Assembly: GCA_019359315.1 (NCBI GenBank) | Contig: JAHHHO010000035.1 | Span: forward strand, 1 to 56,684 | Source of the DNA: Myxacorys californica WJT36-NPBG1 | GTDB taxonomy: Bacteria; Cyanobacteriota; Cyanobacteriia; Leptolyngbyales; Leptolyngbyaceae | Reading direction: 5' to 3' | Length of the DNA stretch: 56,684 bases | Shown: positions 1 to 56,684 of the stretch, one piece after another | Position numbering within the stretch: position 1 is the stretch's first letter | How the letters are laid out: every line of letters starts with the position of its first letter | Program-made: the position numbers and the translations under genes | Notes under the pieces: generated by a model | Told to the model about the DNA's origin: nothing | Databases searched by the model: none | What the model saw: the letters and a program-made list of their open reading frames with translations, nothing else

Positions 1-664
1 TCGCCTTGAGGTGAATGCGCTTGCTAAGATTTTCAAGATCTTCTTCAGTCTCGTCGCCTTTGATCTCAAACCTGTTTTTAATCAAGTAAGCAATTGCACA
101 TTTCTCTTGCAAATCTTCGGTTGTACGGTGTTTGTCATACAAAATTCTGTAAATCCCACCCGCGATCGCCTTTTTACTCTTTTTCTTCTTGCTATTGCTA
201 TCAATTTGGACATTCACTTGGCTCAAAGCTTCTTTTGCCTTGCTACGCAGCGTATCCAAACTGCAACCCGCGATCTCCACTAACTTAATATCACTTTTGA
301 GGACTTCAAGGGAATAAGAGAGTTTATCCACTTCTTCTTGTCGCTTTCCTTGCAAAGCCAACCAGGAGTCATACGTGTCGTTAACGACTAATCTTGTTGA
401 GACAAAGGCCCGCTCAGGCATTGCTTTAAATTGTGGATGCTTTTCAAACGATCGCCATAGGCTTTTCAATTCATTAGCATCCACCACTTCATTACTCTGC
501 CAAATGTTGAAGTGGGAGTGTTGAGCTACTTTGAGATTTAACTGATTGATCAGTGGAGTGTGCTGCTGCGTCATCAGTTCCCAGTAGTATTGCCGAACTT
601 CCTCCTTGGTTTTAGGTGTTTCCCCTAACGCATCTAAACGGAAAAGAAATGTGATTTCACTCAT
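1..664 (-). CDS. cas12k: Cas12k (type V-K CAST effector), N-terminal third, runs off left edge
   Basis: Partial gene: an open minus-strand frame of 221 codons from ATG at 664 to the window edge with no stop. The translation begins MSEITFLFRLDALG and matches Cas12k as I remember it from Scytonema CAST: a TPLIN segment near residue 39, SWLALQ near 107, a segment like the Cas12k stretch LNSDAELVELSG near 125-140, a Lys-rich linker (KKKKSKK, about 165-171), then AIAYLIKN and an acidic DETEEDLENL stretch that aligns with AISYLLKNGCKLTDKEEDSE. Known role: nuclease-dead RNA-guided protein that binds target DNA and recruits TniQ/TnsC/TnsB. The RuvC-like part, CRISPR array and tracrRNA would lie left of base 1. 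It is clearly divergent from the reference, but order and spacing of conserved blocks make other Cas12 types unlikely. Confidence 0.85.
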   Translation of the reverse strand, partial: MSEITFLFRLDALGETPKTKEEVRQYYWELMTQQHTPLINQLNLKVAQHSHFNIWQSNEVVDANELKSLWRSFEKHPQFKAMPERAFVSTRLVVNDTYDSWLALQGKRQEEVDKLSYSLEVLKSDIKLVEIAGCSLDTLRSKAKEALSQVNVQIDSNSKKKKSKKAIAGGIYRILYDKHRTTEDLQEKCAIAYLIKNRFEIKGDETEEDLENLSKRIHLKA

Positions 665-774
665 AATGCGTGCCTCGTTTCCCCTAAATCGGTCTGAAAT
701 CTAATGGTCAGGCTCTTTCTGGTCAAAGAGAAATTTGGCATTTCTAGTGATCCAGGACGCTAAAATCTCATTAA

Positions 775-797
775 AGTATTTATAGTACAATAATACT
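775..797. promoter_or_regulatory. Perfect dyad in the cas12k promoter region
   Basis: AGTATT and AATACT form perfect 6-base arms separated by 11 bases, about 110 bases upstream of the cas12k ATG. The enclosed stretch read on the minus strand contains TACTATAAT-like sequence that could serve as the cas12k -10 box. In characterised V-K systems a neighbouring repressor (CvkR) binds the cas12k promoter, so this is a candidate operator. The role is inferred from position only. Confidence 0.35.
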
Positions 798-900
798 AAT
801 TTGTGTATTTCTTTTAGCTTGATTTGCTAAATGCCAGCACTGCTGAATCAGCGGAAATTAACAACCTCGCTAAAAGTCACTGCTATATTTTTTGCCAACA

Positions 901-930
901 TATAATAATTTCAGTTTGTCAAAGTGACAA
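901..930 (+). promoter_or_regulatory. TATAAT box and TTGTCA/TGACAA dyad at the regulator start
   Basis: A TATAAT hexamer lies at 901-906. A perfect inverted repeat TTGTCA-AAG-TGACAA at 916-930 sits just downstream, overlapping a possible GTG start at 924 and lying 11 bases before the ATG at 942. A repressor bound here would block its own transcription, so autoregulation is plausible. A similar sequence (TTGCCAAATGACAA) occurs just after the regulator gene at 1277-1290. The core TGACAA also resembles TnsB boxes of V-K ends, so a transposase-binding role is the alternative. Confidence 0.35.
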
Positions 931-941
931 GCAGATTGACA

Positions 942-1265
942 ATGGCTATTGCTCCCCAGACCCCGGCTCATAGACACTGGACAGCGTTAGAAGCGTACCT
1001 CCAGCCGCTAGAAGATGACAAAATGGAACTCGATGAGTTTCTGAAACACTGGGATGTGACAAGAGAAGAGATAGCCTACATCTGCGACTGTTCACTCACA
1101 ACAGTCAATCACTGGTTCTCCCAGGGAGAACATCGTAGGTTTCCTTCTGAAAAGCACAAGCAGAAGCTTGCGCTAGCCCACCATATCTGGGCAACGATCG
1201 AGACAGAGCCAAAATACCTTCAGACACTTCGGGAGATGTACATCAAAAAACATCGACAAAGGTAA
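942..1265 (+). CDS. Small helix-turn-helix regulator divergent to cas12k (CvkR position)
   Basis: A 107-residue protein from ATG 942 (113 residues if the in-frame GTG at 924 is used; neither start has a clear Shine-Dalgarno). A helix-turn-helix is readable as VTREEIAYICDCSLTTVNHW, followed by a basic stretch (HRRFPSEKHKQK) and a basic C-terminus. No other domain is visible. Many V-K CASTs encode a small DNA-binding protein next to and divergent from cas12k; in Anabaena this is the MerR-type repressor CvkR. Position and HTH fit that role, but I cannot say from sequence that it belongs to the same family. Candidate operator dyads lie in the shared intergenic region. Confidence 0.7.
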   Translation: MAIAPQTPAHRHWTALEAYLQPLEDDKMELDEFLKHWDVTREEIAYICDCSLTTVNHWFSQGEHRRFPSEKHKQKLALAHHIWATIETEPKYLQTLREMYIKKHRQR

Positions 1266-1593
1266 AAAAATATACTTGCCAAATGACAAGATTTTCTTGC
1301 CAGGCTAAATTTTTCTTCCTACTGTACAGTGCTAAATAAAAGGGGCTCTTCCCAGGTTTTGATACTGGTGGCGAAACATTGCTTAAATTGCCAACGGACA
1401 CTATCAGCTTCACGAATTGAGGCATGCGGGTTGCGGTTGTGTGACTCCAGATAGCCAGCTGAAGATTCGCTTAAAGCAGATTGCTGTCACCGTCATCAGA
1501 TGTTGCAGGTGGGTTTTGGCTAAACCGATATGGAGCACGCTGTAACTACATGAGTACGGATGCCTTGGGAGAGCGTTCCTTCAATCCCAACAC

Positions 1594-1653
1594 AACGAGC
1601 ACACTCCGCTTTATATCCAACAACATAACGAGTACACTCCGCTTTATATCCAA
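1594..1653. repeat. Two-copy 27-base tandem repeat, period 33
   Basis: Copies at 1594-1620 and 1627-1653 share 26 of 27 bases (core ACTCCGCTTTATATCCAA) with a 6-base gap. Only two copies with a 6-base spacer, so this is not a CRISPR array. Function unknown. Confidence 0.85.
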
Positions 1654-1836
1654 TCGCGCCAAGTGAGTCAGTGTGAAGTTCGTCTGACTACTCAGCAGAC
1701 ATTGGCAGTAGTTCAGTTTGGTGAACGTCATTGAAGATAACTATGTTTATGCGCAATCTACGTGCGGATCACTAAACTGTACCAATGATTTCCCTGCTTG
1801 ACCAGACTCTATCGCTAGTGCCTCTGCGTAAGTTCT

Positions 1837-1923
1837 GCGTCATTTATAGTTGTCTTTTGCGATCGCTGATTTGAGAGCAGGATTTATAGCTGTCGTCCCG
1901 CCGAGATGCCTGTCATTTGACAC
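1837..1923 (+). repeat. Three box-like repeats resembling V-K transposon-end TnsB sites
   Basis: Three stretches share an A/T-rich half followed by TGTC: ATTTATAGTTGTCTTTTG (from 1842), GATTTATAGCTGTCGTCC (from 1881) and GAGATGCCTGTCATTTGAC (from 1903). V-K CAST ends carry direct sites of the form AATTA-NN-TGTC. On this strand the boxes would belong to an element extending rightwards. The similarity is short and judged by eye. They could equally be regulator sites or a fossil end. Confidence 0.3.
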
Positions 1924-2044
1924 TCAAGAATGGCTAAACATCAAAAATCGTTAGCATCTTCTCAAGAGCCTTTAAAGCATTATTTCTTTGATTAATACGA
2001 TTCAACTTATGATCAGTCATTGTTGTTAGTGACAGGCGTAGTCC

Positions 2045-4051
2045 TCATGTAGTAGCCAGCTGTTGAAGTGCTTGCAAAAACTCTTGCTCTGGCTCAAAGA
2101 TCTGGATGGTGAACCGGTTGTCAAGGTCACACAGGTCTCTCAGAGCTTTTTGGGTATTATCATCAAATTCTGTGGGTTGAACAAAGCGATCACCCAAAAC
2201 TGCTCGTAATCGTTCCGCATCATTGTAGAAGTACTCCTGCAACAGTGGGACAACACGGCGGTACCAGGCAAAATGTAATTCCGTTACATTCTTGACGTTA
2301 ATAAAATAGCTGTGCCCAATCTGATAATCACGCCCTAGAAGGGCAGTAATACATTGGTTAAGACGAGCCAGTAACGCACTCAAACTAATGCCCTCAACTG
2401 TACCTAATAGAGATGGGTCAGGCAGTAATTCAACAAATGTGAAACGTCGTCTTAACGCGATATCTAACAGCGAGATCGAACGATCTGCCGTGTTCATCGT
2501 ACCTAGAATGTACAGATTTTCTGGAACACTGAACTCTTCTTGGGAGTAAGGCAATCGAACTGTAATTTCACTGTCTTCACCCAGTCGTTTGTCGTCTTCG
2601 ATTAAGGTGATCAGTTCCCCAAACACTTTGGCAATATTGGCACGGTTAATTTCGTCAATGATGATCAGATAACGATGTTCCGGGTCATTCTGAGCTTGAC
2701 GGCAAATTCCCTTGAAAACACCATCAACAACCTGGTACTGAATCTGCCCGTCCACGATTACTGGTTTCAATCCTTCCACAAACTCCTCATAAGCGAAAGA
2801 TTGGTGAAACGTGACAAACCTCAAGTAGTCCGAAATGACGCGCTTTCGGGCATCAGGTTGCCGCAAGTCATCCAATTCATCTGCCAGATTGACCTCAATG
2901 TACCCTTCCCCTTCTTCTGTCAGGCACCATTCACCCTGTTGATTCTTCTCAAACAAGTAAGGCGGCTGACGATTTTTATATTTAACTGTTTCCACATTGG
3001 GATGAGTATGAATCTGAAGCATCGCCCAAATCTGGTTATTGAGCTTTTGAGTTTTAGTTAATGTCCAGTACTCTTGAATTAACGAGTTATCAGCCAGTTC
3101 AGGAACTTTGAAATATTTCTGTGGGCGCTTTAGGTACATGGCAAGCGCGATCACATCATGCCATCTGAGAGGTTGCAGAATTTCCCGGCGTTGCTGCTCT
3201 GGTGCTAGGGGAGTGCTCAATTGCTCACCTAAGAAGAAGGAGGCAAATTTATTGACAGCATAGGTCTTGCCTGTACCGGGAGGACCATACAAAATCAAAT
3301 TCCGTGTTTCCTCTGCAAGGGTTGCGAGTTGAACAATTTCCTCAGGCAATTGAACAAGGTCTGAATTTTCGGCTTCAGGCTGCGGTTTGAGCGAGCGATC
3401 TCCTGGGGGAATGGCTGAATAAAGAAAAGCCATCATCTGCAAAGTATCCATCCCCTCAAATTCTGGCTGGTTTTTTAGGAAATCTAGGAGTTGTTGGTTT
3501 TTGGTATGCAAGCCACCTGCTGGCTGCTGTCCAAAAAAATTCAGGAAATGAGCGAGATGATAGGGGTTTGAGATAGGCAAGAATTTGTCGGGGAAGTATA
3601 GATAGAGTGGTTTGGCTCGTAATCCATTCCGGTTAGGTCCAAGTTGGCTACTACCAATTGGCTCCAACTGGTCAAACTGTTCTGAGGCTGCTACCTCAAT
3701 CAGTGACACAAGACCTGCTCTAATGCGGGTGAACGCTTCATTCGGGTCACTGCACTGAAATGCTTTGTTCCATTTCCATTGCTGATCGCCTTTGCTCCAC
3801 CAAATTCCCCACTTGCTTGAACTTCCACCAGCCACGCTACCCAAGCGGTGTGTTTTAAATTCTACCCAATAGCAAAAACTGTCAGGCTTGCCGACCGCGT
3901 ATTCTTCTAGGGTCAGGCTTGGTAGTTGCTCTCTAGGAAATCGCTGCACGAAGGCTTGGCGTAGCTGTTGGAGGTCAGATGATGCCTGTTTGGGATTCCT
4001 GCTTAACCATGAGGTTAGTTCAGCACGCCAATTTTGGGTTGGGCTATTCAT
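2045..4051 (-). CDS. mcrB: McrB-like AAA+ GTPase of a type IV restriction system
   Basis: 668 residues. Residues 1-230 are a variable N-terminal part, expected to recognise DNA. The AAA+ core follows: Walker A GPPGTGKT at 256-263, Walker B and the McrB signature IIIDEINRANIAKVFGEL at about 463-480, MNTADRS at 519-525 and arginine finger LRRRF at 533-537. In McrBC systems this hexameric GTPase translocates DNA and activates the McrC nuclease at modified DNA. The start codon overlaps the end of the upstream mcrC by 8 bases, so the two are translationally coupled. It is the last gene of the 25-kb cargo operon. The N-terminal part shows no obvious known reader fold, so the modification recognised cannot be predicted. 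Confidence 0.9.
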   Translation of the reverse strand: MNSPTQNWRAELTSWLSRNPKQASSDLQQLRQAFVQRFPREQLPSLTLEEYAVGKPDSFCYWVEFKTHRLGSVAGGSSSKWGIWWSKGDQQWKWNKAFQCSDPNEAFTRIRAGLVSLIEVAASEQFDQLEPIGSSQLGPNRNGLRAKPLYLYFPDKFLPISNPYHLAHFLNFFGQQPAGGLHTKNQQLLDFLKNQPEFEGMDTLQMMAFLYSAIPPGDRSLKPQPEAENSDLVQLPEEIVQLATLAEETRNLILYGPPGTGKTYAVNKFASFFLGEQLSTPLAPEQQRREILQPLRWHDVIALAMYLKRPQKYFKVPELADNSLIQEYWTLTKTQKLNNQIWAMLQIHTHPNVETVKYKNRQPPYLFEKNQQGEWCLTEEGEGYIEVNLADELDDLRQPDARKRVISDYLRFVTFHQSFAYEEFVEGLKPVIVDGQIQYQVVDGVFKGICRQAQNDPEHRYLIIIDEINRANIAKVFGELITLIEDDKRLGEDSEITVRLPYSQEEFSVPENLYILGTMNTADRSISLLDIALRRRFTFVELLPDPSLLGTVEGISLSALLARLNQCITALLGRDYQIGHSYFINVKNVTELHFAWYRRVVPLLQEYFYNDAERLRAVLGDRFVQPTEFDDNTQKALRDLCDLDNRFTIQIFEPEQEFLQALQQLATT

Positions 4052-5357
4052 ACGCTCCTTCCAGTATTTCTCGTAACTCCGCCTGCAAGGCTCCTCTAGT
4101 CTCAGATTTTGATAGATCCTGTAACAGGTTTACTGTCACGGCCCAAATCTCCTGGTTACTTCCCTCCAGCTTAAAGTGTGCCCTCTGAGGTGCTGATAAC
4201 TCCATGGTTTGGGGATAAAGTAGAATGACTCGTGGACAAGTGTACTGATGAGCATAGGCATACATCTGGTAGAAATCAGATTCAGCAACACCCAACTTGC
4301 GGTCTCCCTCGTTGAGGTGCTTGTATTTAATATCCATTACTATCGGGAACTGGTCGTTGACTTGAAAAACCAGGTCAGGCTTTAATCGGAACACTCGCTG
4401 TCCTTCACGGTTTGCCAGGTACTGTACTGCCCTCTGACCTTGTGGGAGCAATTCACAATGGTTGAGCAATGGCGGCAGAACCTCATGGCGATGACGTTGA
4501 ATAAAACTAACAATAAATCGCTCAAATAGTTGGTTCATATCGAATACGAACGAAAATGTTGTAATGTCGCTAGCAGACAGTTGCAATCCAAGACGCTCCA
4601 AAAACAACTGGGCTAAATTGAGCAATGGTTCATATTGTTTGTTCAGACGCGATAGCTGAACCTGTTTTGCCATATCAGCTGTAACGACGGGTAGAAGCGT
4701 TACCTCATCCATCCAATATCTCAATTCCGTCAAGTTTTGACGATTACTGCTGTCACGGGTCAGTTGCCACAATCTTTCAACGACATACCGGAAAATGCGA
4801 TTAAGCGGATTGTCTATCGTAAATTCGTCATAGGTGACCGTAAATAAGTGCTTTTGCTCAGGTCGCCTTAACTGTGTCGCAATCTGCCATTTGCCTTTCA
4901 GTACTGGAAGTACCGCATCAATGGGCTGATAACTACGATGGGTAGCTTTCTGCCACTCATGTTTTAGATGAGAAGCAAATAGGTAGATAAGTACTTCAAA
5001 CCAGTTCTGCGAGCGCTGAAGTGCAGCGAGGTTAGCTTCTCGAATTCCTAAGTATCTTGCATAATCCAGCATCAATAGCAGGTTGCGCGCTGCTTCCTGC
5101 TGGCTCTGCTCACGGTTTTGAGATCGATAAACTTTGGGAAGAATTTGAATCGTCCGTCGTCCCAAGCGCACTACTCCGACATATTGTCTTGCCTGAAATT
5201 GAAGTTGCCCCTTCCTAACGACTGGTTTGAGAATTTCAATTCCAGTCACCCTAGACAGTTGCTCAAGGCATTTCAGCTCGTATCCATCTGAAATTTCTGT
5301 TGATTCGTGCTCAAAAAGAGTGACGAGTTCAGTTTGGGGCGTTCCTTGCCAAAGCAT
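4044..5357 (-). CDS. mcrC: McrC-like nuclease subunit
   Basis: 437 residues, usual McrC length. The N-terminal part carries the family pattern RLGRRTIQILPKVYR (about 64-78). The C-terminal PD-(D/E)xK nuclease is readable as LKPDLVF (Asp 328) followed by MDIKYKHL (Asp 342, Lys 344). Known role: endonuclease subunit that stimulates McrB GTPase and cuts between modified sites. It starts 8 bases after the stop of the ParE-UvrD gene and overlaps mcrB by 8 bases. All catalytic residues I can check are present, so the pair looks functional. Confidence 0.9.
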   Translation of the reverse strand: MLWQGTPQTELVTLFEHESTEISDGYELKCLEQLSRVTGIEILKPVVRKGQLQFQARQYVGVVRLGRRTIQILPKVYRSQNREQSQQEAARNLLLMLDYARYLGIREANLAALQRSQNWFEVLIYLFASHLKHEWQKATHRSYQPIDAVLPVLKGKWQIATQLRRPEQKHLFTVTYDEFTIDNPLNRIFRYVVERLWQLTRDSSNRQNLTELRYWMDEVTLLPVVTADMAKQVQLSRLNKQYEPLLNLAQLFLERLGLQLSASDITTFSFVFDMNQLFERFIVSFIQRHRHEVLPPLLNHCELLPQGQRAVQYLANREGQRVFRLKPDLVFQVNDQFPIVMDIKYKHLNEGDRKLGVAESDFYQMYAYAHQYTCPRVILLYPQTMELSAPQRAHFKLEGSNQEIWAVTVNLLQDLSKSETRGALQAELREILEGAYE

Positions 5358-5365
5358 ATAGAACC

Positions 5366-7432
5366 TCAGGAGACTACTGCGTTGGGGGATTCACCACCTT
5401 TGATGCCTTTCAGAAAGCGGCTAGGTTGTCCATTCCAGCATAGGTACACAACATCTCGTGCACGAGTGATACTGACATAGAGTAAATGCTGTTCTTGCTC
5501 TAGCGCCTCTTTACGAGCCTGAAGGTCATTTTCCTCCGCAATATGAGGAGAGGGAATTACATCATCAGAGAGGTGAACGACGAAAATGATCTTGAATTCA
5601 AGCCCTTTTGCTCGATGCATACTTCCGGTATTCACTGCATCAGCTACTGCATCAGGTTCTTGATCATCAAGCCGGATGCAGGCAATCTTCTGTTTTTTCA
5701 AAGATTTCTCAATTGATTTGAGGAGATTTTTAGTCCGGCTAAAAACTCCAATTTCATTTGGCAGTATTCCTTGTTGAATTAACCGAAAAATCTCTTCAGC
5801 CACAAATTCTGCCTGCTGATTTGCATTGGCAAAAGGTTTCAAAACTGGTTCCGGACCGTTCAGTAAACTGATTGTATCTGAACGCTGCTCAGTGCCACCG
5901 TCAAGATCATCTTGCTCCCCGTCCAGTAGTTGGTCAGCAAACTGGCGAATCTGTTCAGTAGTCCGATAATTGATTTTCAAGACATGAGAGCGTCCTTGAA
6001 CATTGATCCCTAATGATTTGAGGCTGAGCCGCCCTTGATAGATGCGCTGTCCACCGTCCCCAACTAACATTAAACTGCCAAGGCGCTTGCCTGCTAAGGC
6101 AGCCAAAAACTTGAGCTCTTGTGGTTTGAGATCCTGAGTCTCGTCCACAATTACCGTGTCAAAGGGACTTCTGACTTGTCCAGATGTTATCAAGTCACCA
6201 GCATGTCGGTACAGCCCAGACCAATCTGTTTTGTTCTGAGATTGTAATTGGAAGAGAACCGATTCAAAAATTTGCCAAACTTGCTTGCGCCCTTTAGCAC
6301 TTAGGGGTTGTCCACGCCCTACACGATTAGCCGATCGGTATGCTTCCCAAGTTGCGATTCCCTGAGTTTGGATTACAAACTTCCATTCCAGCCAAACAGC
6401 AGAGACATTAAGAGGACAAGCAGGAGAAAAGTTTTGTGCGATTAGCAATTGAATCTCTTCATCACTAGTGATGGAGAGGGACTTGTTTCCTTCTTTCAGG
6501 ATACGTCCTGCTTGGCTGGCAACGGTGCCAACTGTGATGTTTGTCAACTCGTCAGAACTACACAGCAACTTCAGGTTACGGTTGATATTGTCGCAAAGGG
6601 TTTTGACGAAGCTCGTCACAAGTACTTTTTTGCCCTGCTGCGCCAGATGTTTGGCTCGATGCATCGCAACTACGGTTTTCCCTGTACCTGCGGAACCTGT
6701 CACCTTAACGGGACCCTTGTAGGAACTGGTAACCAATTTGCGTTGTGACGGATGTAGAAAGCCAATCCAGGTTGCCAGGGGAGCTGCCAAAATTTTGGCA
6801 ATATCATCACTGCTCTTGACGACAATAAAACGCCGTTGAGTGTCTTCATTTTCAAAGATTGGTTTCTCAGGAGATGGTGGCAGTGGAGGAGTGACAAGTT
6901 CACCACCTGCTAATCGTAAGAACCGTTCTGCGACCTCTTCTGGTAGTTTTTCGAGGATACTCAATAAGTCATCCTCAGTGACCAGCTTACGAATAACTGC
7001 TACCCAGGTTGGGGGTAAGCCTAAGCTCAAAAGGTAGTCGTCATTATGGGTATCAAACAGACCGAATTGGTTTTGAGGTTTCTCAGCAAATTGCTGCTCG
7101 ATCGTTTCCGTAAACTCAATAATTTGGAGGGCACCTGTTTTAGCATTTTGCTCAACTCGGCGCACTTGTGCCCAAGCATAGGCATTGTCATGCTGCCCGG
7201 CATAGAGCAGCGCCCAAGTATCACTTTCTTTGTAGATGATAGCGCGTAGGCCTTGAGTAATACGGGCAGACCAGAGGTTGTCATCCTTTACTTTCGTGAC
7301 CCTTTCCAGGCTAATGCTGGGGTGAGCCGGATTGCTATAGAACTTGTCGATAAAATCGGTTACTCGCTTGGTGTCATTTGCATTTAGCTTTGACAGGGAA
7401 CTCATCAAGGATTTTCCGAGTAAAACGATCAT
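5366..7432 (-). CDS. ParE/RelE-like domain fused to UvrD/Rep-type SF1 helicase
   Basis: 688 residues. Residues about 10-97 look like a ParE/RelE-fold toxin or mRNA-interferase-like module (pattern LWSARITQGLRAIIYK then LLYAGQHDNAYAWA). This is followed by a UvrD-family helicase: Walker A SAGTGKT at 246-252, motif II VDETQDL near 435, MHRAKGLEF near 612 and a C-terminal YVSITRAR motif. UvrD proteins with this N-terminal domain are widespread but their role is not well defined; translation arrest or DNA binding by the ParE part are both possible. The ATG overlaps the stop of the upstream helicase gene by one base (TGATG), so expression is coupled. Within this operon a defence role is inferred. 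Confidence 0.8.
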   Translation of the reverse strand: MIVLLGKSLMSSLSKLNANDTKRVTDFIDKFYSNPAHPSISLERVTKVKDDNLWSARITQGLRAIIYKESDTWALLYAGQHDNAYAWAQVRRVEQNAKTGALQIIEFTETIEQQFAEKPQNQFGLFDTHNDDYLLSLGLPPTWVAVIRKLVTEDDLLSILEKLPEEVAERFLRLAGGELVTPPLPPSPEKPIFENEDTQRRFIVVKSSDDIAKILAAPLATWIGFLHPSQRKLVTSSYKGPVKVTGSAGTGKTVVAMHRAKHLAQQGKKVLVTSFVKTLCDNINRNLKLLCSSDELTNITVGTVASQAGRILKEGNKSLSITSDEEIQLLIAQNFSPACPLNVSAVWLEWKFVIQTQGIATWEAYRSANRVGRGQPLSAKGRKQVWQIFESVLFQLQSQNKTDWSGLYRHAGDLITSGQVRSPFDTVIVDETQDLKPQELKFLAALAGKRLGSLMLVGDGGQRIYQGRLSLKSLGINVQGRSHVLKINYRTTEQIRQFADQLLDGEQDDLDGGTEQRSDTISLLNGPEPVLKPFANANQQAEFVAEEIFRLIQQGILPNEIGVFSRTKNLLKSIEKSLKKQKIACIRLDDQEPDAVADAVNTGSMHRAKGLEFKIIFVVHLSDDVIPSPHIAEENDLQARKEALEQEQHLLYVSITRARDVVYLCWNGQPSRFLKGIKGGESPNAVVS

Positions 7433-10400
7433 CAGATTCCCTCCTGTAATGCGCTTAGAATCTGATCGACAACATCTGGATGATTCGGATCTACAGCAAT
7501 CGAAGAACGGTTTTGCTTTTGCAGCGCTTGCTGGAGTTGGAAAGCATCACTTCGGGTTTGATCAATAATCAAGAGAATACGATTCTCTTGCGGAGACGCT
7601 TCGCGATCGCCTCGGAACACTTGAGCAATACAGGTTCCTATCACCTGCCCCTCGTCGTCAATATCAAGACCTTCATCAATCTCAATCCCTTCTGCAGCAG
7701 CCAGTGTTTTTAGAATCGATAACCAGATTGGTTCAAACAAACTCCAGTCGACTTCAACAGGTGATTCATCAAACTTGTTAGTTTGAGCAAGGGTAGTTGG
7801 TGTTTCAAGCCAGGTTGGGTTGTCTCGAATATCTTTCGCTTTCGCTTTACCGACCAGTATCTTGCCAATACGGTAGAAGTACTTTGCCATCGCCTGAGGA
7901 TCATCCAGATTCCCAACTGGAATCTCAATCACCTCGTAATCAGAATTACGCAGTTCTTCCCGAATCGCGCGATCGCGCTGCGCTGTGTCTGGGTTGCCGT
8001 GTAAGTGCTTGCTCATCCCGTCCAAATAAACGCAAATACCTTCCAGATCTTCATTTGGATCTTCAAAGAAGAAATCAGGTTTAGTCGTGCCTAATGGCTT
8101 ACCCAAATCAATCGGTTTTTGGGGTGTTGGTTCTGAAAACCCAGCTCGTTTGAGCATTTCATAGAGCCGAGATTCAGCCTGATTAACGGGCTGTGCTCCT
8201 GCCTTGGACCCTGCTTTCGGGAGTTTGGCAGGAACCGCATGACTTTGGGACAGAATGTCGCCCCAATTCTGCAACTTCTCCAACGCTGTATGGCGATTGA
8301 GATAGCGGTGATAGTAGGCATTGCGGAAGGTGAATAAGCAGTCGATACACGCGGTATTGCACTGTGAAGGACAATGCCAAACGACTTCTAGAGCGGCTGA
8401 GATCACCGTTGTCCAACGGACTAATAACTGTTCCAGTAAGCCAGAACCACCTGGCATAGGATCGTAGAGCAGAACATCTGCTCTCTCGGTGCCAGGCTGG
8501 GCGATCGTCAGAATCTGGAGGTCTTCTAACTCCATATCCAACACATTGGCGGCACCGTGCCGAATAGCTTCCATGGCGCTGTAAGCAACTTGGCGATTCT
8601 CGCAATCCTGAATCGACAGGGCATCGGCAACAATATTGGCGTAGAAGCCCACAGGTTCGACGGGTTTACCGCAGCGCTGAATATGGTCTGTCACAAATAG
8701 GTCTCGATCGCGTTGGGAGGTGAAAGGCGATCGGCTTTGCCCACAGACCGAGCAAACGGTGTAGCCAAGGATACCGCCTCGAACGAGACTGGTAGTCCCA
8801 ATATTGACCATTCTTAGATGGACGTTACGGCGCAGTGCAACAGTGTGACTGCCCCAGGTGTATGCCAGTCCTCCATCGTGACGGTCTTGTTCGTAGCCTA
8901 ACAACGTCACGGGCATCTGAAAACGGTTGTCTTCCTCATCAGAAATGTTGGATTGGTGGGGTAAGTCTACATCACAAATTGCTAAGGCTTTCAGGCTTGA
9001 AGCCAATAGCCCCGTACTGGTGCCCGCAGTTCCCATTTCTCGAATGGCTTCATTAGCAATATCCACCTGAAAGCGGAGGGGTTCTTCCGGTTCTAGATGG
9101 AAGAATCGAGGGACAAAGCGGTGCCCGTTGGCGTAGATCAGGTTACCGGGAACGTACTCGCGTAGTGCCATGCCAGCTGGACGTGGTAAGTCAAAATCGG
9201 GCAACCAACCTGCACTTCGAGGGGTTTGAGCTGTGCCTTTGATCGAGCCAACGTCTAATCCGTAACCTGGAAGAAAACCCTCAGCCGCTAAGGCACTGTA
9301 GGTATTTGTGTCATCAAACCCTTCTGTATCCTGCCTTCTCTTGTGCTGAATCCCTTTGAGTCGCTTGATCAGGCGATCGCACCGTTGAAAGAGGGCATCT
9401 TCATCCGGGTCAAGTGTTCCTTTCTGAACCCGCAACTCATTCAGCCGACGCATTTGGTCTAGTGCCCATTGCAGTCTGCGCCAGAGCCGCTGGATCACCA
9501 TAGCCAGTTGGTCGCCCATTTGTTCGATATGAGAGCGCAATTCCTTCTCACTCACAGCAATTCGGTCTTCTTTGGGCCAGCTTTCTGCAAATGTGGTTTT
9601 TACATGACCTAGAATTATGGCTTCATGCTTCTGAATTAAGTTGGTTAGGCTACTGACATCCAACGGGGCAGTTCGTAGAACGCCTGAGTCGCTGAACAGA
9701 TAGTGTTTGACTTGGCTGGAGAAGCAGCTTTCCAGAACTTTGGAAATTTCCTGCTGTTCGCCAAGGGTTAAAGAACTGGTAGGACGAGCAAGCTGATAGA
9801 GAACTGTAAGAATGGCTGCATGGACGTGCTTACCAACCATTAAGGTGTTGCGCAGATTTAATCGAGGAGGGGAGATCTGCCCCTGTAAAAGCCGCATGGG
9901 GTCATTGAAGTAGGCGCGATCGTGGCTGGCGGGTCGGGCGTAGGCAAAGTTGACAGCCATGCGATGTCGCCGCCCAGCACGTCCTGCCCGTTGCCAGTAG
10001 TTAGCAGGAAGGGGTGGAATGTTCCGCATCAGCACAGCATCGAGAGAGCCAATGTCAACGCCCATCTCTAAAGTCGGAGTACAGACGAGGGTATTGAGCA
10101 GTTTGCTGTTGCCTTTGAAGAGCCGTTCAATCACTTCGCGATCATTCGTCGGCACCTGAGCCGAATGTTCTCTAGGACGCAACATCTCGAATTGCTCATC
10201 CAGCACCCGCAGGTCGTAATCATCGGCACTCTCCGGTTCATATTGAATAGTGCCTTGGCACCGCCAGGTCATACAGGCGGCGTGAGGTGTGAGGCGAGGA
10301 TGGGGACGACGACAAATAGTGCAGCGGTGCACGCCTTGATGGGGAGCAATCTTCAGCTTGTCAGAGTCAATTTGATAAGCTCCATCACAGCCTGTAAGCG

Positions 10401-13230
10401 GCTTATTGGCACTATTCTGCAGAGTAACGGGGAGGAGAATCTTGAGGTCTTCCGTCAGACACTGCCACAGTTCGTCGAAGAATTCATCCATTTGCTCTTT
10501 GGGTATACCCCATCGTCGAGCCGCCTGACGAGCGGTGGTGTCTCCCTTATCGCTTAACCATTGCTGTATCCAACTGGTTGAGTTGCCGCCTTCTCTTGTT
10601 TTCTTGAGCCCTTTCGGCACCCCCTTCAAGATTGGCAGATAGCCACGTTGCACTTCGCGATCGCCTTCCCGCCAAATTTTGGAAAAAATCCTGCCTTGGG
10701 AGTCCAGCACAATGTTGTTGCGACGGGCAATATCCATGAGGGAAGCAACCCCATTCACCAACTCCTCAGCAGAGATCCCCAGCATTGGTGCCCAGTGCTG
10801 AATAAAGGGTAGGTCAGACGCAAGACCAGCATAGTTTAGTTGGATGCGTCCCCAGGGTTCCAGACCAATCCGCTGTTTTACGCCTGTTGTGATTTCGCGC
10901 AAAATCTGGATTCGCAGGAAATAGCGGCGTTCGTCTCCATGCTTTACCCCTTCTGCTTCCTTCGGGAAAGCGCGCCAGACCTCAGGAATCAGAGCACGGC
11001 TGAGTTCCTCGTCGGCATCCAGGAGATCATCCATGTGGGCAGCCAAGTCCCCGATCGAGATGGAGCCTTGCTTAATGCGGTCGTCCATCAATGCGCGGAG
11101 GCGGTAACGACGAGCATGATCTTGCATCCAGCCTGCCTGGAACGCAGCATCCTGGCGATTGTCAGCAAAGACCAAAAGCCGTCTGCGCTCGGCATAATGA
11201 AGCATGTTCTGTGCCAGCACATGCACGTCAGAAACCGTGGTGGCTCGAATTGGACGAGCAGGGTCACGGAAACGACCGAAGCTATATCGTCCTAATGATT
11301 GGCAGGCAATGCAGGAACTGAGAGCGCCAGGGTGATCTGCCTTCTGCCGAATAGCAAGTAGCGTGATGGGTTCTCCGTCTCGCCCACAGTGGGCACAGCG
11401 TTGTGTGGGAGTGGCATGGAGAGTGCCACAAGCACGGCAGAAGTAAATCGGAACAGTGGAGCGGGGATGAGTGCGGGGGGTCGCCGTTAGGGGCTGGGAT
11501 TGTGAGCTATCGTCATCGTCATCGTCATCGTCATCGGTAATGAGGCGATCGCACAGCAGTAATCGTTTGCCCCGCAACTCTTCCGAAAGCGGTCGCCAGA
11601 TGGTTTGCTTGCCCTGTGCCTGTCCTCCTTCAGGAGTTTTGCTTGTAAAGGTGAAGTCTTCGACAAAGTGTTCAAAGTAGTGCTGCCCGCAGGTTGTGCA
11701 GGTCAGGACAGGTAATCGGAACAAGTCGTCACTGGCTGCATCACTGCTGGCATCTTCAGCCGAGAGCCATAACCGGGGCCGAGGTTTGCCGTCAGGGAAG
11801 GTGACAACGGCTCCGCCTACTCCTCGCACAAAGGCATGAATGATTGGGCGCAGGAGGGGCCTTCCCTCTTTGCGGGAAGCAGCCCCTAAAGCCAGCCAGA
11901 TCAGTAGTTCTTCTTCAGAGATGGGGCGACCAATCTGTTGTTTAAGTTGATGGATCAGATCGCTGAGATGACGGGGAGCATGGAGGGCGATCGCTAACTG
12001 AAAGATCAGTTCGTTGGCGGCGAGAGAATCGTAGAGGCTATCCTGCCAGCGATCAGGTTCAAGAGATTGACCCATCAATTGCTCGAATACCGTACAAACG
12101 GCAACCCCAGTTTCATCTTCAACGGCATTGAGAACCGCTTGTAGGTTGCTTGCTGTGTTTCCATTAAGGGCTGGTGGTAATTGGCGATCGCGGGGGGGGG
12201 CCCAGACTTCCTCCTCATACTTCTCTCCAACCAGTTCTACATTCGTCTTATCCACTCCAAAGAAGCGGGCAGCAAAGTCTCGTCCTGCTTCTCGCCCTTT
12301 ATCAGGGTCGGCGATCGTGGCGGAGGTGGCAATGCATACTGTTTCGTCTGGCTTTTTGCCGCAGAAAGTGCGTAATCTGCGGATCAGGCAAGCTGTTTCT
12401 GCCCCGGTTGCTCCTGTGAAGGTATGGGCTTCGTCAAAAACCAAGAAGTTCAACTGCGCCTGGTTGAACATTTCCACGTCTTCTTGACGGGTCAGCAGCA
12501 GTTCCAGTTGTTTGACATTAGTGAGAAGAATTCGGGGTGGATGCTTCTGCATTTCCTCCCGAGAAACCCGTTCTTCGTGCGGATGGACGGCTTCAGGTCG
12601 TTTTTCCTGCTGCAGCTTCTCAACCGCTTTGAGGTAATCTGCCTTAGACGCTCCAGCTTTAAGCCGTTTACCGACAACCTGTCCAGTTTTTCTGGGAGTT
12701 TTGCCGACATACATGCCAAAGGAAATCCCTGTGCCTGCCAGCAATTCTCGGAGTCGCCCCAGTTGGTCTTCTGCCAGAGCATTCATCGGGTAAACGATGA
12801 CGGCAACAATACCTTCAGGTGCGCCTTGGTCACGCAGCTTGAAGCATTGGCTGATGATGGGATAGAGAAAACATTCGGTTTTACCGGAGCCTGTACCTGT
12901 AGAGACTAGGGTGGTCTTGCCTGAATGGATGTGGCGGATGGCATCTTCCTGGTGCCCATACACGGTTGGGTGCTCTTTGGGAATTACTGCCTTCATCCCA
13001 GGATGAAAAATTCCCTCGGTAATGAGATCGTCTACTCTTGCGCCCTGTTTGAAGATGCGGCTGAGACTGATGTAGGGACCTTTGAGCAGAGGAGTGGCGC
13101 GGGTTTTCTCCAAGTTGAGGAGTGTCCGCATCTGCTCATAAAGGTTGCCATCCGCGAAGGGGTAGGCAGTGAGCTGGTATTTGAGGAAGTCGTCAACGAC
13201 TTTCTCGGTGTAGACGATCGGGTTGAGCAT
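7432..13230 (-). CDS. Giant DEAD/DEAH helicase with DUF1998-type and nuclease-like C-terminal regions (DrmA/B- or DruE-like)
   Basis: 1932 residues. An SF2 helicase begins with Walker A TGTGSGKT at 111-118 and DEAH near 268; helicase motif VI is QRAGRAGRR near 1090. Zn-binding cysteine clusters occur around 515-660 (CTTCGQ, CRACG, CAHCG, CIACQ). A DUF1998-type cluster (CNTACIDCLFTFRN) lies near 1625. The last 230 residues contain a Vsr/DUF559-like PD-(D/E)xK pattern (KPDFFF ... YLDGMSKH ... RDRAIREEL). In DISARM, helicase DrmA and DUF1998 protein DrmB are separate; in Druantia, DruE is one giant chain, so this gene resembles DruE in build but has DISARM-like neighbours. It has a run of nine C bases near codon 343 and an Asp repeat of nine near codon 568. 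The preceding 111 bases have no gene and could hold an internal promoter (TTGACA near 13303). Confidence 0.85.
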   Translation of the reverse strand: MLNPIVYTEKVVDDFLKYQLTAYPFADGNLYEQMRTLLNLEKTRATPLLKGPYISLSRIFKQGARVDDLITEGIFHPGMKAVIPKEHPTVYGHQEDAIRHIHSGKTTLVSTGTGSGKTECFLYPIISQCFKLRDQGAPEGIVAVIVYPMNALAEDQLGRLRELLAGTGISFGMYVGKTPRKTGQVVGKRLKAGASKADYLKAVEKLQQEKRPEAVHPHEERVSREEMQKHPPRILLTNVKQLELLLTRQEDVEMFNQAQLNFLVFDEAHTFTGATGAETACLIRRLRTFCGKKPDETVCIATSATIADPDKGREAGRDFAARFFGVDKTNVELVGEKYEEEVWAPPRDRQLPPALNGNTASNLQAVLNAVEDETGVAVCTVFEQLMGQSLEPDRWQDSLYDSLAANELIFQLAIALHAPRHLSDLIHQLKQQIGRPISEEELLIWLALGAASRKEGRPLLRPIIHAFVRGVGGAVVTFPDGKPRPRLWLSAEDASSDAASDDLFRLPVLTCTTCGQHYFEHFVEDFTFTSKTPEGGQAQGKQTIWRPLSEELRGKRLLLCDRLITDDDDDDDDDSSQSQPLTATPRTHPRSTVPIYFCRACGTLHATPTQRCAHCGRDGEPITLLAIRQKADHPGALSSCIACQSLGRYSFGRFRDPARPIRATTVSDVHVLAQNMLHYAERRRLLVFADNRQDAAFQAGWMQDHARRYRLRALMDDRIKQGSISIGDLAAHMDDLLDADEELSRALIPEVWRAFPKEAEGVKHGDERRYFLRIQILREITTGVKQRIGLEPWGRIQLNYAGLASDLPFIQHWAPMLGISAEELVNGVASLMDIARRNNIVLDSQGRIFSKIWREGDREVQRGYLPILKGVPKGLKKTREGGNSTSWIQQWLSDKGDTTARQAARRWGIPKEQMDEFFDELWQCLTEDLKILLPVTLQNSANKPLTGCDGAYQIDSDKLKIAPHQGVHRCTICRRPHPRLTPHAACMTWRCQGTIQYEPESADDYDLRVLDEQFEMLRPREHSAQVPTNDREVIERLFKGNSKLLNTLVCTPTLEMGVDIGSLDAVLMRNIPPLPANYWQRAGRAGRRHRMAVNFAYARPASHDRAYFNDPMRLLQGQISPPRLNLRNTLMVGKHVHAAILTVLYQLARPTSSLTLGEQQEISKVLESCFSSQVKHYLFSDSGVLRTAPLDVSSLTNLIQKHEAIILGHVKTTFAESWPKEDRIAVSEKELRSHIEQMGDQLAMVIQRLWRRLQWALDQMRRLNELRVQKGTLDPDEDALFQRCDRLIKRLKGIQHKRRQDTEGFDDTNTYSALAAEGFLPGYGLDVGSIKGTAQTPRSAGWLPDFDLPRPAGMALREYVPGNLIYANGHRFVPRFFHLEPEEPLRFQVDIANEAIREMGTAGTSTGLLASSLKALAICDVDLPHQSNISDEEDNRFQMPVTLLGYEQDRHDGGLAYTWGSHTVALRRNVHLRMVNIGTTSLVRGGILGYTVCSVCGQSRSPFTSQRDRDLFVTDHIQRCGKPVEPVGFYANIVADALSIQDCENRQVAYSAMEAIRHGAANVLDMELEDLQILTIAQPGTERADVLLYDPMPGGSGLLEQLLVRWTTVISAALEVVWHCPSQCNTACIDCLFTFRNAYYHRYLNRHTALEKLQNWGDILSQSHAVPAKLPKAGSKAGAQPVNQAESRLYEMLKRAGFSEPTPQKPIDLGKPLGTTKPDFFFEDPNEDLEGICVYLDGMSKHLHGNPDTAQRDRAIREELRNSDYEVIEIPVGNLDDPQAMAKYFYRIGKILVGKAKAKDIRDNPTWLETPTTLAQTNKFDESPVEVDWSLFEPIWLSILKTLAAAEGIEIDEGLDIDDEGQVIGTCIAQVFRGDREASPQENRILLIIDQTRSDAFQLQQALQKQNRSSIAVDPNHPDVVDQILSALQEGI
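11509..11536. repeat. Hexanucleotide microsatellite encoding a poly-Asp run
   Basis: ATCGTC repeated four times plus ATCG, coding for nine consecutive Asp residues in the giant helicase between cysteine-rich segments. Since the unit is a multiple of three, length changes would alter an acidic linker without breaking the frame. Confidence 0.9.
12192..12200. repeat. Nine-base G/C homopolymer inside the giant helicase gene
   Basis: Nine G on the given strand, read as CCCCCCCCC in the coding strand and translated within WAPPRDR near residue 343. The present length keeps the frame open. A one-base slip would truncate the protein to under a fifth of its length. Such tracts are classic phase-variation sites, though in cyanobacteria this is inference. 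Confidence 0.9.
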
Positions 13231-13341
13231 GAGCAGGGGAAAGTTTAGGGCAAGATATACCTGTTACAGTTTTAACCGACAAATTTTTCATCTGTTTTGT
13301 CTAGCTAGGTTGGGGAACTTGTCAACCAAGCGAAAAACTAA

Positions 13342-14865
13342 CTAGGTGTCATCAAAGCTTTCCATATAGCTATCGAAGAGTTCATCGATTTTGCGGGCAT
13401 CATAGGCGATTGCTCCACGCTCGTCTCTAAAAGTGCGATTTGGGTCACCTTTGAAGGACAACCAGTTAAAGCTACCATTGGCTGCAAAATGGCTATCCGA
13501 TATGAGAACTTTTGCGTGGGTATTACCTAATCGCTTAAACGTGAAATTCTTATATTTCTGAGCCAGCTTCTGAAGGTTTTTCTCTGCTTGAACATCCCAT
13601 TCCCTTTTTTCAAGCTGGGTTTCACCTAGGCCATATCCAATATAAGTTCTGACGTTTCTTTGAAGGAGCTTCTCAAATTGCTGAAGGAATGACCTATTTA
13701 CAACGGTAGCTCTAATCCAGGGAGAGACAATTAACAAACGCTCTTGACTTTCTTCAAGTGCTCGCTTCAGTAGGGGAGGATAATCATAAACCTCCAACCA
13801 ATCCATCGGCACCTTTGCCAGCTTCTGTTCTAGTTCCTCAATTTTCTTCAATGCCTGATCAAGTTGTTCCTGCAGTTTGCTCTTTTGAGCATCAACTTCA
13901 GCAATCTCAAGTTGTTCTTGAAATGTGACTGCCTGAATACGTGCGGAAGAAACTTCCCTTTTCAGAGATTCGATCGCTTCCAGTGGTACTTCTTTTACAT
14001 ACTCTCTACCGAGCCATTCTTCGGCAAACTTCCTCGGCTCACTACCCTTAAGGGCTTCTAAGATACGAAGTTTTTTGACACCATTAACACGTGCAAATGC
14101 AGCTTCATAACCGCTGTCCAGACGACCATCCACAACAAATGCAACTTGTGGGTCATCTCCTGTTCTAGATTTATAGACAAGAGCTTGAGCTAAGAGGAAA
14201 AAACTGTCTCGCCTTTCGATCGCTTTAAGTGCTAATAAATCCCGTTCTTGCTCACGTTTAACTTTGCTTGCAATTTCAATTTTTCGAATTACCTCGTCTA
14301 CATCGGTAATTTTAAGATCACCGAGTTCTGGCGGCTTGTATTTTGATGGTGGGATTTCTAAAATCCCTCGATCACGCAGGTCTCGTTTACGTAACAAACG
14401 AGATTCAAAACGCCCATACCATTTGACGTGCAGTAAAAGTCCGTCAAAGTTGACAGTGAATGTTCTTTCTTCAGGAACAATGTTTTTTGCTTCGCGTAGC
14501 GTGCTTTGGCCTCTTTTACTGAGAGTCCATTCCTGTAGTTGGCCTCCTTCAGGAACAATTAAGTCAATGTCCTCACTCATACGGAGGTTAATCATTGCGT
14601 CCCTAGTAATTAGAGGTTCCAGTCCAAGAAATTGTCCTATCTCAAGCTCAGATGCTAAACCTGAATTGATTGCCTTAAGAACAAATTCCTCAATCGGTGG
14701 TATCTTTTTCTTAACTTGTGTAATTGCTTGAACAGTAACTCGATAGATAGGTAAACCAACCTCACGGCAGCTTACCAGGTCGAAGCCCTCACGATTGTTG
14801 TACTGACGAGCTGTTTCATATAACTTCTCATCCAATTCGCTTAAGGAAAAATCCTCTAAAGTCAT
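13342..14865 (-). CDS. Phospholipase-D-family protein with coiled coil (DrmC-like)
   Basis: 507 residues. The N-terminal 1-290 shows no domain I recognise, though 60-130 has a winged-helix feel (LASELEIGQFLGLEP). A coiled coil spans about 300-350 (heptads such as LQEQLDQALKKIEELEQKL). A single PLD catalytic half follows at 355-507: LLIVSPWI at 377, HAK at 450-452, then ANGSFNWLS at 462-470, matching HxK...GSxN. One HKD motif per chain implies dimerisation. DISARM includes a PLD protein, DrmC, and Dpd systems include DpdK, both beside DUF1998 helicases, so the context is the same. The ATG overlaps the end of the kinase-helicase gene by four bases. Confidence 0.85.
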   Translation of the reverse strand: MTLEDFSLSELDEKLYETARQYNNREGFDLVSCREVGLPIYRVTVQAITQVKKKIPPIEEFVLKAINSGLASELEIGQFLGLEPLITRDAMINLRMSEDIDLIVPEGGQLQEWTLSKRGQSTLREAKNIVPEERTFTVNFDGLLLHVKWYGRFESRLLRKRDLRDRGILEIPPSKYKPPELGDLKITDVDEVIRKIEIASKVKREQERDLLALKAIERRDSFFLLAQALVYKSRTGDDPQVAFVVDGRLDSGYEAAFARVNGVKKLRILEALKGSEPRKFAEEWLGREYVKEVPLEAIESLKREVSSARIQAVTFQEQLEIAEVDAQKSKLQEQLDQALKKIEELEQKLAKVPMDWLEVYDYPPLLKRALEESQERLLIVSPWIRATVVNRSFLQQFEKLLQRNVRTYIGYGLGETQLEKREWDVQAEKNLQKLAQKYKNFTFKRLGNTHAKVLISDSHFAANGSFNWLSFKGDPNRTFRDERGAIAYDARKIDELFDSYMESFDDT

Positions 14866-17800
14866 ACTTCAGTCTCCTTAAGGCAGCAGCCATTTGAATG
14901 ATGCTCAATATGATCGAGAACTCTGGCTAGGGGATTGCTAGGTGCTGTTAAGCAAAAATGATGATCTCCTACTATGACTAAGCCAATTTTGCCTCTCGAT
15001 AAAGCGACATTAAGGCGTTCCTTTTTATTTAGAAAGCCTAATTCTCCTTTGGGATTAGAACGAGTTATGGAGTAGATGGCAATGTCAGCTTCTCGTCCCT
15101 GAAAGGCATCCACTGTATTGCATTCAATGTCTAATGACTGTAAATTTTCTAGTTCTGAATCAAGTCTTCGGTTAAGGAGCTTACGTTGAGCTGTATAACC
15201 TGTCAGAATAGCAACTTTACATTTTTCTACATTGTCTGATACTTCAATTGCAATCTGGTTTAGTTTCTTGAGAAATTGAAGGATGATTGAGACTTCACAA
15301 GCATTGTTATAGCTGGGACGAGTGTTTTGCTCAGTGCGGTTCGGCAAGGATGCTGTTGTCAACCAAGTGACGGACTTCGGCAAGATGCGACTCAGATTTT
15401 GGCTAATAGCTGGACCGCTGCTCTGAAGCCTGCCGTCGTAGAAGCACTGGCTAATCAGGTTGCCAATTGGCTCGACCATCCGATGTTGTATAGCCAAACT
15501 CTTACGTGAGGTTTCTGGTAGCGTACGCAAGAGCAAATCAAATAACGTTTCTTGCACATCATCTGGCTTTAAGTCATACTTGCTGAGAAATTGAGCACTG
15601 CTACTGGCTTCGTCTTGAAAGGGTGGAAGCTGATTAGAGTCGCCCACTAGTATCCATCTACGAGAACGAGAGATTGGAACCAGTACCTCGGTAGCTGTCG
15701 CTTTGGAAGCCTCATCAACAATGCATAGATCAAACTCAATATCCTGAACATCTTTAGGCATCCCGATACATGTTCCAGCAACAACTTGAACCCTCTTTAG
15801 GAGGGATGCGTTGAATTCACTGCTGCGACCAAACTGATCAAACCATTCAGCTTGAAGTTCCAGTAATTGTTGTAGTTTTTTAGCTTCTGGATTTCGTAGA
15901 TCAATGAGTTGTTCTAGTCGAGTGTCTAACTCCTTGACAGTTAGTTTTAGAAATTTCTTGATATTTTTCCCACTTAAATTTTGTAACCGTTCTGCAACCA
16001 GTTCTTTTTCATCACGAACTTGTTTCAATTTTCTTTTGAAATCAGCAATTTCCTCATCGAGTTGACGAATTTGCTCTTCTAGCTCTTCTGGAAGCTCATA
16101 TTTCGCTCGTTTCTGAGGATGTTCAGAACTGAAGGGAAAGAGGTTGTCTCGCTCTTGTTGACGGTGATTGAGTTCTTCCCTCAATAAATCCAATTTAAGT
16201 GTTATGCTTTTCAACTCCTGAAGCTGGGTAGCGAGTTGAACATCTTCAGCGGAGATACTATGTTGTGCAGCCCATGCTTCTAAAAAGGTTTGACTATTGG
16301 AGATCGCTTCCTGCCGCCACTGGTGCATTTGCTCCTCTACAAGTAGGGGCTTGACTACATCAGCAACTTTCTCGTGGCTGCCAATTCTTACAAGTTTTAG
16401 ATGAGGATTTTGAGACCGGATTCTCTCTAAAGCATTGTCTAATGCAACGTGGGTTTGGGAGCTAAGGAGAATTCGAGCGTGAGGATTTTCTTCGAGGGTT
16501 TGCAGAATCACTTCTGTGATAAACCTTGTTTTACCAGTGCCTGGAGGTCCTTCAACGATCAGGAAATCTTCAGTTCCAAGAGCGGCTTGAACTGCCTCTG
16601 CTTGTGAAGGGTTGAGTTTTTGAAAGAAATGGGTAATTTCCTTTGATTTGGGAGGCTGAGTCTCGCTTGGGTTGATGAGCAGCGATCGCAAATTTGTTCT
16701 AACAGCACGATCGAAGCGAATGGCATCTAAAGCTGACTTTTGGCGATATAAAGCAATCTCTGCTGCGCGGGTATCGAAACGGAGTTCACCCTCGTCTGGA
16801 ATTTGCTCAGGATTGCCATATTGAATGTAGAGAACTAGCTGTTCATCTGTGACCTCTTCAACATCTCCTCTAAGAATGCTAGAACCGTTCTCGCGAGTGA
16901 TATGACGAGGCTGCCCAGTAATGTCTTCATCGGGCAGGGATGCTAATCGAAAATAGGCTCGGCTGCCGTCATACTCGACAGAGGTGTAGCGTAATGGAGT
17001 TTCTCGCTCTTTTTCCCAATCTGCTTTTGCCCTTAAAATATCGCTCCAAACTCTGAACAACCGCTGTTTTGCGGCTTCAGCCTTAACCTGTTTTTGGGTT
17101 GCCTCATAGTCTGCAACAGCAAACTTTAGATCTTGAATTACTTCAATGGCATCCGGCAGGTTGAGGGGCTTACTGAATTCAAACTGATAGTCTGGATTCC
17201 ATGAACTTTCTCGTTTCCCTTCCAGTGCAGAATTCGGTAATGACTTCGCATTAATGATCAGCAGATGGGATTGATCCGTTGCAGCATGGTAAGAATATGC
17301 GGCTCCGAAGATGGAATAGTGCCCCTCTGAAAACTCTTCTTCTGGATTCGTTGCTTTTCTATTTTGGAAGGGAGTGATTCCACAAATTGTATTGAGGTCT
17401 TCTTGCAGAATCTTCTCAATCTCCGCCTGTGAAAGGTTCAGCTCATTCTGAAAATTGGTAATTGCTCTTTGAGAAAGCTTGAGATAACAGACACGCTTCT
17501 TGCTGGAATAAGCTTGCTGTCTCTGGTCTTGAACTGCCTGAAGCTGTGCCAGTAAGACTTCAGCGTTGCGTGGACGTTCCGCCGGATCCGTAGCGACTGC
17601 GGCTTCAATAATCTCTGAAATTTTCGGTGGAATATCTAATTGATCGAGTGCTTTGGGGATGCTGCTGTAGTCAGCCAAATCCACATTGGTCAGGCATCTT
17701 AAAACAATGACTCCGAAACCAAAAACATCACGAGTATAGGTATATGACCCATCATCGTATTCTGGTGGCGTGTAGGGACGGGAAGTAAATTCTGCCAGAG

Positions 17801-18314
17801 TAATGCTGGGCTGAAAGTAACTTTTAATTTTTGAGATACCGAAGTCAGCGAGTTTAATTTGATTGTTGCTGTCTACCAGGATGTTGCTGGGTTTAAGGTC
17901 TCGATGTATGTATCCTCGCTCGTGGGAAAATTCGAGGGCTTCTAGAATGGGTTTGCCAATGATTTCCCAAAAGTCGTCCCAGCCTTGAGGTGGGGATTCC
18001 TGAAGTAGCGCGGTCAGATTGCGCTCTACCCAGGGCATAACAAGGAAATAGTGCCCTATCCCTGGATCAATTCCTGAATCTAAAAGCTCCACAATTTTGG
18101 GATGAGTCAGTTCTTTCAATGCTTGCGTCTCGCGCTTGAATGACTCAGCTAAAATTTCTTCCTCAATGCAGCCGTGACGAAAGACCTTTACAGCAACCTT
18201 GCTACCGCCAGCTTGTAGGTCTACAGCCTGATACACATCAGCCATGCCACCGGAGTAGGGCGAACCCAATAAGGCATAGCGACTATTGATTATCAGAACG
18301 GATTGACCATTCAT
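14862..18314 (-). CDS. Ser/Thr protein kinase fused to a Upf1-like SF1 helicase
   Basis: 1150 residues. An N-terminal Hanks-type kinase covers about 7-265: Gly-rich loop YSGGMADVY, catalytic Lys 43 in VAVKVF, HRDLKPSN from 137 and DFG at 157-159, so all core residues are present. A linker region (270-560) includes coiled-coil segments. A DNA2/Upf1-type helicase follows: Walker A GPPGTGKT at 589-596, motif II VDEAS near 870, GDSNQLPP, and C-terminal DAFQGREAD and NVALSRGK motifs. A kinase and helicase in one chain suggests that phosphorylation is coupled to nucleic-acid sensing; BREX type 2 also uses a kinase (PglW), but I know no standard DISARM member of this type. It starts 145 bases after the methylase stop and overlaps the PLD gene by four bases. 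Confidence 0.85.
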   Translation of the reverse strand: MNGQSVLIINSRYALLGSPYSGGMADVYQAVDLQAGGSKVAVKVFRHGCIEEEILAESFKRETQALKELTHPKIVELLDSGIDPGIGHYFLVMPWVERNLTALLQESPPQGWDDFWEIIGKPILEALEFSHERGYIHRDLKPSNILVDSNNQIKLADFGISKIKSYFQPSITLAEFTSRPYTPPEYDDGSYTYTRDVFGFGVIVLRCLTNVDLADYSSIPKALDQLDIPPKISEIIEAAVATDPAERPRNAEVLLAQLQAVQDQRQQAYSSKKRVCYLKLSQRAITNFQNELNLSQAEIEKILQEDLNTICGITPFQNRKATNPEEEFSEGHYSIFGAAYSYHAATDQSHLLIINAKSLPNSALEGKRESSWNPDYQFEFSKPLNLPDAIEVIQDLKFAVADYEATQKQVKAEAAKQRLFRVWSDILRAKADWEKERETPLRYTSVEYDGSRAYFRLASLPDEDITGQPRHITRENGSSILRGDVEEVTDEQLVLYIQYGNPEQIPDEGELRFDTRAAEIALYRQKSALDAIRFDRAVRTNLRSLLINPSETQPPKSKEITHFFQKLNPSQAEAVQAALGTEDFLIVEGPPGTGKTRFITEVILQTLEENPHARILLSSQTHVALDNALERIRSQNPHLKLVRIGSHEKVADVVKPLLVEEQMHQWRQEAISNSQTFLEAWAAQHSISAEDVQLATQLQELKSITLKLDLLREELNHRQQERDNLFPFSSEHPQKRAKYELPEELEEQIRQLDEEIADFKRKLKQVRDEKELVAERLQNLSGKNIKKFLKLTVKELDTRLEQLIDLRNPEAKKLQQLLELQAEWFDQFGRSSEFNASLLKRVQVVAGTCIGMPKDVQDIEFDLCIVDEASKATATEVLVPISRSRRWILVGDSNQLPPFQDEASSSAQFLSKYDLKPDDVQETLFDLLLRTLPETSRKSLAIQHRMVEPIGNLISQCFYDGRLQSSGPAISQNLSRILPKSVTWLTTASLPNRTEQNTRPSYNNACEVSIILQFLKKLNQIAIEVSDNVEKCKVAILTGYTAQRKLLNRRLDSELENLQSLDIECNTVDAFQGREADIAIYSITRSNPKGELGFLNKKERLNVALSRGKIGLVIVGDHHFCLTAPSNPLARVLDHIEHHSNGCCLKETEV

Positions 18315-18459
18315 TCTTGTCTCTCTGGTTTACGAGGTTTAGGCTGATCGGCTTGCCGAGGGAGCAGGTAGCAATCGGATTATGGACCAACAGCGAGTCG
18401 GGGAATCATCAAGGTTATTATTCCCACAAGTTTTGGTAGATATACCTAAGAGGTTCTGG

Positions 18460-21400
18460 TTAGCTTCGACGTCTTCTTTTTGGCGTGTCTACGACATTTC
18501 CAAATAAATCGACTTGTAAGGGGTTCCCAAACAAATCAGTGGGCTGCTGAAAGTTTGGATCAGCAGGGGGTACAGGCTCTATAGCGGTTTCAATAGATTC
18601 TGTAGAGTGCGAGACGGAAGGTGCTGTCTGTTGGGGATATTTCAATAACTGCCGCAAATTTTCGGCGTGTCGTTCGCACTCTGCCCAGGATTCTTCTGGA
18701 GTGCCGTCCAGTTGCCAAGGGAGGAACCTGTCCCCCAATCTTGCAGCTACAGGTTGATGTTCTTTTGCTCTGTCGTCGTGTCCTAACTCGTAGTCTGCTA
18801 ACCGCAAGGTTTCGGGAAGCATCCAACCTTCACCGTCATTGAGGTTGAGGAAGGCTTCGAGTCCGATTTTTTTGAGTTCGTGAAAAGCGATGAGGGAGAG
18901 AATAGTATGACGTAGTTCGGGATCTTTCTCTTTATCTACACGCCAGAAACCTTTAGGATCAAGGTTTTCATTAGAATCAACTTTACCTGCTGGATAATCA
19001 CAATTAGCAAGAATACATTCCATATGCTCTATTTCTAATCCATACATATAAGCAACTACTGCATCAACATTACATTTCAAACGAAGACGCTCGTGATATG
19101 TAAAGGCTGTGGATGAAGAGTATGGAATTACTGAAACTTCAGAATCTAACTCCTCTCTAAGCTGAAGAGCATACGATGAAAAAATAGGTGAGAGAAAAGA
19201 TAGACGGGCAGCGGAACGAATTAAAAACCTGATATTTGGAAGGGATAGGTTAGGTAGTTGTAGAATGGGACATTCGCTTAACAAATAAGCACTAATATTA
19301 ACGCCACCAAATCTGCTACGTAGGAGGAAATCGAAGGACAAGGTACTAAAAACTGATTGTAGTAATAGTAAACGGCTGATTGTGTTAGGACTAGTTTGAA
19401 GTGTATACACAGATTCTCCACAAGGAAATCCAGGTATTAGAGCACACTTCATCGAACGTGCATTAGTCGCGGAACTAACTTTCACGATTCCTAGTTTTGG
19501 TCCTAGTTTTGCTTTTCCGGAGTTATAGAAAGTTTCTCTGCTCATCAGATATTGAGGTTTAAATCTTTTCTGAGCCATTTCAATCTCTTGCCATACAGCT
19601 CTTCTTCCTCTTCCTGAGATCCACCCTTGATTACAATAGTCAAAGTTCTGAATCATACGTCCCTCGTATAAGGGAAAAGCTATTTCACCGTCAGCACTTT
19701 CCCAATAAAAGCCTTCATTGTTGGGACTAAACTGCTTTGCCTCCCATTTCTCCAATAATGGGAATAACTTAGCATCATCTGTCATATGGAACTCACGTCC
19801 ATATTCAATTGACCAACCTTTGTTCCTGGACTCATAGAACGTTGGATTACGGCTATGCGCAGTCTTGATAACTTCCAACTGATTGATAGAAGTTACTTCA
19901 AGTATAGATAGGCTCTGTGGACTAAACTGCTTAACCCACTTCACAGGATAAGGAAGAATGAATTGTTCTGCATTTTCCCAATCTTCTATTGCGTATCTTG
20001 AAAATGCCGTTTTGATTTCTGAAGTTTTTCCACTCTTCTGAATAATCAGAATACAGAATTTAAATCGATAGTAGATTGACGTGAATATCTTGTTCCAATT
20101 AATGATGCCAAACAGCCACTCCCACTTACATTTCGAGATAAACTGGTTGCGCAAGTCAAGAGTTCCTTTATCTGTGTAAACTCCTGACGGCATAATCATA
20201 CCTAGATAACCTTTAGGCTGAAGAATTGCAAGAGATAATTCAAGAAACATCTTGTAAGTATTGATGTCAGCAGACCCTTGATAACGGAATGGATGATCTG
20301 GATCGGCATAACCCGATCGCTTTTGCTGTTGAGCCAGCCAGTCCTGATGAAGAATGGCATTTTCCTTACCGCGAGACAAGCTGAAATGAAACTCGCCTGC
20401 TTCTTTGACACCAAAGGGATACCCTGCATACTTTGTCCAGTTTGAAAGAGCTTTGAGTTTGGCGCAATAGGCTAACCACTCCTGCTCAACCTGGGGAGAC
20501 TTCTTAAAATACTCCAACTGTTTCTCTAACGCCTCCTGCTTTCCATAGGTGCGATAGAGCGGATCAATATTCGAGAAAAATTCTTTTGAATTGGGCTTCT
20601 GAATTTCCCACGGTGGATTTCCGACAATGCCGCTAAATCCAGCATTTTCGCCCACAAATACATCAGGAAATTCTAACTCCCAATGAAAGAAGCGATATTC
20701 TTGCGCCAGTTGATTCACGATCGCAGCGGTTTCTGGCGGTTGGTTAAAAAATTTCCCAGGCGTTGGGGCGTGTTCGGTCGCATCGCCTGACCAAAACCAG
20801 ATCGCACACCAGCTATCAAATGCCTGTCGCAACTGGCGCAGTTCTTGACTCTGTTCAATCTTTTCTCGATAGCGACGCTCTTGCTCTTGGGTATCGGCAA
20901 TGGCTAGTTGATGTAACTCCTCAAAGATATTGACCGCATCTTGGTGAATTTCTTCTGGGGGTTTAGGCAGATCAAAGTCAGGAGCAGATAACTGCTGTTG
21001 CTGTCTCCACTCTGGATCAAATGCCTTAATTAAATTAACTAACTCTGCTTTGACAGTTTCTTTCGTATCTTTAATTGCTTGTGTCCAGCTATCTCCCGAT
21101 TGAAGACGTTGCCCTTTGCTTTTGCCTCGTGTTGCCACATGCTCCCGAAAATGATGCACAAAGTGATCGTGGTTCGCATCACCCCCTTCCCGTTCCCATG
21201 CCATCGCTGGATAGTCTTGAAAGCGATCGAACCAGCACCCAACCAGGGCATTCCCACACTTGATCTTGTGATCCAAAAAACCGAAGGGTAGATACTTATC
21301 CATCGTCTCCACCCACAGCGCCAACCGCGCCAACTCCACCGCCAGTGGATTAATATCCACTCCATAAAGACAGCGTTCAACAATAAAACGCTTAAGCCGA

Positions 21401-23589
21401 GGTTTCGATCGCTCCTCTGCCTTCTCCACCGTAACAGGCAGTTCCTTTACACATTCTGCAAACCATTCAGGCTGAGCATCCAGCGGAATCGACACCACAA
21501 TTTCCTCACCCCGCTCCACCAACCATCCGTGATAGAACAAGCTCCGCCACAACGCCTCCAGCAAAAACCGCAGCGCAGCTAATAAGAACGAAGCCGAACC
21601 ACAAGCCGGATCACAAATTTTCAGATTGAGGATTTCGATCGGAGTCTTGGGTGTCCAGGCAGAAGCAGGTGCTTTCTCATCCGGTTGCCCCGCCTCATCT
21701 AATGGTGGATTGTACGCCAGCGGTAACAACGTCCGCTGCACCGTTGGAATAGCTAACTGTGGGCGCGTATAAAACGTCCCCGATCCTTTGCGGGTGCCAC
21801 CCCAGCGCACCAAAAACCATTCCCCTGGTAACACCACACGGGCAATTAATGCACCGGCAGCTTTCCCAACTGCCCGTTCGTAAGCCACCTGGGCATCTGC
21901 TTTCTTGCTGCGAGGCTTAGGCACTAAATTCCCTGCCTTGACTGCCCGGACTGCCCACTGTTGAGCGCGATCGCGTAGTTGTTGCAGTTGATCGACATCC
22001 TCTGCGATCGCAACATCCAGTTCTGCCTCTGGCTCAGTATCCGCTTCAGCGTCTAGCTCCTCACTTTCTTCTGGCTCCGCTTCGTCACCCTCAGCATCCT
22101 CGCCTTCCTCGCCTTCACCCTCCACCTCTGCTTTTGCTTTTTGCTTCAGCTTCTCGACCAGTGCCGACAGAGTTTTATCATCCATCCCCTCCAAACGAGC
22201 CAGAGGTAGAACTGGCTGATCACCAAGATTGAGAAAAACCATCGGTTCATCGGCTGTCGCCTGTCGCAGCTCAAAATCCAGCAAGCCTTCATACAAGATG
22301 CCGATATACTCTGATGACAAATCCGAAAAATCGACGGGAGCCTCCACCCAGGTACTCCGCCGCCCCTGTCGTACCTTGACCTTACTGCGACACAGCAACT
22401 CTAGAATGCGATAGACTACCGCATCTGACGGGGTATGACTCGGATTTTCAAACGCCGAGAGTGCCCGCAAAATTGGATCATTGGCAGCAGAATTACCTGG
22501 TTCAAACAACCCACCGCCATACTGGGGCACAGGCAGAGCTTCGTGAGCGCATCCCTCATATACCAACTTAAACAGTGCCAGCAACCGTGACCAGGAACTT
22601 ACACCCTGCCGTAACCGCTCTGCTGCCCGTCCTCCAGCACGGCGATCGAGCTGTTCTCGTAAACCCTGTAATCCGTAAGCACTGTGATAAATCGGGTTGT
22701 CGCGCGGCAGCAGATCTCGCGCCTCTGCAAACAAAATCACCACACAGCGCATCACAATTCGAGTTGCTGCAATATAAACGTGGCGAGGCTCAATCCCATC
22801 CGACTTTGCCATCAGGGGGGCTAACGCCTCCGCCGATTCTCGAATCAGCAACTCAACCGCCTGCCGAACTCGCTCCCCCAAAACCTCCGACAGTTCTGCC
22901 TGTCCCTGCCGGGAAGCGGCGATCGCTACCAGTAACGGACTGGGTACATCGGTGCGATCGGTCTGAAGGGCTTGCTGCCCTAGCAACAACCGTAGTGCCG
23001 TTACCTGTGAACCGGGTTGTCCTTCCTCAAACCAGAAAGTAACATCCCACTCACACCAGGCATCGTAGTCTGCCCCCGCATGAATCAACCGCCACTGATA
23101 GCCATTGGTCAGCAGCGCAATTTTCTGATTGGCTTTTCGTAGCCATTCCACCACGCGAGAGACAGACCGCTTGCCGCGCCCAATCCCCAGCCGTGTCACC
23201 TTGCCCCCCGATTCCTGCCCATCGGCAACAAAGACGGGCAGCACCTCCCCATGTACCCCCTGCCACACCCGCCGAGGACGAATCATCTCACGGGTAATCG
23301 CTGGATATGACCAGGTGCGATCGACCTGACTTCCCTTCTGCCAATCGCCTGCCAGCCCCAGCACCTCTTCCAGCACTGTATCTAGAAAGGTACTCAGATG
23401 ATCGTCTTCCCCATTCTGGAGGCGGGTCACATCTCGACGCAGCCGATCCTCAATAAATCGAGGCAACGGCGACAAAGACTCTGCAACAAAGAACTCGCTG
23501 AGCTTGGAAGATGCAATGAGTAAGCCACCATGCTTCAGCGATGCCCACCAATCTTGCAAAGAGACGTTTGACTGAAGTGCGATCGTCAT
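18460..23589 (-). CDS. Giant N6-adenine DNA methyltransferase (DrmMI-like, Eco57I family)
   Basis: 1709 residues. SAM-binding motif I is ICDPACGSASF near 655-665, VDINPLAVELARLALW follows near 745, and the N6-adenine motif IV NPPW is near 990. A long acidic linker (Glu/Asp rich, about 480-530) separates the N-terminal 480 residues from the methylase core. The C-terminal part resembles the target-recognition half of type IIG/BREX-type enzymes. I cannot find a convincing PD-(D/E)xK nuclease, so it probably only methylates. In class 1 DISARM, DrmMI marks host DNA and follows drmD, as here: the ATG overlaps the helicase stop by four bases. It is longer than the DrmMI proteins I know of. PglX of BREX is a related alternative, but no BREX partners are present. 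Confidence 0.85.
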   Translation of the reverse strand: MTIALQSNVSLQDWWASLKHGGLLIASSKLSEFFVAESLSPLPRFIEDRLRRDVTRLQNGEDDHLSTFLDTVLEEVLGLAGDWQKGSQVDRTWSYPAITREMIRPRRVWQGVHGEVLPVFVADGQESGGKVTRLGIGRGKRSVSRVVEWLRKANQKIALLTNGYQWRLIHAGADYDAWCEWDVTFWFEEGQPGSQVTALRLLLGQQALQTDRTDVPSPLLVAIAASRQGQAELSEVLGERVRQAVELLIRESAEALAPLMAKSDGIEPRHVYIAATRIVMRCVVILFAEARDLLPRDNPIYHSAYGLQGLREQLDRRAGGRAAERLRQGVSSWSRLLALFKLVYEGCAHEALPVPQYGGGLFEPGNSAANDPILRALSAFENPSHTPSDAVVYRILELLCRSKVKVRQGRRSTWVEAPVDFSDLSSEYIGILYEGLLDFELRQATADEPMVFLNLGDQPVLPLARLEGMDDKTLSALVEKLKQKAKAEVEGEGEEGEDAEGDEAEPEESEELDAEADTEPEAELDVAIAEDVDQLQQLRDRAQQWAVRAVKAGNLVPKPRSKKADAQVAYERAVGKAAGALIARVVLPGEWFLVRWGGTRKGSGTFYTRPQLAIPTVQRTLLPLAYNPPLDEAGQPDEKAPASAWTPKTPIEILNLKICDPACGSASFLLAALRFLLEALWRSLFYHGWLVERGEEIVVSIPLDAQPEWFAECVKELPVTVEKAEERSKPRLKRFIVERCLYGVDINPLAVELARLALWVETMDKYLPFGFLDHKIKCGNALVGCWFDRFQDYPAMAWEREGGDANHDHFVHHFREHVATRGKSKGQRLQSGDSWTQAIKDTKETVKAELVNLIKAFDPEWRQQQQLSAPDFDLPKPPEEIHQDAVNIFEELHQLAIADTQEQERRYREKIEQSQELRQLRQAFDSWCAIWFWSGDATEHAPTPGKFFNQPPETAAIVNQLAQEYRFFHWELEFPDVFVGENAGFSGIVGNPPWEIQKPNSKEFFSNIDPLYRTYGKQEALEKQLEYFKKSPQVEQEWLAYCAKLKALSNWTKYAGYPFGVKEAGEFHFSLSRGKENAILHQDWLAQQQKRSGYADPDHPFRYQGSADINTYKMFLELSLAILQPKGYLGMIMPSGVYTDKGTLDLRNQFISKCKWEWLFGIINWNKIFTSIYYRFKFCILIIQKSGKTSEIKTAFSRYAIEDWENAEQFILPYPVKWVKQFSPQSLSILEVTSINQLEVIKTAHSRNPTFYESRNKGWSIEYGREFHMTDDAKLFPLLEKWEAKQFSPNNEGFYWESADGEIAFPLYEGRMIQNFDYCNQGWISGRGRRAVWQEIEMAQKRFKPQYLMSRETFYNSGKAKLGPKLGIVKVSSATNARSMKCALIPGFPCGESVYTLQTSPNTISRLLLLQSVFSTLSFDFLLRSRFGGVNISAYLLSECPILQLPNLSLPNIRFLIRSAARLSFLSPIFSSYALQLREELDSEVSVIPYSSSTAFTYHERLRLKCNVDAVVAYMYGLEIEHMECILANCDYPAGKVDSNENLDPKGFWRVDKEKDPELRHTILSLIAFHELKKIGLEAFLNLNDGEGWMLPETLRLADYELGHDDRAKEHQPVAARLGDRFLPWQLDGTPEESWAECERHAENLRQLLKYPQQTAPSVSHSTESIETAIEPVPPADPNFQQPTDLFGNPLQVDLFGNVVDTPKRRRRS

Positions 23590-26500
23590 GGCTTCACCTC
23601 CGGCAAGCGAATCTCAACGGTAACTGGGAAGACCTGAGCCTTTCCCCGGAGGCTATACCGTTTCGGTAAAGTGCCCTCCAGCACCCGCGCCTGTTCCCGT
23701 TTAAGCTGATCGAGCAAGTCTTGATAATGGCTCTTACGGCGACGCAGTTCATCGTCTAGATCCCGCAATCGCTCTTCCTGCGCTCTCCGCTCATCTGGAA
23801 TCAGGGAAAGCTGCTGCATATCCCCCACTAACGCATCCCGCTCCTTCTCAATCTTCTGGATGGTGGTCTCCCGCATCGCTCGTTCCACCTCTTGAAGCCG
23901 ATGACGGAAGCGTTCCTTCTCTTCCTTTTGTGCCTCCTCACCGATCGCTTTCAGTCGTGCCGTCAACTGGGCAGTCAAATCATCCGCCATTTTGGACAAA
24001 ACCGCGCGTACCTCTTGCGAAACCTCATCCCACAAATCTTGAGCCTGAGCGATCGCCGCTTCACTCACCATTTGGACAGTCGGTCGATCTTCCGCTACCG
24101 GAACATGGGGTAAGCGATCACCCAACTCTTCATTCTTAATGGGAAAGCGAATTGTCTGCACCCAATGATGAAAGGGTTCTCGCAATTCGTTAACGCCCAA
24201 TTCTTCCACCGTCAGTAGCAGCAACGCATCGGCACCAGCGGGTACAGTTCCATATCGCACCGTCCAACGGCTACAAGGGTAGTCATCCAATCCACCTCCC
24301 GGAAACCGAGCACGGGCAAACAGATTTAACGCCTGATGGAAGAGGGGATGCCCCAGGTGCAGCAAGGTCGTATCCTTAGCAGGGCGGTACACCGGGCGAC
24401 CGTTGCGGGTTTGAATAAAGTGTTGTGGGTCAAATACGATCGCGGGCAAAGCTCCCCGCTGTCCAGAATCCGTTTCTAGCCGGAGATAGTCATCAATCAC
24501 AGGCTCCCAGCGTTGAGGCACTGGCATTCGTAGTCGCAGTCGTCCTTCTGAGTCAGGCACTTCAAACCGGGGTAGTCCAATCCCTGCTCCCAAAGCAATT
24601 TCTAACGTACTTTTGAGCGTTTTAGGCGTCAGGTCTAGCTCCTGTTCTAACTGTCGTAAGGTTTCTGCGGCTTCACTGCCTGCTTCCAAGTCAGGCGATC
24701 GCGGAATCTGGCTGCGACCTCGACGGTAATTCACCGCAGCATCTAGACCTTTGACAACGCTACTCGTGTCTTCCAAATCAATAAAACGCCGCTGAAATGC
24801 CGCATCAAATACTTCACCCATCGACCCCAGTTCTTCTCGAATCGTATTCACTTTGTCCACGACATGACCAAGAAACTGAAGATCCGCATCATCTTCGCTG
24901 GTGAAGTGCAGCACAATCACATCCTGCGCCTGTCCGTGGCGATCGAGCCGCCCATTCCGCTGATCCAATCTCGACGGATTCCAGGGGATGTCGTAATGAA
25001 GGACGATGTAAGCTGTTTCTTGCAGGTTCAACCCCTCAGAAGCCGCATCCGTTGCAATCATCACTCGGACTGGATCGGTTGGGTCGTTAAACGCCTGCTT
25101 GATCTCATCGCGCTGTCGGTCGTCCATCCCCCCGTACAGCACCCGCACAATTTCCGGCTCTTTTTTGAAATGGATCTTGAGTCGTTGTTCCAGGTAATCC
25201 AGCGTCGTTTTGTATTCAGTAAAGACGACGATGCGATCGCTGCCTCGCCACTGATTCCCCAACCGTAAATATTGCTCGATCGTATCGATTAATCGCTCCC
25301 ATCGCTCATCCTCCGCTGGTTGAGGCAATTCCCCATTCGCACTCGGAACCAACCCCAACTGTTGCAGAGCGGCATCGACCGCCCCAATCTCGTCTTGTAA
25401 GTGTGGAATCAAGGGCTTGAACCAAGCACCCGTTGTTTTAGACGCATACTGGAGCCGACCTTCGGTTTCCTGGTCATCGTCGAGGTCTTCAGAAAGCGAT
25501 CGCCGCGCCGCCTGAACGGCTGCTAATTCCGCTGATTCATCCTGAGTTGTCCCTTCCCGAAAGCGATACCAGGAACTCGCAAACGCATACGGGCAAGACA
25601 GCAACCGCTTGTTCAATACCTCCACTGCGAATGCTCCAGCAAGCTGTTCAGTCCGGCTAGCATGGGCAATCAACTGCTTGACCCCACTCCGAAACTCACC
25701 GAAGGCAATCGAGAGCTTACGTTCAGTCGAGCTAAAGTACAAAGGCACCGGACGGGGACGACGCTCACAGAATCGGGGGATTTGCCCTGCCTGCTCATCT
25801 ACAGCATTAATCTCTCGCTTCAATCGGCGCACTACAACCTGCTCAATCCGCTGCTTCATCACATCAGTGAACTCGCTAGATTGTGTAAAGCGAACGGGGT
25901 CAAGCTGCTCCAACAACCCAGAAAAACAGCGAGTATGACCGTTGTGTGGAGTAGCCGTGAGAAATAGCTTGTGTTCAAACCAGGGAGCGATCGCCCGCAA
26001 CATCTTGGAAAGGTCACTATCCTCCCCGAAATTGGACGGCATTAGATTATGCGCCTCATCCACAATCAGCAGATCCCATGGCAACTGTGCTGATCCATCT
26101 GGCTGAGCACAGGCAGCCCGAAACTGCTCTAGCACATCTGGTTGCCGCAGGTAATGGTAAGAGGTGATGATCCGAGGGTAAGTCCGCCACGGATTGGCAT
26201 CAAGTCCTAACCGCTTTTGCAGAGCATGGGTCTCTGCCCGATCTACCACATCAAAGCCCAATGAGAACTTGACCTTCATCTCCTGCTGCCACTGCTTCCG
26301 TAAAGCCGCAGGACAAAGGATTAATACCCGCCGAATTCGCCGCCGTAAGAGCAATTCAGTTAGGATTAGCCCTGCCTCGACCGTCTTACCCAACCCTACA
26401 TCATCCGCCAAGAGCAGGGAGATTCGAGGCATCCGTAACGCTTTCAGCAAGGGAACCAACTGAAAATCTTCGACCTGAACTGCCCCGAAGAAAGGAGAAG

Positions 26501-26861
26501 CGACTGGGGGAGTCCAATCGGTAACTGAGCGATCGGGTGGCAAAAATGGAGACAGTGCTGTCCATCGGGTCGATCGCTGCATGGCATCAAAATCAGCCGC
26601 AAGCATGGGTGGCTCAGTCGCAACCTGAGGCAGTGCAGTTGGCTCCAGCACTGAGGGACTGATCTCACGTTCCCAAATGATCATCTCCTCTGGAATACCA
26701 TCAGGATCGGTATACTCCAGCGTCACCAAATGCAACCGCCCTGCCAAACTGCCATCAAATGGCTCAACCGAAGAAATTAATGCCCGACGGTTCCGAACCG
26801 TGGCAAGCATCCCGACTCTTGGATTAGCAGTAGCAGAACTGGTAGTTGGGCGGTCGGACAT
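23586..26861 (-). CDS. SNF2-family helicase (DrmD-like), first cargo gene
   Basis: 1091 residues from ATG 26861 (an in-frame TTG at 26873 would add four). The SNF2/RapA-like core shows DDVGLGKTVEAG from 157 (numbered from the TTG), DEAH at 272-275, FLTATPHNG near 310 and, in the C-terminal lobe, VVFTEYKTTLDYLEQRL and ASEGLNLQ ... RLDQRNGRLDRHGQ. A coiled-coil, charged region occupies about 970-1070. This is the usual make-up of DrmD, the SNF2 helicase heading class 1 DISARM, and its coupling to the adenine methylase downstream fits. It is separated from tniQ by about 190 bases containing a strong hairpin, so the cargo operon probably has its own promoter there; no confident -35/-10 pair is visible. 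Confidence 0.85.
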   Translation of the reverse strand: MSDRPTTSSATANPRVGMLATVRNRRALISSVEPFDGSLAGRLHLVTLEYTDPDGIPEEMIIWEREISPSVLEPTALPQVATEPPMLAADFDAMQRSTRWTALSPFLPPDRSVTDWTPPVASPFFGAVQVEDFQLVPLLKALRMPRISLLLADDVGLGKTVEAGLILTELLLRRRIRRVLILCPAALRKQWQQEMKVKFSLGFDVVDRAETHALQKRLGLDANPWRTYPRIITSYHYLRQPDVLEQFRAACAQPDGSAQLPWDLLIVDEAHNLMPSNFGEDSDLSKMLRAIAPWFEHKLFLTATPHNGHTRCFSGLLEQLDPVRFTQSSEFTDVMKQRIEQVVVRRLKREINAVDEQAGQIPRFCERRPRPVPLYFSSTERKLSIAFGEFRSGVKQLIAHASRTEQLAGAFAVEVLNKRLLSCPYAFASSWYRFREGTTQDESAELAAVQAARRSLSEDLDDDQETEGRLQYASKTTGAWFKPLIPHLQDEIGAVDAALQQLGLVPSANGELPQPAEDERWERLIDTIEQYLRLGNQWRGSDRIVVFTEYKTTLDYLEQRLKIHFKKEPEIVRVLYGGMDDRQRDEIKQAFNDPTDPVRVMIATDAASEGLNLQETAYIVLHYDIPWNPSRLDQRNGRLDRHGQAQDVIVLHFTSEDDADLQFLGHVVDKVNTIREELGSMGEVFDAAFQRRFIDLEDTSSVVKGLDAAVNYRRGRSQIPRSPDLEAGSEAAETLRQLEQELDLTPKTLKSTLEIALGAGIGLPRFEVPDSEGRLRLRMPVPQRWEPVIDDYLRLETDSGQRGALPAIVFDPQHFIQTRNGRPVYRPAKDTTLLHLGHPLFHQALNLFARARFPGGGLDDYPCSRWTVRYGTVPAGADALLLLTVEELGVNELREPFHHWVQTIRFPIKNEELGDRLPHVPVAEDRPTVQMVSEAAIAQAQDLWDEVSQEVRAVLSKMADDLTAQLTARLKAIGEEAQKEEKERFRHRLQEVERAMRETTIQKIEKERDALVGDMQQLSLIPDERRAQEERLRDLDDELRRRKSHYQDLLDQLKREQARVLEGTLPKRYSLRGKAQVFPVTVEIRLPEVKP

Positions 26862-26967
26862 AAATAAAACCAAGCCATGAACTCAACAGCTTTCCTTTTC
26901 AAGGTTGCCTTATCCTACTCCGAACTGCCAAAAGACAAACAGGATTCCTGCTCCTAGAGCCTTGAAG

Positions 26968-27009
26968 GCTACCTATCCATTTACAAACAGTCTCTAATGG
27001 ATAGGTAGC
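26968..27009. terminator. Strong hairpin between tniQ and the cargo operon
   Basis: Perfect 14-base arms GCTACCTATCCATT and AATGGATAGGTAGC with a 14-base loop. On the plus strand the stem is followed by TTTT; on the minus strand, the direction of both flanking genes, no T-run follows. It lies 39 bases past the tniQ stop and could weakly end or insulate the tnsBC-tniQ transcript, or protect RNA ends. Confidence 0.6.
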
Positions 27010-27047
27010 TTTTCTGTCAAAAACTGCCCCGACATTGATGTAAGTTA

Positions 27048-27572
27048 TTAAGACTTCTTCGCTTTTCCTTGATATACAACCATCTCAGCAAATGATGCAC
27101 AACAGCTTGATTTTGTGCAGCTTTCGCTATCCCAGTCTGCCGGAGTGTCAAAAGGCGTCTTACACTTTGGGCATTTTTTCAATAAGTACAGTCCATGGAG
27201 ATCACAAGCTGTGACCTCTTTATATTGCCACTTAATCAAATGACAGGGAGTTTTTGCGTAACATGCTGCACATAGACAGATTGATTTAGGAGGCTTCATC
27301 GCTTGAGTAGGAGGAGGGAGCATCTCAGCTAGTCGATCAGCATTGACCTCAACAATTTCTGCTAAGACTTCTAACTCCTGCCTAGTAGGAAACAACGGAC
27401 TTAAATACAGTTTTTTCCAACGCGAAACTCCAGCTTTGATACCAGTTACTCGTCCGATCTGATAAGTTGTCCAAACATTGGCTCTTTCAAAACGACCTAG
27501 AAAGTGGCTAATACTTTCTCCTGGAAAGGGTTCGACTCGTTCCAGTTCAATTTGGTGAGCTTCAAATTGCAT
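27048..27572 (-). CDS. tniQ: TniQ, short V-K type
   Basis: 174 residues, the short form typical of V-K CASTs (about 165-170) rather than the long TnsD/TniQ of other Tn7-like elements. The pattern PFPGESISHFLGRFERAN near residues 15-32 is nearly that of Scytonema TniQ, as is AEMLPPP near 80-86. Two zinc knuckles follow: CLCAACYAKTPCHLIKWQY and CDLHGLYLLKKCPKCKTPF, then a CxxxxCC pair. Role: bridges Cas12k/TnsC at the target. It follows tnsC by about 160 bases in the same direction and ends the transposition operon. All cysteines of the family pattern appear present, so it looks functional. Confidence 0.92.
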   Translation of the reverse strand: MQFEAHQIELERVEPFPGESISHFLGRFERANVWTTYQIGRVTGIKAGVSRWKKLYLSPLFPTRQELEVLAEIVEVNADRLAEMLPPPTQAMKPPKSICLCAACYAKTPCHLIKWQYKEVTACDLHGLYLLKKCPKCKTPFDTPADWDSESCTKSSCCASFAEMVVYQGKAKKS

Positions 27573-27733
27573 ATATCTCTACCTTGATTACTAGAAATTA
27601 TGCCTCTCCGGTTCCACGAGGTAAGGCGAATTTATACGCTCTGATTCATTTTGTTTGAACCTTCATTACTTAATACTATGAAGCTCTGAATACATTCACG
27701 GTTCTGGAAGAAATGGAATTACCTGGTGTATTA

Positions 27734-28915
27734 CTATGCGCTTCTCCCTCGTATATACTCTCCTCTCATGCTTTGGAGGAAGGGTTTATCTATTTTTGTT
27801 TCTCTCAAAATCTTTTTGGCATCAAAATTCAACACTCTACTGTCAGTCTTCAATGCTTGAAGTACTAAATCATAAATTTCGCTAAGCTTTTTCTCGAGCA
27901 GTTTAACAGCAGCATCCCTCAAAATATCATCTAACAGTCTAAGCTCTCCTGAAGTCATTTCTTCCAAGTTAGAAGCCAGTTCCTTGTTAATTCCTTCTCT
28001 GCCAGTCTTTAAAAGAGGAATAATTCTCTTTTTACCACCTGATTTTGAATAGTTCTTGGAGTCAAGAGGATCATTCATTTTGATAATCTTTTCCGCCCAG
28101 ATTTTAACGACTTCTCTAAATCTATCGCCGACTAATTCTTCAAAAACAAAAGTATTTGTAAAGCGGTCTCCCACTTGCTCATCCTTCTCTAGTAAAGTAT
28201 CTAAGCGGTTGCTTGTTCCAATCAAAATAGGAACAACCCTTAAATCTTTATCGTCATAGAAGCTCCTCACGGTCTTGAGTGCATCAAAGTGTAAACAATG
28301 AGCTTCATCGACGAGCAAGATCTGAACTTTGTACTGCTTGAAAAACTTTTTAACGCGCTGTTTTAATTGATGAATACTTCCACTTGTAGGTTTTCCAAGT
28401 GCAATCAGAATTAACTGAAGAAACTTTCCAGGAGCGCACCTATTTTCGTCTATCTGAACATACACAAAGGGACGTTCAGAGGGTTGATTTGGGTGTTGGA
28501 TTGGTTTAAACTCCTCTAAACAAGCGTGACAAGCACAAGTTTTGCCAAGACCTGTTTCTCCAATGGCTTTACCAAGTTTCTTCAGCTTTAACCTTCCTCG
28601 TATCCAATCAATAAATCTTGAGACCTGATCGAGTCTCAAAACACTCGGTTCAGGTTCGGCAATACATGCAATTGCTGCAAACATTTCTTTTGCAATCGCG
28701 CTCAAATCATCCAACTGCTCCTGCGGATTTGAAAGGGCAGCAATTACCGATAGTAATAGATCTTGTGACAGCACTTTAGGCTTAGAAAGAGCATCAAGTG
28801 CTGATAGTAATTTTTCCTGTGGCACTGATTCTTTTGGCTGGGAGAGCGTTGCGATCGCATCCAATAGTTGATTCTGCATTAGCATCTCTTGCTGTAGCGC
28901 TTTCTCTTTTGGCAT
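27734..28915 (-). CDS. tnsC: TnsC AAA+ regulator with repeated N-terminal extension
   Basis: 393 residues, against about 276 in Scytonema CAST. The core from about residue 100 matches V-K TnsC: Walker A GETGLGKT near 120, Walker B ILLVDEAHCL near 200 and LIGTSNRLDTLLEKDEQV near 235. The extra N-terminal 95 residues hold a degenerate repeat of about 22-26 residues (LLDAIATLSQPKE, LLSALDALSKPK, LLSVIAALSNPQE, then a weaker fourth). Known role: ATP-dependent filament on DNA linking the target complex to TnsB. The extension could provide extra contacts; this is inference. It lies 59 bases after tnsB. Walker residues are intact. Confidence 0.9.
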   Translation of the reverse strand: MPKEKALQQEMLMQNQLLDAIATLSQPKESVPQEKLLSALDALSKPKVLSQDLLLSVIAALSNPQEQLDDLSAIAKEMFAAIACIAEPEPSVLRLDQVSRFIDWIRGRLKLKKLGKAIGETGLGKTCACHACLEEFKPIQHPNQPSERPFVYVQIDENRCAPGKFLQLILIALGKPTSGSIHQLKQRVKKFFKQYKVQILLVDEAHCLHFDALKTVRSFYDDKDLRVVPILIGTSNRLDTLLEKDEQVGDRFTNTFVFEELVGDRFREVVKIWAEKIIKMNDPLDSKNYSKSGGKKRIIPLLKTGREGINKELASNLEEMTSGELRLLDDILRDAAVKLLEKKLSEIYDLVLQALKTDSRVLNFDAKKILRETKIDKPFLQSMRGEYIRGRSA

Positions 28916-28974
28916 GAATAACCGCTAAAAGTTCAAGCCGTATCCATCAAGACATTTTAGTTCATTTGTTCTAT

Positions 28975-31191
28975 CTAGTCATCTACTTCGATCGCGTAAT
29001 CCTCATCCTCGTCATCGCTGTTAATAACTGACTCAAATTGAGGTATCAGTATCTCAACTGGACGAGATTGCTCCTCCACTGGTGGTTTCGACACACGCTT
29101 ATGCTGATCTTCCTCGTAACGCTTTGGGGGCGGATTGACCTTCACTTCCTCAGCATTACGACGATCTTTCTTCGTTATATTCTTCTTGCTTGCAAAGCGT
29201 TTTCTACGACGAATGATTTCTTCCCGGATCGCTACGTTATTGATACTTTTACTCTCTTTTCTAAGTTTTTTGGCAGAATGTGTGACTTCTTCAAGCGAAA
29301 ACTGATCTGCTTCCAGTCCCACGGCATACCCACGAGCAATAAACTTTTCCCGACCATCTCGGCGGCTATACACCAACAACATGGTGATGTCTCTGGGATC
29401 AAATTTTAGAAACACAGTATCTCCAGTGTGCCGCCCTAAGTTTTCTCCCTTGTAGAGGAGGTTCTCAAACTTTACATAGCCGCCATCGTAAACAACTCGC
29501 TCATCTGTCTGCATGAGACAAACATCGAGTTCTCGCGGTTTGATTACGGTAGGTGGCGTTTTCAACCCAGCTTCCCACCGTGCTATACGGCTTTGTTCTT
29601 TCACGAAAGGGTTAGCACGAGTACGCGGATCAGGATTCTGATTGTAGTTGTCAGCCAAGTAACCCGCCAGCATCATGTCTAATTCTCGCAGCGTCATTTT
29701 GACGACTTTCGCAACATCTTTAGGGCGCTTTTGTACGTTGGGACCGGTGTAACCCGGAGCCTCACTCAAAAGCTCACTTAGGGTGCGGAAAGGACGCTCT
29801 ACGATTCCACCCTGAGATGGCTGTTCTCGGCGTTTTGCCTTAAAACCGAGTTGATCCCCCACATATTCCAGGAAATTGAAGTCGGCAGCACCATCGGTGT
29901 AGATATATCGAGGAGAACCATGCGTAATCCATTGGCATCCTATCTCGTACTCTGGACCGTATTGCTTAGGTAGCATGGCGTGTCGCAGCGCTAATGCGAC
30001 CACCAAAGAACTAGGTGCTTTTAGTCCCAGTCGATACCCCACAATGCAACGTGCGTAGCAGTCAATCACTGTAGTGAGGACAGGACGACCAATCTCCACC
30101 CCATCTTCGTCAACCAGCAAAACATCTGCTTTCGTATGGTCGATCTGCCAAACCTGGTTGCTGCGCGTCACTGAGATACTCTCACCATCACGGGTGCGGA
30201 GAATTAAAGTATCACCGTGCCATCCAGGACTACGGCTAGTCTTGGCTTTGTGGTTCTTTTCTTCTATAGGTTTTAACCAGATTTCCACAGTCCTGGTGCT
30301 AGGAGGTTGTCCGTATTCTCGCCAGAACTCGAACGCCACGATCGCTTGCTTTTGCTCTTCAAGACGTTTGATGCGATCATGAACTGCTCCTGTATCCAAC
30401 TTTCGTTTTCGTAGCTCAGAAATCTTAGTTTTTAGGGCTGAAATTTCTTGCTGAATCTCACGCTTTTCCTGATTGCAACTTTTCTGGCGTTGTTCGATCA
30501 CCCTTGACAGTTCCAGATCCAGTTTCTCTCCAGAAAATCCAGCCGCTTCCAACCTAGCAGCTTCAGACGGCAACTCTAGCTTCATGTACTCATAAATCTG
30601 GTCTTCAACACGACTCGCAGCCTGCGTACGAGTCATTGAACGGTCACCCTTGTTTCCATCTTCGTAGATTTTGCGGCTCAGGTCATACCAGTATTCGCTG
30701 CGACGAGGTTTACCATCGTCCTTGCGTGCTGCTCTCTGGAGGGAAGCAGTTCCCAGAGCAATCCAGTCTTTAAAGATGCGTCTCACTTGGCGTGTGGAAA
30801 GGTTTAGCTTTTCTGCTCCTTCTTTGAGACGTTCGCTGAACAGGGTACGGTTATGGCGTGCTTCTAACAAATTGCGAATGACTTCGCGTTTGAGCTTCTG
30901 CTCGTCTGTTAGTTGGAGCTTGACCTTCTCTCCGTTCTGAAGGGTGATTTCGTCTTCCAACGCATAGCGCCGATCCAAAAACTCGGCTGCTACATCATTT
31001 ACAGGCGCACCATAGCAAGCGATCGATTGTTCAGAGGGTTGAAATATGGTCTTCGACTTATCTGACGCCAATTCTTCTATCTCACTAGCAACGGAAGGTT
31101 CCTCAGTACCAAGATCCTCTTCCTCATAGATTAAAGAGAAATCTCCATCATCCTGCTGATCAGAATACTCGTTGGCTTCAGGCGGGTTCAT
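28975..31191 (-). CDS. tnsB: TnsB DDE transposase with coiled-coil insertion
   Basis: 738 residues from ATG 31191, which has a good Shine-Dalgarno GAAGGAG 3 bases upstream; an in-frame TTG at 31209 is less likely. The catalytic core is RNase-H-like: first Asp in VWQIDHTKADVLL, second in YIYTDGAADF, Glu in GGIVERPFRTL, all close to Scytonema TnsB, as is the later FDPRDITMLLVYSR. It is about 150 residues longer than that protein: N-terminal acidic tail, a coiled coil of about 90 residues inserted in the linker between the DNA-binding part and the core (LSRVIEQRQ ... IKRLEEQKQ), and a basic then acidic C-terminus. First gene of the tnsBC-tniQ operon. The 90 bases upstream lack the TnsB-site array normally found there. 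Confidence 0.93.
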   Translation of the reverse strand: MNPPEANEYSDQQDDGDFSLIYEEEDLGTEEPSVASEIEELASDKSKTIFQPSEQSIACYGAPVNDVAAEFLDRRYALEDEITLQNGEKVKLQLTDEQKLKREVIRNLLEARHNRTLFSERLKEGAEKLNLSTRQVRRIFKDWIALGTASLQRAARKDDGKPRRSEYWYDLSRKIYEDGNKGDRSMTRTQAASRVEDQIYEYMKLELPSEAARLEAAGFSGEKLDLELSRVIEQRQKSCNQEKREIQQEISALKTKISELRKRKLDTGAVHDRIKRLEEQKQAIVAFEFWREYGQPPSTRTVEIWLKPIEEKNHKAKTSRSPGWHGDTLILRTRDGESISVTRSNQVWQIDHTKADVLLVDEDGVEIGRPVLTTVIDCYARCIVGYRLGLKAPSSLVVALALRHAMLPKQYGPEYEIGCQWITHGSPRYIYTDGAADFNFLEYVGDQLGFKAKRREQPSQGGIVERPFRTLSELLSEAPGYTGPNVQKRPKDVAKVVKMTLRELDMMLAGYLADNYNQNPDPRTRANPFVKEQSRIARWEAGLKTPPTVIKPRELDVCLMQTDERVVYDGGYVKFENLLYKGENLGRHTGDTVFLKFDPRDITMLLVYSRRDGREKFIARGYAVGLEADQFSLEEVTHSAKKLRKESKSINNVAIREEIIRRRKRFASKKNITKKDRRNAEEVKVNPPPKRYEEDQHKRVSKPPVEEQSRPVEILIPQFESVINSDDEDEDYAIEVDD

Positions 31192-31282
31192 GACTCCTTC
31201 CGTCCTCAATTAGCTAGTAAGTTTGTATTAATCATAATAGAGCTTGAAAAAATCTGAGTAAATTTTTTGGGAACAATTTTAT

Positions 31283-31800
31283 TGGATTGTAGGCGGATGC
31301 CATCCGCTGATTACCCAACGGGAACGAGCAGATGTAATTACTGGGTTGTTCATCATCTGCAATCTAGCGATCGAATGAGCCATGATCGCTGTTTGCCCTT
31401 CCACTCGTGTCGTATCCAGGCTCTAGGTAAAATGCTCTGACCGTTGCTGCATTCGCAGGTTGATATAGTGGCAGGATTTCACTCGTCAGTGAGTCTTCTT
31501 CCGTTAAGTCGGATTTGTTTTCATTGCAAGATCGACAAGCCAAACAGACATTTTCAAATGAAGGGGTTCTGCCTTTGGATTGGGGATGAGTATCGTCAAA
31601 GCTCATCGAAAGACCACTGTTGACTTCGCTGGCCAAGCAATAGCAACACCATTGGCGCAAAGCGAAGCTGATCCGTTCCGGATCACTTGCTCAAATCGGA
31701 GTCTTTAGTGATTCACAAATAGGCTGATGCAGGCAATCAAGCATTGGGGGCACGATATCCACACCAATGCAGCATTGTAGCCTCAGTGAAAAACAAAAAT
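31283..31800 (-). pseudogene. Decayed copy of an HNH endonuclease / antitoxin-like gene pair
   Basis: A frameshifted copy of the intact pair at 37220-38056. Right part (about 31720-31800): the antitoxin C-terminus, readable as MLHWCGYRAPNA against LLHWRGHRVPHS. Middle (31364-31660): HNH core CYCLASEVNSGLSMSFDDTH (the catalytic His-Ile-His region is altered, DDTHPQSKG versus DHIHPQSKGG), FENVCLACRSCNENKSDLTE. Left (31283-31370): C-terminus NNPVI ... RSRWVISGWHPPTIQ in another frame, ending in TAA. At least two frameshifts; not functional. It abuts the region upstream of tnsB, so the transposon boundary, if here, lies within 31192-31282. Confidence 0.8.
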
Positions 31801-31978
31801 AGGGCAACAGCAACTTACTAATCTGAATCAACCTGAAAATGCTGGGGACATCAACTTGCTGCTGGAGGGCCGGAGGGCGAGTTACTGGCTTGGTCATAGG
31901 TTCTACGAGGTGAGGGGTTTGGAAGACGGTAAGCTTTAGAAATACAATTTCGATCTTATAAATTTAAGTTGGCGGCTA

Positions 31979-32875
31979 ATGGCTAAGTTACGCTTGGGAT
32001 TGGAATGGTTTTTGAATCCAGACCATGTGCCTCTGCTGGTGGGGTTGAAGCAGGGATGGTTTGCAGCTCTAGATATCGAGTTGGAATTAGTTGAACCATC
32101 CGAACACATTGATGCGATCTCCCAGATCCAGGACGGAACGCTCGATATTGCCATTACGGAACCAGTGCATCTGGTTGAAGATTGCAGTAACGGTCATCCG
32201 GTCATTGGTTGGGCACGGTTTTTACACACCAATGGTGGGGTCATGTACTTTGCAGGGCAAGGGATTGAGCACCCCAAAGATATGTCGGGCAAGCGATTGC
32301 AATACCCCGGCGCACCCTCAGCTTTAGGAAAGGCGATCGCTAAAACGATGATCGAGGCGGATGGCGGTCAGTTCACCGATGATGCGATCACCTCCGTAGA
32401 CAATGGTTTCTTCCACACAGACGCACTCATTAACAACAAAGCAGACTGTGCAACGCTAGCGTTCTACAACTTTGAAGTTATTGAAGCTCGGCTTCGGGGC
32501 TATGATGCTCAGTTTTTTGCCCTTAAGGATTGGGGCATTCCAGATTTCTGTCAACTCATTTTCATCACGACTCCAGAGTTATTGCAACAGCGACGGCAAG
32601 AACTCCAGGCTTTCCTAAAAGTCTTCCGACGAGGCATTGACTTCATCCATCAGCAGCCCGAAGCGGCACAGGCAATTTATAACCAGCACACAGGAGCCTA
32701 CGCTGACGATGCGATCGGGCAAGCCATCTATCAGGCAACCGTTCCCTGTTTCACTTATGACTTGACGATGACTACTGACTACTACGACCAACTACAGACC
32801 TGGATGCACCATACCGGGCAGATTGCCAATTGCTTACCCGTCACCACCTACTGGACTAACTCACTCGCCCTATAG
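31979..32875 (+). CDS. SsuA/THI5 (NMT1)-like periplasmic-binding-fold protein without signal peptide
   Basis: 298 residues starting MAKLRLGLEWFLNPDHVPLL, matching the start of NMT1/THI5-like proteins, with the usual fold continuing to the C-terminus. No signal peptide or lipobox is present, and an upstream in-frame stop (TAG at 31957-31959 region) leaves no room for one of normal kind, so it is probably cytoplasmic. Yeast THI5 makes the thiamine pyrimidine from its own His and PLP; its CCCFC cysteine cluster is absent here. Alternatives are a pyrimidine-precursor binding protein (ThiY-like) or an unrelated enzyme of the fold. No transporter partners lie beside it. Confidence 0.75.
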   Translation: MAKLRLGLEWFLNPDHVPLLVGLKQGWFAALDIELELVEPSEHIDAISQIQDGTLDIAITEPVHLVEDCSNGHPVIGWARFLHTNGGVMYFAGQGIEHPKDMSGKRLQYPGAPSALGKAIAKTMIEADGGQFTDDAITSVDNGFFHTDALINNKADCATLAFYNFEVIEARLRGYDAQFFALKDWGIPDFCQLIFITTPELLQQRRQELQAFLKVFRRGIDFIHQQPEAAQAIYNQHTGAYADDAIGQAIYQATVPCFTYDLTMTTDYYDQLQTWMHHTGQIANCLPVTTYWTNSLAL

Positions 32876-33140
32876 AAGGGCAATTTTCAGAGACATCTGC
32901 TTTTATGCTGCTGACTTGCGATTGCGAATTCAAGGAAGCCTAAAACCCTTTTGCATCAATGGCTTCAGTGACCAAAATTCTGCGCAACTCATTTGCAAGC
33001 GTCTAAAAAGGGCAATTTTCGCCTGAGGAATTATTTTACTCCCTAGAGAATAATCTGCACAACTCATTTGCTCTTAGGGTTGATGGGGGTGTGCAAGTTC
33101 TAAAAAATTTGAAGCTGTTGCTGGGTAACGGTTTCAGCCT

Positions 33141-33428
33141 TTAGGAGAAAGCGCAAGTCGTTTGGAAATTGCGCAATATAATGTGCTCAGTCACAACTGG
33201 AGTGATCAGGTTTGTACGATGGCTGTTGTCCAGTTCAGAGGCGAGGCGATTCAGAGCAATGAGATCCGGAGGGTTCTCTGGCTGGTAGTAAAACCCTAGA
33301 TCTACATCTGACTTGGGGGTATGGTTGCCTCTTGCCCTTGAGCCTCCCAAAGCGATCGCCACAATCCCTTCAACCGACTGCAAGCAATCGACAATGTGAT
33401 GAGTGAACTGGGGCAATTGCTCATTCAT
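33141..33428 (-). pseudogene. Truncated nucleotidyltransferase-fold protein
   Basis: 95 residues with the NTase signature GGSRARG ... SDVDLGFYY near 28-47, so both metal-binding Asp residues are there. Full-length relatives continue past LITPFGEWGPW; here the sequence leaves the family after NLITPVVTEH and stops, so about two thirds are missing. Its ATG overlaps the stop of the upstream reductase by four bases. A minimal MNT-type antitoxin of about 100 residues is the alternative, but no HEPN partner lies next to it. Confidence 0.6.
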
Positions 33429-34663
33429 GACGACGAGTTTACCTCTAGCGTCATCCCAGCCCGACGCAATCGTTCTGCCAAAACATCTCCCAACCCGGTT
33501 GCTGGTGTAAGAATGCCTCCCCGTGTTTGACCACCAGGCAACGCATTTGTTTGCAGAGCCAGACTCAAGGCAGCTTCACACACAAATTTGACCGTTGCTC
33601 GGTTGCCCGGATCGCCCTGATCTCGAACGAGTCCTCGAACGTGACGCCCGTCTACTGCAGTGCCAACCAATTCACAGGCAAACCAACCTTCGTTCATCGT
33701 TTGCTCAGACGGTCCTTCGCCCGGTTTCGGTAGGAGGGGTTGTAGCAGCGATCGCGTTTGGGGCTGTTGTAAAATCCTCATAAATAGTCCCAGTCCAGTC
33801 GTGACGCCAGTTGCCTTCAACCATGCCAGTGGCTCATCAAACTTAAGATACTCCTGATAGGTGAAGTCGGGTCCATAGGGTTCCTGACAGGCTTGGTACA
33901 AGGCACTACTGCGACGGACGATGCGAGTGTTGACAACTCCCATGAAAAAGGGTGCAACCCAGGTATTGAGGTTCGCATCAAAGGATGGCGTTTGTGGATC
34001 ACGGTTGCGATCAACTTCGGCTTGAGAGTGAGAGGCAGAGGGATTGAGGAAAAAGGGATGATTCATTTGGGCTGCCCCCGGCGAGTCGTAGAGATTGATT
34101 GCTGATGCCAGAGTGCCACCGTTGAAACCGCCAAACGCTTGAAAATAAGCCTTGACCGCCTGGCAGGGCATACCCAATTCTCGTTGTAGGTGACGAACGA
34201 CCAGGTAAGTGCCCAGATCGGAAGGCACCGAGTCAAAGCCACAACAGGGAATAATCCGTGTGCCATCAGTAGCAGCCCGAGTCTGGTAGCGATCGATCAG
34301 GGTTTTGACCCAGGGTGTTTCGCCAGTGATATCAACGTAATGGGTGCTAAACCGAACGCAGGCATCAACCAAGGCATTGGCATAAAGGGCAAAGGGCCCA
34401 GCCGTGTTGAGAAGCACTCGCGTTTGAGCGACGATCGCATCGATCGCCTGCTGATCCTGGCTATCGGCAACCAAGACCTCTACCCCGACACCAACCTCAG
34501 ATCGAATGGCTTCTAATTTCTGACGATTGCGCCCAGCGATCGCCCACCGCACCCCCTCAGGCGATGCATGGTCAGCAAAGTACTGTACCGTCTGCTTTCC
34601 GACAAAGCCGCTAGCACCGTAGAGGACAACATCATAAAGACGTTCAGAAGAACGATCAGACAT
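33425..34663 (-). CDS. Saccharopine dehydrogenase-like / trans-acting enoyl reductase family protein
   Basis: 412 residues. N-terminal Rossmann fold: VVLYGASGFVGKQTVQYF (GxSGFxG, residues 12-29) and IAGRNRQKLEAI. The conserved block GFDSVPSDLG near 140 is typical of this family, which includes the mycobacterial trans-acting enoyl reductase Rv2953. Full length and unbroken. Substrate cannot be assigned; there is no polyketide or lipid-synthesis cluster here. It begins 23 bases after the DUF4174 gene's stop and runs in the same direction. Confidence 0.85.
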   Translation of the reverse strand: MSDRSSERLYDVVLYGASGFVGKQTVQYFADHASPEGVRWAIAGRNRQKLEAIRSEVGVGVEVLVADSQDQQAIDAIVAQTRVLLNTAGPFALYANALVDACVRFSTHYVDITGETPWVKTLIDRYQTRAATDGTRIIPCCGFDSVPSDLGTYLVVRHLQRELGMPCQAVKAYFQAFGGFNGGTLASAINLYDSPGAAQMNHPFFLNPSASHSQAEVDRNRDPQTPSFDANLNTWVAPFFMGVVNTRIVRRSSALYQACQEPYGPDFTYQEYLKFDEPLAWLKATGVTTGLGLFMRILQQPQTRSLLQPLLPKPGEGPSEQTMNEGWFACELVGTAVDGRHVRGLVRDQGDPGNRATVKFVCEAALSLALQTNALPGGQTRGGILTPATGLGDVLAERLRRAGMTLEVNSSS

Positions 34664-34686
34664 GGCAACATTACTCCTGACAACGA

Positions 34687-35220
34687 CTATTGTCGAGAAC
34701 GCATCTCCCGCTGACGCATTGGCATCGCATCGATTGTGCGGAACAGCACCACTAAATTAATTGGAGTCTGGCTCCGTTGCTTCTCCGTACCATCCTTACC
34801 CACGAGAATCACTGTAAACTCTTCAGGAGTAATCCCAAACTGTTGTCTCAGTCTCTCCGCCGAGGCTGAACTGAGCGATCGCCCATCGACCTGGCTCTCT
34901 CCAGTTCCCAAAATTTGCGCCAGTTTCAGGTCGCGATCGTCTGTCTCTGCTGCGTCTGCCTGCCATGCCTGCATCTGTTGACGATACTGAGATGAATCGG
35001 TTGAGGGAGTAAAGATCAGCAGGATGCGGTGTTGCCATTGATAGTCGCTCAGTTTAAATTCGATTCCCTGAGAACGATCGGGGCTTGCTGCAACACTGGC
35101 TACCTCTGGTGGCTGGGAATGAGGAGGATTTGGCGAATCACTCATAGCGATGAAAGGCTGGGGAGAGGGACAGCCCTGTAGGAGGGACAAAAGAACAATA
35201 AGTACAGTTAAAGACTGCAT
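34687..35220 (-). CDS. DUF4174 lipoprotein
   Basis: 177 residues. A short hydrophobic signal ends in LLSLLQGC, a lipobox with Cys 17, so it is probably a membrane-anchored periplasmic or thylakoid-lumen lipoprotein. The body has the DUF4174 pattern: LSDYQWQHRILLIFTPS, a FTVILVGKDGTEK strand, and the typical end IDAMPMRQREMR. The family has a thioredoxin-like fold without the redox Cys pair. Function unknown. Confidence 0.85.
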   Translation of the reverse strand: MQSLTVLIVLLSLLQGCPSPQPFIAMSDSPNPPHSQPPEVASVAASPDRSQGIEFKLSDYQWQHRILLIFTPSTDSSQYRQQMQAWQADAAETDDRDLKLAQILGTGESQVDGRSLSSASAERLRQQFGITPEEFTVILVGKDGTEKQRSQTPINLVVLFRTIDAMPMRQREMRSRQ

Positions 35221-35304
35221 TGGGGCACGGAAATAACTTTCTTACTGTAACCAGATCGCTGCAAGAGTATCTGATTCCCAAGGGAGAATTTGAGAGTACG
35301 CAGG

Positions 35305-36806
35305 TCAGGCAGACAGGGGAAAACCTGCTGCCAATAACCAACCGAAGAATAAAGCAGAGCCGATCGCGTAGACCCATGCTTGGTTTAACAGACCTGCCAC
35401 CAAAGACAATATTCCCATCAGTGGCGGCAAGAGCGGCAAGAGCAGAAACATAAAGCCCAATTGAGGTAAGAAGTTGAGCGTCAACACGAAGCCACCAATC
35501 AAAGCGGCGCTCTGTCCCACTAGAGAAGGCGTTTGCCGACCCCAATATTCTCTTGCACGATTCCTGCTGCCAGAAACCAAGGGAAACAGGCGGTGCCTTC
35601 GGCTCAGCAAAGCTGTGCGCCACTGGCAACCACACTTTTAGCCGAATTGGGATTAGCCACCACTGAAGCCAGACCACCTGCGCCATTGCACCAAAGGCAA
35701 CCCAAAGAATGACAAACAGCACAACTCCCAACCCAATGGCTCGCAGGGTAGGGCGAGGTAGACGCGCCAGCACTCCCAGCCAGGTTAACCCGGCAACCAA
35801 AAACCAGACTCCAACCGCTCCACCGACTTGGACGCCACCTAAATTCTGGAGTTCAAACCGCTGGCTCAGAAGAACCAACCCTGCGGTTGCTGCCAGTGGT
35901 GCAGCGATTAAGCCTGCCCATCGTCGGATAGGAGCTATTTTTGTGGCGATCAATGGAAGGTGGGTCAGGAGGGGTGAGATTACTGCCAATCCGATTAACC
36001 AACCTAACAGGTGTAGTCCATACCAAGCCATGCGGCGGTCGCGATACTGGCTATCATTGGTCCTGCCAAACGTTGCATCCAGCCAACGTAGTGCTGCCTC
36101 ATCACTACCATCACTAAACAAAATGGTGATGTCGTTCGACATCTGGAACGACCACCAGTTCTCGCCCCTGCCCTGTTACCAGGTTCGTGTTTTCTCCCCC
36201 CGCCTGTGCCAGCAATCGTTCGGCATTACTCACAAAGCGTCCCTCTCCACTCCCTGCCTGTAGTTGCAAATTTCGGGGAGTTTGAGGAGTCACGTTCGCC
36301 CCCGTTGGAGAAACAGCAACCGTTGCGGCGAAGCGATCGCGCTCACGAATCCCAGCATTCATCACAATCCCGCTACCCATCGAGTGTCCCAGGAGTGCCA
36401 GACGACTTGGGTCAACCCGGGGTTGTTCCAGGAGAGCTTGCAAAGCTACATCCAGATTCTGCTGTAGCTCATACCGCTGTAAGCGAGTCCCATTCGTGCC
36501 ATGCCCGTCAAAATCCCAGAGCATGACCGCATAACCCGCATGAGCCAGGACATGTCCATAGCCCAACATCAACTGTTTAGAGCCTGCAAACCCATGTGCC
36601 ACAAGAACTCCTGGGACTTCACTCGCCCCTTGAGGAGCCAGGTAGAGCAGAGGCATACCCTCTTTTTGGAACGATCGCACCTCTAGTCCCGATCGAGTGG
36701 CAGCAATTCCTACCCAGGACGAAACAACCAGCAGAATCGCGAGTAGCAGGAGTCCCAAGCGTTTATAGTTTAATTTCACAGGCTTCAGCCAACGTCCAAA
36801 CACCAT
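35305..36806 (-). pseudogene. Alpha/beta hydrolase with C-terminal membrane domain, two frameshifts
   Basis: Three frames join into one protein of about 500 residues. Frame 1 (36806-36140): one N-terminal membrane helix (LGLLLLAILLVVSSWVG), then a serine hydrolase with nucleophile motif GHSMG and an upstream HGFAGS oxyanion loop. Frame 2 (about 36140-35615) continues at ITILFSDGSDEAALRWLDATFG and enters several transmembrane helices. Frame 3 (about 35610-35305) continues with more helices. Shifts lie near 36130 and 35612. Either a real pseudogene or indel errors in the assembly; all three parts keep protein-like composition, so the damage is recent or artefactual. Confidence 0.75.
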
Positions 36807-36948
36807 CTACTGGTGTAACGCAAAACAATTTTAAGGATTGGTAACTCTACTCAACATCCGAAGTTGGAGATTCATTGTCAGAAGTAAAATCAATTTTTTC
36901 TTGGCGATCGCCCCAATAACGCGATCAGACCAGCTTTCGTTGAGCGGT

Positions 36949-37071
36949 GGAGTGAACTGAAGTAGTGAGTTTCACGGCTTCAGTTCACTCGCGACAGATT
37001 GCCAATCTGGAACTGATTGTAACGGCTTCAGGCAAGGGTCAACGCTTCCGATCCATTTTCATTCGCTTATT
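36949..37071. repeat. Palindromic repeat P, copy A
   Basis: One of three copies (others at 43169-43282 and 52349-52434). The core has a perfect palindrome CAGATTGCCAATCTG (36995-37009), preceded by inverted GTGAACTGAAG / CTTCAGTTCAC arms. It lies at and just after the 3' end of an hnh remnant, where a transcription end could form. Copies differ by scattered substitutions. Confidence 0.8.
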
Positions 37072-37215
37072 CGGGTATTGCTTGTGAACCCAGGCGAGGA
37101 ATTCCTGAGGAATTTCTGTAGCTGCGAATCTTGCTTTAGCTTCTCCAGAATATTCAAGTGCAGTGCCAGATGGGAGTTATCGTAGAGCGTATGGATTTGT
37201 CGGTGGCAGGAAAGA
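37059..37215 (-). pseudogene. 3' remnant of a small HNH endonuclease gene
   Basis: Encodes CHRQIHTLYDNSHLALHLNI and following LEKLKQDSQLQKFL, the second half of the intact 94-residue HNH protein at 43259-43543. The first half, including CELCYREM and the His of the catalytic motif, is gone: the sequence upstream is replaced by the 142-residue HNH gene. A frameshift after QKFL alters the last residues. Confidence 0.75.
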
Positions 37216-37219
37216 ACTT

Positions 37220-37648
37220 TCACTGAATTGTAGGAGGATGCCAATCACTGATCACCCAACGTGAACGAGCAGCTACGATGATTGGATTGTTCATCCGTAA
37301 TGCAGCGACCGTGGCTCGTCCGACTGGCGTTTGCCCCTCCACTCGTGTTGCATCCAGGTTCCAAGCAAAATGTTCCGACCACTGCTGTACCCTCGGATTA
37401 AACAAGGGAACGATTTTCCCGGTGAGAGGATCTGGAGCTTCGGTCAAGTCTGACTTGTACTCATTGCAAGAGCGACAAGCCAGGCAAACATTTTCAAAGG
37501 AAGTGTTTCCGCCTTTGGACTGGGGATGGATATGGTCAAAGCTCGTCGGCAGACCACTATTGGCTTCGCTAGTCAAGCAGTAGCAGCAGCGATAATGATC
37601 GCACTCTCGAATTTGGGTTTTTAAGGATTCAGAAATATAGGCAGACAC
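37220..37648 (-). CDS. HNH endonuclease, 142 residues
   Basis: HNH nuclease with two CxxC-type pairs: CDHYRCCYCL near 15-24, DHIHPQSKGG at about 38-47 (catalytic His region), FENVCLACRSCNEYK near 52-66. The C-terminus RSRWVISDWHPPTIQ is conserved with the decayed copy at 31283. Full length for this cyanobacterial group. It follows the antitoxin-like gene after 6 bases. What it cuts is unknown: homing-type, phage-defence or repair roles are all possible. Confidence 0.85.
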   Translation of the reverse strand: MSAYISESLKTQIRECDHYRCCYCLTSEANSGLPTSFDHIHPQSKGGNTSFENVCLACRSCNEYKSDLTEAPDPLTGKIVPLFNPRVQQWSEHFAWNLDATRVEGQTPVGRATVAALRMNNPIIVAARSRWVISDWHPPTIQ

Positions 37649-37654
37649 AAGCGA

Positions 37655-38056
37655 TCAGGAATGGGGAACACGATGACCACGCCAATGGAGAAGAGCAGCA
37701 GCATGGGCTTTCCGTAACATGAAGAGATCAGCCTGCGATCGCAGTTCTACCAACTCCACCTGCTCTGCTGAGGTAAGAGTGTGCTCCTTGTTACGCTCCA
37801 ACAACTCGAAATGCCGTGCCATCTCCTCCTCAGTCTTATGACCTGTAGCAACCTTCCATAGAGCTTCGTCTTCCAATCGGTTAAGAGCGGCTAAATCTGC
37901 CTTAAACTCATCGGGTGCATTCTCCCAATCTGGAGGACTACCGACCTTCAGCGCATGGAGCATGACCTCTTCGAGCGATCGCCCTGTTGCGATCGCCGTA
38001 TTGACCAATCGCTGGTAGATAGGGTCTGGAAGTTGGAGTGTGACAGTTGCAGTCAT
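37655..38056 (-). CDS. Antitoxin-like (ribbon-helix-helix start) protein paired with HNH gene
   Basis: 133 residues. The start MTATVTLQLPDPIYQRLVNT ... RSLEEVMLHAL has the pattern of ribbon-helix-helix/CopG-like proteins, strand then two helices. The rest is helical and charged, ending LLHWRGHRVPHS. Immediately upstream of the HNH gene, and the same two-gene order survives in the decayed copy at 31283-31800, so the pair travels together. Antitoxin or regulator of the nuclease is inference. Confidence 0.7.
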   Translation of the reverse strand: MTATVTLQLPDPIYQRLVNTAIATGRSLEEVMLHALKVGSPPDWENAPDEFKADLAALNRLEDEALWKVATGHKTEEEMARHFELLERNKEHTLTSAEQVELVELRSQADLFMLRKAHAAALLHWRGHRVPHS

Positions 38057-38099
38057 ACGAGGACAACAAGTTTATCTTCTTATATTCTACCGGGAGTAT

Positions 38100-38365
38100 G
38101 TTGAGGAGGATAGGCACCGTGCAGCTACACTGATACCATAAGGGTCGCTTCTAAGAACACAGCAACCTACTCAATAATCTCTGAGCAAAGTGTTCCTGTA
38201 GTTGGTAGGCGATCGCAAAGCCGAAGGCAAAACTTGTAGAGCGAAGGAATTAAGTGAATAGTGGGGGACGGTTACACGTAACTTGATCTTGACGACCGCC
38301 CTCTCGGTACGACATCACTACCCCATTCGGTTTACCTCCATCGCGCATTTAGCACGATAATGTTT
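38100..38365. repeat. Dispersed box-containing repeat, copy A
   Basis: Shares blocks with 43570-43830 and 52440-52645: GTGCAGCT-A/T-CACTGAT, AATCTCT, GGTAGGCGATCGC, and TTACACGTAACTTGATC followed by TACGACATCAC and TTCGGTTTACC. The block order differs from copy B (TTACACGTAAC block last instead of first). No gene lies in 38057-38526. Confidence 0.65.
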
Positions 38366-38526
38366 GGCGGAGAGTGACGCCGTTTAAACGGAGATTTGGA
38401 ATTGACCACGATCGCTGATCTAATTTTTCTCTGAAAAACCCATTCAGCCCATCACTTTTTGCGACACAACCCCAAAAGGTTAGGTGATCAGGTTCTAGGA
38501 GGTAGAGGTGTGCCATAGATGAATAC

Positions 38527-39951
38527 TCAGTTTATTGGATAGGCACTCAAAGCAGGAATCACTGACTTAGAACCTGCTGGACGAAGACCTGTCACTCTTA
38601 TGCGGAGACGATCGGAAGGGGCAACGGTGATGCCGCGGCGCGTTGGGCGAATCGGTCTGGAATCCGCTAATGTCATTTCTAAACTGGATATGAACCCATA
38701 TAGCACCAGCTTCATCTCAAATAGTGCAAAGGCAGCACCAATACAGCGTCGATCTCCCCCACCAAAGGGCAAATACTCGTAGGGTGAATACTGCCGCTCT
38801 AAGAACCGTTCAGGTCTAAATTGCTTCGGTTCTGGATAAACGGACTCACGATGATGAGCCAGATAAATGGATGGCATAAGCACGGTCCCCGGTTCTAACC
38901 CATAGCCTGCAACGTTCATTGGCTGCTTGACAATGCGCGGAAATGCACTGAGTGCGATGGGATAAAGGCGCAGCGTTTCCTGACATACGGCTTGCAGATA
39001 AGGCAGCCGGGCGATCGCGATCGGGTCAGCATCGCTGCCAAGGGCATTGATTTCTGCAAGTAGTTTGGTTTGCACGTGCGGCAAGGAGACAATCCAGTAC
39101 AGTGCCCAGGCTAAGGCAGAGGCAGTTGTTTCGTGTCCTGCAAATAGCAGTGTAACTAGCTCATCCCGTAACTCTCCATCACTCATCGGTTGCCCTTTGG
39201 CATCACGGGCGGCCATCAGCAGTGCCAAGATATCCGTTCGCCCAGTGTCAGATTGGTTTCGGCGATCGGCAATCTCGGCGTAGAGCAAGTCATCCACCTG
39301 CTGCCGCAGGCGCAAAAAGCGTCCCCAGGGACTCCAGGCTCCCCAGTCCTTCTGCAAGAACGGGTAGAACAGAAACATCGCGCCCAATGGAGAGCCAAAG
39401 CCATCCAGCATCTGGCTCAGGGTCTGGCGTAACTGCTCATAACGCTGTCCTCCCTCCAACCCAAAGACTGCCTGCAAAATCACCTGGAGAGAAATGGACT
39501 GCATTGCCGGACGCACCGCAAAGGTTGCGCCAACCTTCCATGCACTGATAACCTCGGCCGTGATGGACTGAATTACCTGAGCATAAGACCGCATCCGATC
39601 GCCGTGGAAAGGTGGCATCAAAAGCTGCCGCTGCCGTTGATGAACTGCGCCTTCCAGCAGCACAATGCCATGTTCCCCAAGCAGTTCTTTCAGGATTTGG
39701 TTGCCTCGTCCTGCGCTTAGCTGCTCTGGCTTCGCGGTAAAAATCGCTTCCAACGCCTCGGGGCTGCTGCAATAAACCAGGGCAGGTGTCGCATCGGGCT
39801 GCGACACACGGTAATCGTCTCCATAGGCTTGACTGCGTGCCTCGATCGTTTCGAGCGGTTGAAAGAGGAAGCGCAATCCCCACAGACGGCGCTCCCAGAT
39901 GGAGCTTTTGGGAGGACCGTTGAGCGATCGAGGTGCAATGTTAGTCATCAT
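38527..39951 (-). CDS. Cytochrome P450, CYP110-like
   Basis: 474 residues from ATG 39951 (a second ATG is the next codon; a TTG lies at 39960). I-helix AGHETT, K-helix ETLRLYP, PERF motif FRPERF and heme loop PFGGGDRRCIG with Cys about 403 are all present. There is no N-terminal membrane anchor, so it is a soluble enzyme. CYP110 is the common cyanobacterial P450 group, acting on fatty acids, alkanes or terpenes; the substrate here cannot be told. No terpene synthase or ferredoxin gene sits beside it. Confidence 0.9.
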   Translation of the reverse strand: MMTNIAPRSLNGPPKSSIWERRLWGLRFLFQPLETIEARSQAYGDDYRVSQPDATPALVYCSSPEALEAIFTAKPEQLSAGRGNQILKELLGEHGIVLLEGAVHQRQRQLLMPPFHGDRMRSYAQVIQSITAEVISAWKVGATFAVRPAMQSISLQVILQAVFGLEGGQRYEQLRQTLSQMLDGFGSPLGAMFLFYPFLQKDWGAWSPWGRFLRLRQQVDDLLYAEIADRRNQSDTGRTDILALLMAARDAKGQPMSDGELRDELVTLLFAGHETTASALAWALYWIVSLPHVQTKLLAEINALGSDADPIAIARLPYLQAVCQETLRLYPIALSAFPRIVKQPMNVAGYGLEPGTVLMPSIYLAHHRESVYPEPKQFRPERFLERQYSPYEYLPFGGGDRRCIGAAFALFEMKLVLYGFISSLEMTLADSRPIRPTRRGITVAPSDRLRIRVTGLRPAGSKSVIPALSAYPIN

Positions 39952-40255
39952 CCATCTCAATGGGTTAAAGCAAAGTGTGATTTAGAGGCAACAGCCACAT
40001 TGTTTAAATTGTAGAGTTAGAGCCTTAACGTTCGTGCTGGAGAATAACGTGTGAGAGCGATCGCTCCTCCTTTCATCGTTCTGACCAATTTATGAACACC
40101 ATGCCATTAAATGATTGCTCTTGTAGTATAATGTAGTATATTTGTCGGATACGGCAAGCTTAGAAGCAAAGGCCATAGACAAGAGGCGATGCGAAGCAGT
40201 TCTTCTACGGGTTATTGCCATCCTGCTCTTCCCTCCCGCTCACCTACACTCATTT

Positions 40256-41191
40256 ATGCTGACGCTTAATCCAACAACCGATACAACTGCACTGGTCGCC
40301 CATGCTTTATCGAAGCAATATGGTGAAACACCTGTGGTTCAAGATGTTAGTTTCACCCTGAATTTTAGAGAAATTTTAGGGTTACTGGGTCCCAACGGGG
40401 CCGGAAAAACAACCATTGTGGGCATGCTTTACGGAGGAGTCGCCCCCAGCCGGGGGTTTGTGCAACTCGGCTCCACCCAGGTTCAGAGTGATGGGCGCAC
40501 GGCGCGTGCCAAAATGGGCATTGTCACGCAGGAAGACAACCTCGATCCAGATTTTTCCGTTTTTGAAAATTTGCTCCATTTTGCTCATCACTACCGCGTC
40601 GTGGGCAAAGCTGCGAGAAAGCGAGTGGGTGAACTGTTGGCGCAGGTCCGTCTAGAAGAACACGCCCAGAAGCGCATTGATGAGCTTTCTGGAGGCTTGA
40701 AGCGTCGTCTGGTGCTTGCCCGTGCCCTGATCAACCATCCCCATGTCGTCTTTCTAGATGAACCGACGACTGGACTCGATCCCGATGCGCGGCAAGAATT
40801 CTGGAAGCTCGTCATTGACCTCAAACAACAGGGGTGTGGGGTGCTGTTGACGACTCACTACATGGACGAGGCACAACGGTTATGCGATCGCCTCCTGCTG
40901 CTTCAGCAAGGTCAGGTGATTGACCAAGGCACTCCAATCGAGCTAATCGATCGCACCATCGGCAAAGAAGTCGTTGAAATTGAAGGCGTGGATGAAGCAA
41001 CACTTCAGGCGCTGGCAACCCAGTTCAATACCTGGTGTCGTCCGTTTGGTAGTGGTTACCTTTTGGCATTACCGCTTGTCCCCACCCCACTGTGGGATCA
41101 TCTGGTTGCGGCCCAACCGCAACGCCTGACCCGTCGCTATGCCAATCTGGAAGATGTGTTCCTTCGTTTAACAGGAAAAGTTTTGGAATGA
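40256..41191 (+). CDS. ABC transporter ATP-binding protein (NodI-like, ABC-2 type)
   Basis: 311 residues from ATG 40256; an upstream TTG at 40142 would add 38 residues without homology. Walker A GPNGAGKT, Q-loop VTQEDNLD, signature LSGGLKRRL, Walker B VVFLDEPTTGLD, and switch His in TTHYMDEA are intact. The C-terminal regulatory part ends with RRYANLEDVFLRLTGK, as in NodI/DrrA exporters. It overlaps the permease start by four bases (ATGA). The operon faces away from the P450 gene. Substrate unknown; drug or lipid export is usual for the family. Confidence 0.9.
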   Translation: MLTLNPTTDTTALVAHALSKQYGETPVVQDVSFTLNFREILGLLGPNGAGKTTIVGMLYGGVAPSRGFVQLGSTQVQSDGRTARAKMGIVTQEDNLDPDFSVFENLLHFAHHYRVVGKAARKRVGELLAQVRLEEHAQKRIDELSGGLKRRLVLARALINHPHVVFLDEPTTGLDPDARQEFWKLVIDLKQQGCGVLLTTHYMDEAQRLCDRLLLLQQGQVIDQGTPIELIDRTIGKEVVEIEGVDEATLQALATQFNTWCRPFGSGYLLALPLVPTPLWDHLVAAQPQRLTRRYANLEDVFLRLTGKVLE

Positions 41192-41967
41192 AACGCCTCT
41201 CTGCGACTCCCTGGGGAGTTTACTCCGTCTGGCATCGACACGCGAAAGTCTATCAGCGTACCTGGCTAGTCAACTTTTTGCCCCCGGTCACTGAACCCAT
41301 CATGTACCTGATTGCCTTCGGCTTTGGGCTTTCTCCCCTAGTGGGAGACATCACCTATGCCGGGCAGCCCGTCTCTTATCTCCGGTTCATCGCTCCCGCC
41401 ATGATCGCGATCGGAGTTTTGTTTCAATCCTTTTTTGAAGGCGGCTACGCTAGTTTCATCCGGCTTAATTTCCAAAAAACTTGGCAAGCGTTATTGACCG
41501 CTCCTTTAAGCTTCACAGAGGTATTTTTGGGAGACTGGTTGTGGGCAGCTACCAAAGGCATGATTGCAGGAAGTTTAACGGGACTGGTTGCTGTGATCTG
41601 GGGACTTTATTCTCCGCTCAACCTGCTACTCTCCTTACCGCTCATGCTTCTAGGTAGTCTCTTGTTCGGGGCAATGGGTCTACTCACTGCCGGAAGCGTC
41701 CGCCAGATCGATCAAATCAACATTCCTATCTTCCTGCTCATCATTCCCATGTTTACGTTGTGTGGCACTTACTTTCCCCGTGAAACACTTCCTCCCTTTC
41801 TACATGCGATCGCAACCGTTCTACCCCTTTCTTCAATGATCGATCTGCTGCGGTGGAATTTGGGGCTGCAACCTTATTGGTGGCTACAGCTTCTCTGGCT
41901 CATCACCTTGATGCTCATTTTTGTGAGTCTGGCAATCCGCAAAATTTATCCTCAACTGGTTAAGTAA
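41188..41967 (+). CDS. ABC-2 type permease (NodJ-like)
   Basis: 259 residues starting MKRLSATPWGVYSVWHRHAK at the ATGA overlap. Six hydrophobic segments as expected for ABC-2 permeases, for example LVAVIWGLYSPLNLLLSLPL and LHAIATVLPLSSMIDLLRW, with the family motif FLLIIPMFTLCGTYFPRETL. It forms the channel for the ATPase just upstream. A longer in-frame reading from 41092 lies inside the ATPase gene and is not credible. Confidence 0.88.
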   Translation: MKRLSATPWGVYSVWHRHAKVYQRTWLVNFLPPVTEPIMYLIAFGFGLSPLVGDITYAGQPVSYLRFIAPAMIAIGVLFQSFFEGGYASFIRLNFQKTWQALLTAPLSFTEVFLGDWLWAATKGMIAGSLTGLVAVIWGLYSPLNLLLSLPLMLLGSLLFGAMGLLTAGSVRQIDQINIPIFLLIIPMFTLCGTYFPRETLPPFLHAIATVLPLSSMIDLLRWNLGLQPYWWLQLLWLITLMLIFVSLAIRKIYPQLVK

Positions 41968-42088
41968 ACGTAATTACCTAATTCCAAACTGATTTACAGC
42001 AATGCTGCACCAAGGATAGGAGCCGGACTGAAGCAGGTTTTGTAACCTGTTGTATGAATGAAACGTAGCATCCTCGCTAGCACCTCCC

Positions 42089-43063
42089 ATGAAATACATT
42101 CGCCTCGGTAACACTGGACTTAAAGTTTCGCGTATTTGCTTAGGGACGATGACCTACGGCAGTCCTCAATGGCGGGAATGGGTTTTGCCAGAAGACGAAA
42201 GCCGACCGTTTATCCAACGATCGCTGGAAGCAGGCATCAATTTCTTTGACACAGCGGATATGTATTCACTAGGTGAGAGTGAAGCCGTTTTGGGGCGGGC
42301 ATTAAAGGAGCTTGCGAAACGGGAACAGGTGGTGATTGCCACGAAAATGTTTAACCCAATGAGCGATGATCCAAACGATCGTGGTCTGTCGCGAAAGCAC
42401 ATCTTTGATAGTATCGATGCTTCTTTGCGGCGGTTACAAACAGATTGACCTTTATCAGATTCATCGCTGGGATGATGAAACCCCCATTGAAGAAACGCTG
42501 GAAGCTCTACATGATCTGGTGAAAGTAGGCAAAGTCCGATACATTGGAGCGTCCAGTATGTATGCGTGGCAGTTTGCCAAAGCGTTGTATCTAGCAGATT
42601 TGCATGGCTGGAGCCGCTTTGTTTCGATGCAGAACCACTACAACCTAGTGTACCGGGAGGAAGAACGAGAGATGCTGCCGTTGTGTCGGGAAGAAGGGAT
42701 TGGGGTGATTCCTTGGAGCCCACTAGCGCGAGGATTTTTGGCAGGAAATCGGCAAAAGGAACGAAAGGTGAAACAACCCGTGCGAAGACAGATGATTTTG
42801 CTCATCAGCTTTACTACCAAGATTCCGATTTTCAGGTGGTCGATCGCGTGGTTGAATTAGCCCAACAGCGCGGCGTGGCTCCGGCTCAAATTGCCCTAGC
42901 ATGGTTGCTACATCAACCTGGAGTTACGGCTCCCATTATCGGAGCGAGCAAGATGAATCACCTGGAAGATGCTTTGTCAGCCCTGAAGATTGAGTTGACT
43001 GAAGCAGAGTGCCAACGGTTAGAGGAGCCATACCAGCCCCATCCAGTGCTGGGGCATCGGTAA
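42089..43063 (+). pseudogene. Aldo/keto reductase, two frameshifts
   Basis: Frame 1 (42089-about 42443) gives MKYIRLGNTGLKVSRICLG, DTADMYSLGESE with catalytic Tyr, and ends at RRLQTD. Frame 2 (about 42445-42760) continues [28 protein letters not shown] and [12 protein letters not shown]. Frame 3 (about 42765-43063) holds [20 protein letters not shown] ... TAPIIGASKMNHLEDA. Together they make a complete reductase of about 325 residues with the usual order of motifs, so two indels broke it. As in the hydrolase gene, assembly error is the alternative. Confidence 0.85.
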
Positions 43064-43168
43064 CTCTAGACTTGCTTCTACTGTAGGAAAAATCGTAAAA
43101 GGTTGCAGCCTGTTCCTGTTTGGCGCTCGCTCCAACCACTCACTCAAATCAGCGTTTCTAAAACAGTT

Positions 43169-43282
43169 GGGCGAACTGAAGCAGCGAAACTCATGACCTC
43201 AGTTCACCCGCGACAGATTGCCAATCTGGAACTGAATCTTAACTGCTTCAGCCAAGGTTCAGCGCTTTCGATCCATCTTCAC
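43169..43282. repeat. Palindromic repeat P, copy B
   Basis: Contains GCGAACTGAAGCAGCGAAAC, CAGTTCACCCGCGACAGATT and the palindrome CAGATTGCCAATCTG. It reaches into the last codons of the hnh gene at 43259. In this copy the hnh gene is intact, so the repeat is best seen as its 3' flank. Confidence 0.8.
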
Positions 43283-43543
43283 TCTCTTATTTGGGTCTTG
43301 CTTGTGAACCCAAGCGAGGAATTTTTGTAGCTTTGGGTCTTGCTTTAGCTTTTCTAGAGTATTCAGGTGCAGTGCCAGATGGAAGTTGTCGTAGAGCGTA
43401 TGGATTTGTCGGTGACAGGCAGAGCAAATTTGGATCGTGGGGCTAGGGTCGAGACCCTTGCGTTTCGTCTTTTGACGGGGAATCAGGTGGTGTTCGGTGA
43501 GAGCAGGCATCTCTCGATAGCAAAGTTCGCAGGGTTGCGGCAT
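43259..43543 (-). CDS. Small HNH endonuclease, 94 residues
   Basis: Complete HNH motif: CELCYREM near the start, LTEHHLIPRQ (paired His), CSACHRQIHTLYDN, then a helical tail LALHLNTLEKLKQDPKLQKF. The length is normal for this free-standing cyanobacterial group. It is flanked by repeat P downstream and by a box-containing repeat upstream, the arrangement also seen, damaged, at 37.0-38.4 kb. No intron or inteni features are seen around it. Confidence 0.85.
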   Translation of the reverse strand: MPQPCELCYREMPALTEHHLIPRQKTKRKGLDPSPTIQICSACHRQIHTLYDNFHLALHLNTLEKLKQDPKLQKFLAWVHKQDPNKRVKMDRKR

Positions 43544-43569
43544 CGGTTAGAAATCAGCGGATGGTGAGG

Positions 43570-43830
43570 AACGGTGACACGTAACTTGATCCTAGCGATC
43601 GCCCTTCCGGTACGACATCACCATCCTATTCGGTTTACCCCCACTGCGATAGATTGAAGAAGGTAAGACAATCAGCGTGCAGCTTCGCTGATCCCAAAGG
43701 GATCGCTCCCCCTAACCAAGCAATTGGCTCCCGATATAATCTCTAACTAGAGAATTGCTTTGTAAATGATAGGCAATCCTAATGTTGAGGTCAGAGCCCT
43801 CTAACGAAATGACACGTAATCTTTCGGTCA
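43570..43830. repeat. Dispersed box-containing repeat, copy B
   Basis: Contains GTGACACGTAACTTGATC, TACGACATCACCATCCTATT, GTGCAGCTTCGCTGATCC, AATCTCTAACTAGAG, and at 43805-43828 a box beginning CGAAATGACACGTAATC and ending TTTCGGT. That box matches the direct repeats of the candidate transposon end at 52621-52953, on the same strand. Aligns over about 200 bases with 52440-52645. Confidence 0.7.
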
Positions 43831-43895
43831 ATTTATAAAGGCTTGTAGGGGCCTGCAAATATTTAAGCGATGTGAAGCGCTCGCTGCTTCCGAGT

Positions 43896-44165
43896 TCACC
43901 ACCCTTCTTCCATAGATACAATATCCCACAAGCGTTCTAGCAAATGGATCGTGTTGCCATTGAGCACGTTTACCTCTCCGGGAAGCTGCGAAGCAACCCC
44001 TACTGGAGCGGTATCGAGGTGTGCTTGCGGCCAGATTGTTTTCATTTCAATTGCAGCTTGATAATGAGAAATGACAGAGGAATGCGTCTCATCTGCAATC
44101 AGGTGTGCCCGTTCCCTCAACCAATAGATATGCCTAATTTCAACTGCTAGATGCGTCCTATTCAA
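43896..44165 (-). CDS. Hypothetical protein, 89 residues, doubtful
   Basis: Starts with TTG (44165). Translation includes YWLRERAHLIADETHSSVIS and MKTIWPQAHLD; no domain recognised, no Shine-Dalgarno seen. The rest of 43831-44324 holds no gene I can support; an A/T-rich stretch near 44215 could be the promoter of the SWIM operon. Confidence 0.3.
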   Translation of the reverse strand: MNRTHLAVEIRHIYWLRERAHLIADETHSSVISHYQAAIEMKTIWPQAHLDTAPVGVASQLPGEVNVLNGNTIHLLERLWDIVSMEEGW

Positions 44166-44324
44166 AATCTACCTAATGATGTAACCAGAAATTCCAACAA
44201 TTTACTCTTGCAATTATATATAGTACATTTGAACCAAATGCTTCGTAAGAATACGGATGACGCACCTCAGCCGAAAACGTTATGAAGGCGTTGGGACATT
44301 GCATGAGTTTGACGTGGAGTTTCT

Positions 44325-45659
44325 ATGCCTGCCCAATGGACAGCAGATCAGGTATTAGCGCTGGCACCCGATGCAGCCTCTGCAAAAAATGGGCGTGGGT
44401 TGGCAATCTGTCAGAAGTGGATTTCTTTAGGCCAGCAGCAGTCCGTGATTTGGGGTGAGTGTCAGGGAAGTGGCAAAAATCCTTATCGGACGCAGATTGA
44501 TCTGAGGGAACCTGCATTTCGTTGTACCTGCCCCAGCCGCAAATTTCCCTGCAAGCATGGGTTGGGACTGTTCCTGTTGCTAGCAGAGCAACCGGGGGAG
44601 ATGGTTGAGACAGATCCCCCTGCTTGGGTTGCAGAATGGTTAGTCAGCAGGTCACAGCGGACGGAAAAACAAGCAGAGAAGCAGGCAAAACGACAGGAAC
44701 AGACAGCCGATCGGATCGCACAAGCAAAGCGTGCAGCAGAACGGCAGCGTAAGGTGAGCGCAGGCATTCAAGAATTGCGCTTATGGCTAGAAGATCGGGT
44801 GCGGCAGGGATTGGCAACGCTGCCGCAGGAGTCCTATCAGATGTGGGATACGATCGCTGCTCGAATGGTCGATGCTCAGGCTCCCGGTCTGGCACAACAG
44901 TTACAAGAACTGGCTGGAATCATCCACACTGGTGCAGATTGGAGCGATCGGGTGCTGGAGCAATTAGGGCGGCTATATTTGCTCATCGAAGGCTTCGAGC
45001 AGATTGAAACCTTGCCAACCGCTGTGCAAGCTGATGTGCGGACTCAACTTGGCTGGTCACTGAATCAAGAGGAGGTCTTGACTGGGCAGGCTTACACAGA
45101 CCTGTGGCTGGTGCTTGGGCAACGCACCGAGGAAGAGGAACGGTTGTGGGCACGGCGAACCTGGCTCTATGGAATTGCCACTCACACCTTTGCCCTCTTG
45201 CTGGATTTTGCCCACGGTCATCAACCGTTTGAGCAAAGCCTTTTATCGGGAGCGTGTCTGGAAGCGGAGTTGGTATTTTATCCCAGTGCTTATCCTTTGC
45301 GTGCCCTGATCAAAACGCGTCAGGAAGCGGCTGCCCTCCCAAAACCCCCACCCGGTATTGAGGCGATTACAGAAGCTATCGCTACCTACAGCAAGGCATT
45401 AGCGAGTTGCCCTTGGTTAGAACGGTTCCCCCTATTGCTGCAAGATGTGGTTCCACGGCAGGAGGAGAAAGGCTGGCTGCTTCAGGATCAACAGGGTGTA
45501 GTGTTGCCCCTCTCACGTCGAATGGAAGCAACTCAAGGATGGCAACTCCTAGCCCTGAGTGGAGGATATCCCCTTTCAGTGTTTGGTGAGTGGGATGGCA
45601 CGTTCTTGAATGTATTGAGCGTTTGGGTAGAGGATTCCTACTATGGCTTTGGCAACTGA
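44325..45659 (+). CDS. SWIM zinc-finger protein, first gene of MoxR/VWA cassette
   Basis: 444 residues. The SWIM motif is FRCTCPSRKFPCKHGLGL near residues 65-82 (CxC...CxH). A charged coiled coil follows (about 115-150, KQAEKQAKRQEQTADR). The remainder is helical. SWIM domains bind DNA or proteins. This protein opens a five-gene set (SWIM, DUF5691, MoxR ATPase, DUF5682, VWA) found together in many bacteria. Its end overlaps the next gene by 17 bases. Confidence 0.88.
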   Translation: MPAQWTADQVLALAPDAASAKNGRGLAICQKWISLGQQQSVIWGECQGSGKNPYRTQIDLREPAFRCTCPSRKFPCKHGLGLFLLLAEQPGEMVETDPPAWVAEWLVSRSQRTEKQAEKQAKRQEQTADRIAQAKRAAERQRKVSAGIQELRLWLEDRVRQGLATLPQESYQMWDTIAARMVDAQAPGLAQQLQELAGIIHTGADWSDRVLEQLGRLYLLIEGFEQIETLPTAVQADVRTQLGWSLNQEEVLTGQAYTDLWLVLGQRTEEEERLWARRTWLYGIATHTFALLLDFAHGHQPFEQSLLSGACLEAELVFYPSAYPLRALIKTRQEAAALPKPPPGIEAITEAIATYSKALASCPWLERFPLLLQDVVPRQEEKGWLLQDQQGVVLPLSRRMEATQGWQLLALSGGYPLSVFGEWDGTFLNVLSVWVEDSYYGFGN

Positions 45660-47238
45660 TTCTCCTTGGCAAGCGATCGCCGCCGCTGCTTTGCTCGGCA
45701 CAGAACGACAACCGTTTCAACTACCAAACATCTCTGGTAATTTAGGAAACTGCCTGTCTCAATTAAGCGATCGCCCCAACGAATCGGCACTCCTCTCTGC
45801 GGTTGGGATGGTGTCCCTACATCAGCGCGTTGGATGGCTTCCCGAAGCGCGATCGGTAACTCAAGTAGAATCCTGTTCATCGGAAGATCTTCCCCGATGC
45901 AGTCCTCGTGCTGCACGTTATTTACAGCAAATCCTTGAGGGGCAGTTTCCGCACCTGTTGAGCGAGTGGTTAGAGAAAGCCGCGATCTCTGGACAGCGTG
46001 TGCCTGAGATACTGCTCCCATCTCTGCTAGACAAAGGAAGACAGCAACGAGAATTGCGACCATCGGTTCTACCTGTTTTAGGACAACGGGGACGTTGGCT
46101 AGCAGCACAGAATCCTGATTGGAACTATGCGGTGGCTTTAACCACAGAAGCAGACTGGGAAACAGGAACGCCATCAGCACGATTGCTCTATTTGCAAGAT
46201 CTGAGATCACACAATCCTGACCACGCTAGAGAATTGCTGCAATCAACCTGGAAGCAAGAAACAGCCAGCGATCGTGCCAAATTTCTGGAAGCCTGCCGTA
46301 TTAGACTCAGCCCGGTAGATGAGCCATTTTTAGAAGCGACATTGGGCGATCGGAGTAAGGAAGCCCGGCGAGTTGCAGTGGATTTACTCGCGAGTCTGCC
46401 CACCTCACGCCTGTGCCAACACGTAACGGAACACACTTGTCGCTATCTCTCACTTGAGCGCGAGGGACCATCCTTGCACGTGCAGCTACCCAAGCACCTA
46501 GATGAAACGCTGATTCAACTTGGGTTTGAACTAAAACCATTGTCCTCCGTAAATAATAAGGTGGGTGAAAAAGCCTGGTGGCTTTTGCAAATGCTGGGTG
46601 CAACTTCACCTAGCACCTGGACCGAGCAATCGCAGATGTCACCACGGCAAATCGTCAAGCTAGCCCAATCCCATGAATGGCAGAATGTTTTGCTCGATGG
46701 ATTTGCATTAGCAGCCAAGCGTCAGGGAAACCATGAATGGTTGGAGGAAGTTATCAGAGTTTGGTTTGCCGGACAAGCATCAATTAATAGAAATGTGGTG
46801 CTCGTTGACCTTGGTACTGAAGCTTTAGTTAATGCGTTGTCTGGAGATCGCCATGATGCTCTCTTAATTGATCTGTTCCAGGTTTCTCATAGAAAAATCA
46901 ATGATTCATTAACGATTTGGTTGCTTCGTTCCAGTTCACAACTATGGAGCTTTGACTTAGCTCGTCTCGTTTTGGATGGATTGGAGAAACATTTGAATAA
47001 CACCAAAACTTTTTCAAATTCTGATTGGGAACTTAGATCTGCTCTCAAAGAATTTGCTCGTTTTATTCCAGTTAGCCTCACTTCAGAAGTCATGCGGTTA
47101 CGTGAAAGGCTAGCGAATGATTCTCCCTGGGTGAATAGTATGAACGACCTCATAGCATTACTAGAATTTCGCAAAGACATGACACAGGCATTTGGAGTAG
47201 AAGACGGGAATCAGGAAATAGTTAACAAGCTTGGATAA
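45643..47238 (+). CDS. DUF5691 family protein
   Basis: 531 residues, starting MALATDSPWQAIAAAALLGTER, the family's usual opening, inside the end of the SWIM gene. Largely alpha-helical with HEAT-like repeats (for example RKEARRVAVDLLASLP-type segments near 240). No catalytic motif is seen. From its constant neighbours it is probably a scaffold or substrate adaptor for the MoxR/VWA machine. The last third is more A/T-rich than its neighbours. Confidence 0.8.
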   Translation: MALATDSPWQAIAAAALLGTERQPFQLPNISGNLGNCLSQLSDRPNESALLSAVGMVSLHQRVGWLPEARSVTQVESCSSEDLPRCSPRAARYLQQILEGQFPHLLSEWLEKAAISGQRVPEILLPSLLDKGRQQRELRPSVLPVLGQRGRWLAAQNPDWNYAVALTTEADWETGTPSARLLYLQDLRSHNPDHARELLQSTWKQETASDRAKFLEACRIRLSPVDEPFLEATLGDRSKEARRVAVDLLASLPTSRLCQHVTEHTCRYLSLEREGPSLHVQLPKHLDETLIQLGFELKPLSSVNNKVGEKAWWLLQMLGATSPSTWTEQSQMSPRQIVKLAQSHEWQNVLLDGFALAAKRQGNHEWLEEVIRVWFAGQASINRNVVLVDLGTEALVNALSGDRHDALLIDLFQVSHRKINDSLTIWLLRSSSQLWSFDLARLVLDGLEKHLNNTKTFSNSDWELRSALKEFARFIPVSLTSEVMRLRERLANDSPWVNSMNDLIALLEFRKDMTQAFGVEDGNQEIVNKLG

Positions 47239-47277
47239 TTCTTCTGCATTAATTTCATCAACACTAGAGCATCAACT

Positions 47278-48411
47278 ATGGCAGCCACAAAATCTAAAAC
47301 TCAACACTCTAACTCCCAATCCCCAACCTCCAATTCCTCTCTCCTCCGCGAACATGCCGAACAGCAGTTTGCTCATGAGCTAGACGAACTGGCAAAAGCC
47401 GATACTCGTCAGCGACCGCCAAATTGGAAGCTTTCTCCTTGGGCAGTATCAACCTACTTATTAGGAGGCAAACTAGACAATGGTTTTGAAGTAACTCCCA
47501 AGTACATCGGCAACCGCCGTTTGATGGAAGTGGCGATCGCAACTCTTGCCACCGATCGCGCCTTACTGCTGTATGGCGTTCCAGGTACAGCAAAGTCCTG
47601 GGTGTCTGAGCATTTAGCAGCAGCAGTTTCCGGTGATTCTACTATGCTGATTCAGGGAACGGCTGGCACGAGCGAGGAAGCCATTCGTTACGGCTGGAAC
47701 TATGCTCGGCTGCTGGCAGACGGTCCTTCAATGGAGGCATTAGTTGACAGTCCCATGATGCGGGCAATGGCAGACGGCAAAATCGCCCGTGTGGAAGAAC
47801 TCACTCGCATTCCTTCTGATGTGCAAGATACATTGATTACTGTTTTGTCAGAAAAGACACTGCCCGTTCCTGAACTGAATACAGAAGTGCAGGCGACTAA
47901 AGGGTTTAACGTGATTGCCACAGCTAATAATCGCGATCGCGGTGTCAACGAACTCTCTAGCGCCCTCAAACGTCGGTTTAATACGGTGATTCTACCCGTT
48001 CCCAACACGATCGAAGAAGAAGTCAGCATCGTGCAACAACGAGTGACAAGCCTGGGACGAGCATTAGAACTGCCTGCCGAGGTTCCGGCTCTAGAGGAAA
48101 TTCAGCGAGTGGTGACGATCTTTCGAGAATTACGAAGTGGAGTAACCATTGATGGCAAAACAAAACTCAAATCTCCAACAGGAACGCTCAGCCCAGCAGA
48201 AGCGATTTCAGTCGTGAACAGTGGAATGTCCCTCTCTGCTCACTTTGGTGATGGCTCTCTAACGGCTAGTGATCTGATTTCTGGTTTAGTTGGAGCTGTT
48301 GTGAAAGACCCTGTACAGGATCAGGTTGTCTGGAAGGAGTATCTGGAAACCGTTGTCAAAGAACGGGACGGTTGGAAAGATTTGTATCGCGCTAGCCGTG
48401 CGATGCTCTAG
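47278..48411 (+). CDS. MoxR-type AAA+ ATPase
   Basis: 377 residues. Walker A GVPGTAKS near 100-107 (Ser in the last position), the segment KIARVEELTRIPSDVQDTL where MoxR Walker B normally sits (Glu-Glu instead of Asp-Glu), NVIATANNRDRGVNELS (sensor 1) and LKRRFNTVILP (arginine finger). MoxR ATPases act as chaperones with VWA partners; the VWA protein lies two genes on. Starts 40 bases after the DUF5691 stop. Confidence 0.9.
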   Translation: MAATKSKTQHSNSQSPTSNSSLLREHAEQQFAHELDELAKADTRQRPPNWKLSPWAVSTYLLGGKLDNGFEVTPKYIGNRRLMEVAIATLATDRALLLYGVPGTAKSWVSEHLAAAVSGDSTMLIQGTAGTSEEAIRYGWNYARLLADGPSMEALVDSPMMRAMADGKIARVEELTRIPSDVQDTLITVLSEKTLPVPELNTEVQATKGFNVIATANNRDRGVNELSSALKRRFNTVILPVPNTIEEEVSIVQQRVTSLGRALELPAEVPALEEIQRVVTIFRELRSGVTIDGKTKLKSPTGTLSPAEAISVVNSGMSLSAHFGDGSLTASDLISGLVGAVVKDPVQDQVVWKEYLETVVKERDGWKDLYRASRAML

Positions 48412-48422
48412 GGGCAATCCTC

Positions 48423-50777
48423 ATGTCAATTCACATTTTTGGAATTCGTCATCATGGACCTGGCTCTGCTCGCAGTCTTTGTCAGGCGTTGACGCAACTT
48501 CAGCCAGACATTGTGCTGGTGGAAGGACCGCCCGATGCAGAGGCAGTTTTGCCTCTGCTGATTGATCCTCAGATGCGTCCACCTGTCGCATTGCTGGTTT
48601 ATTCACCCGAAAACCCTCAGCAGGCAGCTTATTACCCTTTTGCAGTGTTTTCTCCAGAGTGGAAAGCCATTCACTATGGGCTGACTCAGCAGATTCCTGT
48701 CCGGTTCATGGACTTACCCCAAACTCATCGACTTGCGATGGGAATGGAAGATAAGGAGCAGGGATTAGCGAATAAAGAACAGCCGGAGGATGGGGAGAAA
48801 GACGAAACAGAATCATCAGCACTCCCCCAACCCCCAATTCCTAATCTCTACGATGATCCCTTGAGCCTTCTTGCGCAAGCAGCAGGATACAGCGACGGCG
48901 AACGTTGGTGGGAACATCTGGTCGAACAACGGCAAGATAGCACGGAGTTGTTTGCTGCCATTCTAGAAGCGATGACCGTGCTGCGATGCTCCCTGGGAAC
49001 GGCTACGCCAACAGAGGTGGGGCAACTTGCCTCTCACTTTGATTCGTTGGAACGGTATCGAGAAGCCTATATGTGGAAGACCATCCGCGAAGCAGAAAAG
49101 CAAGGTTTTCAACGAATTGCTGTTGTCTGTGGCGCATGGCACGCGCCTGCTTTAGCAACGATGCCACCTGCCAAAGAAGATGTTGCCTTGCTAAAGGGAC
49201 TCCCAAAACTTAAGGTTGAAGCGACTTGGGTTCCTTGGACGTATGGACGATTGACGATTAGCAGTGGCTACGGAGCAGGAATTGAATCTCCTGGTTGGTA
49301 TCAGCATTTGTGGGAACAGGGAAAACGGAGCGTTGGCGGAGCCCCTCTTCTAGAGAATCCCACCCAATCATCACTTGGCACCACCAGTAGTTCGATTCGT
49401 TGGATGACGAAGGTTGCTCGATCGCTGCGAAAACAAGATCTGGATGCCTCTTCCGCCAGCGTCATTGAAGCGGTTCGATTAGCTGAAACATTAGCAGCAT
49501 TGCGCGATCGTCCCCTTCCGGGTCTCCTTGAATTAAATGAAGCCACCCAAACGGTTCTTTGTTTTGGTGATGCACTGCCAATGCAGTTGATTCATCAGCA
49601 GCTCATTGTGGGTGAACGGTTGGGTAAGGTTCCTGCCGAAACCCCAATGATTCCTCTGCAACAGGATTTACAGCGACAGCAGAAGCGACTGCGGCTTAAA
49701 CCAGAAGCAACAGAAACCAATCTGGATCTGGATCTTCGTAAACCTCTAGATTTAGAGCGATCGCACCTGTTACATCGACTCAACCTATTGGAGATCCCTT
49801 GGGGACGGCAACAATCTACAGGTAACACGAAAGGCACCTTCCGCGAATCCTGGCAGCTCCAGTGGCAGCCAGAGTTTGCCATTCACTTGATTGAAGCAGG
49901 AATCTGGGGCAATACGATTGAAACGGCTGCCACGACATGGACGTGCGATCGTGCCAATCAAGCCAACCTGCCCAACCTCACTAAGCTGATTGATCAAACC
50001 CTGCTGGCAAATCTCTCCCAGGCGATCGTTCACCTGATGAAATGTCTAGAATCAGAAGCTGCTCTGGCAAGCGATATGGCACATCTGACGAATGCTTTGC
50101 CGCCTCTAGTCAATGTGATGCGCTACGGTACAGTGCGCCAGTTTGAAACAACAACGGTGGGGCATGTCGTTAACGGGCTGATTACTCGCGTTTGCATTGG
50201 TCTACCCGTTGCTGCGGCTTCTCTGGATGATGATGCAGCAACTCAAATGCATCAGCAGGTGAACGACGTGAATGGAGCGATCGCGATTCTTCAACAACCT
50301 GATGCTTTAGAAATGTGGCAACAGGTTCTCCTTCAACTGGTAGACCAGCAGGGGTTACATGGGCTGGTGGCAGGGCGCTGCTGTCGCCTACTCTTTGAAG
50401 CCGGAGTCTTTCAGCCAGAAAATACGGCGCGACGACTGGGATTGGCACTCTCAACTGCCAGCGAACCTGCTCAAGCCGCCGCCTGGATTGAAGGATTTTT
50501 AGCAGGCAGTGGGTTATTGCTGCTCCATAATCCAACGCTTTGGCAAGTTTTAGACGACTGGGTAACTCAGCTATCGAGTGAGACGTTTACTGCAATTTTG
50601 CCGCTGTTGCGCCGCACCTTTTCTACCTTTGCTGCCCCTGAACGCCGCCAAATGGGAGAGCGAGTTCGGCAGGGAAATAGTCATCCCCCTGTATTCATCA
50701 AAGCGGGTTCGTTTGATAGCGATCGCGCCGATACCGTTCTCCCGCTTGTTGCCCAATTACTTGGTATTGCACCATGA
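48423..50777 (+). CDS. DUF5682 family protein
   Basis: 784 residues starting MSIHIFGIRHHGPGSARSLC, the family hallmark, followed by VLVEGPPDAEAVLPLL. The N-terminal third resembles TraB/ChaN-like folds (IRHHGP ... VEGPPD ... VVCGAWHAPAL), with conserved His residues that might bind metal. The C-terminal two thirds are helical. Its ATG is 11 bases after the MoxR stop; its end overlaps the VWA start by four bases. Function unknown. Confidence 0.85.
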   Translation: MSIHIFGIRHHGPGSARSLCQALTQLQPDIVLVEGPPDAEAVLPLLIDPQMRPPVALLVYSPENPQQAAYYPFAVFSPEWKAIHYGLTQQIPVRFMDLPQTHRLAMGMEDKEQGLANKEQPEDGEKDETESSALPQPPIPNLYDDPLSLLAQAAGYSDGERWWEHLVEQRQDSTELFAAILEAMTVLRCSLGTATPTEVGQLASHFDSLERYREAYMWKTIREAEKQGFQRIAVVCGAWHAPALATMPPAKEDVALLKGLPKLKVEATWVPWTYGRLTISSGYGAGIESPGWYQHLWEQGKRSVGGAPLLENPTQSSLGTTSSSIRWMTKVARSLRKQDLDASSASVIEAVRLAETLAALRDRPLPGLLELNEATQTVLCFGDALPMQLIHQQLIVGERLGKVPAETPMIPLQQDLQRQQKRLRLKPEATETNLDLDLRKPLDLERSHLLHRLNLLEIPWGRQQSTGNTKGTFRESWQLQWQPEFAIHLIEAGIWGNTIETAATTWTCDRANQANLPNLTKLIDQTLLANLSQAIVHLMKCLESEAALASDMAHLTNALPPLVNVMRYGTVRQFETTTVGHVVNGLITRVCIGLPVAAASLDDDAATQMHQQVNDVNGAIAILQQPDALEMWQQVLLQLVDQQGLHGLVAGRCCRLLFEAGVFQPENTARRLGLALSTASEPAQAAAWIEGFLAGSGLLLLHNPTLWQVLDDWVTQLSSETFTAILPLLRRTFSTFAAPERRQMGERVRQGNSHPPVFIKAGSFDSDRADTVLPLVAQLLGIAP

Positions 50778-51946
50778 CGGACTCTCCTTCAACAGAACGA
50801 TTGAGACGCTGGCGGCTCATCCTCGGTGGTGGGGCAGCGGATGGCATTTGCGGTTCACCGAACGGCAATGGCATGGAAGGTGACGGCTTTAGTCTAGGAG
50901 GGGCAGATCAAGCGATTGATCAGACGTTGAGTGCGCTTTACGAGAGCGATCGTCAAGGTGGACTGGGTGCTTCCTCACCGAAAGTCGCGCGTTGGTTGGG
51001 TGACATTCGCACCTACTTTCCCACTTCGGTTGTAAAAGTGATGCAGCAAGATGCCTTGAATCGGCTTAATCTGCACCAAATGTTACTGGAACCAGAACTG
51101 CTAGAGGCAGTAGAACCTGATGTGCATCTGGTCTCTAACCTGCTGTCACTAAGTGGGGTAATGCCCGGTAAGACAAAAGAAACTGCTCGAATTGTGGTCA
51201 GACGAGTCGTTGAAGATCTGATCCGCAAACTTGAAAATCCAACTCGGCAGGCAGTTTTGGGTAGCCTCAATCGTTCCGTTCGCAACCGTCGTCCCCGCCA
51301 TCATGAAATTGATTGGCATCGGACAATTCGCGCCAACCTGAAACACTATCAGCCTCAATACCGCACCATCATTCCTGAAATTCGGATCGGCTTTGGACGC
51401 AAACGTTCTGCCCTGCGAAACATCATTCTCTGCGTGGATCAGAGTGGTTCAATGGCAACCTCCGTCGTTTATGCCGGAATTTTTAGTGCCGTCTTGGCAT
51501 CGCTCCCGGCAGTGCAAACCCATATGGTTGTGTTTGATACAGTAGTGGTTGACCTGACTGACTTGCTGCAAGACCCGGTTGAGGTTTTATTTGGAACTCA
51601 GCTAGGAGGCGGCACTGACATTAATCAGGCACTCGCTTACTGCCAAGGGCTGATTCGTCAACCACAGGATACGATTCTGGTGTTGATTAGCGACCTGTAT
51701 GAGGGTGGTAACCAGGATGAAATGCGAAAGCGCATCAGTAGCCTCGTTGCTTCAGGAATTCAATTCATCACCCTGCTGGCACTTAATGATGATGGTGCAC
51801 CCTGCTATGACCATAGCAACACTCAATTCATGGCATCTCTGGGTATCCCTGCGTTTGCCTGTACGCCCGATCGCTTCCCAGATCTGATGGCAGCCGCCAT
51901 TAACCGTCAAGATCTCAACCAGTGGGCAGCACAGCAGATTACCTAG
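50774..51946 (+). CDS. VWA domain protein (CoxE-like), last gene of cassette
   Basis: 390 residues. The von Willebrand A domain has a complete metal-binding site: ILCVDQSGSMATS (DxSxS), GGGTDINQAL (Thr) and LVLISDLYEGG (Asp). The N-terminal 200 residues are helical and basic, as in CoxE-type partners of MoxR ATPases. Overlaps the DUF5682 gene by ATGA. A hairpin TCCAACT-GCTT-AGTTGGA follows at 51989-52006 without a T-run. Confidence 0.9.
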   Translation: MTDSPSTERLRRWRLILGGGAADGICGSPNGNGMEGDGFSLGGADQAIDQTLSALYESDRQGGLGASSPKVARWLGDIRTYFPTSVVKVMQQDALNRLNLHQMLLEPELLEAVEPDVHLVSNLLSLSGVMPGKTKETARIVVRRVVEDLIRKLENPTRQAVLGSLNRSVRNRRPRHHEIDWHRTIRANLKHYQPQYRTIIPEIRIGFGRKRSALRNIILCVDQSGSMATSVVYAGIFSAVLASLPAVQTHMVVFDTVVVDLTDLLQDPVEVLFGTQLGGGTDINQALAYCQGLIRQPQDTILVLISDLYEGGNQDEMRKRISSLVASGIQFITLLALNDDGAPCYDHSNTQFMASLGIPAFACTPDRFPDLMAAAINRQDLNQWAAQQIT

Positions 51947-51988
51947 CTTGACTGTAATGCTGCAAATCTTCCCACACTGCTATAAGAA

Positions 51989-52006
51989 TCCAACTGCTTA
52001 GTTGGA
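51989..52006 (+). terminator. Hairpin after the VWA gene
   Basis: Perfect 7-base stem TCCAACT / AGTTGGA with a 4-base loop, 42 bases after the operon's last stop. No U-tract follows, so an intrinsic terminator is only possible, not shown. Confidence 0.35.
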
Positions 52007-52098
52007 TGACCATAACTCATCTGATGTCAGTAGCTAGAAATTATCACTTTGTTAGGACTAGAAAGGGGTGTCTATCAATGGTTTGAGCGACCGAAATC

Positions 52099-52309
52099 CC
52101 GCCACAAATGTGAAAGCATCTAGAAGCTCAAGACACAGTAAGCAAGAATTTGTTTTGACTGCAGAACGATTTCGCGCCACGAATTTGATAATGCGACTCA
52201 ATAAGTGCCGAGATAAAAAACGATAAAACCTTTGTGGGACAAGAATTTTACGCTTTATAGCGTTGCGCCACGAATTTGAAAGCCGCGCCATTTCTTATAA
52301 AACGTACAG
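52099..52309 (-). mobile_element. Candidate Tn7-like transposon end 1 (terminus at 52309)
   Basis: Read on the minus strand from 52309: TGTACGTTTTATAAGAAATG, then direct boxes with core CAAATTCGTGGCGC at 52266-52290 and 52174-52193, and CACATTTGTGGCGG at 52099-52118, spaced 92 and 75 bases. A 5'-TGT terminus plus several direct boxes of about 20 bases is the layout of Tn7-like ends. The element would lie to the left. No matching partner end with the same 5-base flank was found in the window. Confidence 0.45.
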
Positions 52310-52348
52310 CCGTCACGCTATTTTGCCGTACCATCGCTTGCTCTAAAT

Positions 52349-52434
52349 TGGGCGAACTGAAGCAGCGAAACTCACAACTCCAGTTCACCCGCAACAGATT
52401 GCCAATCTGGAACTGATTTCAACTGAATTCACTG
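52349..52434. repeat. Palindromic repeat P, copy C
   Basis: GGGCGAACTGAAGCAGCGAA followed by CAGTTCACCCGCAACAGATT and palindrome CAGATTGCCAATCTG. Unlike copies A and B, no hnh sequence follows; sequence related to copy B's box region continues directly (52440-52645), so hnh has been lost. Confidence 0.8.
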
Positions 52435-52439
52435 GACGA

Positions 52440-52645
52440 AAAAGTGAATGGCTCCTTTGGGTACAATCGTCACTTTCCGTCGAATCGGCTCTACTGGGGC
52501 CTGCTGCTCAAATAGCAATTACTCTCCCTAATAAAGCACTCTGCTCCTGATGTAATCTCTACTCATAGGATTGCTCCATGAGCGGTAGGCAATCGCAGCG
52601 TGAAGGTGAAACTGCTCCAACGGAATGACACGTAATCCTCCGGTA
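52440..52645. repeat. Dispersed box-containing repeat, copy C
   Basis: Aligns with 43590-43830: CTTTGGGTACAATCGTCACT, GATGTAATCTCTACTCATAG, GCGGTAGGCAATCGCAGC and a terminal box CGGAATGACACGTAATCCTC. It merges with the box array of the candidate end at 52621-52953. Confidence 0.65.
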
Positions 52646-52953
52646 AATTTAGTAAAGCTTGAAACTAATGATTCGTGTAGGTTTCGGCTTCCAAGCTAAC
52701 GAAATGACATGTAATTCTTTGGCGATCGCAGAAAATGATGAAATCGTTTTAGGGTAAAGATTTCAAGCAACGACTTACGAGATGACATTTATTTCTTCGG
52801 TAGCCCCACGAAATGACACGTAATTCTTCGGTTGAGTTTTCTTTAAAAATTGATGGTCAAAAAATCTAAAAGGCTCGCGGGACAAGGCTTTGAGCCGAAG
52901 AGCGATTGTGACATTCATTCCTTCGGTTGTGACACTTATTTCTTCGCTCTACA
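52621..52953 (-). mobile_element. Candidate V-K/Tn7-like transposon end 2 (terminus at 52953)
   Basis: Six direct boxes with plus-strand consensus CGAAATGACACGTAATTCTT then CGGT: starts at 52621, 52700, 52778, 52809, 52903 and 52925. The outermost runs into CTCTACA at 52953, so the minus strand begins TGTAGAGCGAAGAAATAAGT and then GTCA. Spacing is wide inside and tight at the tip. Scytonema CAST ends have the same build (TGTACA, then repeated AATTA-NN-TGTC sites). The element would lie to the left. Flanking bases outside are GTGAA; no partner copy was identified. Confidence 0.55.
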
Positions 52954-53072
52954 GTGAAGCAGTCAACACCAGCTTCGAGATCCACGATCGCAAGATTGCT
53001 AGTCTCGAACAAGAGGTGCTGCATCTGAGAGCTTTGTCGTGTCCGTTGCCACCGCTCAAAACTGGTAAATAA
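52954..53072 (+). pseudogene. 3' fragment of a coiled-coil protein gene cut at the transposon end
   Basis: The frame reads EAVNTSFEIHDRKIASLEQE and on to a TAA at 53070-53072, a heptad-like tail. Nothing gene-like continues to the left: the reading enters the box array. This fits a gene whose 5' part was removed or displaced by the insertion ending at 52953. Confidence 0.4.
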
Positions 53073-53075
53073 AAA

Positions 53076-53097
53076 AGCACCTGGTGACACAGGTGCT
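53076..53097 (-). terminator. Intrinsic terminator of the sigma/DUF3102 operon
   Basis: Arms AGCACCTG and CAGGTGCT with a 6-base loop; on the minus strand the stem is followed by TTTTTATT. It lies 31 bases after the DUF3102 stop and, given A-runs on the other side, may work in both directions. Confidence 0.85.
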
Positions 53098-53127
53098 GCT
53101 CAACTCTATTTGTACAGCCATAATGCC

Positions 53128-53898
53128 CTAAGCCAGCAGATCCAGACCTTCTTGGTATAAATCTTGGGGTAATTCGCCTTCATCCAAAGCGCGGCGAATC
53201 CATGCTTCTAGCAATTTAATGCGCTCCTCTTTCACATCGACCTTGAATTCCAGACTGACCAGAAGTTCAGTTTTTTGGTCAACTTTTGGCTCTGGTTTGA
53301 CCTTCTCTGAAGGTTGTTCACCGACCCAGCCAGGGAGGAAGGGTTGAGTTTTGCCGTCTGGGGTTTCGCAGTAGACAAATTCTCCTTCTGACCGCTCAAC
53401 TTTTACCGACTGCCCATAGTAGGGGCTTTCTTTTTCGGTGACGGTGTATTGCTCCCCTGGCGCTAGCTTAGAGGCCGCGTTGTGGCTTTTGGCAGAATAC
53501 AGCGCGATTTTGACCTGCTTGTGGGTCACAGGTTCACCGGCTTCTGCTTGCTCTAGAAACTCTTCTTTCACCTCATCCGGTGTGGATGAAGAGGCTAATA
53601 GATACAGTGCAGACGGTGCGATCGTGTCCAAATTGGCAAATTTTGCCATTTTGTCAGCCACCAACATGTACTGCCTGGCCAGCCGCTCACTCCAATCAAA
53701 CTCAGTTCTGAGCCAATCGCCAAACAAGCCATGCCCTAAGCGAGACTTGACCTCTAGCAACTTCTGCCCAATCTCGATCGTATCTTGAGCCGAACGCCGA
53801 ATGAGCGATTTAATCTCGCCCGTGCGTTGCTGTACGACCACACGGGCTTCTACCTCCAACGTTTCGTAACTAAAATCGCGCATCACTTCTACTGTCAT
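53128..53898 (-). CDS. DUF3102 family protein
   Basis: 256 residues. The DUF3102 pattern is clear: IGQKLLEVKSRLGHGLFGDW then FDWSERLARQYMLVA. After a linker there is an SH3-like strand-rich piece (YYGQSVKVERSEGEFVYCE) and a helical C-terminus. These proteins are common on cyanobacterial plasmids and mobile elements, probably DNA-binding; role unknown. It starts 3 bases after the sigma gene's stop, so they form one operon ended by the hairpin at 53076. Confidence 0.85.
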   Translation of the reverse strand: MTVEVMRDFSYETLEVEARVVVQQRTGEIKSLIRRSAQDTIEIGQKLLEVKSRLGHGLFGDWLRTEFDWSERLARQYMLVADKMAKFANLDTIAPSALYLLASSSTPDEVKEEFLEQAEAGEPVTHKQVKIALYSAKSHNAASKLAPGEQYTVTEKESPYYGQSVKVERSEGEFVYCETPDGKTQPFLPGWVGEQPSEKVKPEPKVDQKTELLVSLEFKVDVKEERIKLLEAWIRRALDEGELPQDLYQEGLDLLA

Positions 53899-53901
53899 CC
53901 C

Positions 53902-54627
53902 TCAACCCTCGCTCAACGTCTTTAATTGCTTTGCCCCTTGCTCTAGCCAGAGATTGACCTGCTCAACTGTGACTCTGTGCTTTTTGGCGATCGCCCCTTC
54001 AGTCATCCCAGATATGTGCTTCTCAATCAGCACACTTTGAATTGGTTCTCTCAGGCGAGCGACCGAGGTTTTGAACCAGGAATAGTCAGTTTTGACAATG
54101 CCGCCGATGGCATCTTCCCCATTGAGCGATTCATCGAGATTGCTCACCGGTGGCAGATTATAGGCATCCCACGCGACGCGCCACTTGGATTCGGTGATAT
54201 TGATTCCTCTGATCACCTGGGCTTCGTCAATCTCCATGCCTTGGGCCTTGAGTTTGCGCTGTAGCCGCCTCACTCGTGACACCAGCTCAATCCCTCGACG
54301 CGGCTTCTTAATGACGCTGTAGCCATGATCGCGGTTGTGGTGCTGAATCTCACCCTTGATGTAGGGCACAGCAAAAGAGCTAAAGGCGTTGCCTGTGCTG
54401 GGATCAAACTTTTCCACAGCGCGAATCAGCCCGATCGCAGCGATTTGCTCCAAATCCTCATACGGTTCTGGGCACTCCGAGGCAGCACGGTGAGCAATTT
54501 CACGGGCTAGTCCAATATTTTGCTCCACAATCTGATTTCTCAGTCGAATTGCGGCATCAGTTTTTGTCCCAGCTTGTCGTGCTTCAAAATACTTCCAAAA
54601 CAACGCCTCTAGCGATGGCTTAGTCAT
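53902..54627 (-). CDS. Sigma-70 family factor, group 3-like
   Basis: 241 residues from ATG 54627 (MTKPSLEALFW; an in-frame TTG at 54642 is the alternative). Region 2 is readable as NIGLAREIAHRA ... YEDLEQIAAIGLIRAVEKFD and SSFAVPYIKGEIQHHNRD; region 3 has SRVRRLQRKL; region 4 is short, with a helix-turn-helix TEGAIAKKHRVTVEQVNLWL. No region 1.1. Resembles cyanobacterial SigF/SigJ-type alternative factors. The link with DUF3102 suggests an accessory-element regulator. Confidence 0.85.
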   Translation of the reverse strand: MTKPSLEALFWKYFEARQAGTKTDAAIRLRNQIVEQNIGLAREIAHRAASECPEPYEDLEQIAAIGLIRAVEKFDPSTGNAFSSFAVPYIKGEIQHHNRDHGYSVIKKPRRGIELVSRVRRLQRKLKAQGMEIDEAQVIRGINITESKWRVAWDAYNLPPVSNLDESLNGEDAIGGIVKTDYSWFKTSVARLREPIQSVLIEKHISGMTEGAIAKKHRVTVEQVNLWLEQGAKQLKTLSEG

Positions 54628-54813
54628 GGTTAAAATACTCAATCTTTCGCAGCTATGCGTATAGTTTGGCTATAAAAGATTACAAATATTAAGGTGTTAA
54701 TACTTAGGTTTTTACGGTCTGATAAATGAGGTGTACGTAAAGAACAAAAGAATACTTAAAAAAGTCTTAAACCTCGGCAAAAATAGGGCGAGTCGTCACT
54801 TATACCTGAGATT

Positions 54814-55137
54814 ATGCGTCGAGAAAACTTTCAAATTGGGGACGTTGTTGTTCCAAAAGATTGGGCTTGGCTGTGGGCACGGAGGCAAGACTTATACCTG
54901 CTCACCGTCGTTGAAATCTACCCCTGCACCGTTCAACGATACTCCCGACTGTGGATCATCAAGCTTCGAGTGGACATCTTCAATGTGTGGGGGCGATTTG
55001 TGGATCACTTTCTGTGTTCGCAATTCGCGAATGACTACAAGCTACGTACCACGCCCCTTCAAAGTCAGATGGGATCAGCAGCTTCCGTAGTTTTAGCTCC
55101 TGTAGAGATCGTTGCTCAATGCCATCTAACACCTTGA
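54814..55137 (+). CDS. Hypothetical protein, 107 residues
   Basis: Starts MRRENFQIGDVVVPKDWAWL; aromatic-rich, strand-like (RLWIIKLRVDIFNVWGRFVD). No family recognised. It overlaps the opposite-strand gene at 54980-55300; the first 75 codons look more protein-like than the end. An A/T-rich stretch with TATAAAA near 54672 lies upstream, shared with the divergent sigma gene. Confidence 0.5.
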   Translation: MRRENFQIGDVVVPKDWAWLWARRQDLYLLTVVEIYPCTVQRYSRLWIIKLRVDIFNVWGRFVDHFLCSQFANDYKLRTTPLQSQMGSAASVVLAPVEIVAQCHLTP

Positions 55138-55300
55138 CGATGTTGCCATAGAGAATGGCGATCGTGTTGATGCGATCAAGTACTTTTTCTAACCGCTCTT
55201 CCGTGCATTCATTCTCGTGATGGTATGCATGGATCACGTTGCGGACAGCAATATCTATTTCTTCTAGCTCAAAAATAATTCGGCTGGTGTTGTGAGTCAT
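54980..55300 (-). CDS. Hypothetical protein, 106 residues
   Basis: From ATG 55300: MTHNTSRIIFELEEIDIAVR, helical and charged, with a possible four-helix start (NECTEERLEKVLDRINTIAI). The last 40 residues overlap the plus-strand gene and look less natural. No family recognised. One of the two overlapping ends is probably wrong. Confidence 0.45.
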   Translation of the reverse strand: MTHNTSRIIFELEEIDIAVRNVIHAYHHENECTEERLEKVLDRINTIAILYGNIVKVLDGIEQRSLQELKLRKLLIPSDFEGAWYVACSHSRIANTESDPQIAPTH

Positions 55301-55481
55301 GGCAGCGCTACAGACTGCCCTAGCATTCACGCTTTTGAATTGTGTTGCTTTGATGAAGGGATGGCGGAAGATTGTAAGGGCAATAAAAAGAGCGATTCAC
55401 ACAAATTAAGACTTCCGGTAGTTCATCCCCCTAAAGGTAGAGTTAGGGAAGAATTGTTCTAGTTTCTGAACGTTGCCCTAT

Positions 55482-55829
55482 GAGAACGATAACGGCTCCC
55501 TCTACTCCTTTAGACGGAATCTCAGATCAAGAACTGTGGGAATTCGCGCAAGTTGTGGCGATCGTGGATGAATCTTTAGCAGCTCGCGTCAGCTTTCTAA
55601 CAGTGGTTGAGCGGCATCCATTCTTGCGGGGGAGGGCGCGCAACCAGGACTGAACGAGATCAACTCTGCTCGGTCTTCCATTCATGAAGCCGTTGCGCTC
55701 TCCACGAAGGAGCATTTGGTCAGAGCCGGAGCCATTACCCCTAGCGGCGTCGATTTAGATGTACTGAGGGCCTATTGTCAGCGCCATATCGATGCTAAAC
55801 ACGGACGGAAGCAGCGGTATATTTTTTAA
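55482..55829 (+). pseudogene. Frameshifted small gene
   Basis: Frame 1 from ATG 55482 gives MRTITAPSTPLDGISDQELW ... ESLAARVSFLTVVERHPFL and stops at 55653. A second frame without its own start continues from about 55620 (ILAGEGAQPGLNEINSARSS) to RQRYIF and TAA at 55829. Both read like protein. Most simply one gene of about 110 residues with an indel near 55625. Function unknown. Confidence 0.4.
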
Positions 55830-56059
55830 CGACATTTGGGTTTCCGTCCGATCGGCGGCAGTGACGGCACCCGCAGAATAGTGGTCGTCGTTTCTTGAGG
55901 CGGCGGGGCGGCTGGCAGTTTGCAGAGGCTGATCGGCTTTGCGGTGGGCTTTGCCTTGGCAATGGCTTGGGGCGGGATATCTCGAATTAGCGCGGACGGC
56001 GTAGGCAGCGAGGGAGCCGTGCAAGTGGCAACCGTTAGTGCAGTTAAGCCTTGAATCAT
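55826..56059 (-). CDS. Possible small secreted or lipoprotein, Pro-rich
   Basis: 77 residues starting MIQGLTALTVATCTAPSLPT, which could be a short signal with a weak lipobox (VATC), then Pro/Ala/Lys-rich sequence ending PPIGRKPKCR. It converges on the plus-strand gene with a four-base overlap. Low complexity makes this uncertain. Confidence 0.35.
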   Translation of the reverse strand: MIQGLTALTVATCTAPSLPTPSALIRDIPPQAIAKAKPTAKPISLCKLPAAPPPQETTTTILRVPSLPPIGRKPKCR

Positions 56060-56212
56060 TGGACAAATCATCTAAGTTCTGGGGGCAACGATGCGGCTAG
56101 AGTGCCCTCCTTATTGCAGAAAGTGAGATCAAAAATGAGATCTCATTTTTCCGTGCGTCAAAACTTCTTTACCGCAAAGGTTTACAGTTTCACTTACTAC
56201 CCTAGAGTAGTA

Positions 56213-56243
56213 GGGGTCGCAGGTTCAAATCCTGTCGCTCCGA
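56213..56243 (+). other. 3' fragment of tRNA-Pro (attachment-site scar)
   Basis: GGGGTCGCAGGTTCAAATCC followed by TGTCGCTCCGA: a full T-arm (GCAGG-TTCAAAT-CCTGT) and the 3' acceptor strand CGCTCCG with discriminator A. These match the 3' end of bacterial tRNA-Pro. The 5' half and anticodon arm are not present upstream, so it is not a working tRNA. Tyrosine integrases use tRNA 3' ends as att sites, and an integrase remnant follows at 56416. Confidence 0.75.
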
Positions 56244-56249
56244 TAGATG

Positions 56250-56274
56250 AAAAGCCAGTCAGTGACTGGCTTTT
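56250..56274 (+). terminator. Hairpin after the tRNA fragment
   Basis: Near-perfect palindrome AAAAGCCAGTCA-G-TGACTGGCTTTT with T-run at both ends, 6 bases after the tRNA fragment; a bidirectional intrinsic terminator, probably carried over from the original tRNA gene. Confidence 0.8.
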
Positions 56275-56415
56275 GTCGTTTCTAGGTAAGGCTTCTAAAG
56301 ATTCCCAATTCTCAATAAGGGGTTCATAGAATATCACTTTGGCTAGGGGAAACTCAGAAATTGGTATCAAATTGGTATTGGATACCAATCGCTTCACGTC
56401 CTGAAAAAAGGACAG

Positions 56416-56586
56416 ATGCCAATGCCAAAAACAGAGAACTTCAAGGGTAATTTACGCCTACGTTGGTCATATCGCGGCACGCGCCATTGTTTGATCCTTG
56501 GCTTAGCGGATAGCGCCCGAAATCGTGTAATCGCACAGATGAAGGCGGATGAGATTGAGACATCCACTAGACTTAATCGGCAATAG
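56416..56586 (+). pseudogene. N-terminal fragment of a tyrosine integrase
   Basis: 56 codons from ATG 56416: after MPMPKTENFKG comes NLRLRWSYRGTRHCLILGLA and then DSARNRVIAQMKADEIE, the arm-type DNA-binding start of cyanobacterial tRNA-targeting integrases. It then hits TAG where full-length relatives continue. No continuation was recognised up to the window end. Its position just after a tRNA 3' end is the classic integrase location. The 98 bases after it hold nothing I can assign. Confidence 0.6.
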
Positions 56587-56684
56587 CTTAATCTAGAAGA
56601 CATATAGTTATTCTCGCTCGAAAGCTGAACCGCCTGCCATGTTGAGCTACAGCAGTGTCAGAAATAAACCTCATGTCCTCCAGA

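Follow-up and report, generated by a model that had tools for sequence, protein, structure and literature searches.

For the defence gene cluster in the window (the whole 56,684-nt stretch of Myxacorys californica WJT36-NPBG1 DNA analysed here) the best interpretation is a stack of three modules, an ARMADA-type system, a Mokosh type I pair and McrBC, rather than one new DISARM-like system, and a type V-K CRISPR-associated (Cas12k) transposon most likely carries the operon as cargo. On this presumed mobile element, of a kind directed to its insertion site by a CRISPR guide, three defence systems appear to stand end to end in one long cluster, while related systems usually lie apart. ORF calling placed eight consecutive frames on the minus strand, from 26873 down to 2045, with junction gaps in transcription order of -4, 145, -4, 111, -1, 8 and -8 nt. 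This confirms the set of eight genes, the gene order and the tightness of five of the seven junctions, as described in an earlier note on this DNA, along with its domain calls (SNF2, N6 methyltransferase, kinase-helicase, PLD, DUF1998 helicase, UvrD, McrC and McrB). The first frame opens with a TTG start at 26873, with an ATG at 26861, the coordinate used in that note. All eight cargo frames are open across 24.8 kb, with catalytic motifs kept. The sole loose junctions, of 145 nt (18315-18459) and 111 nt (13231-13341), coincide exactly with the borders of the Mokosh pair, and neither gap matched a sigma-70-like promoter or a terminator when scanned. Rfam and tRNA searches across the window and the contig stretches were likewise empty. 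GC3 was 0.54, 0.45 and 0.52 for ArmA, ArmB and ArmC, 0.39 and 0.36 for MkoA and MkoB, and 0.43-0.45 for the ArmD-like gene, McrC and McrB, ArmB being not cleanly apart from ArmD/McrBC.

The operon is flanked on one side by type V-K-like genes for TniQ (27048..27572), the ATPase TnsC (27734..28915) and the transposase TnsB (28975..31209), all on the minus strand, with PADLOC V-K scores of 189.5, 96.8 and 499 bits, respectively. On the other side lies the N-terminal part of cas12k (1..664, minus strand), an open frame that runs off the contig start and matches NF038191 V_Cas12k at 163 bits (cut-off 150, model positions 10-217). The set that marks a type V-K CRISPR-associated transposon (tnsB, tnsC, tniQ and cas12k) was therefore found around the cargo, cas12k being partial in the window; the earlier note made no mention of this setting. 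A second contig, C85, carries the 3' part of cas12k with a seven-repeat CRISPR array behind it, and probably joins the window contig, C11, through cas12k. Because cas12k is divided between two contigs, with approximately 240 residues missing, the transposon is deduced rather than seen complete. The first 48 bases of C85, ahead of the cas12k match, show no Cas12k alignment and contain a stop in the cas12k frame, which may reflect either a damaged cas12k or an error at the end of the contig. Divergent from cas12k is a small ORF, HTH-like by eye (924..1265, plus strand), with no Pfam match but 77% identical across 241 nt to an equally placed ORF beside the second cas12k of the genome. Neither transposon end emerged from searches for the end motif, direct repeats or sequence common with C85. 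The sequence TGTACAGTG, a V-K transposon end motif, occurs once, at 1323-1331 (at least one copy arose in 15 of 100 shuffles), and was rejected as an end because it lies inside the putative element. The direct repeats at 32979 and 33054 were rejected as lying beyond a frame that seems chromosomal, and the window and C85 share just three 11-mers, which is chance-like. Defence genes are known as cargo of Tn7-like elements in a study whose main text does not contain the terms 'DISARM' and 'McrB' (PMC8649781).

The first module matches the layout of ARMADA, described in a preprint of September 2025 as ArmA-ArmB-ArmC-ArmD with RelE-UvrD last, its main text assigning the name ArmD to type II (PMC12458937). 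The four window genes, namely a DrmD-like helicase, an adenine methylase, a fused DEAD-DUF1998 protein and a RelE-UvrD protein, equal this published four-gene layout. ArmA (23586..26873; 1095 aa from the TTG) is an SNF2/Helicase_C helicase with DEAH at residue 272, scoring 666.5 bits against NCBIfam DISARM_DrmD (cut-off 610) and 252 bits against PADLOC BrxHII, and ArmB (18460..23589; 1709 aa) is an N6-adenine methyltransferase (Pfam Eco57I 6.7e-22; NPPW at residue 991; PADLOC type IIG 1535 bits and DrmMI 437 bits), in line with the DrmD- and DrmMI-like genes proposed earlier. ArmC (7432..13230; 1932 aa; Pfam DEAD, Helicase_C and MZB (DUF1998)) scored 399 bits against PADLOC DruE versus 50 bits against DrmA, and its fused architecture agrees with the proposal that DrmA and DrmB equivalents form one chain. 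Its C-terminus is probably Vsr-like: a PDF...DG motif aligned in all four sequences compared and REase_MTES_1575 was matched at E<=1 in three of them, the window's copy being without a match, and there was no Vsr entry among ten solved-structure matches at E<=10. A search of viral contigs for ArmC gave zero matches. The ArmD-like protein (5366..7432; 688 aa) carries UvrD domains behind an N-terminus in which H81, D82, Y85 and W87 are invariant in an alignment with 14 homologues. A profile of this family alignment matched YoeB (E 0.0046), and Pfam ParE_like was found at E<=1 in 7 of the 15 aligned members, the window's own copy matching no Pfam model there. The suggested ParE-UvrD protein therefore stands for UvrD and, by family alignment, for the ParE-like N-terminus, which Pfam did not find in the window copy alone.

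Matches to the UvrD protein occurred in 12 other genomes, and in all ten of those opened an ArmC-type gene was adjacent, indicating that the UvrD gene belongs with ARMADA. Gain of RelE-UvrD from outside any ARMADA was considered and dropped, as a 53% homologue in G210 sits inside a type I-like ARMADA. In Druantia, DruE occurs with DruH or other partners; none of these was among the PADLOC matches listed for the operon proteins (at most 25 for each), and Druantia membership was rejected, the DruE score being expected of an ARMADA ArmC too. The ARMADA helicases are described as nearest to those of Druantia (PMC12458937). As the four genes outside McrBC and Mokosh fit the ARMADA layout, the separate 'Druantia-like' and 'ParE-UvrD' parts of the earlier reading reduce to one known kind of system.

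Between ArmB and ArmC are placed MkoA (14862..18314; 1150 aa), a Ser/Thr kinase and SF1 helicase (Pkinase and AAA_11/AAA_12; PADLOC MkoA 864 bits over residues 9-1144; HRDLKPSN, DFG and Walker A), and MkoB (13342..14865; 507 aa), a PLD-family nuclease (PLDc_2; HxK at residue 450, then D and GSxN). Their genes overlap by 4 nt, as in seven of eight plasmid homologues, and the pair is adjacent and near full length, as expected of Mokosh type I, for which PLD and NERD domains are listed (PMC10952713). The PLD protein had been taken for DrmC, which its PADLOC scores rule out (MkoB 265 bits versus DrmC 27 bits); it is instead the partner of the kinase-helicase. Mokosh without the core genes was seen in all eight plasmid neighbourhoods opened (18 records had a near-full match) and in sequence stretches of L012, L013, G251 and G189, and a search of phage records for MkoA returned one record, half-length at 27%. 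Foreign genes lie at the methylase-helicase junction in 8 of 18 selected ARMADA and DISARM loci, the window included, so that Mokosh could be one among several passengers tolerated there and not a functional partner. GmrSD_N is present in ARMADA loci G210 and G341.

The tail of the operon consists of McrC (4044..5357; 437 aa; Pfam McrBC 5e-72) and the McrB GTPase (2045..4051; 668 aa; AAA_5 3e-16; Walker A and NTADRS; NCBIfam McrB match below the cut-off), whose N-terminus is PD-T4-1-like (PADLOC, residues 6-224, 2.7e-30). With their motifs these are a McrBC pair, and a built-in type IV nuclease was correctly proposed. In the 386-genome phylum samples, counted outside the window's genome, MkoA matches were found in 8 genomes (6 near full length, 2 in the kinase part only), ArmC in 1, ArmB in 2, UvrD in 12 and McrB in 7 (1 of them near full length); the MkoA list shared no further genome with any of the other lists. 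Core genes without Mokosh or McrBC occur in L032 and on the Synechocystis B12 plasmid L031, and McrCB without the core on an Acaryochloris plasmid and in G231. The eight-gene order was found in no relative locus opened, so that the refutation set beforehand in the earlier note, blocks standing apart in relatives, largely holds. Of the operon proposed earlier, the shared direction and the composite make-up are supported, while the single unit is very unlikely.

The core could be viewed as a DISARM class 1 system with a fused DrmA-DrmB, as the DISARM_DrmD cut-off is exceeded by ArmA and by its relatives in L032 (641.1 bits) and G082 (631.1 bits), six other ARMADA ArmA scoring 280-470, and in unrooted trees ArmA/DrmD and ArmB/DrmMI fall on the DISARM side (98/98 and 96/97). 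However, ArmC groups with the ArmC of Haloquadratum and G210 (97/97), regarded as ARMADA type I on the basis of their gene order and the tree, with DISARM DrmAB outside (100/100; 10 rows), and forcing it with DISARM gave a p-AU of 0.036. The operon lacks the separate drmA and drmB of DISARM class 1 and the drmC usual there, a RelE-UvrD gene follows, and with a DISARM outgroup the DrmD and DrmMI trees place the window clade at the ARMADA base, the four DISARM rows forming one side of one branch (76/77 and 100/100, respectively), which together make a DISARM assignment quite unlikely. Grouping of ArmA and ArmB with ARMADA type I also came out negative when forced (post hoc p-AU values of 0.044 and 0.019, from 12 rows of which two are type I), as did placement of ArmC and the ArmD-like protein within the type II clade, the latter grouping with the G210 homologue (100/99) outside the ARMADA II ArmD. 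Judging by these sequence comparisons, the core represents a deep and atypical branch of ARMADA, with a DrmD above the DISARM cut-off, an ArmC that groups with ARMADA I and a RelE-UvrD outside type II. A simple DISARM/ARMADA recombinant origin is no more than a possibility, as the p-AU values of 0.019-0.044 are post hoc and from few rows, and DISARM rooting gives a basal ARMADA clade. A bolder combination, in which the window, G320, Synechocystis B12 and perhaps G082 form a third, intermediate ARMADA lineage with DISARM-type DrmD-DrmMI and ARMADA-type ArmC, Mokosh is a functional partner in the operon and the whole set spreads by RNA-guided transposition, is unlikely.

That the eight genes are a single co-inherited machine would account for their strict co-direction, five tight junctions and open frames with catalytic motifs, and has a parallel in ARMADA requiring all four of its own genes in E. 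coli (PMC12458937), but the separate MkoA list and the match between the loose junctions and the Mokosh borders make it very unlikely. Poorer still are the prospects of the cargo being defence passengers on a decayed transposon, non-functional as a set; the stop in the unaligned start of C85 would fit such decay, whereas the eight open cargo frames and the open cas12k part in the window argue against it.

The probable explanation is therefore transposon cargo with three stacked anti-phage modules, readable as one transcript. The gene anatomy, the module borders, the family relations, relatives having one module but not the others, and transposon genes on either side were observed, while we infer the joined transposon, co-transcription, all biochemical activities and the complementarity of the modules. 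In the deep cyanobacterial ARMADA-type module, ArmB would mark an adenine motif on host DNA by methylation, and the motors of ArmA, ArmC and the ArmD-like protein, with putative Vsr-like and RelE-like nuclease domains, would attack unmarked DNA. MkoA-MkoB, inserted between ArmB and ArmC, would act through kinase, helicase and PLD nuclease, and McrC-McrB would cleave DNA with modified cytosine, the class of phage DNA able to evade the first module. By analogy with BREX and BrxU, which give complementary protection against plain and modified DNA (PMC8565348), joint protection by this cluster against both is plausible. These observations suggest that an ARMADA-type operon can be a frame taking in whole other defence systems, here Mokosh and in relatives GmrSD or toxin-antitoxin pairs, and that such an immune set, 25 kb long, rides on a probable Cas12k transposon. 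Two questions follow: is the junction between methylase and helicase a genuine site of gene acquisition, and do RNA-guided transposons move multi-layer immunity among cyanobacteria? The mismatch of DrmD/DrmMI with ArmC also bears on the relationship between DISARM and ARMADA.

Among known systems, ARMADA type II of E. coli NCTC 12900 shares the ArmA-ArmB-ArmC-ArmD order, the fused DEAD-DUF1998 ArmC and the final RelE-UvrD (PMC12458937), and an E. coli plasmid copy has similarly tight junctions; the window differs in an ArmC identity of just 24-35% in pieces, an ArmD-like protein outside the type II clade, Mokosh inside and McrBC behind. ARMADA type I is close in ArmC, and a type I variant with reversed gene order is reported from cyanobacteria (PMC12458937), but the window's DrmD and DrmMI do not group with the type I rows. 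DISARM class 1 on plasmids L098-L101 is akin in DrmD and DrmMI and has small genes at the methylase-helicase junction in two of four loci, whereas its drmA and drmB are separate and drmC appears in one of the four stretches (another ends before drmC could show); association of a DISARM-like cassette with McrBC is also described (PMC12458937). The Mokosh pair resembles type I elsewhere in the near-full length of both proteins and the 4-nt overlap, unlike those loci in lying inside an ARMADA operon, ARMADA being absent at the loci opened. The BREX and BrxU island of pEFER likewise has a type IV enzyme within a methylation-based operon (PMC8565348), there a GmrSD-family enzyme with BREX and here McrBC with ARMADA. 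The surrounding arrangement of tnsB-tnsC-tniQ, cargo and cas12k is that of type V-K CRISPR-associated transposons (PMC8649781).

On the minus strand, eight open frames follow one another from 26873 down to 2045; the earlier note had proposed a single composite defence superoperon starting at 26861, where there is an ATG within the first frame, which runs from 26873. Its domain assignments held in domain scans, the catalytic motifs searched for in the operon proteins were present, and its count of five tight junctions among seven was reproduced (gaps in order -4, 145, -4, 111, -1, 8 and -8 nt). The sole loose junctions, 145 and 111 nt, border the kinase-helicase and PLD gene pair, and motif scans, which are weak evidence, returned no promoter-like or terminator-like matches in either gap. 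Third-position GC was 0.54 in the SNF2 gene, 0.45 in the methylase gene and 0.52 in the DUF1998 gene; the pair had 0.39 and 0.36, and the last three operon genes 0.43-0.45. The interval separating tniQ from the operon contains an inverted repeat (26965-27012) with 17-nt arms (94% complementary) and a 14-nt loop, a possible operator or attenuator.

By PADLOC model matches, the kinase-helicase and PLD genes are Mokosh type I, with 864 bits across almost the entire MkoA protein and 265 bits for MkoB. Among plasmid records, 18 of the 61 with any MkoA match covered at least 80% of the query; eight of these 18 neighbourhoods were opened, and in all eight the next gene 3' of MkoA was an MkoB match, with a 4-nt overlap in seven and a 21-nt gap in one, while core genes (SNF2, methylase, DUF1998, UvrD) adjoined MkoA in none of the eight. 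Helicase genes of other kinds lay near some plasmid pairs (directly upstream in stretch L022, downstream in L018), and a comparison of 13 Mokosh stretches with ARMADA I, ARMADA II and DISARM queries yielded, besides one TniQ fragment, nothing but partial helicase matches, the best of them (126 bits, L015) falling in a cluster more than 9 kb away that we take to be DISARM-class-2-like. MkoA matches occurred in 8 of 385 other genomes of the phylum sample, two of them to the kinase part only, and in none of the 41 other genomes of the family sample. At 767-6382 of L038 (genome G189, contig C9), MkoA and a partial MkoB match have a fragmentary TniQ gene some 0.8 kb away, and Mokosh may therefore be carried by Tn7-like elements in other genomes too.

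The genes for the SNF2, methylase, DUF1998 and UvrD proteins correspond to ARMADA, a system described in a bioRxiv preprint of September 2025 (PMC12458937). The preprint reports that in E. coli all four genes were required and the system protected against 13 of the 80 phages, and that type I, with reversed gene order, occurs in many archaea and cyanobacteria; its main text makes no mention of Mokosh, transposon, GmrSD or CAST. The type II order was seen in an IncY plasmid of E. coli. Across E. coli/Klebsiella plasmids, 17 records, L053 included, carry an ArmC with 98% identity or more to the L053 query, and the two of these opened were both typed IncY. Core genes without Mokosh or McrBC were found in L032, a stretch of genome G320 (identity to the window 64% for SNF2, 50% for the methylase and 61% for the DUF1998 gene), and in a Synechocystis B12 plasmid (L031), where they are fragmented, with an insertion sequence inside the methylase; the UvrD gene was absent from both stretches. 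Twelve other genomes had a UvrD match, and in all ten opened the gene adjoins an ArmC-type gene. The locus in genome G210 runs ArmC, GmrSD, RelE-UvrD, ArmA, ArmB and a second methylase, the two ArmB-like methylases forming a tandem pair (joined stretch L085/L086, 19921-27996). A Piwi-domain protein (prokaryotic Argonaute-like) lies near the ARMADA-like operon of G320 (L032, 18444-19997).

The ArmC tree joins the window to L032, Haloquadratum and G210 (97/97) and keeps it separate from both type II and DISARM DrmAB (100/100), and the RelE-UvrD tree places the window's protein with that of G210 (53% identity, 100/99), outside the type II ArmD clade (100/100). The DrmD and DrmMI proteins of the window, L032 and genome G082 fell on the DISARM side of unrooted trees (98/98 and 96/97), and the DISARM_DrmD cut-off of 610 was exceeded by three of nine ARMADA-type ArmA proteins scanned (window 666.5, L032 641.1, G082 631.1), with Haloquadratum (470.3) and five type II rows (280-360) below it. 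Forcing the window/L032/G082 clade with two ARMADA I rows gave p-AU values of 0.044 (DrmD) and 0.019 (DrmMI), and forcing ArmC with DISARM gave 0.036, in each case with groups named after the trees were seen, few rows and long branches. With DISARM as root, the same clade is basal in ARMADA. Given these properties of the tests and the basal position, the core is termed a deep ARMADA lineage, perhaps chimeric. In a Sphingomonas plasmid (L100, 10293-28547), the cas3 and casA genes of a type I-E CRISPR system are separated by a drmD-methylase-drmA-DUF1998 DISARM set.

The methylase-helicase junction was surveyed across 18 already-opened loci, a non-random set, in which the methylase immediately precedes the helicase gene(s); G082, G210, L063 and L088-L092 were left out because their methylase is not directly upstream or lies outside the stretch. 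Extra genes were present in 8 loci; in the others the genes were at most 8 nt apart (6 loci) or separated by 86-729 nt (4 loci), with no annotated or listed genes in those four gaps. The inserts were Mokosh in the window, DUF2281-PemK in L032, pairs including a PIN gene in L031 and L098, a MoxR-like gene in L057, GmrSD and others in L094, two reverse genes in L096, and XisI-XisH in L099. The ArmA-ArmB junction exceeded 9 nt in 3 of 14 loci. As the set is non-random, an insertion slot is a lead only.

For the type IV part, an Acaryochloris pair is 61% (McrC) and 65% (McrB) identical to that of the window and comes after a type I restriction system, and a pair in genome G231 (52% and 54%) has no ARMADA genes within the 20 kb fetched. 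The ARMADA loci of G210 and G341 contain genes of another type IV family, the GmrSD type. Residues 6-224, at the N-terminus of the window McrB (2045-4051), match another defence protein, PD-T4-1, and could form the recognition part.

Upstream of the operon, PADLOC identified tniQ, tnsC and tnsB of V-K type. At the contig start, a Cas12k frame that runs off the end scored 163 bits against a cut-off of 150. Contig C85 of the same genome starts with a C-terminal cas12k part (model 458-629); behind it lies a 7-repeat array whose final repeat is degenerate. A genome-wide search returned only these two partial pieces and a near-full copy on contig C19, from which we infer that the pieces belong to a single gene interrupted by a gap in the assembly; C85 opens with 48 bases that have no Cas12k alignment and hold a stop in the cas12k frame, which could mean either a broken gene or an error at the contig end. 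A second type V-K transposon probably occupies C19 4808-22000 (L050, L051). There, a related tnsB is followed by a 288-aa frame, tniQ, the pieces of a type I restriction system (HsdM-like 10178-13114, HsdR-like 15620-17440), the same small ORF as beside the window's cas12k, and a cas12k with one in-frame TAG. Defence cargo is already known in Tn7-like elements (PMC8649781). A small HTH-like ORF of the window (924-1265), divergent from cas12k, without Pfam matches and conserved beside the C19 cas12k, is a possible regulator. Towards the cas12k end, 33 nt are duplicated in tandem (1588-1653), and beyond the tnsB side there is a 23-nt direct repeat with copies 75 nt apart (32974-33071).

In the 386-genome phylum samples, the window's own genome counted, matches occurred in 9 genomes for MkoA, 2 for ArmC, 3 for ArmB, 13 for UvrD and 8 for McrB, and no other genome shared the MkoA list with any second list; thresholds were strict and few candidates were scored per genome, so rare cases were possibly missed. 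In the openly licensed papers searched, there was none with Mokosh and ARMADA together, nor, among the matches listed, any with Cas12k and either system; titles and abstracts among the matches listed likewise held no report of such a combination.

Judging from the activities of their families, the modules most likely act in layers: adenine methylation would protect the host, unmarked DNA would be the target of the Arm motors and nuclease domains, Mokosh would work via its kinase-helicase and PLD nuclease, and cytosine-modified DNA would be cut by McrBC. The idea of the earlier note that such an operon covers both plain and modified DNA has a tested precedent in BREX, where an inserted enzyme of the GmrSD family, BrxU, is reported to give complementary protection (PMC8565348). 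Every module is already known, as is the combination of a DISARM-like cassette with McrBC, a branch of which was reported in prevalent association with a DISARM-like system by Bell et al. 2024 (PMC11090510).
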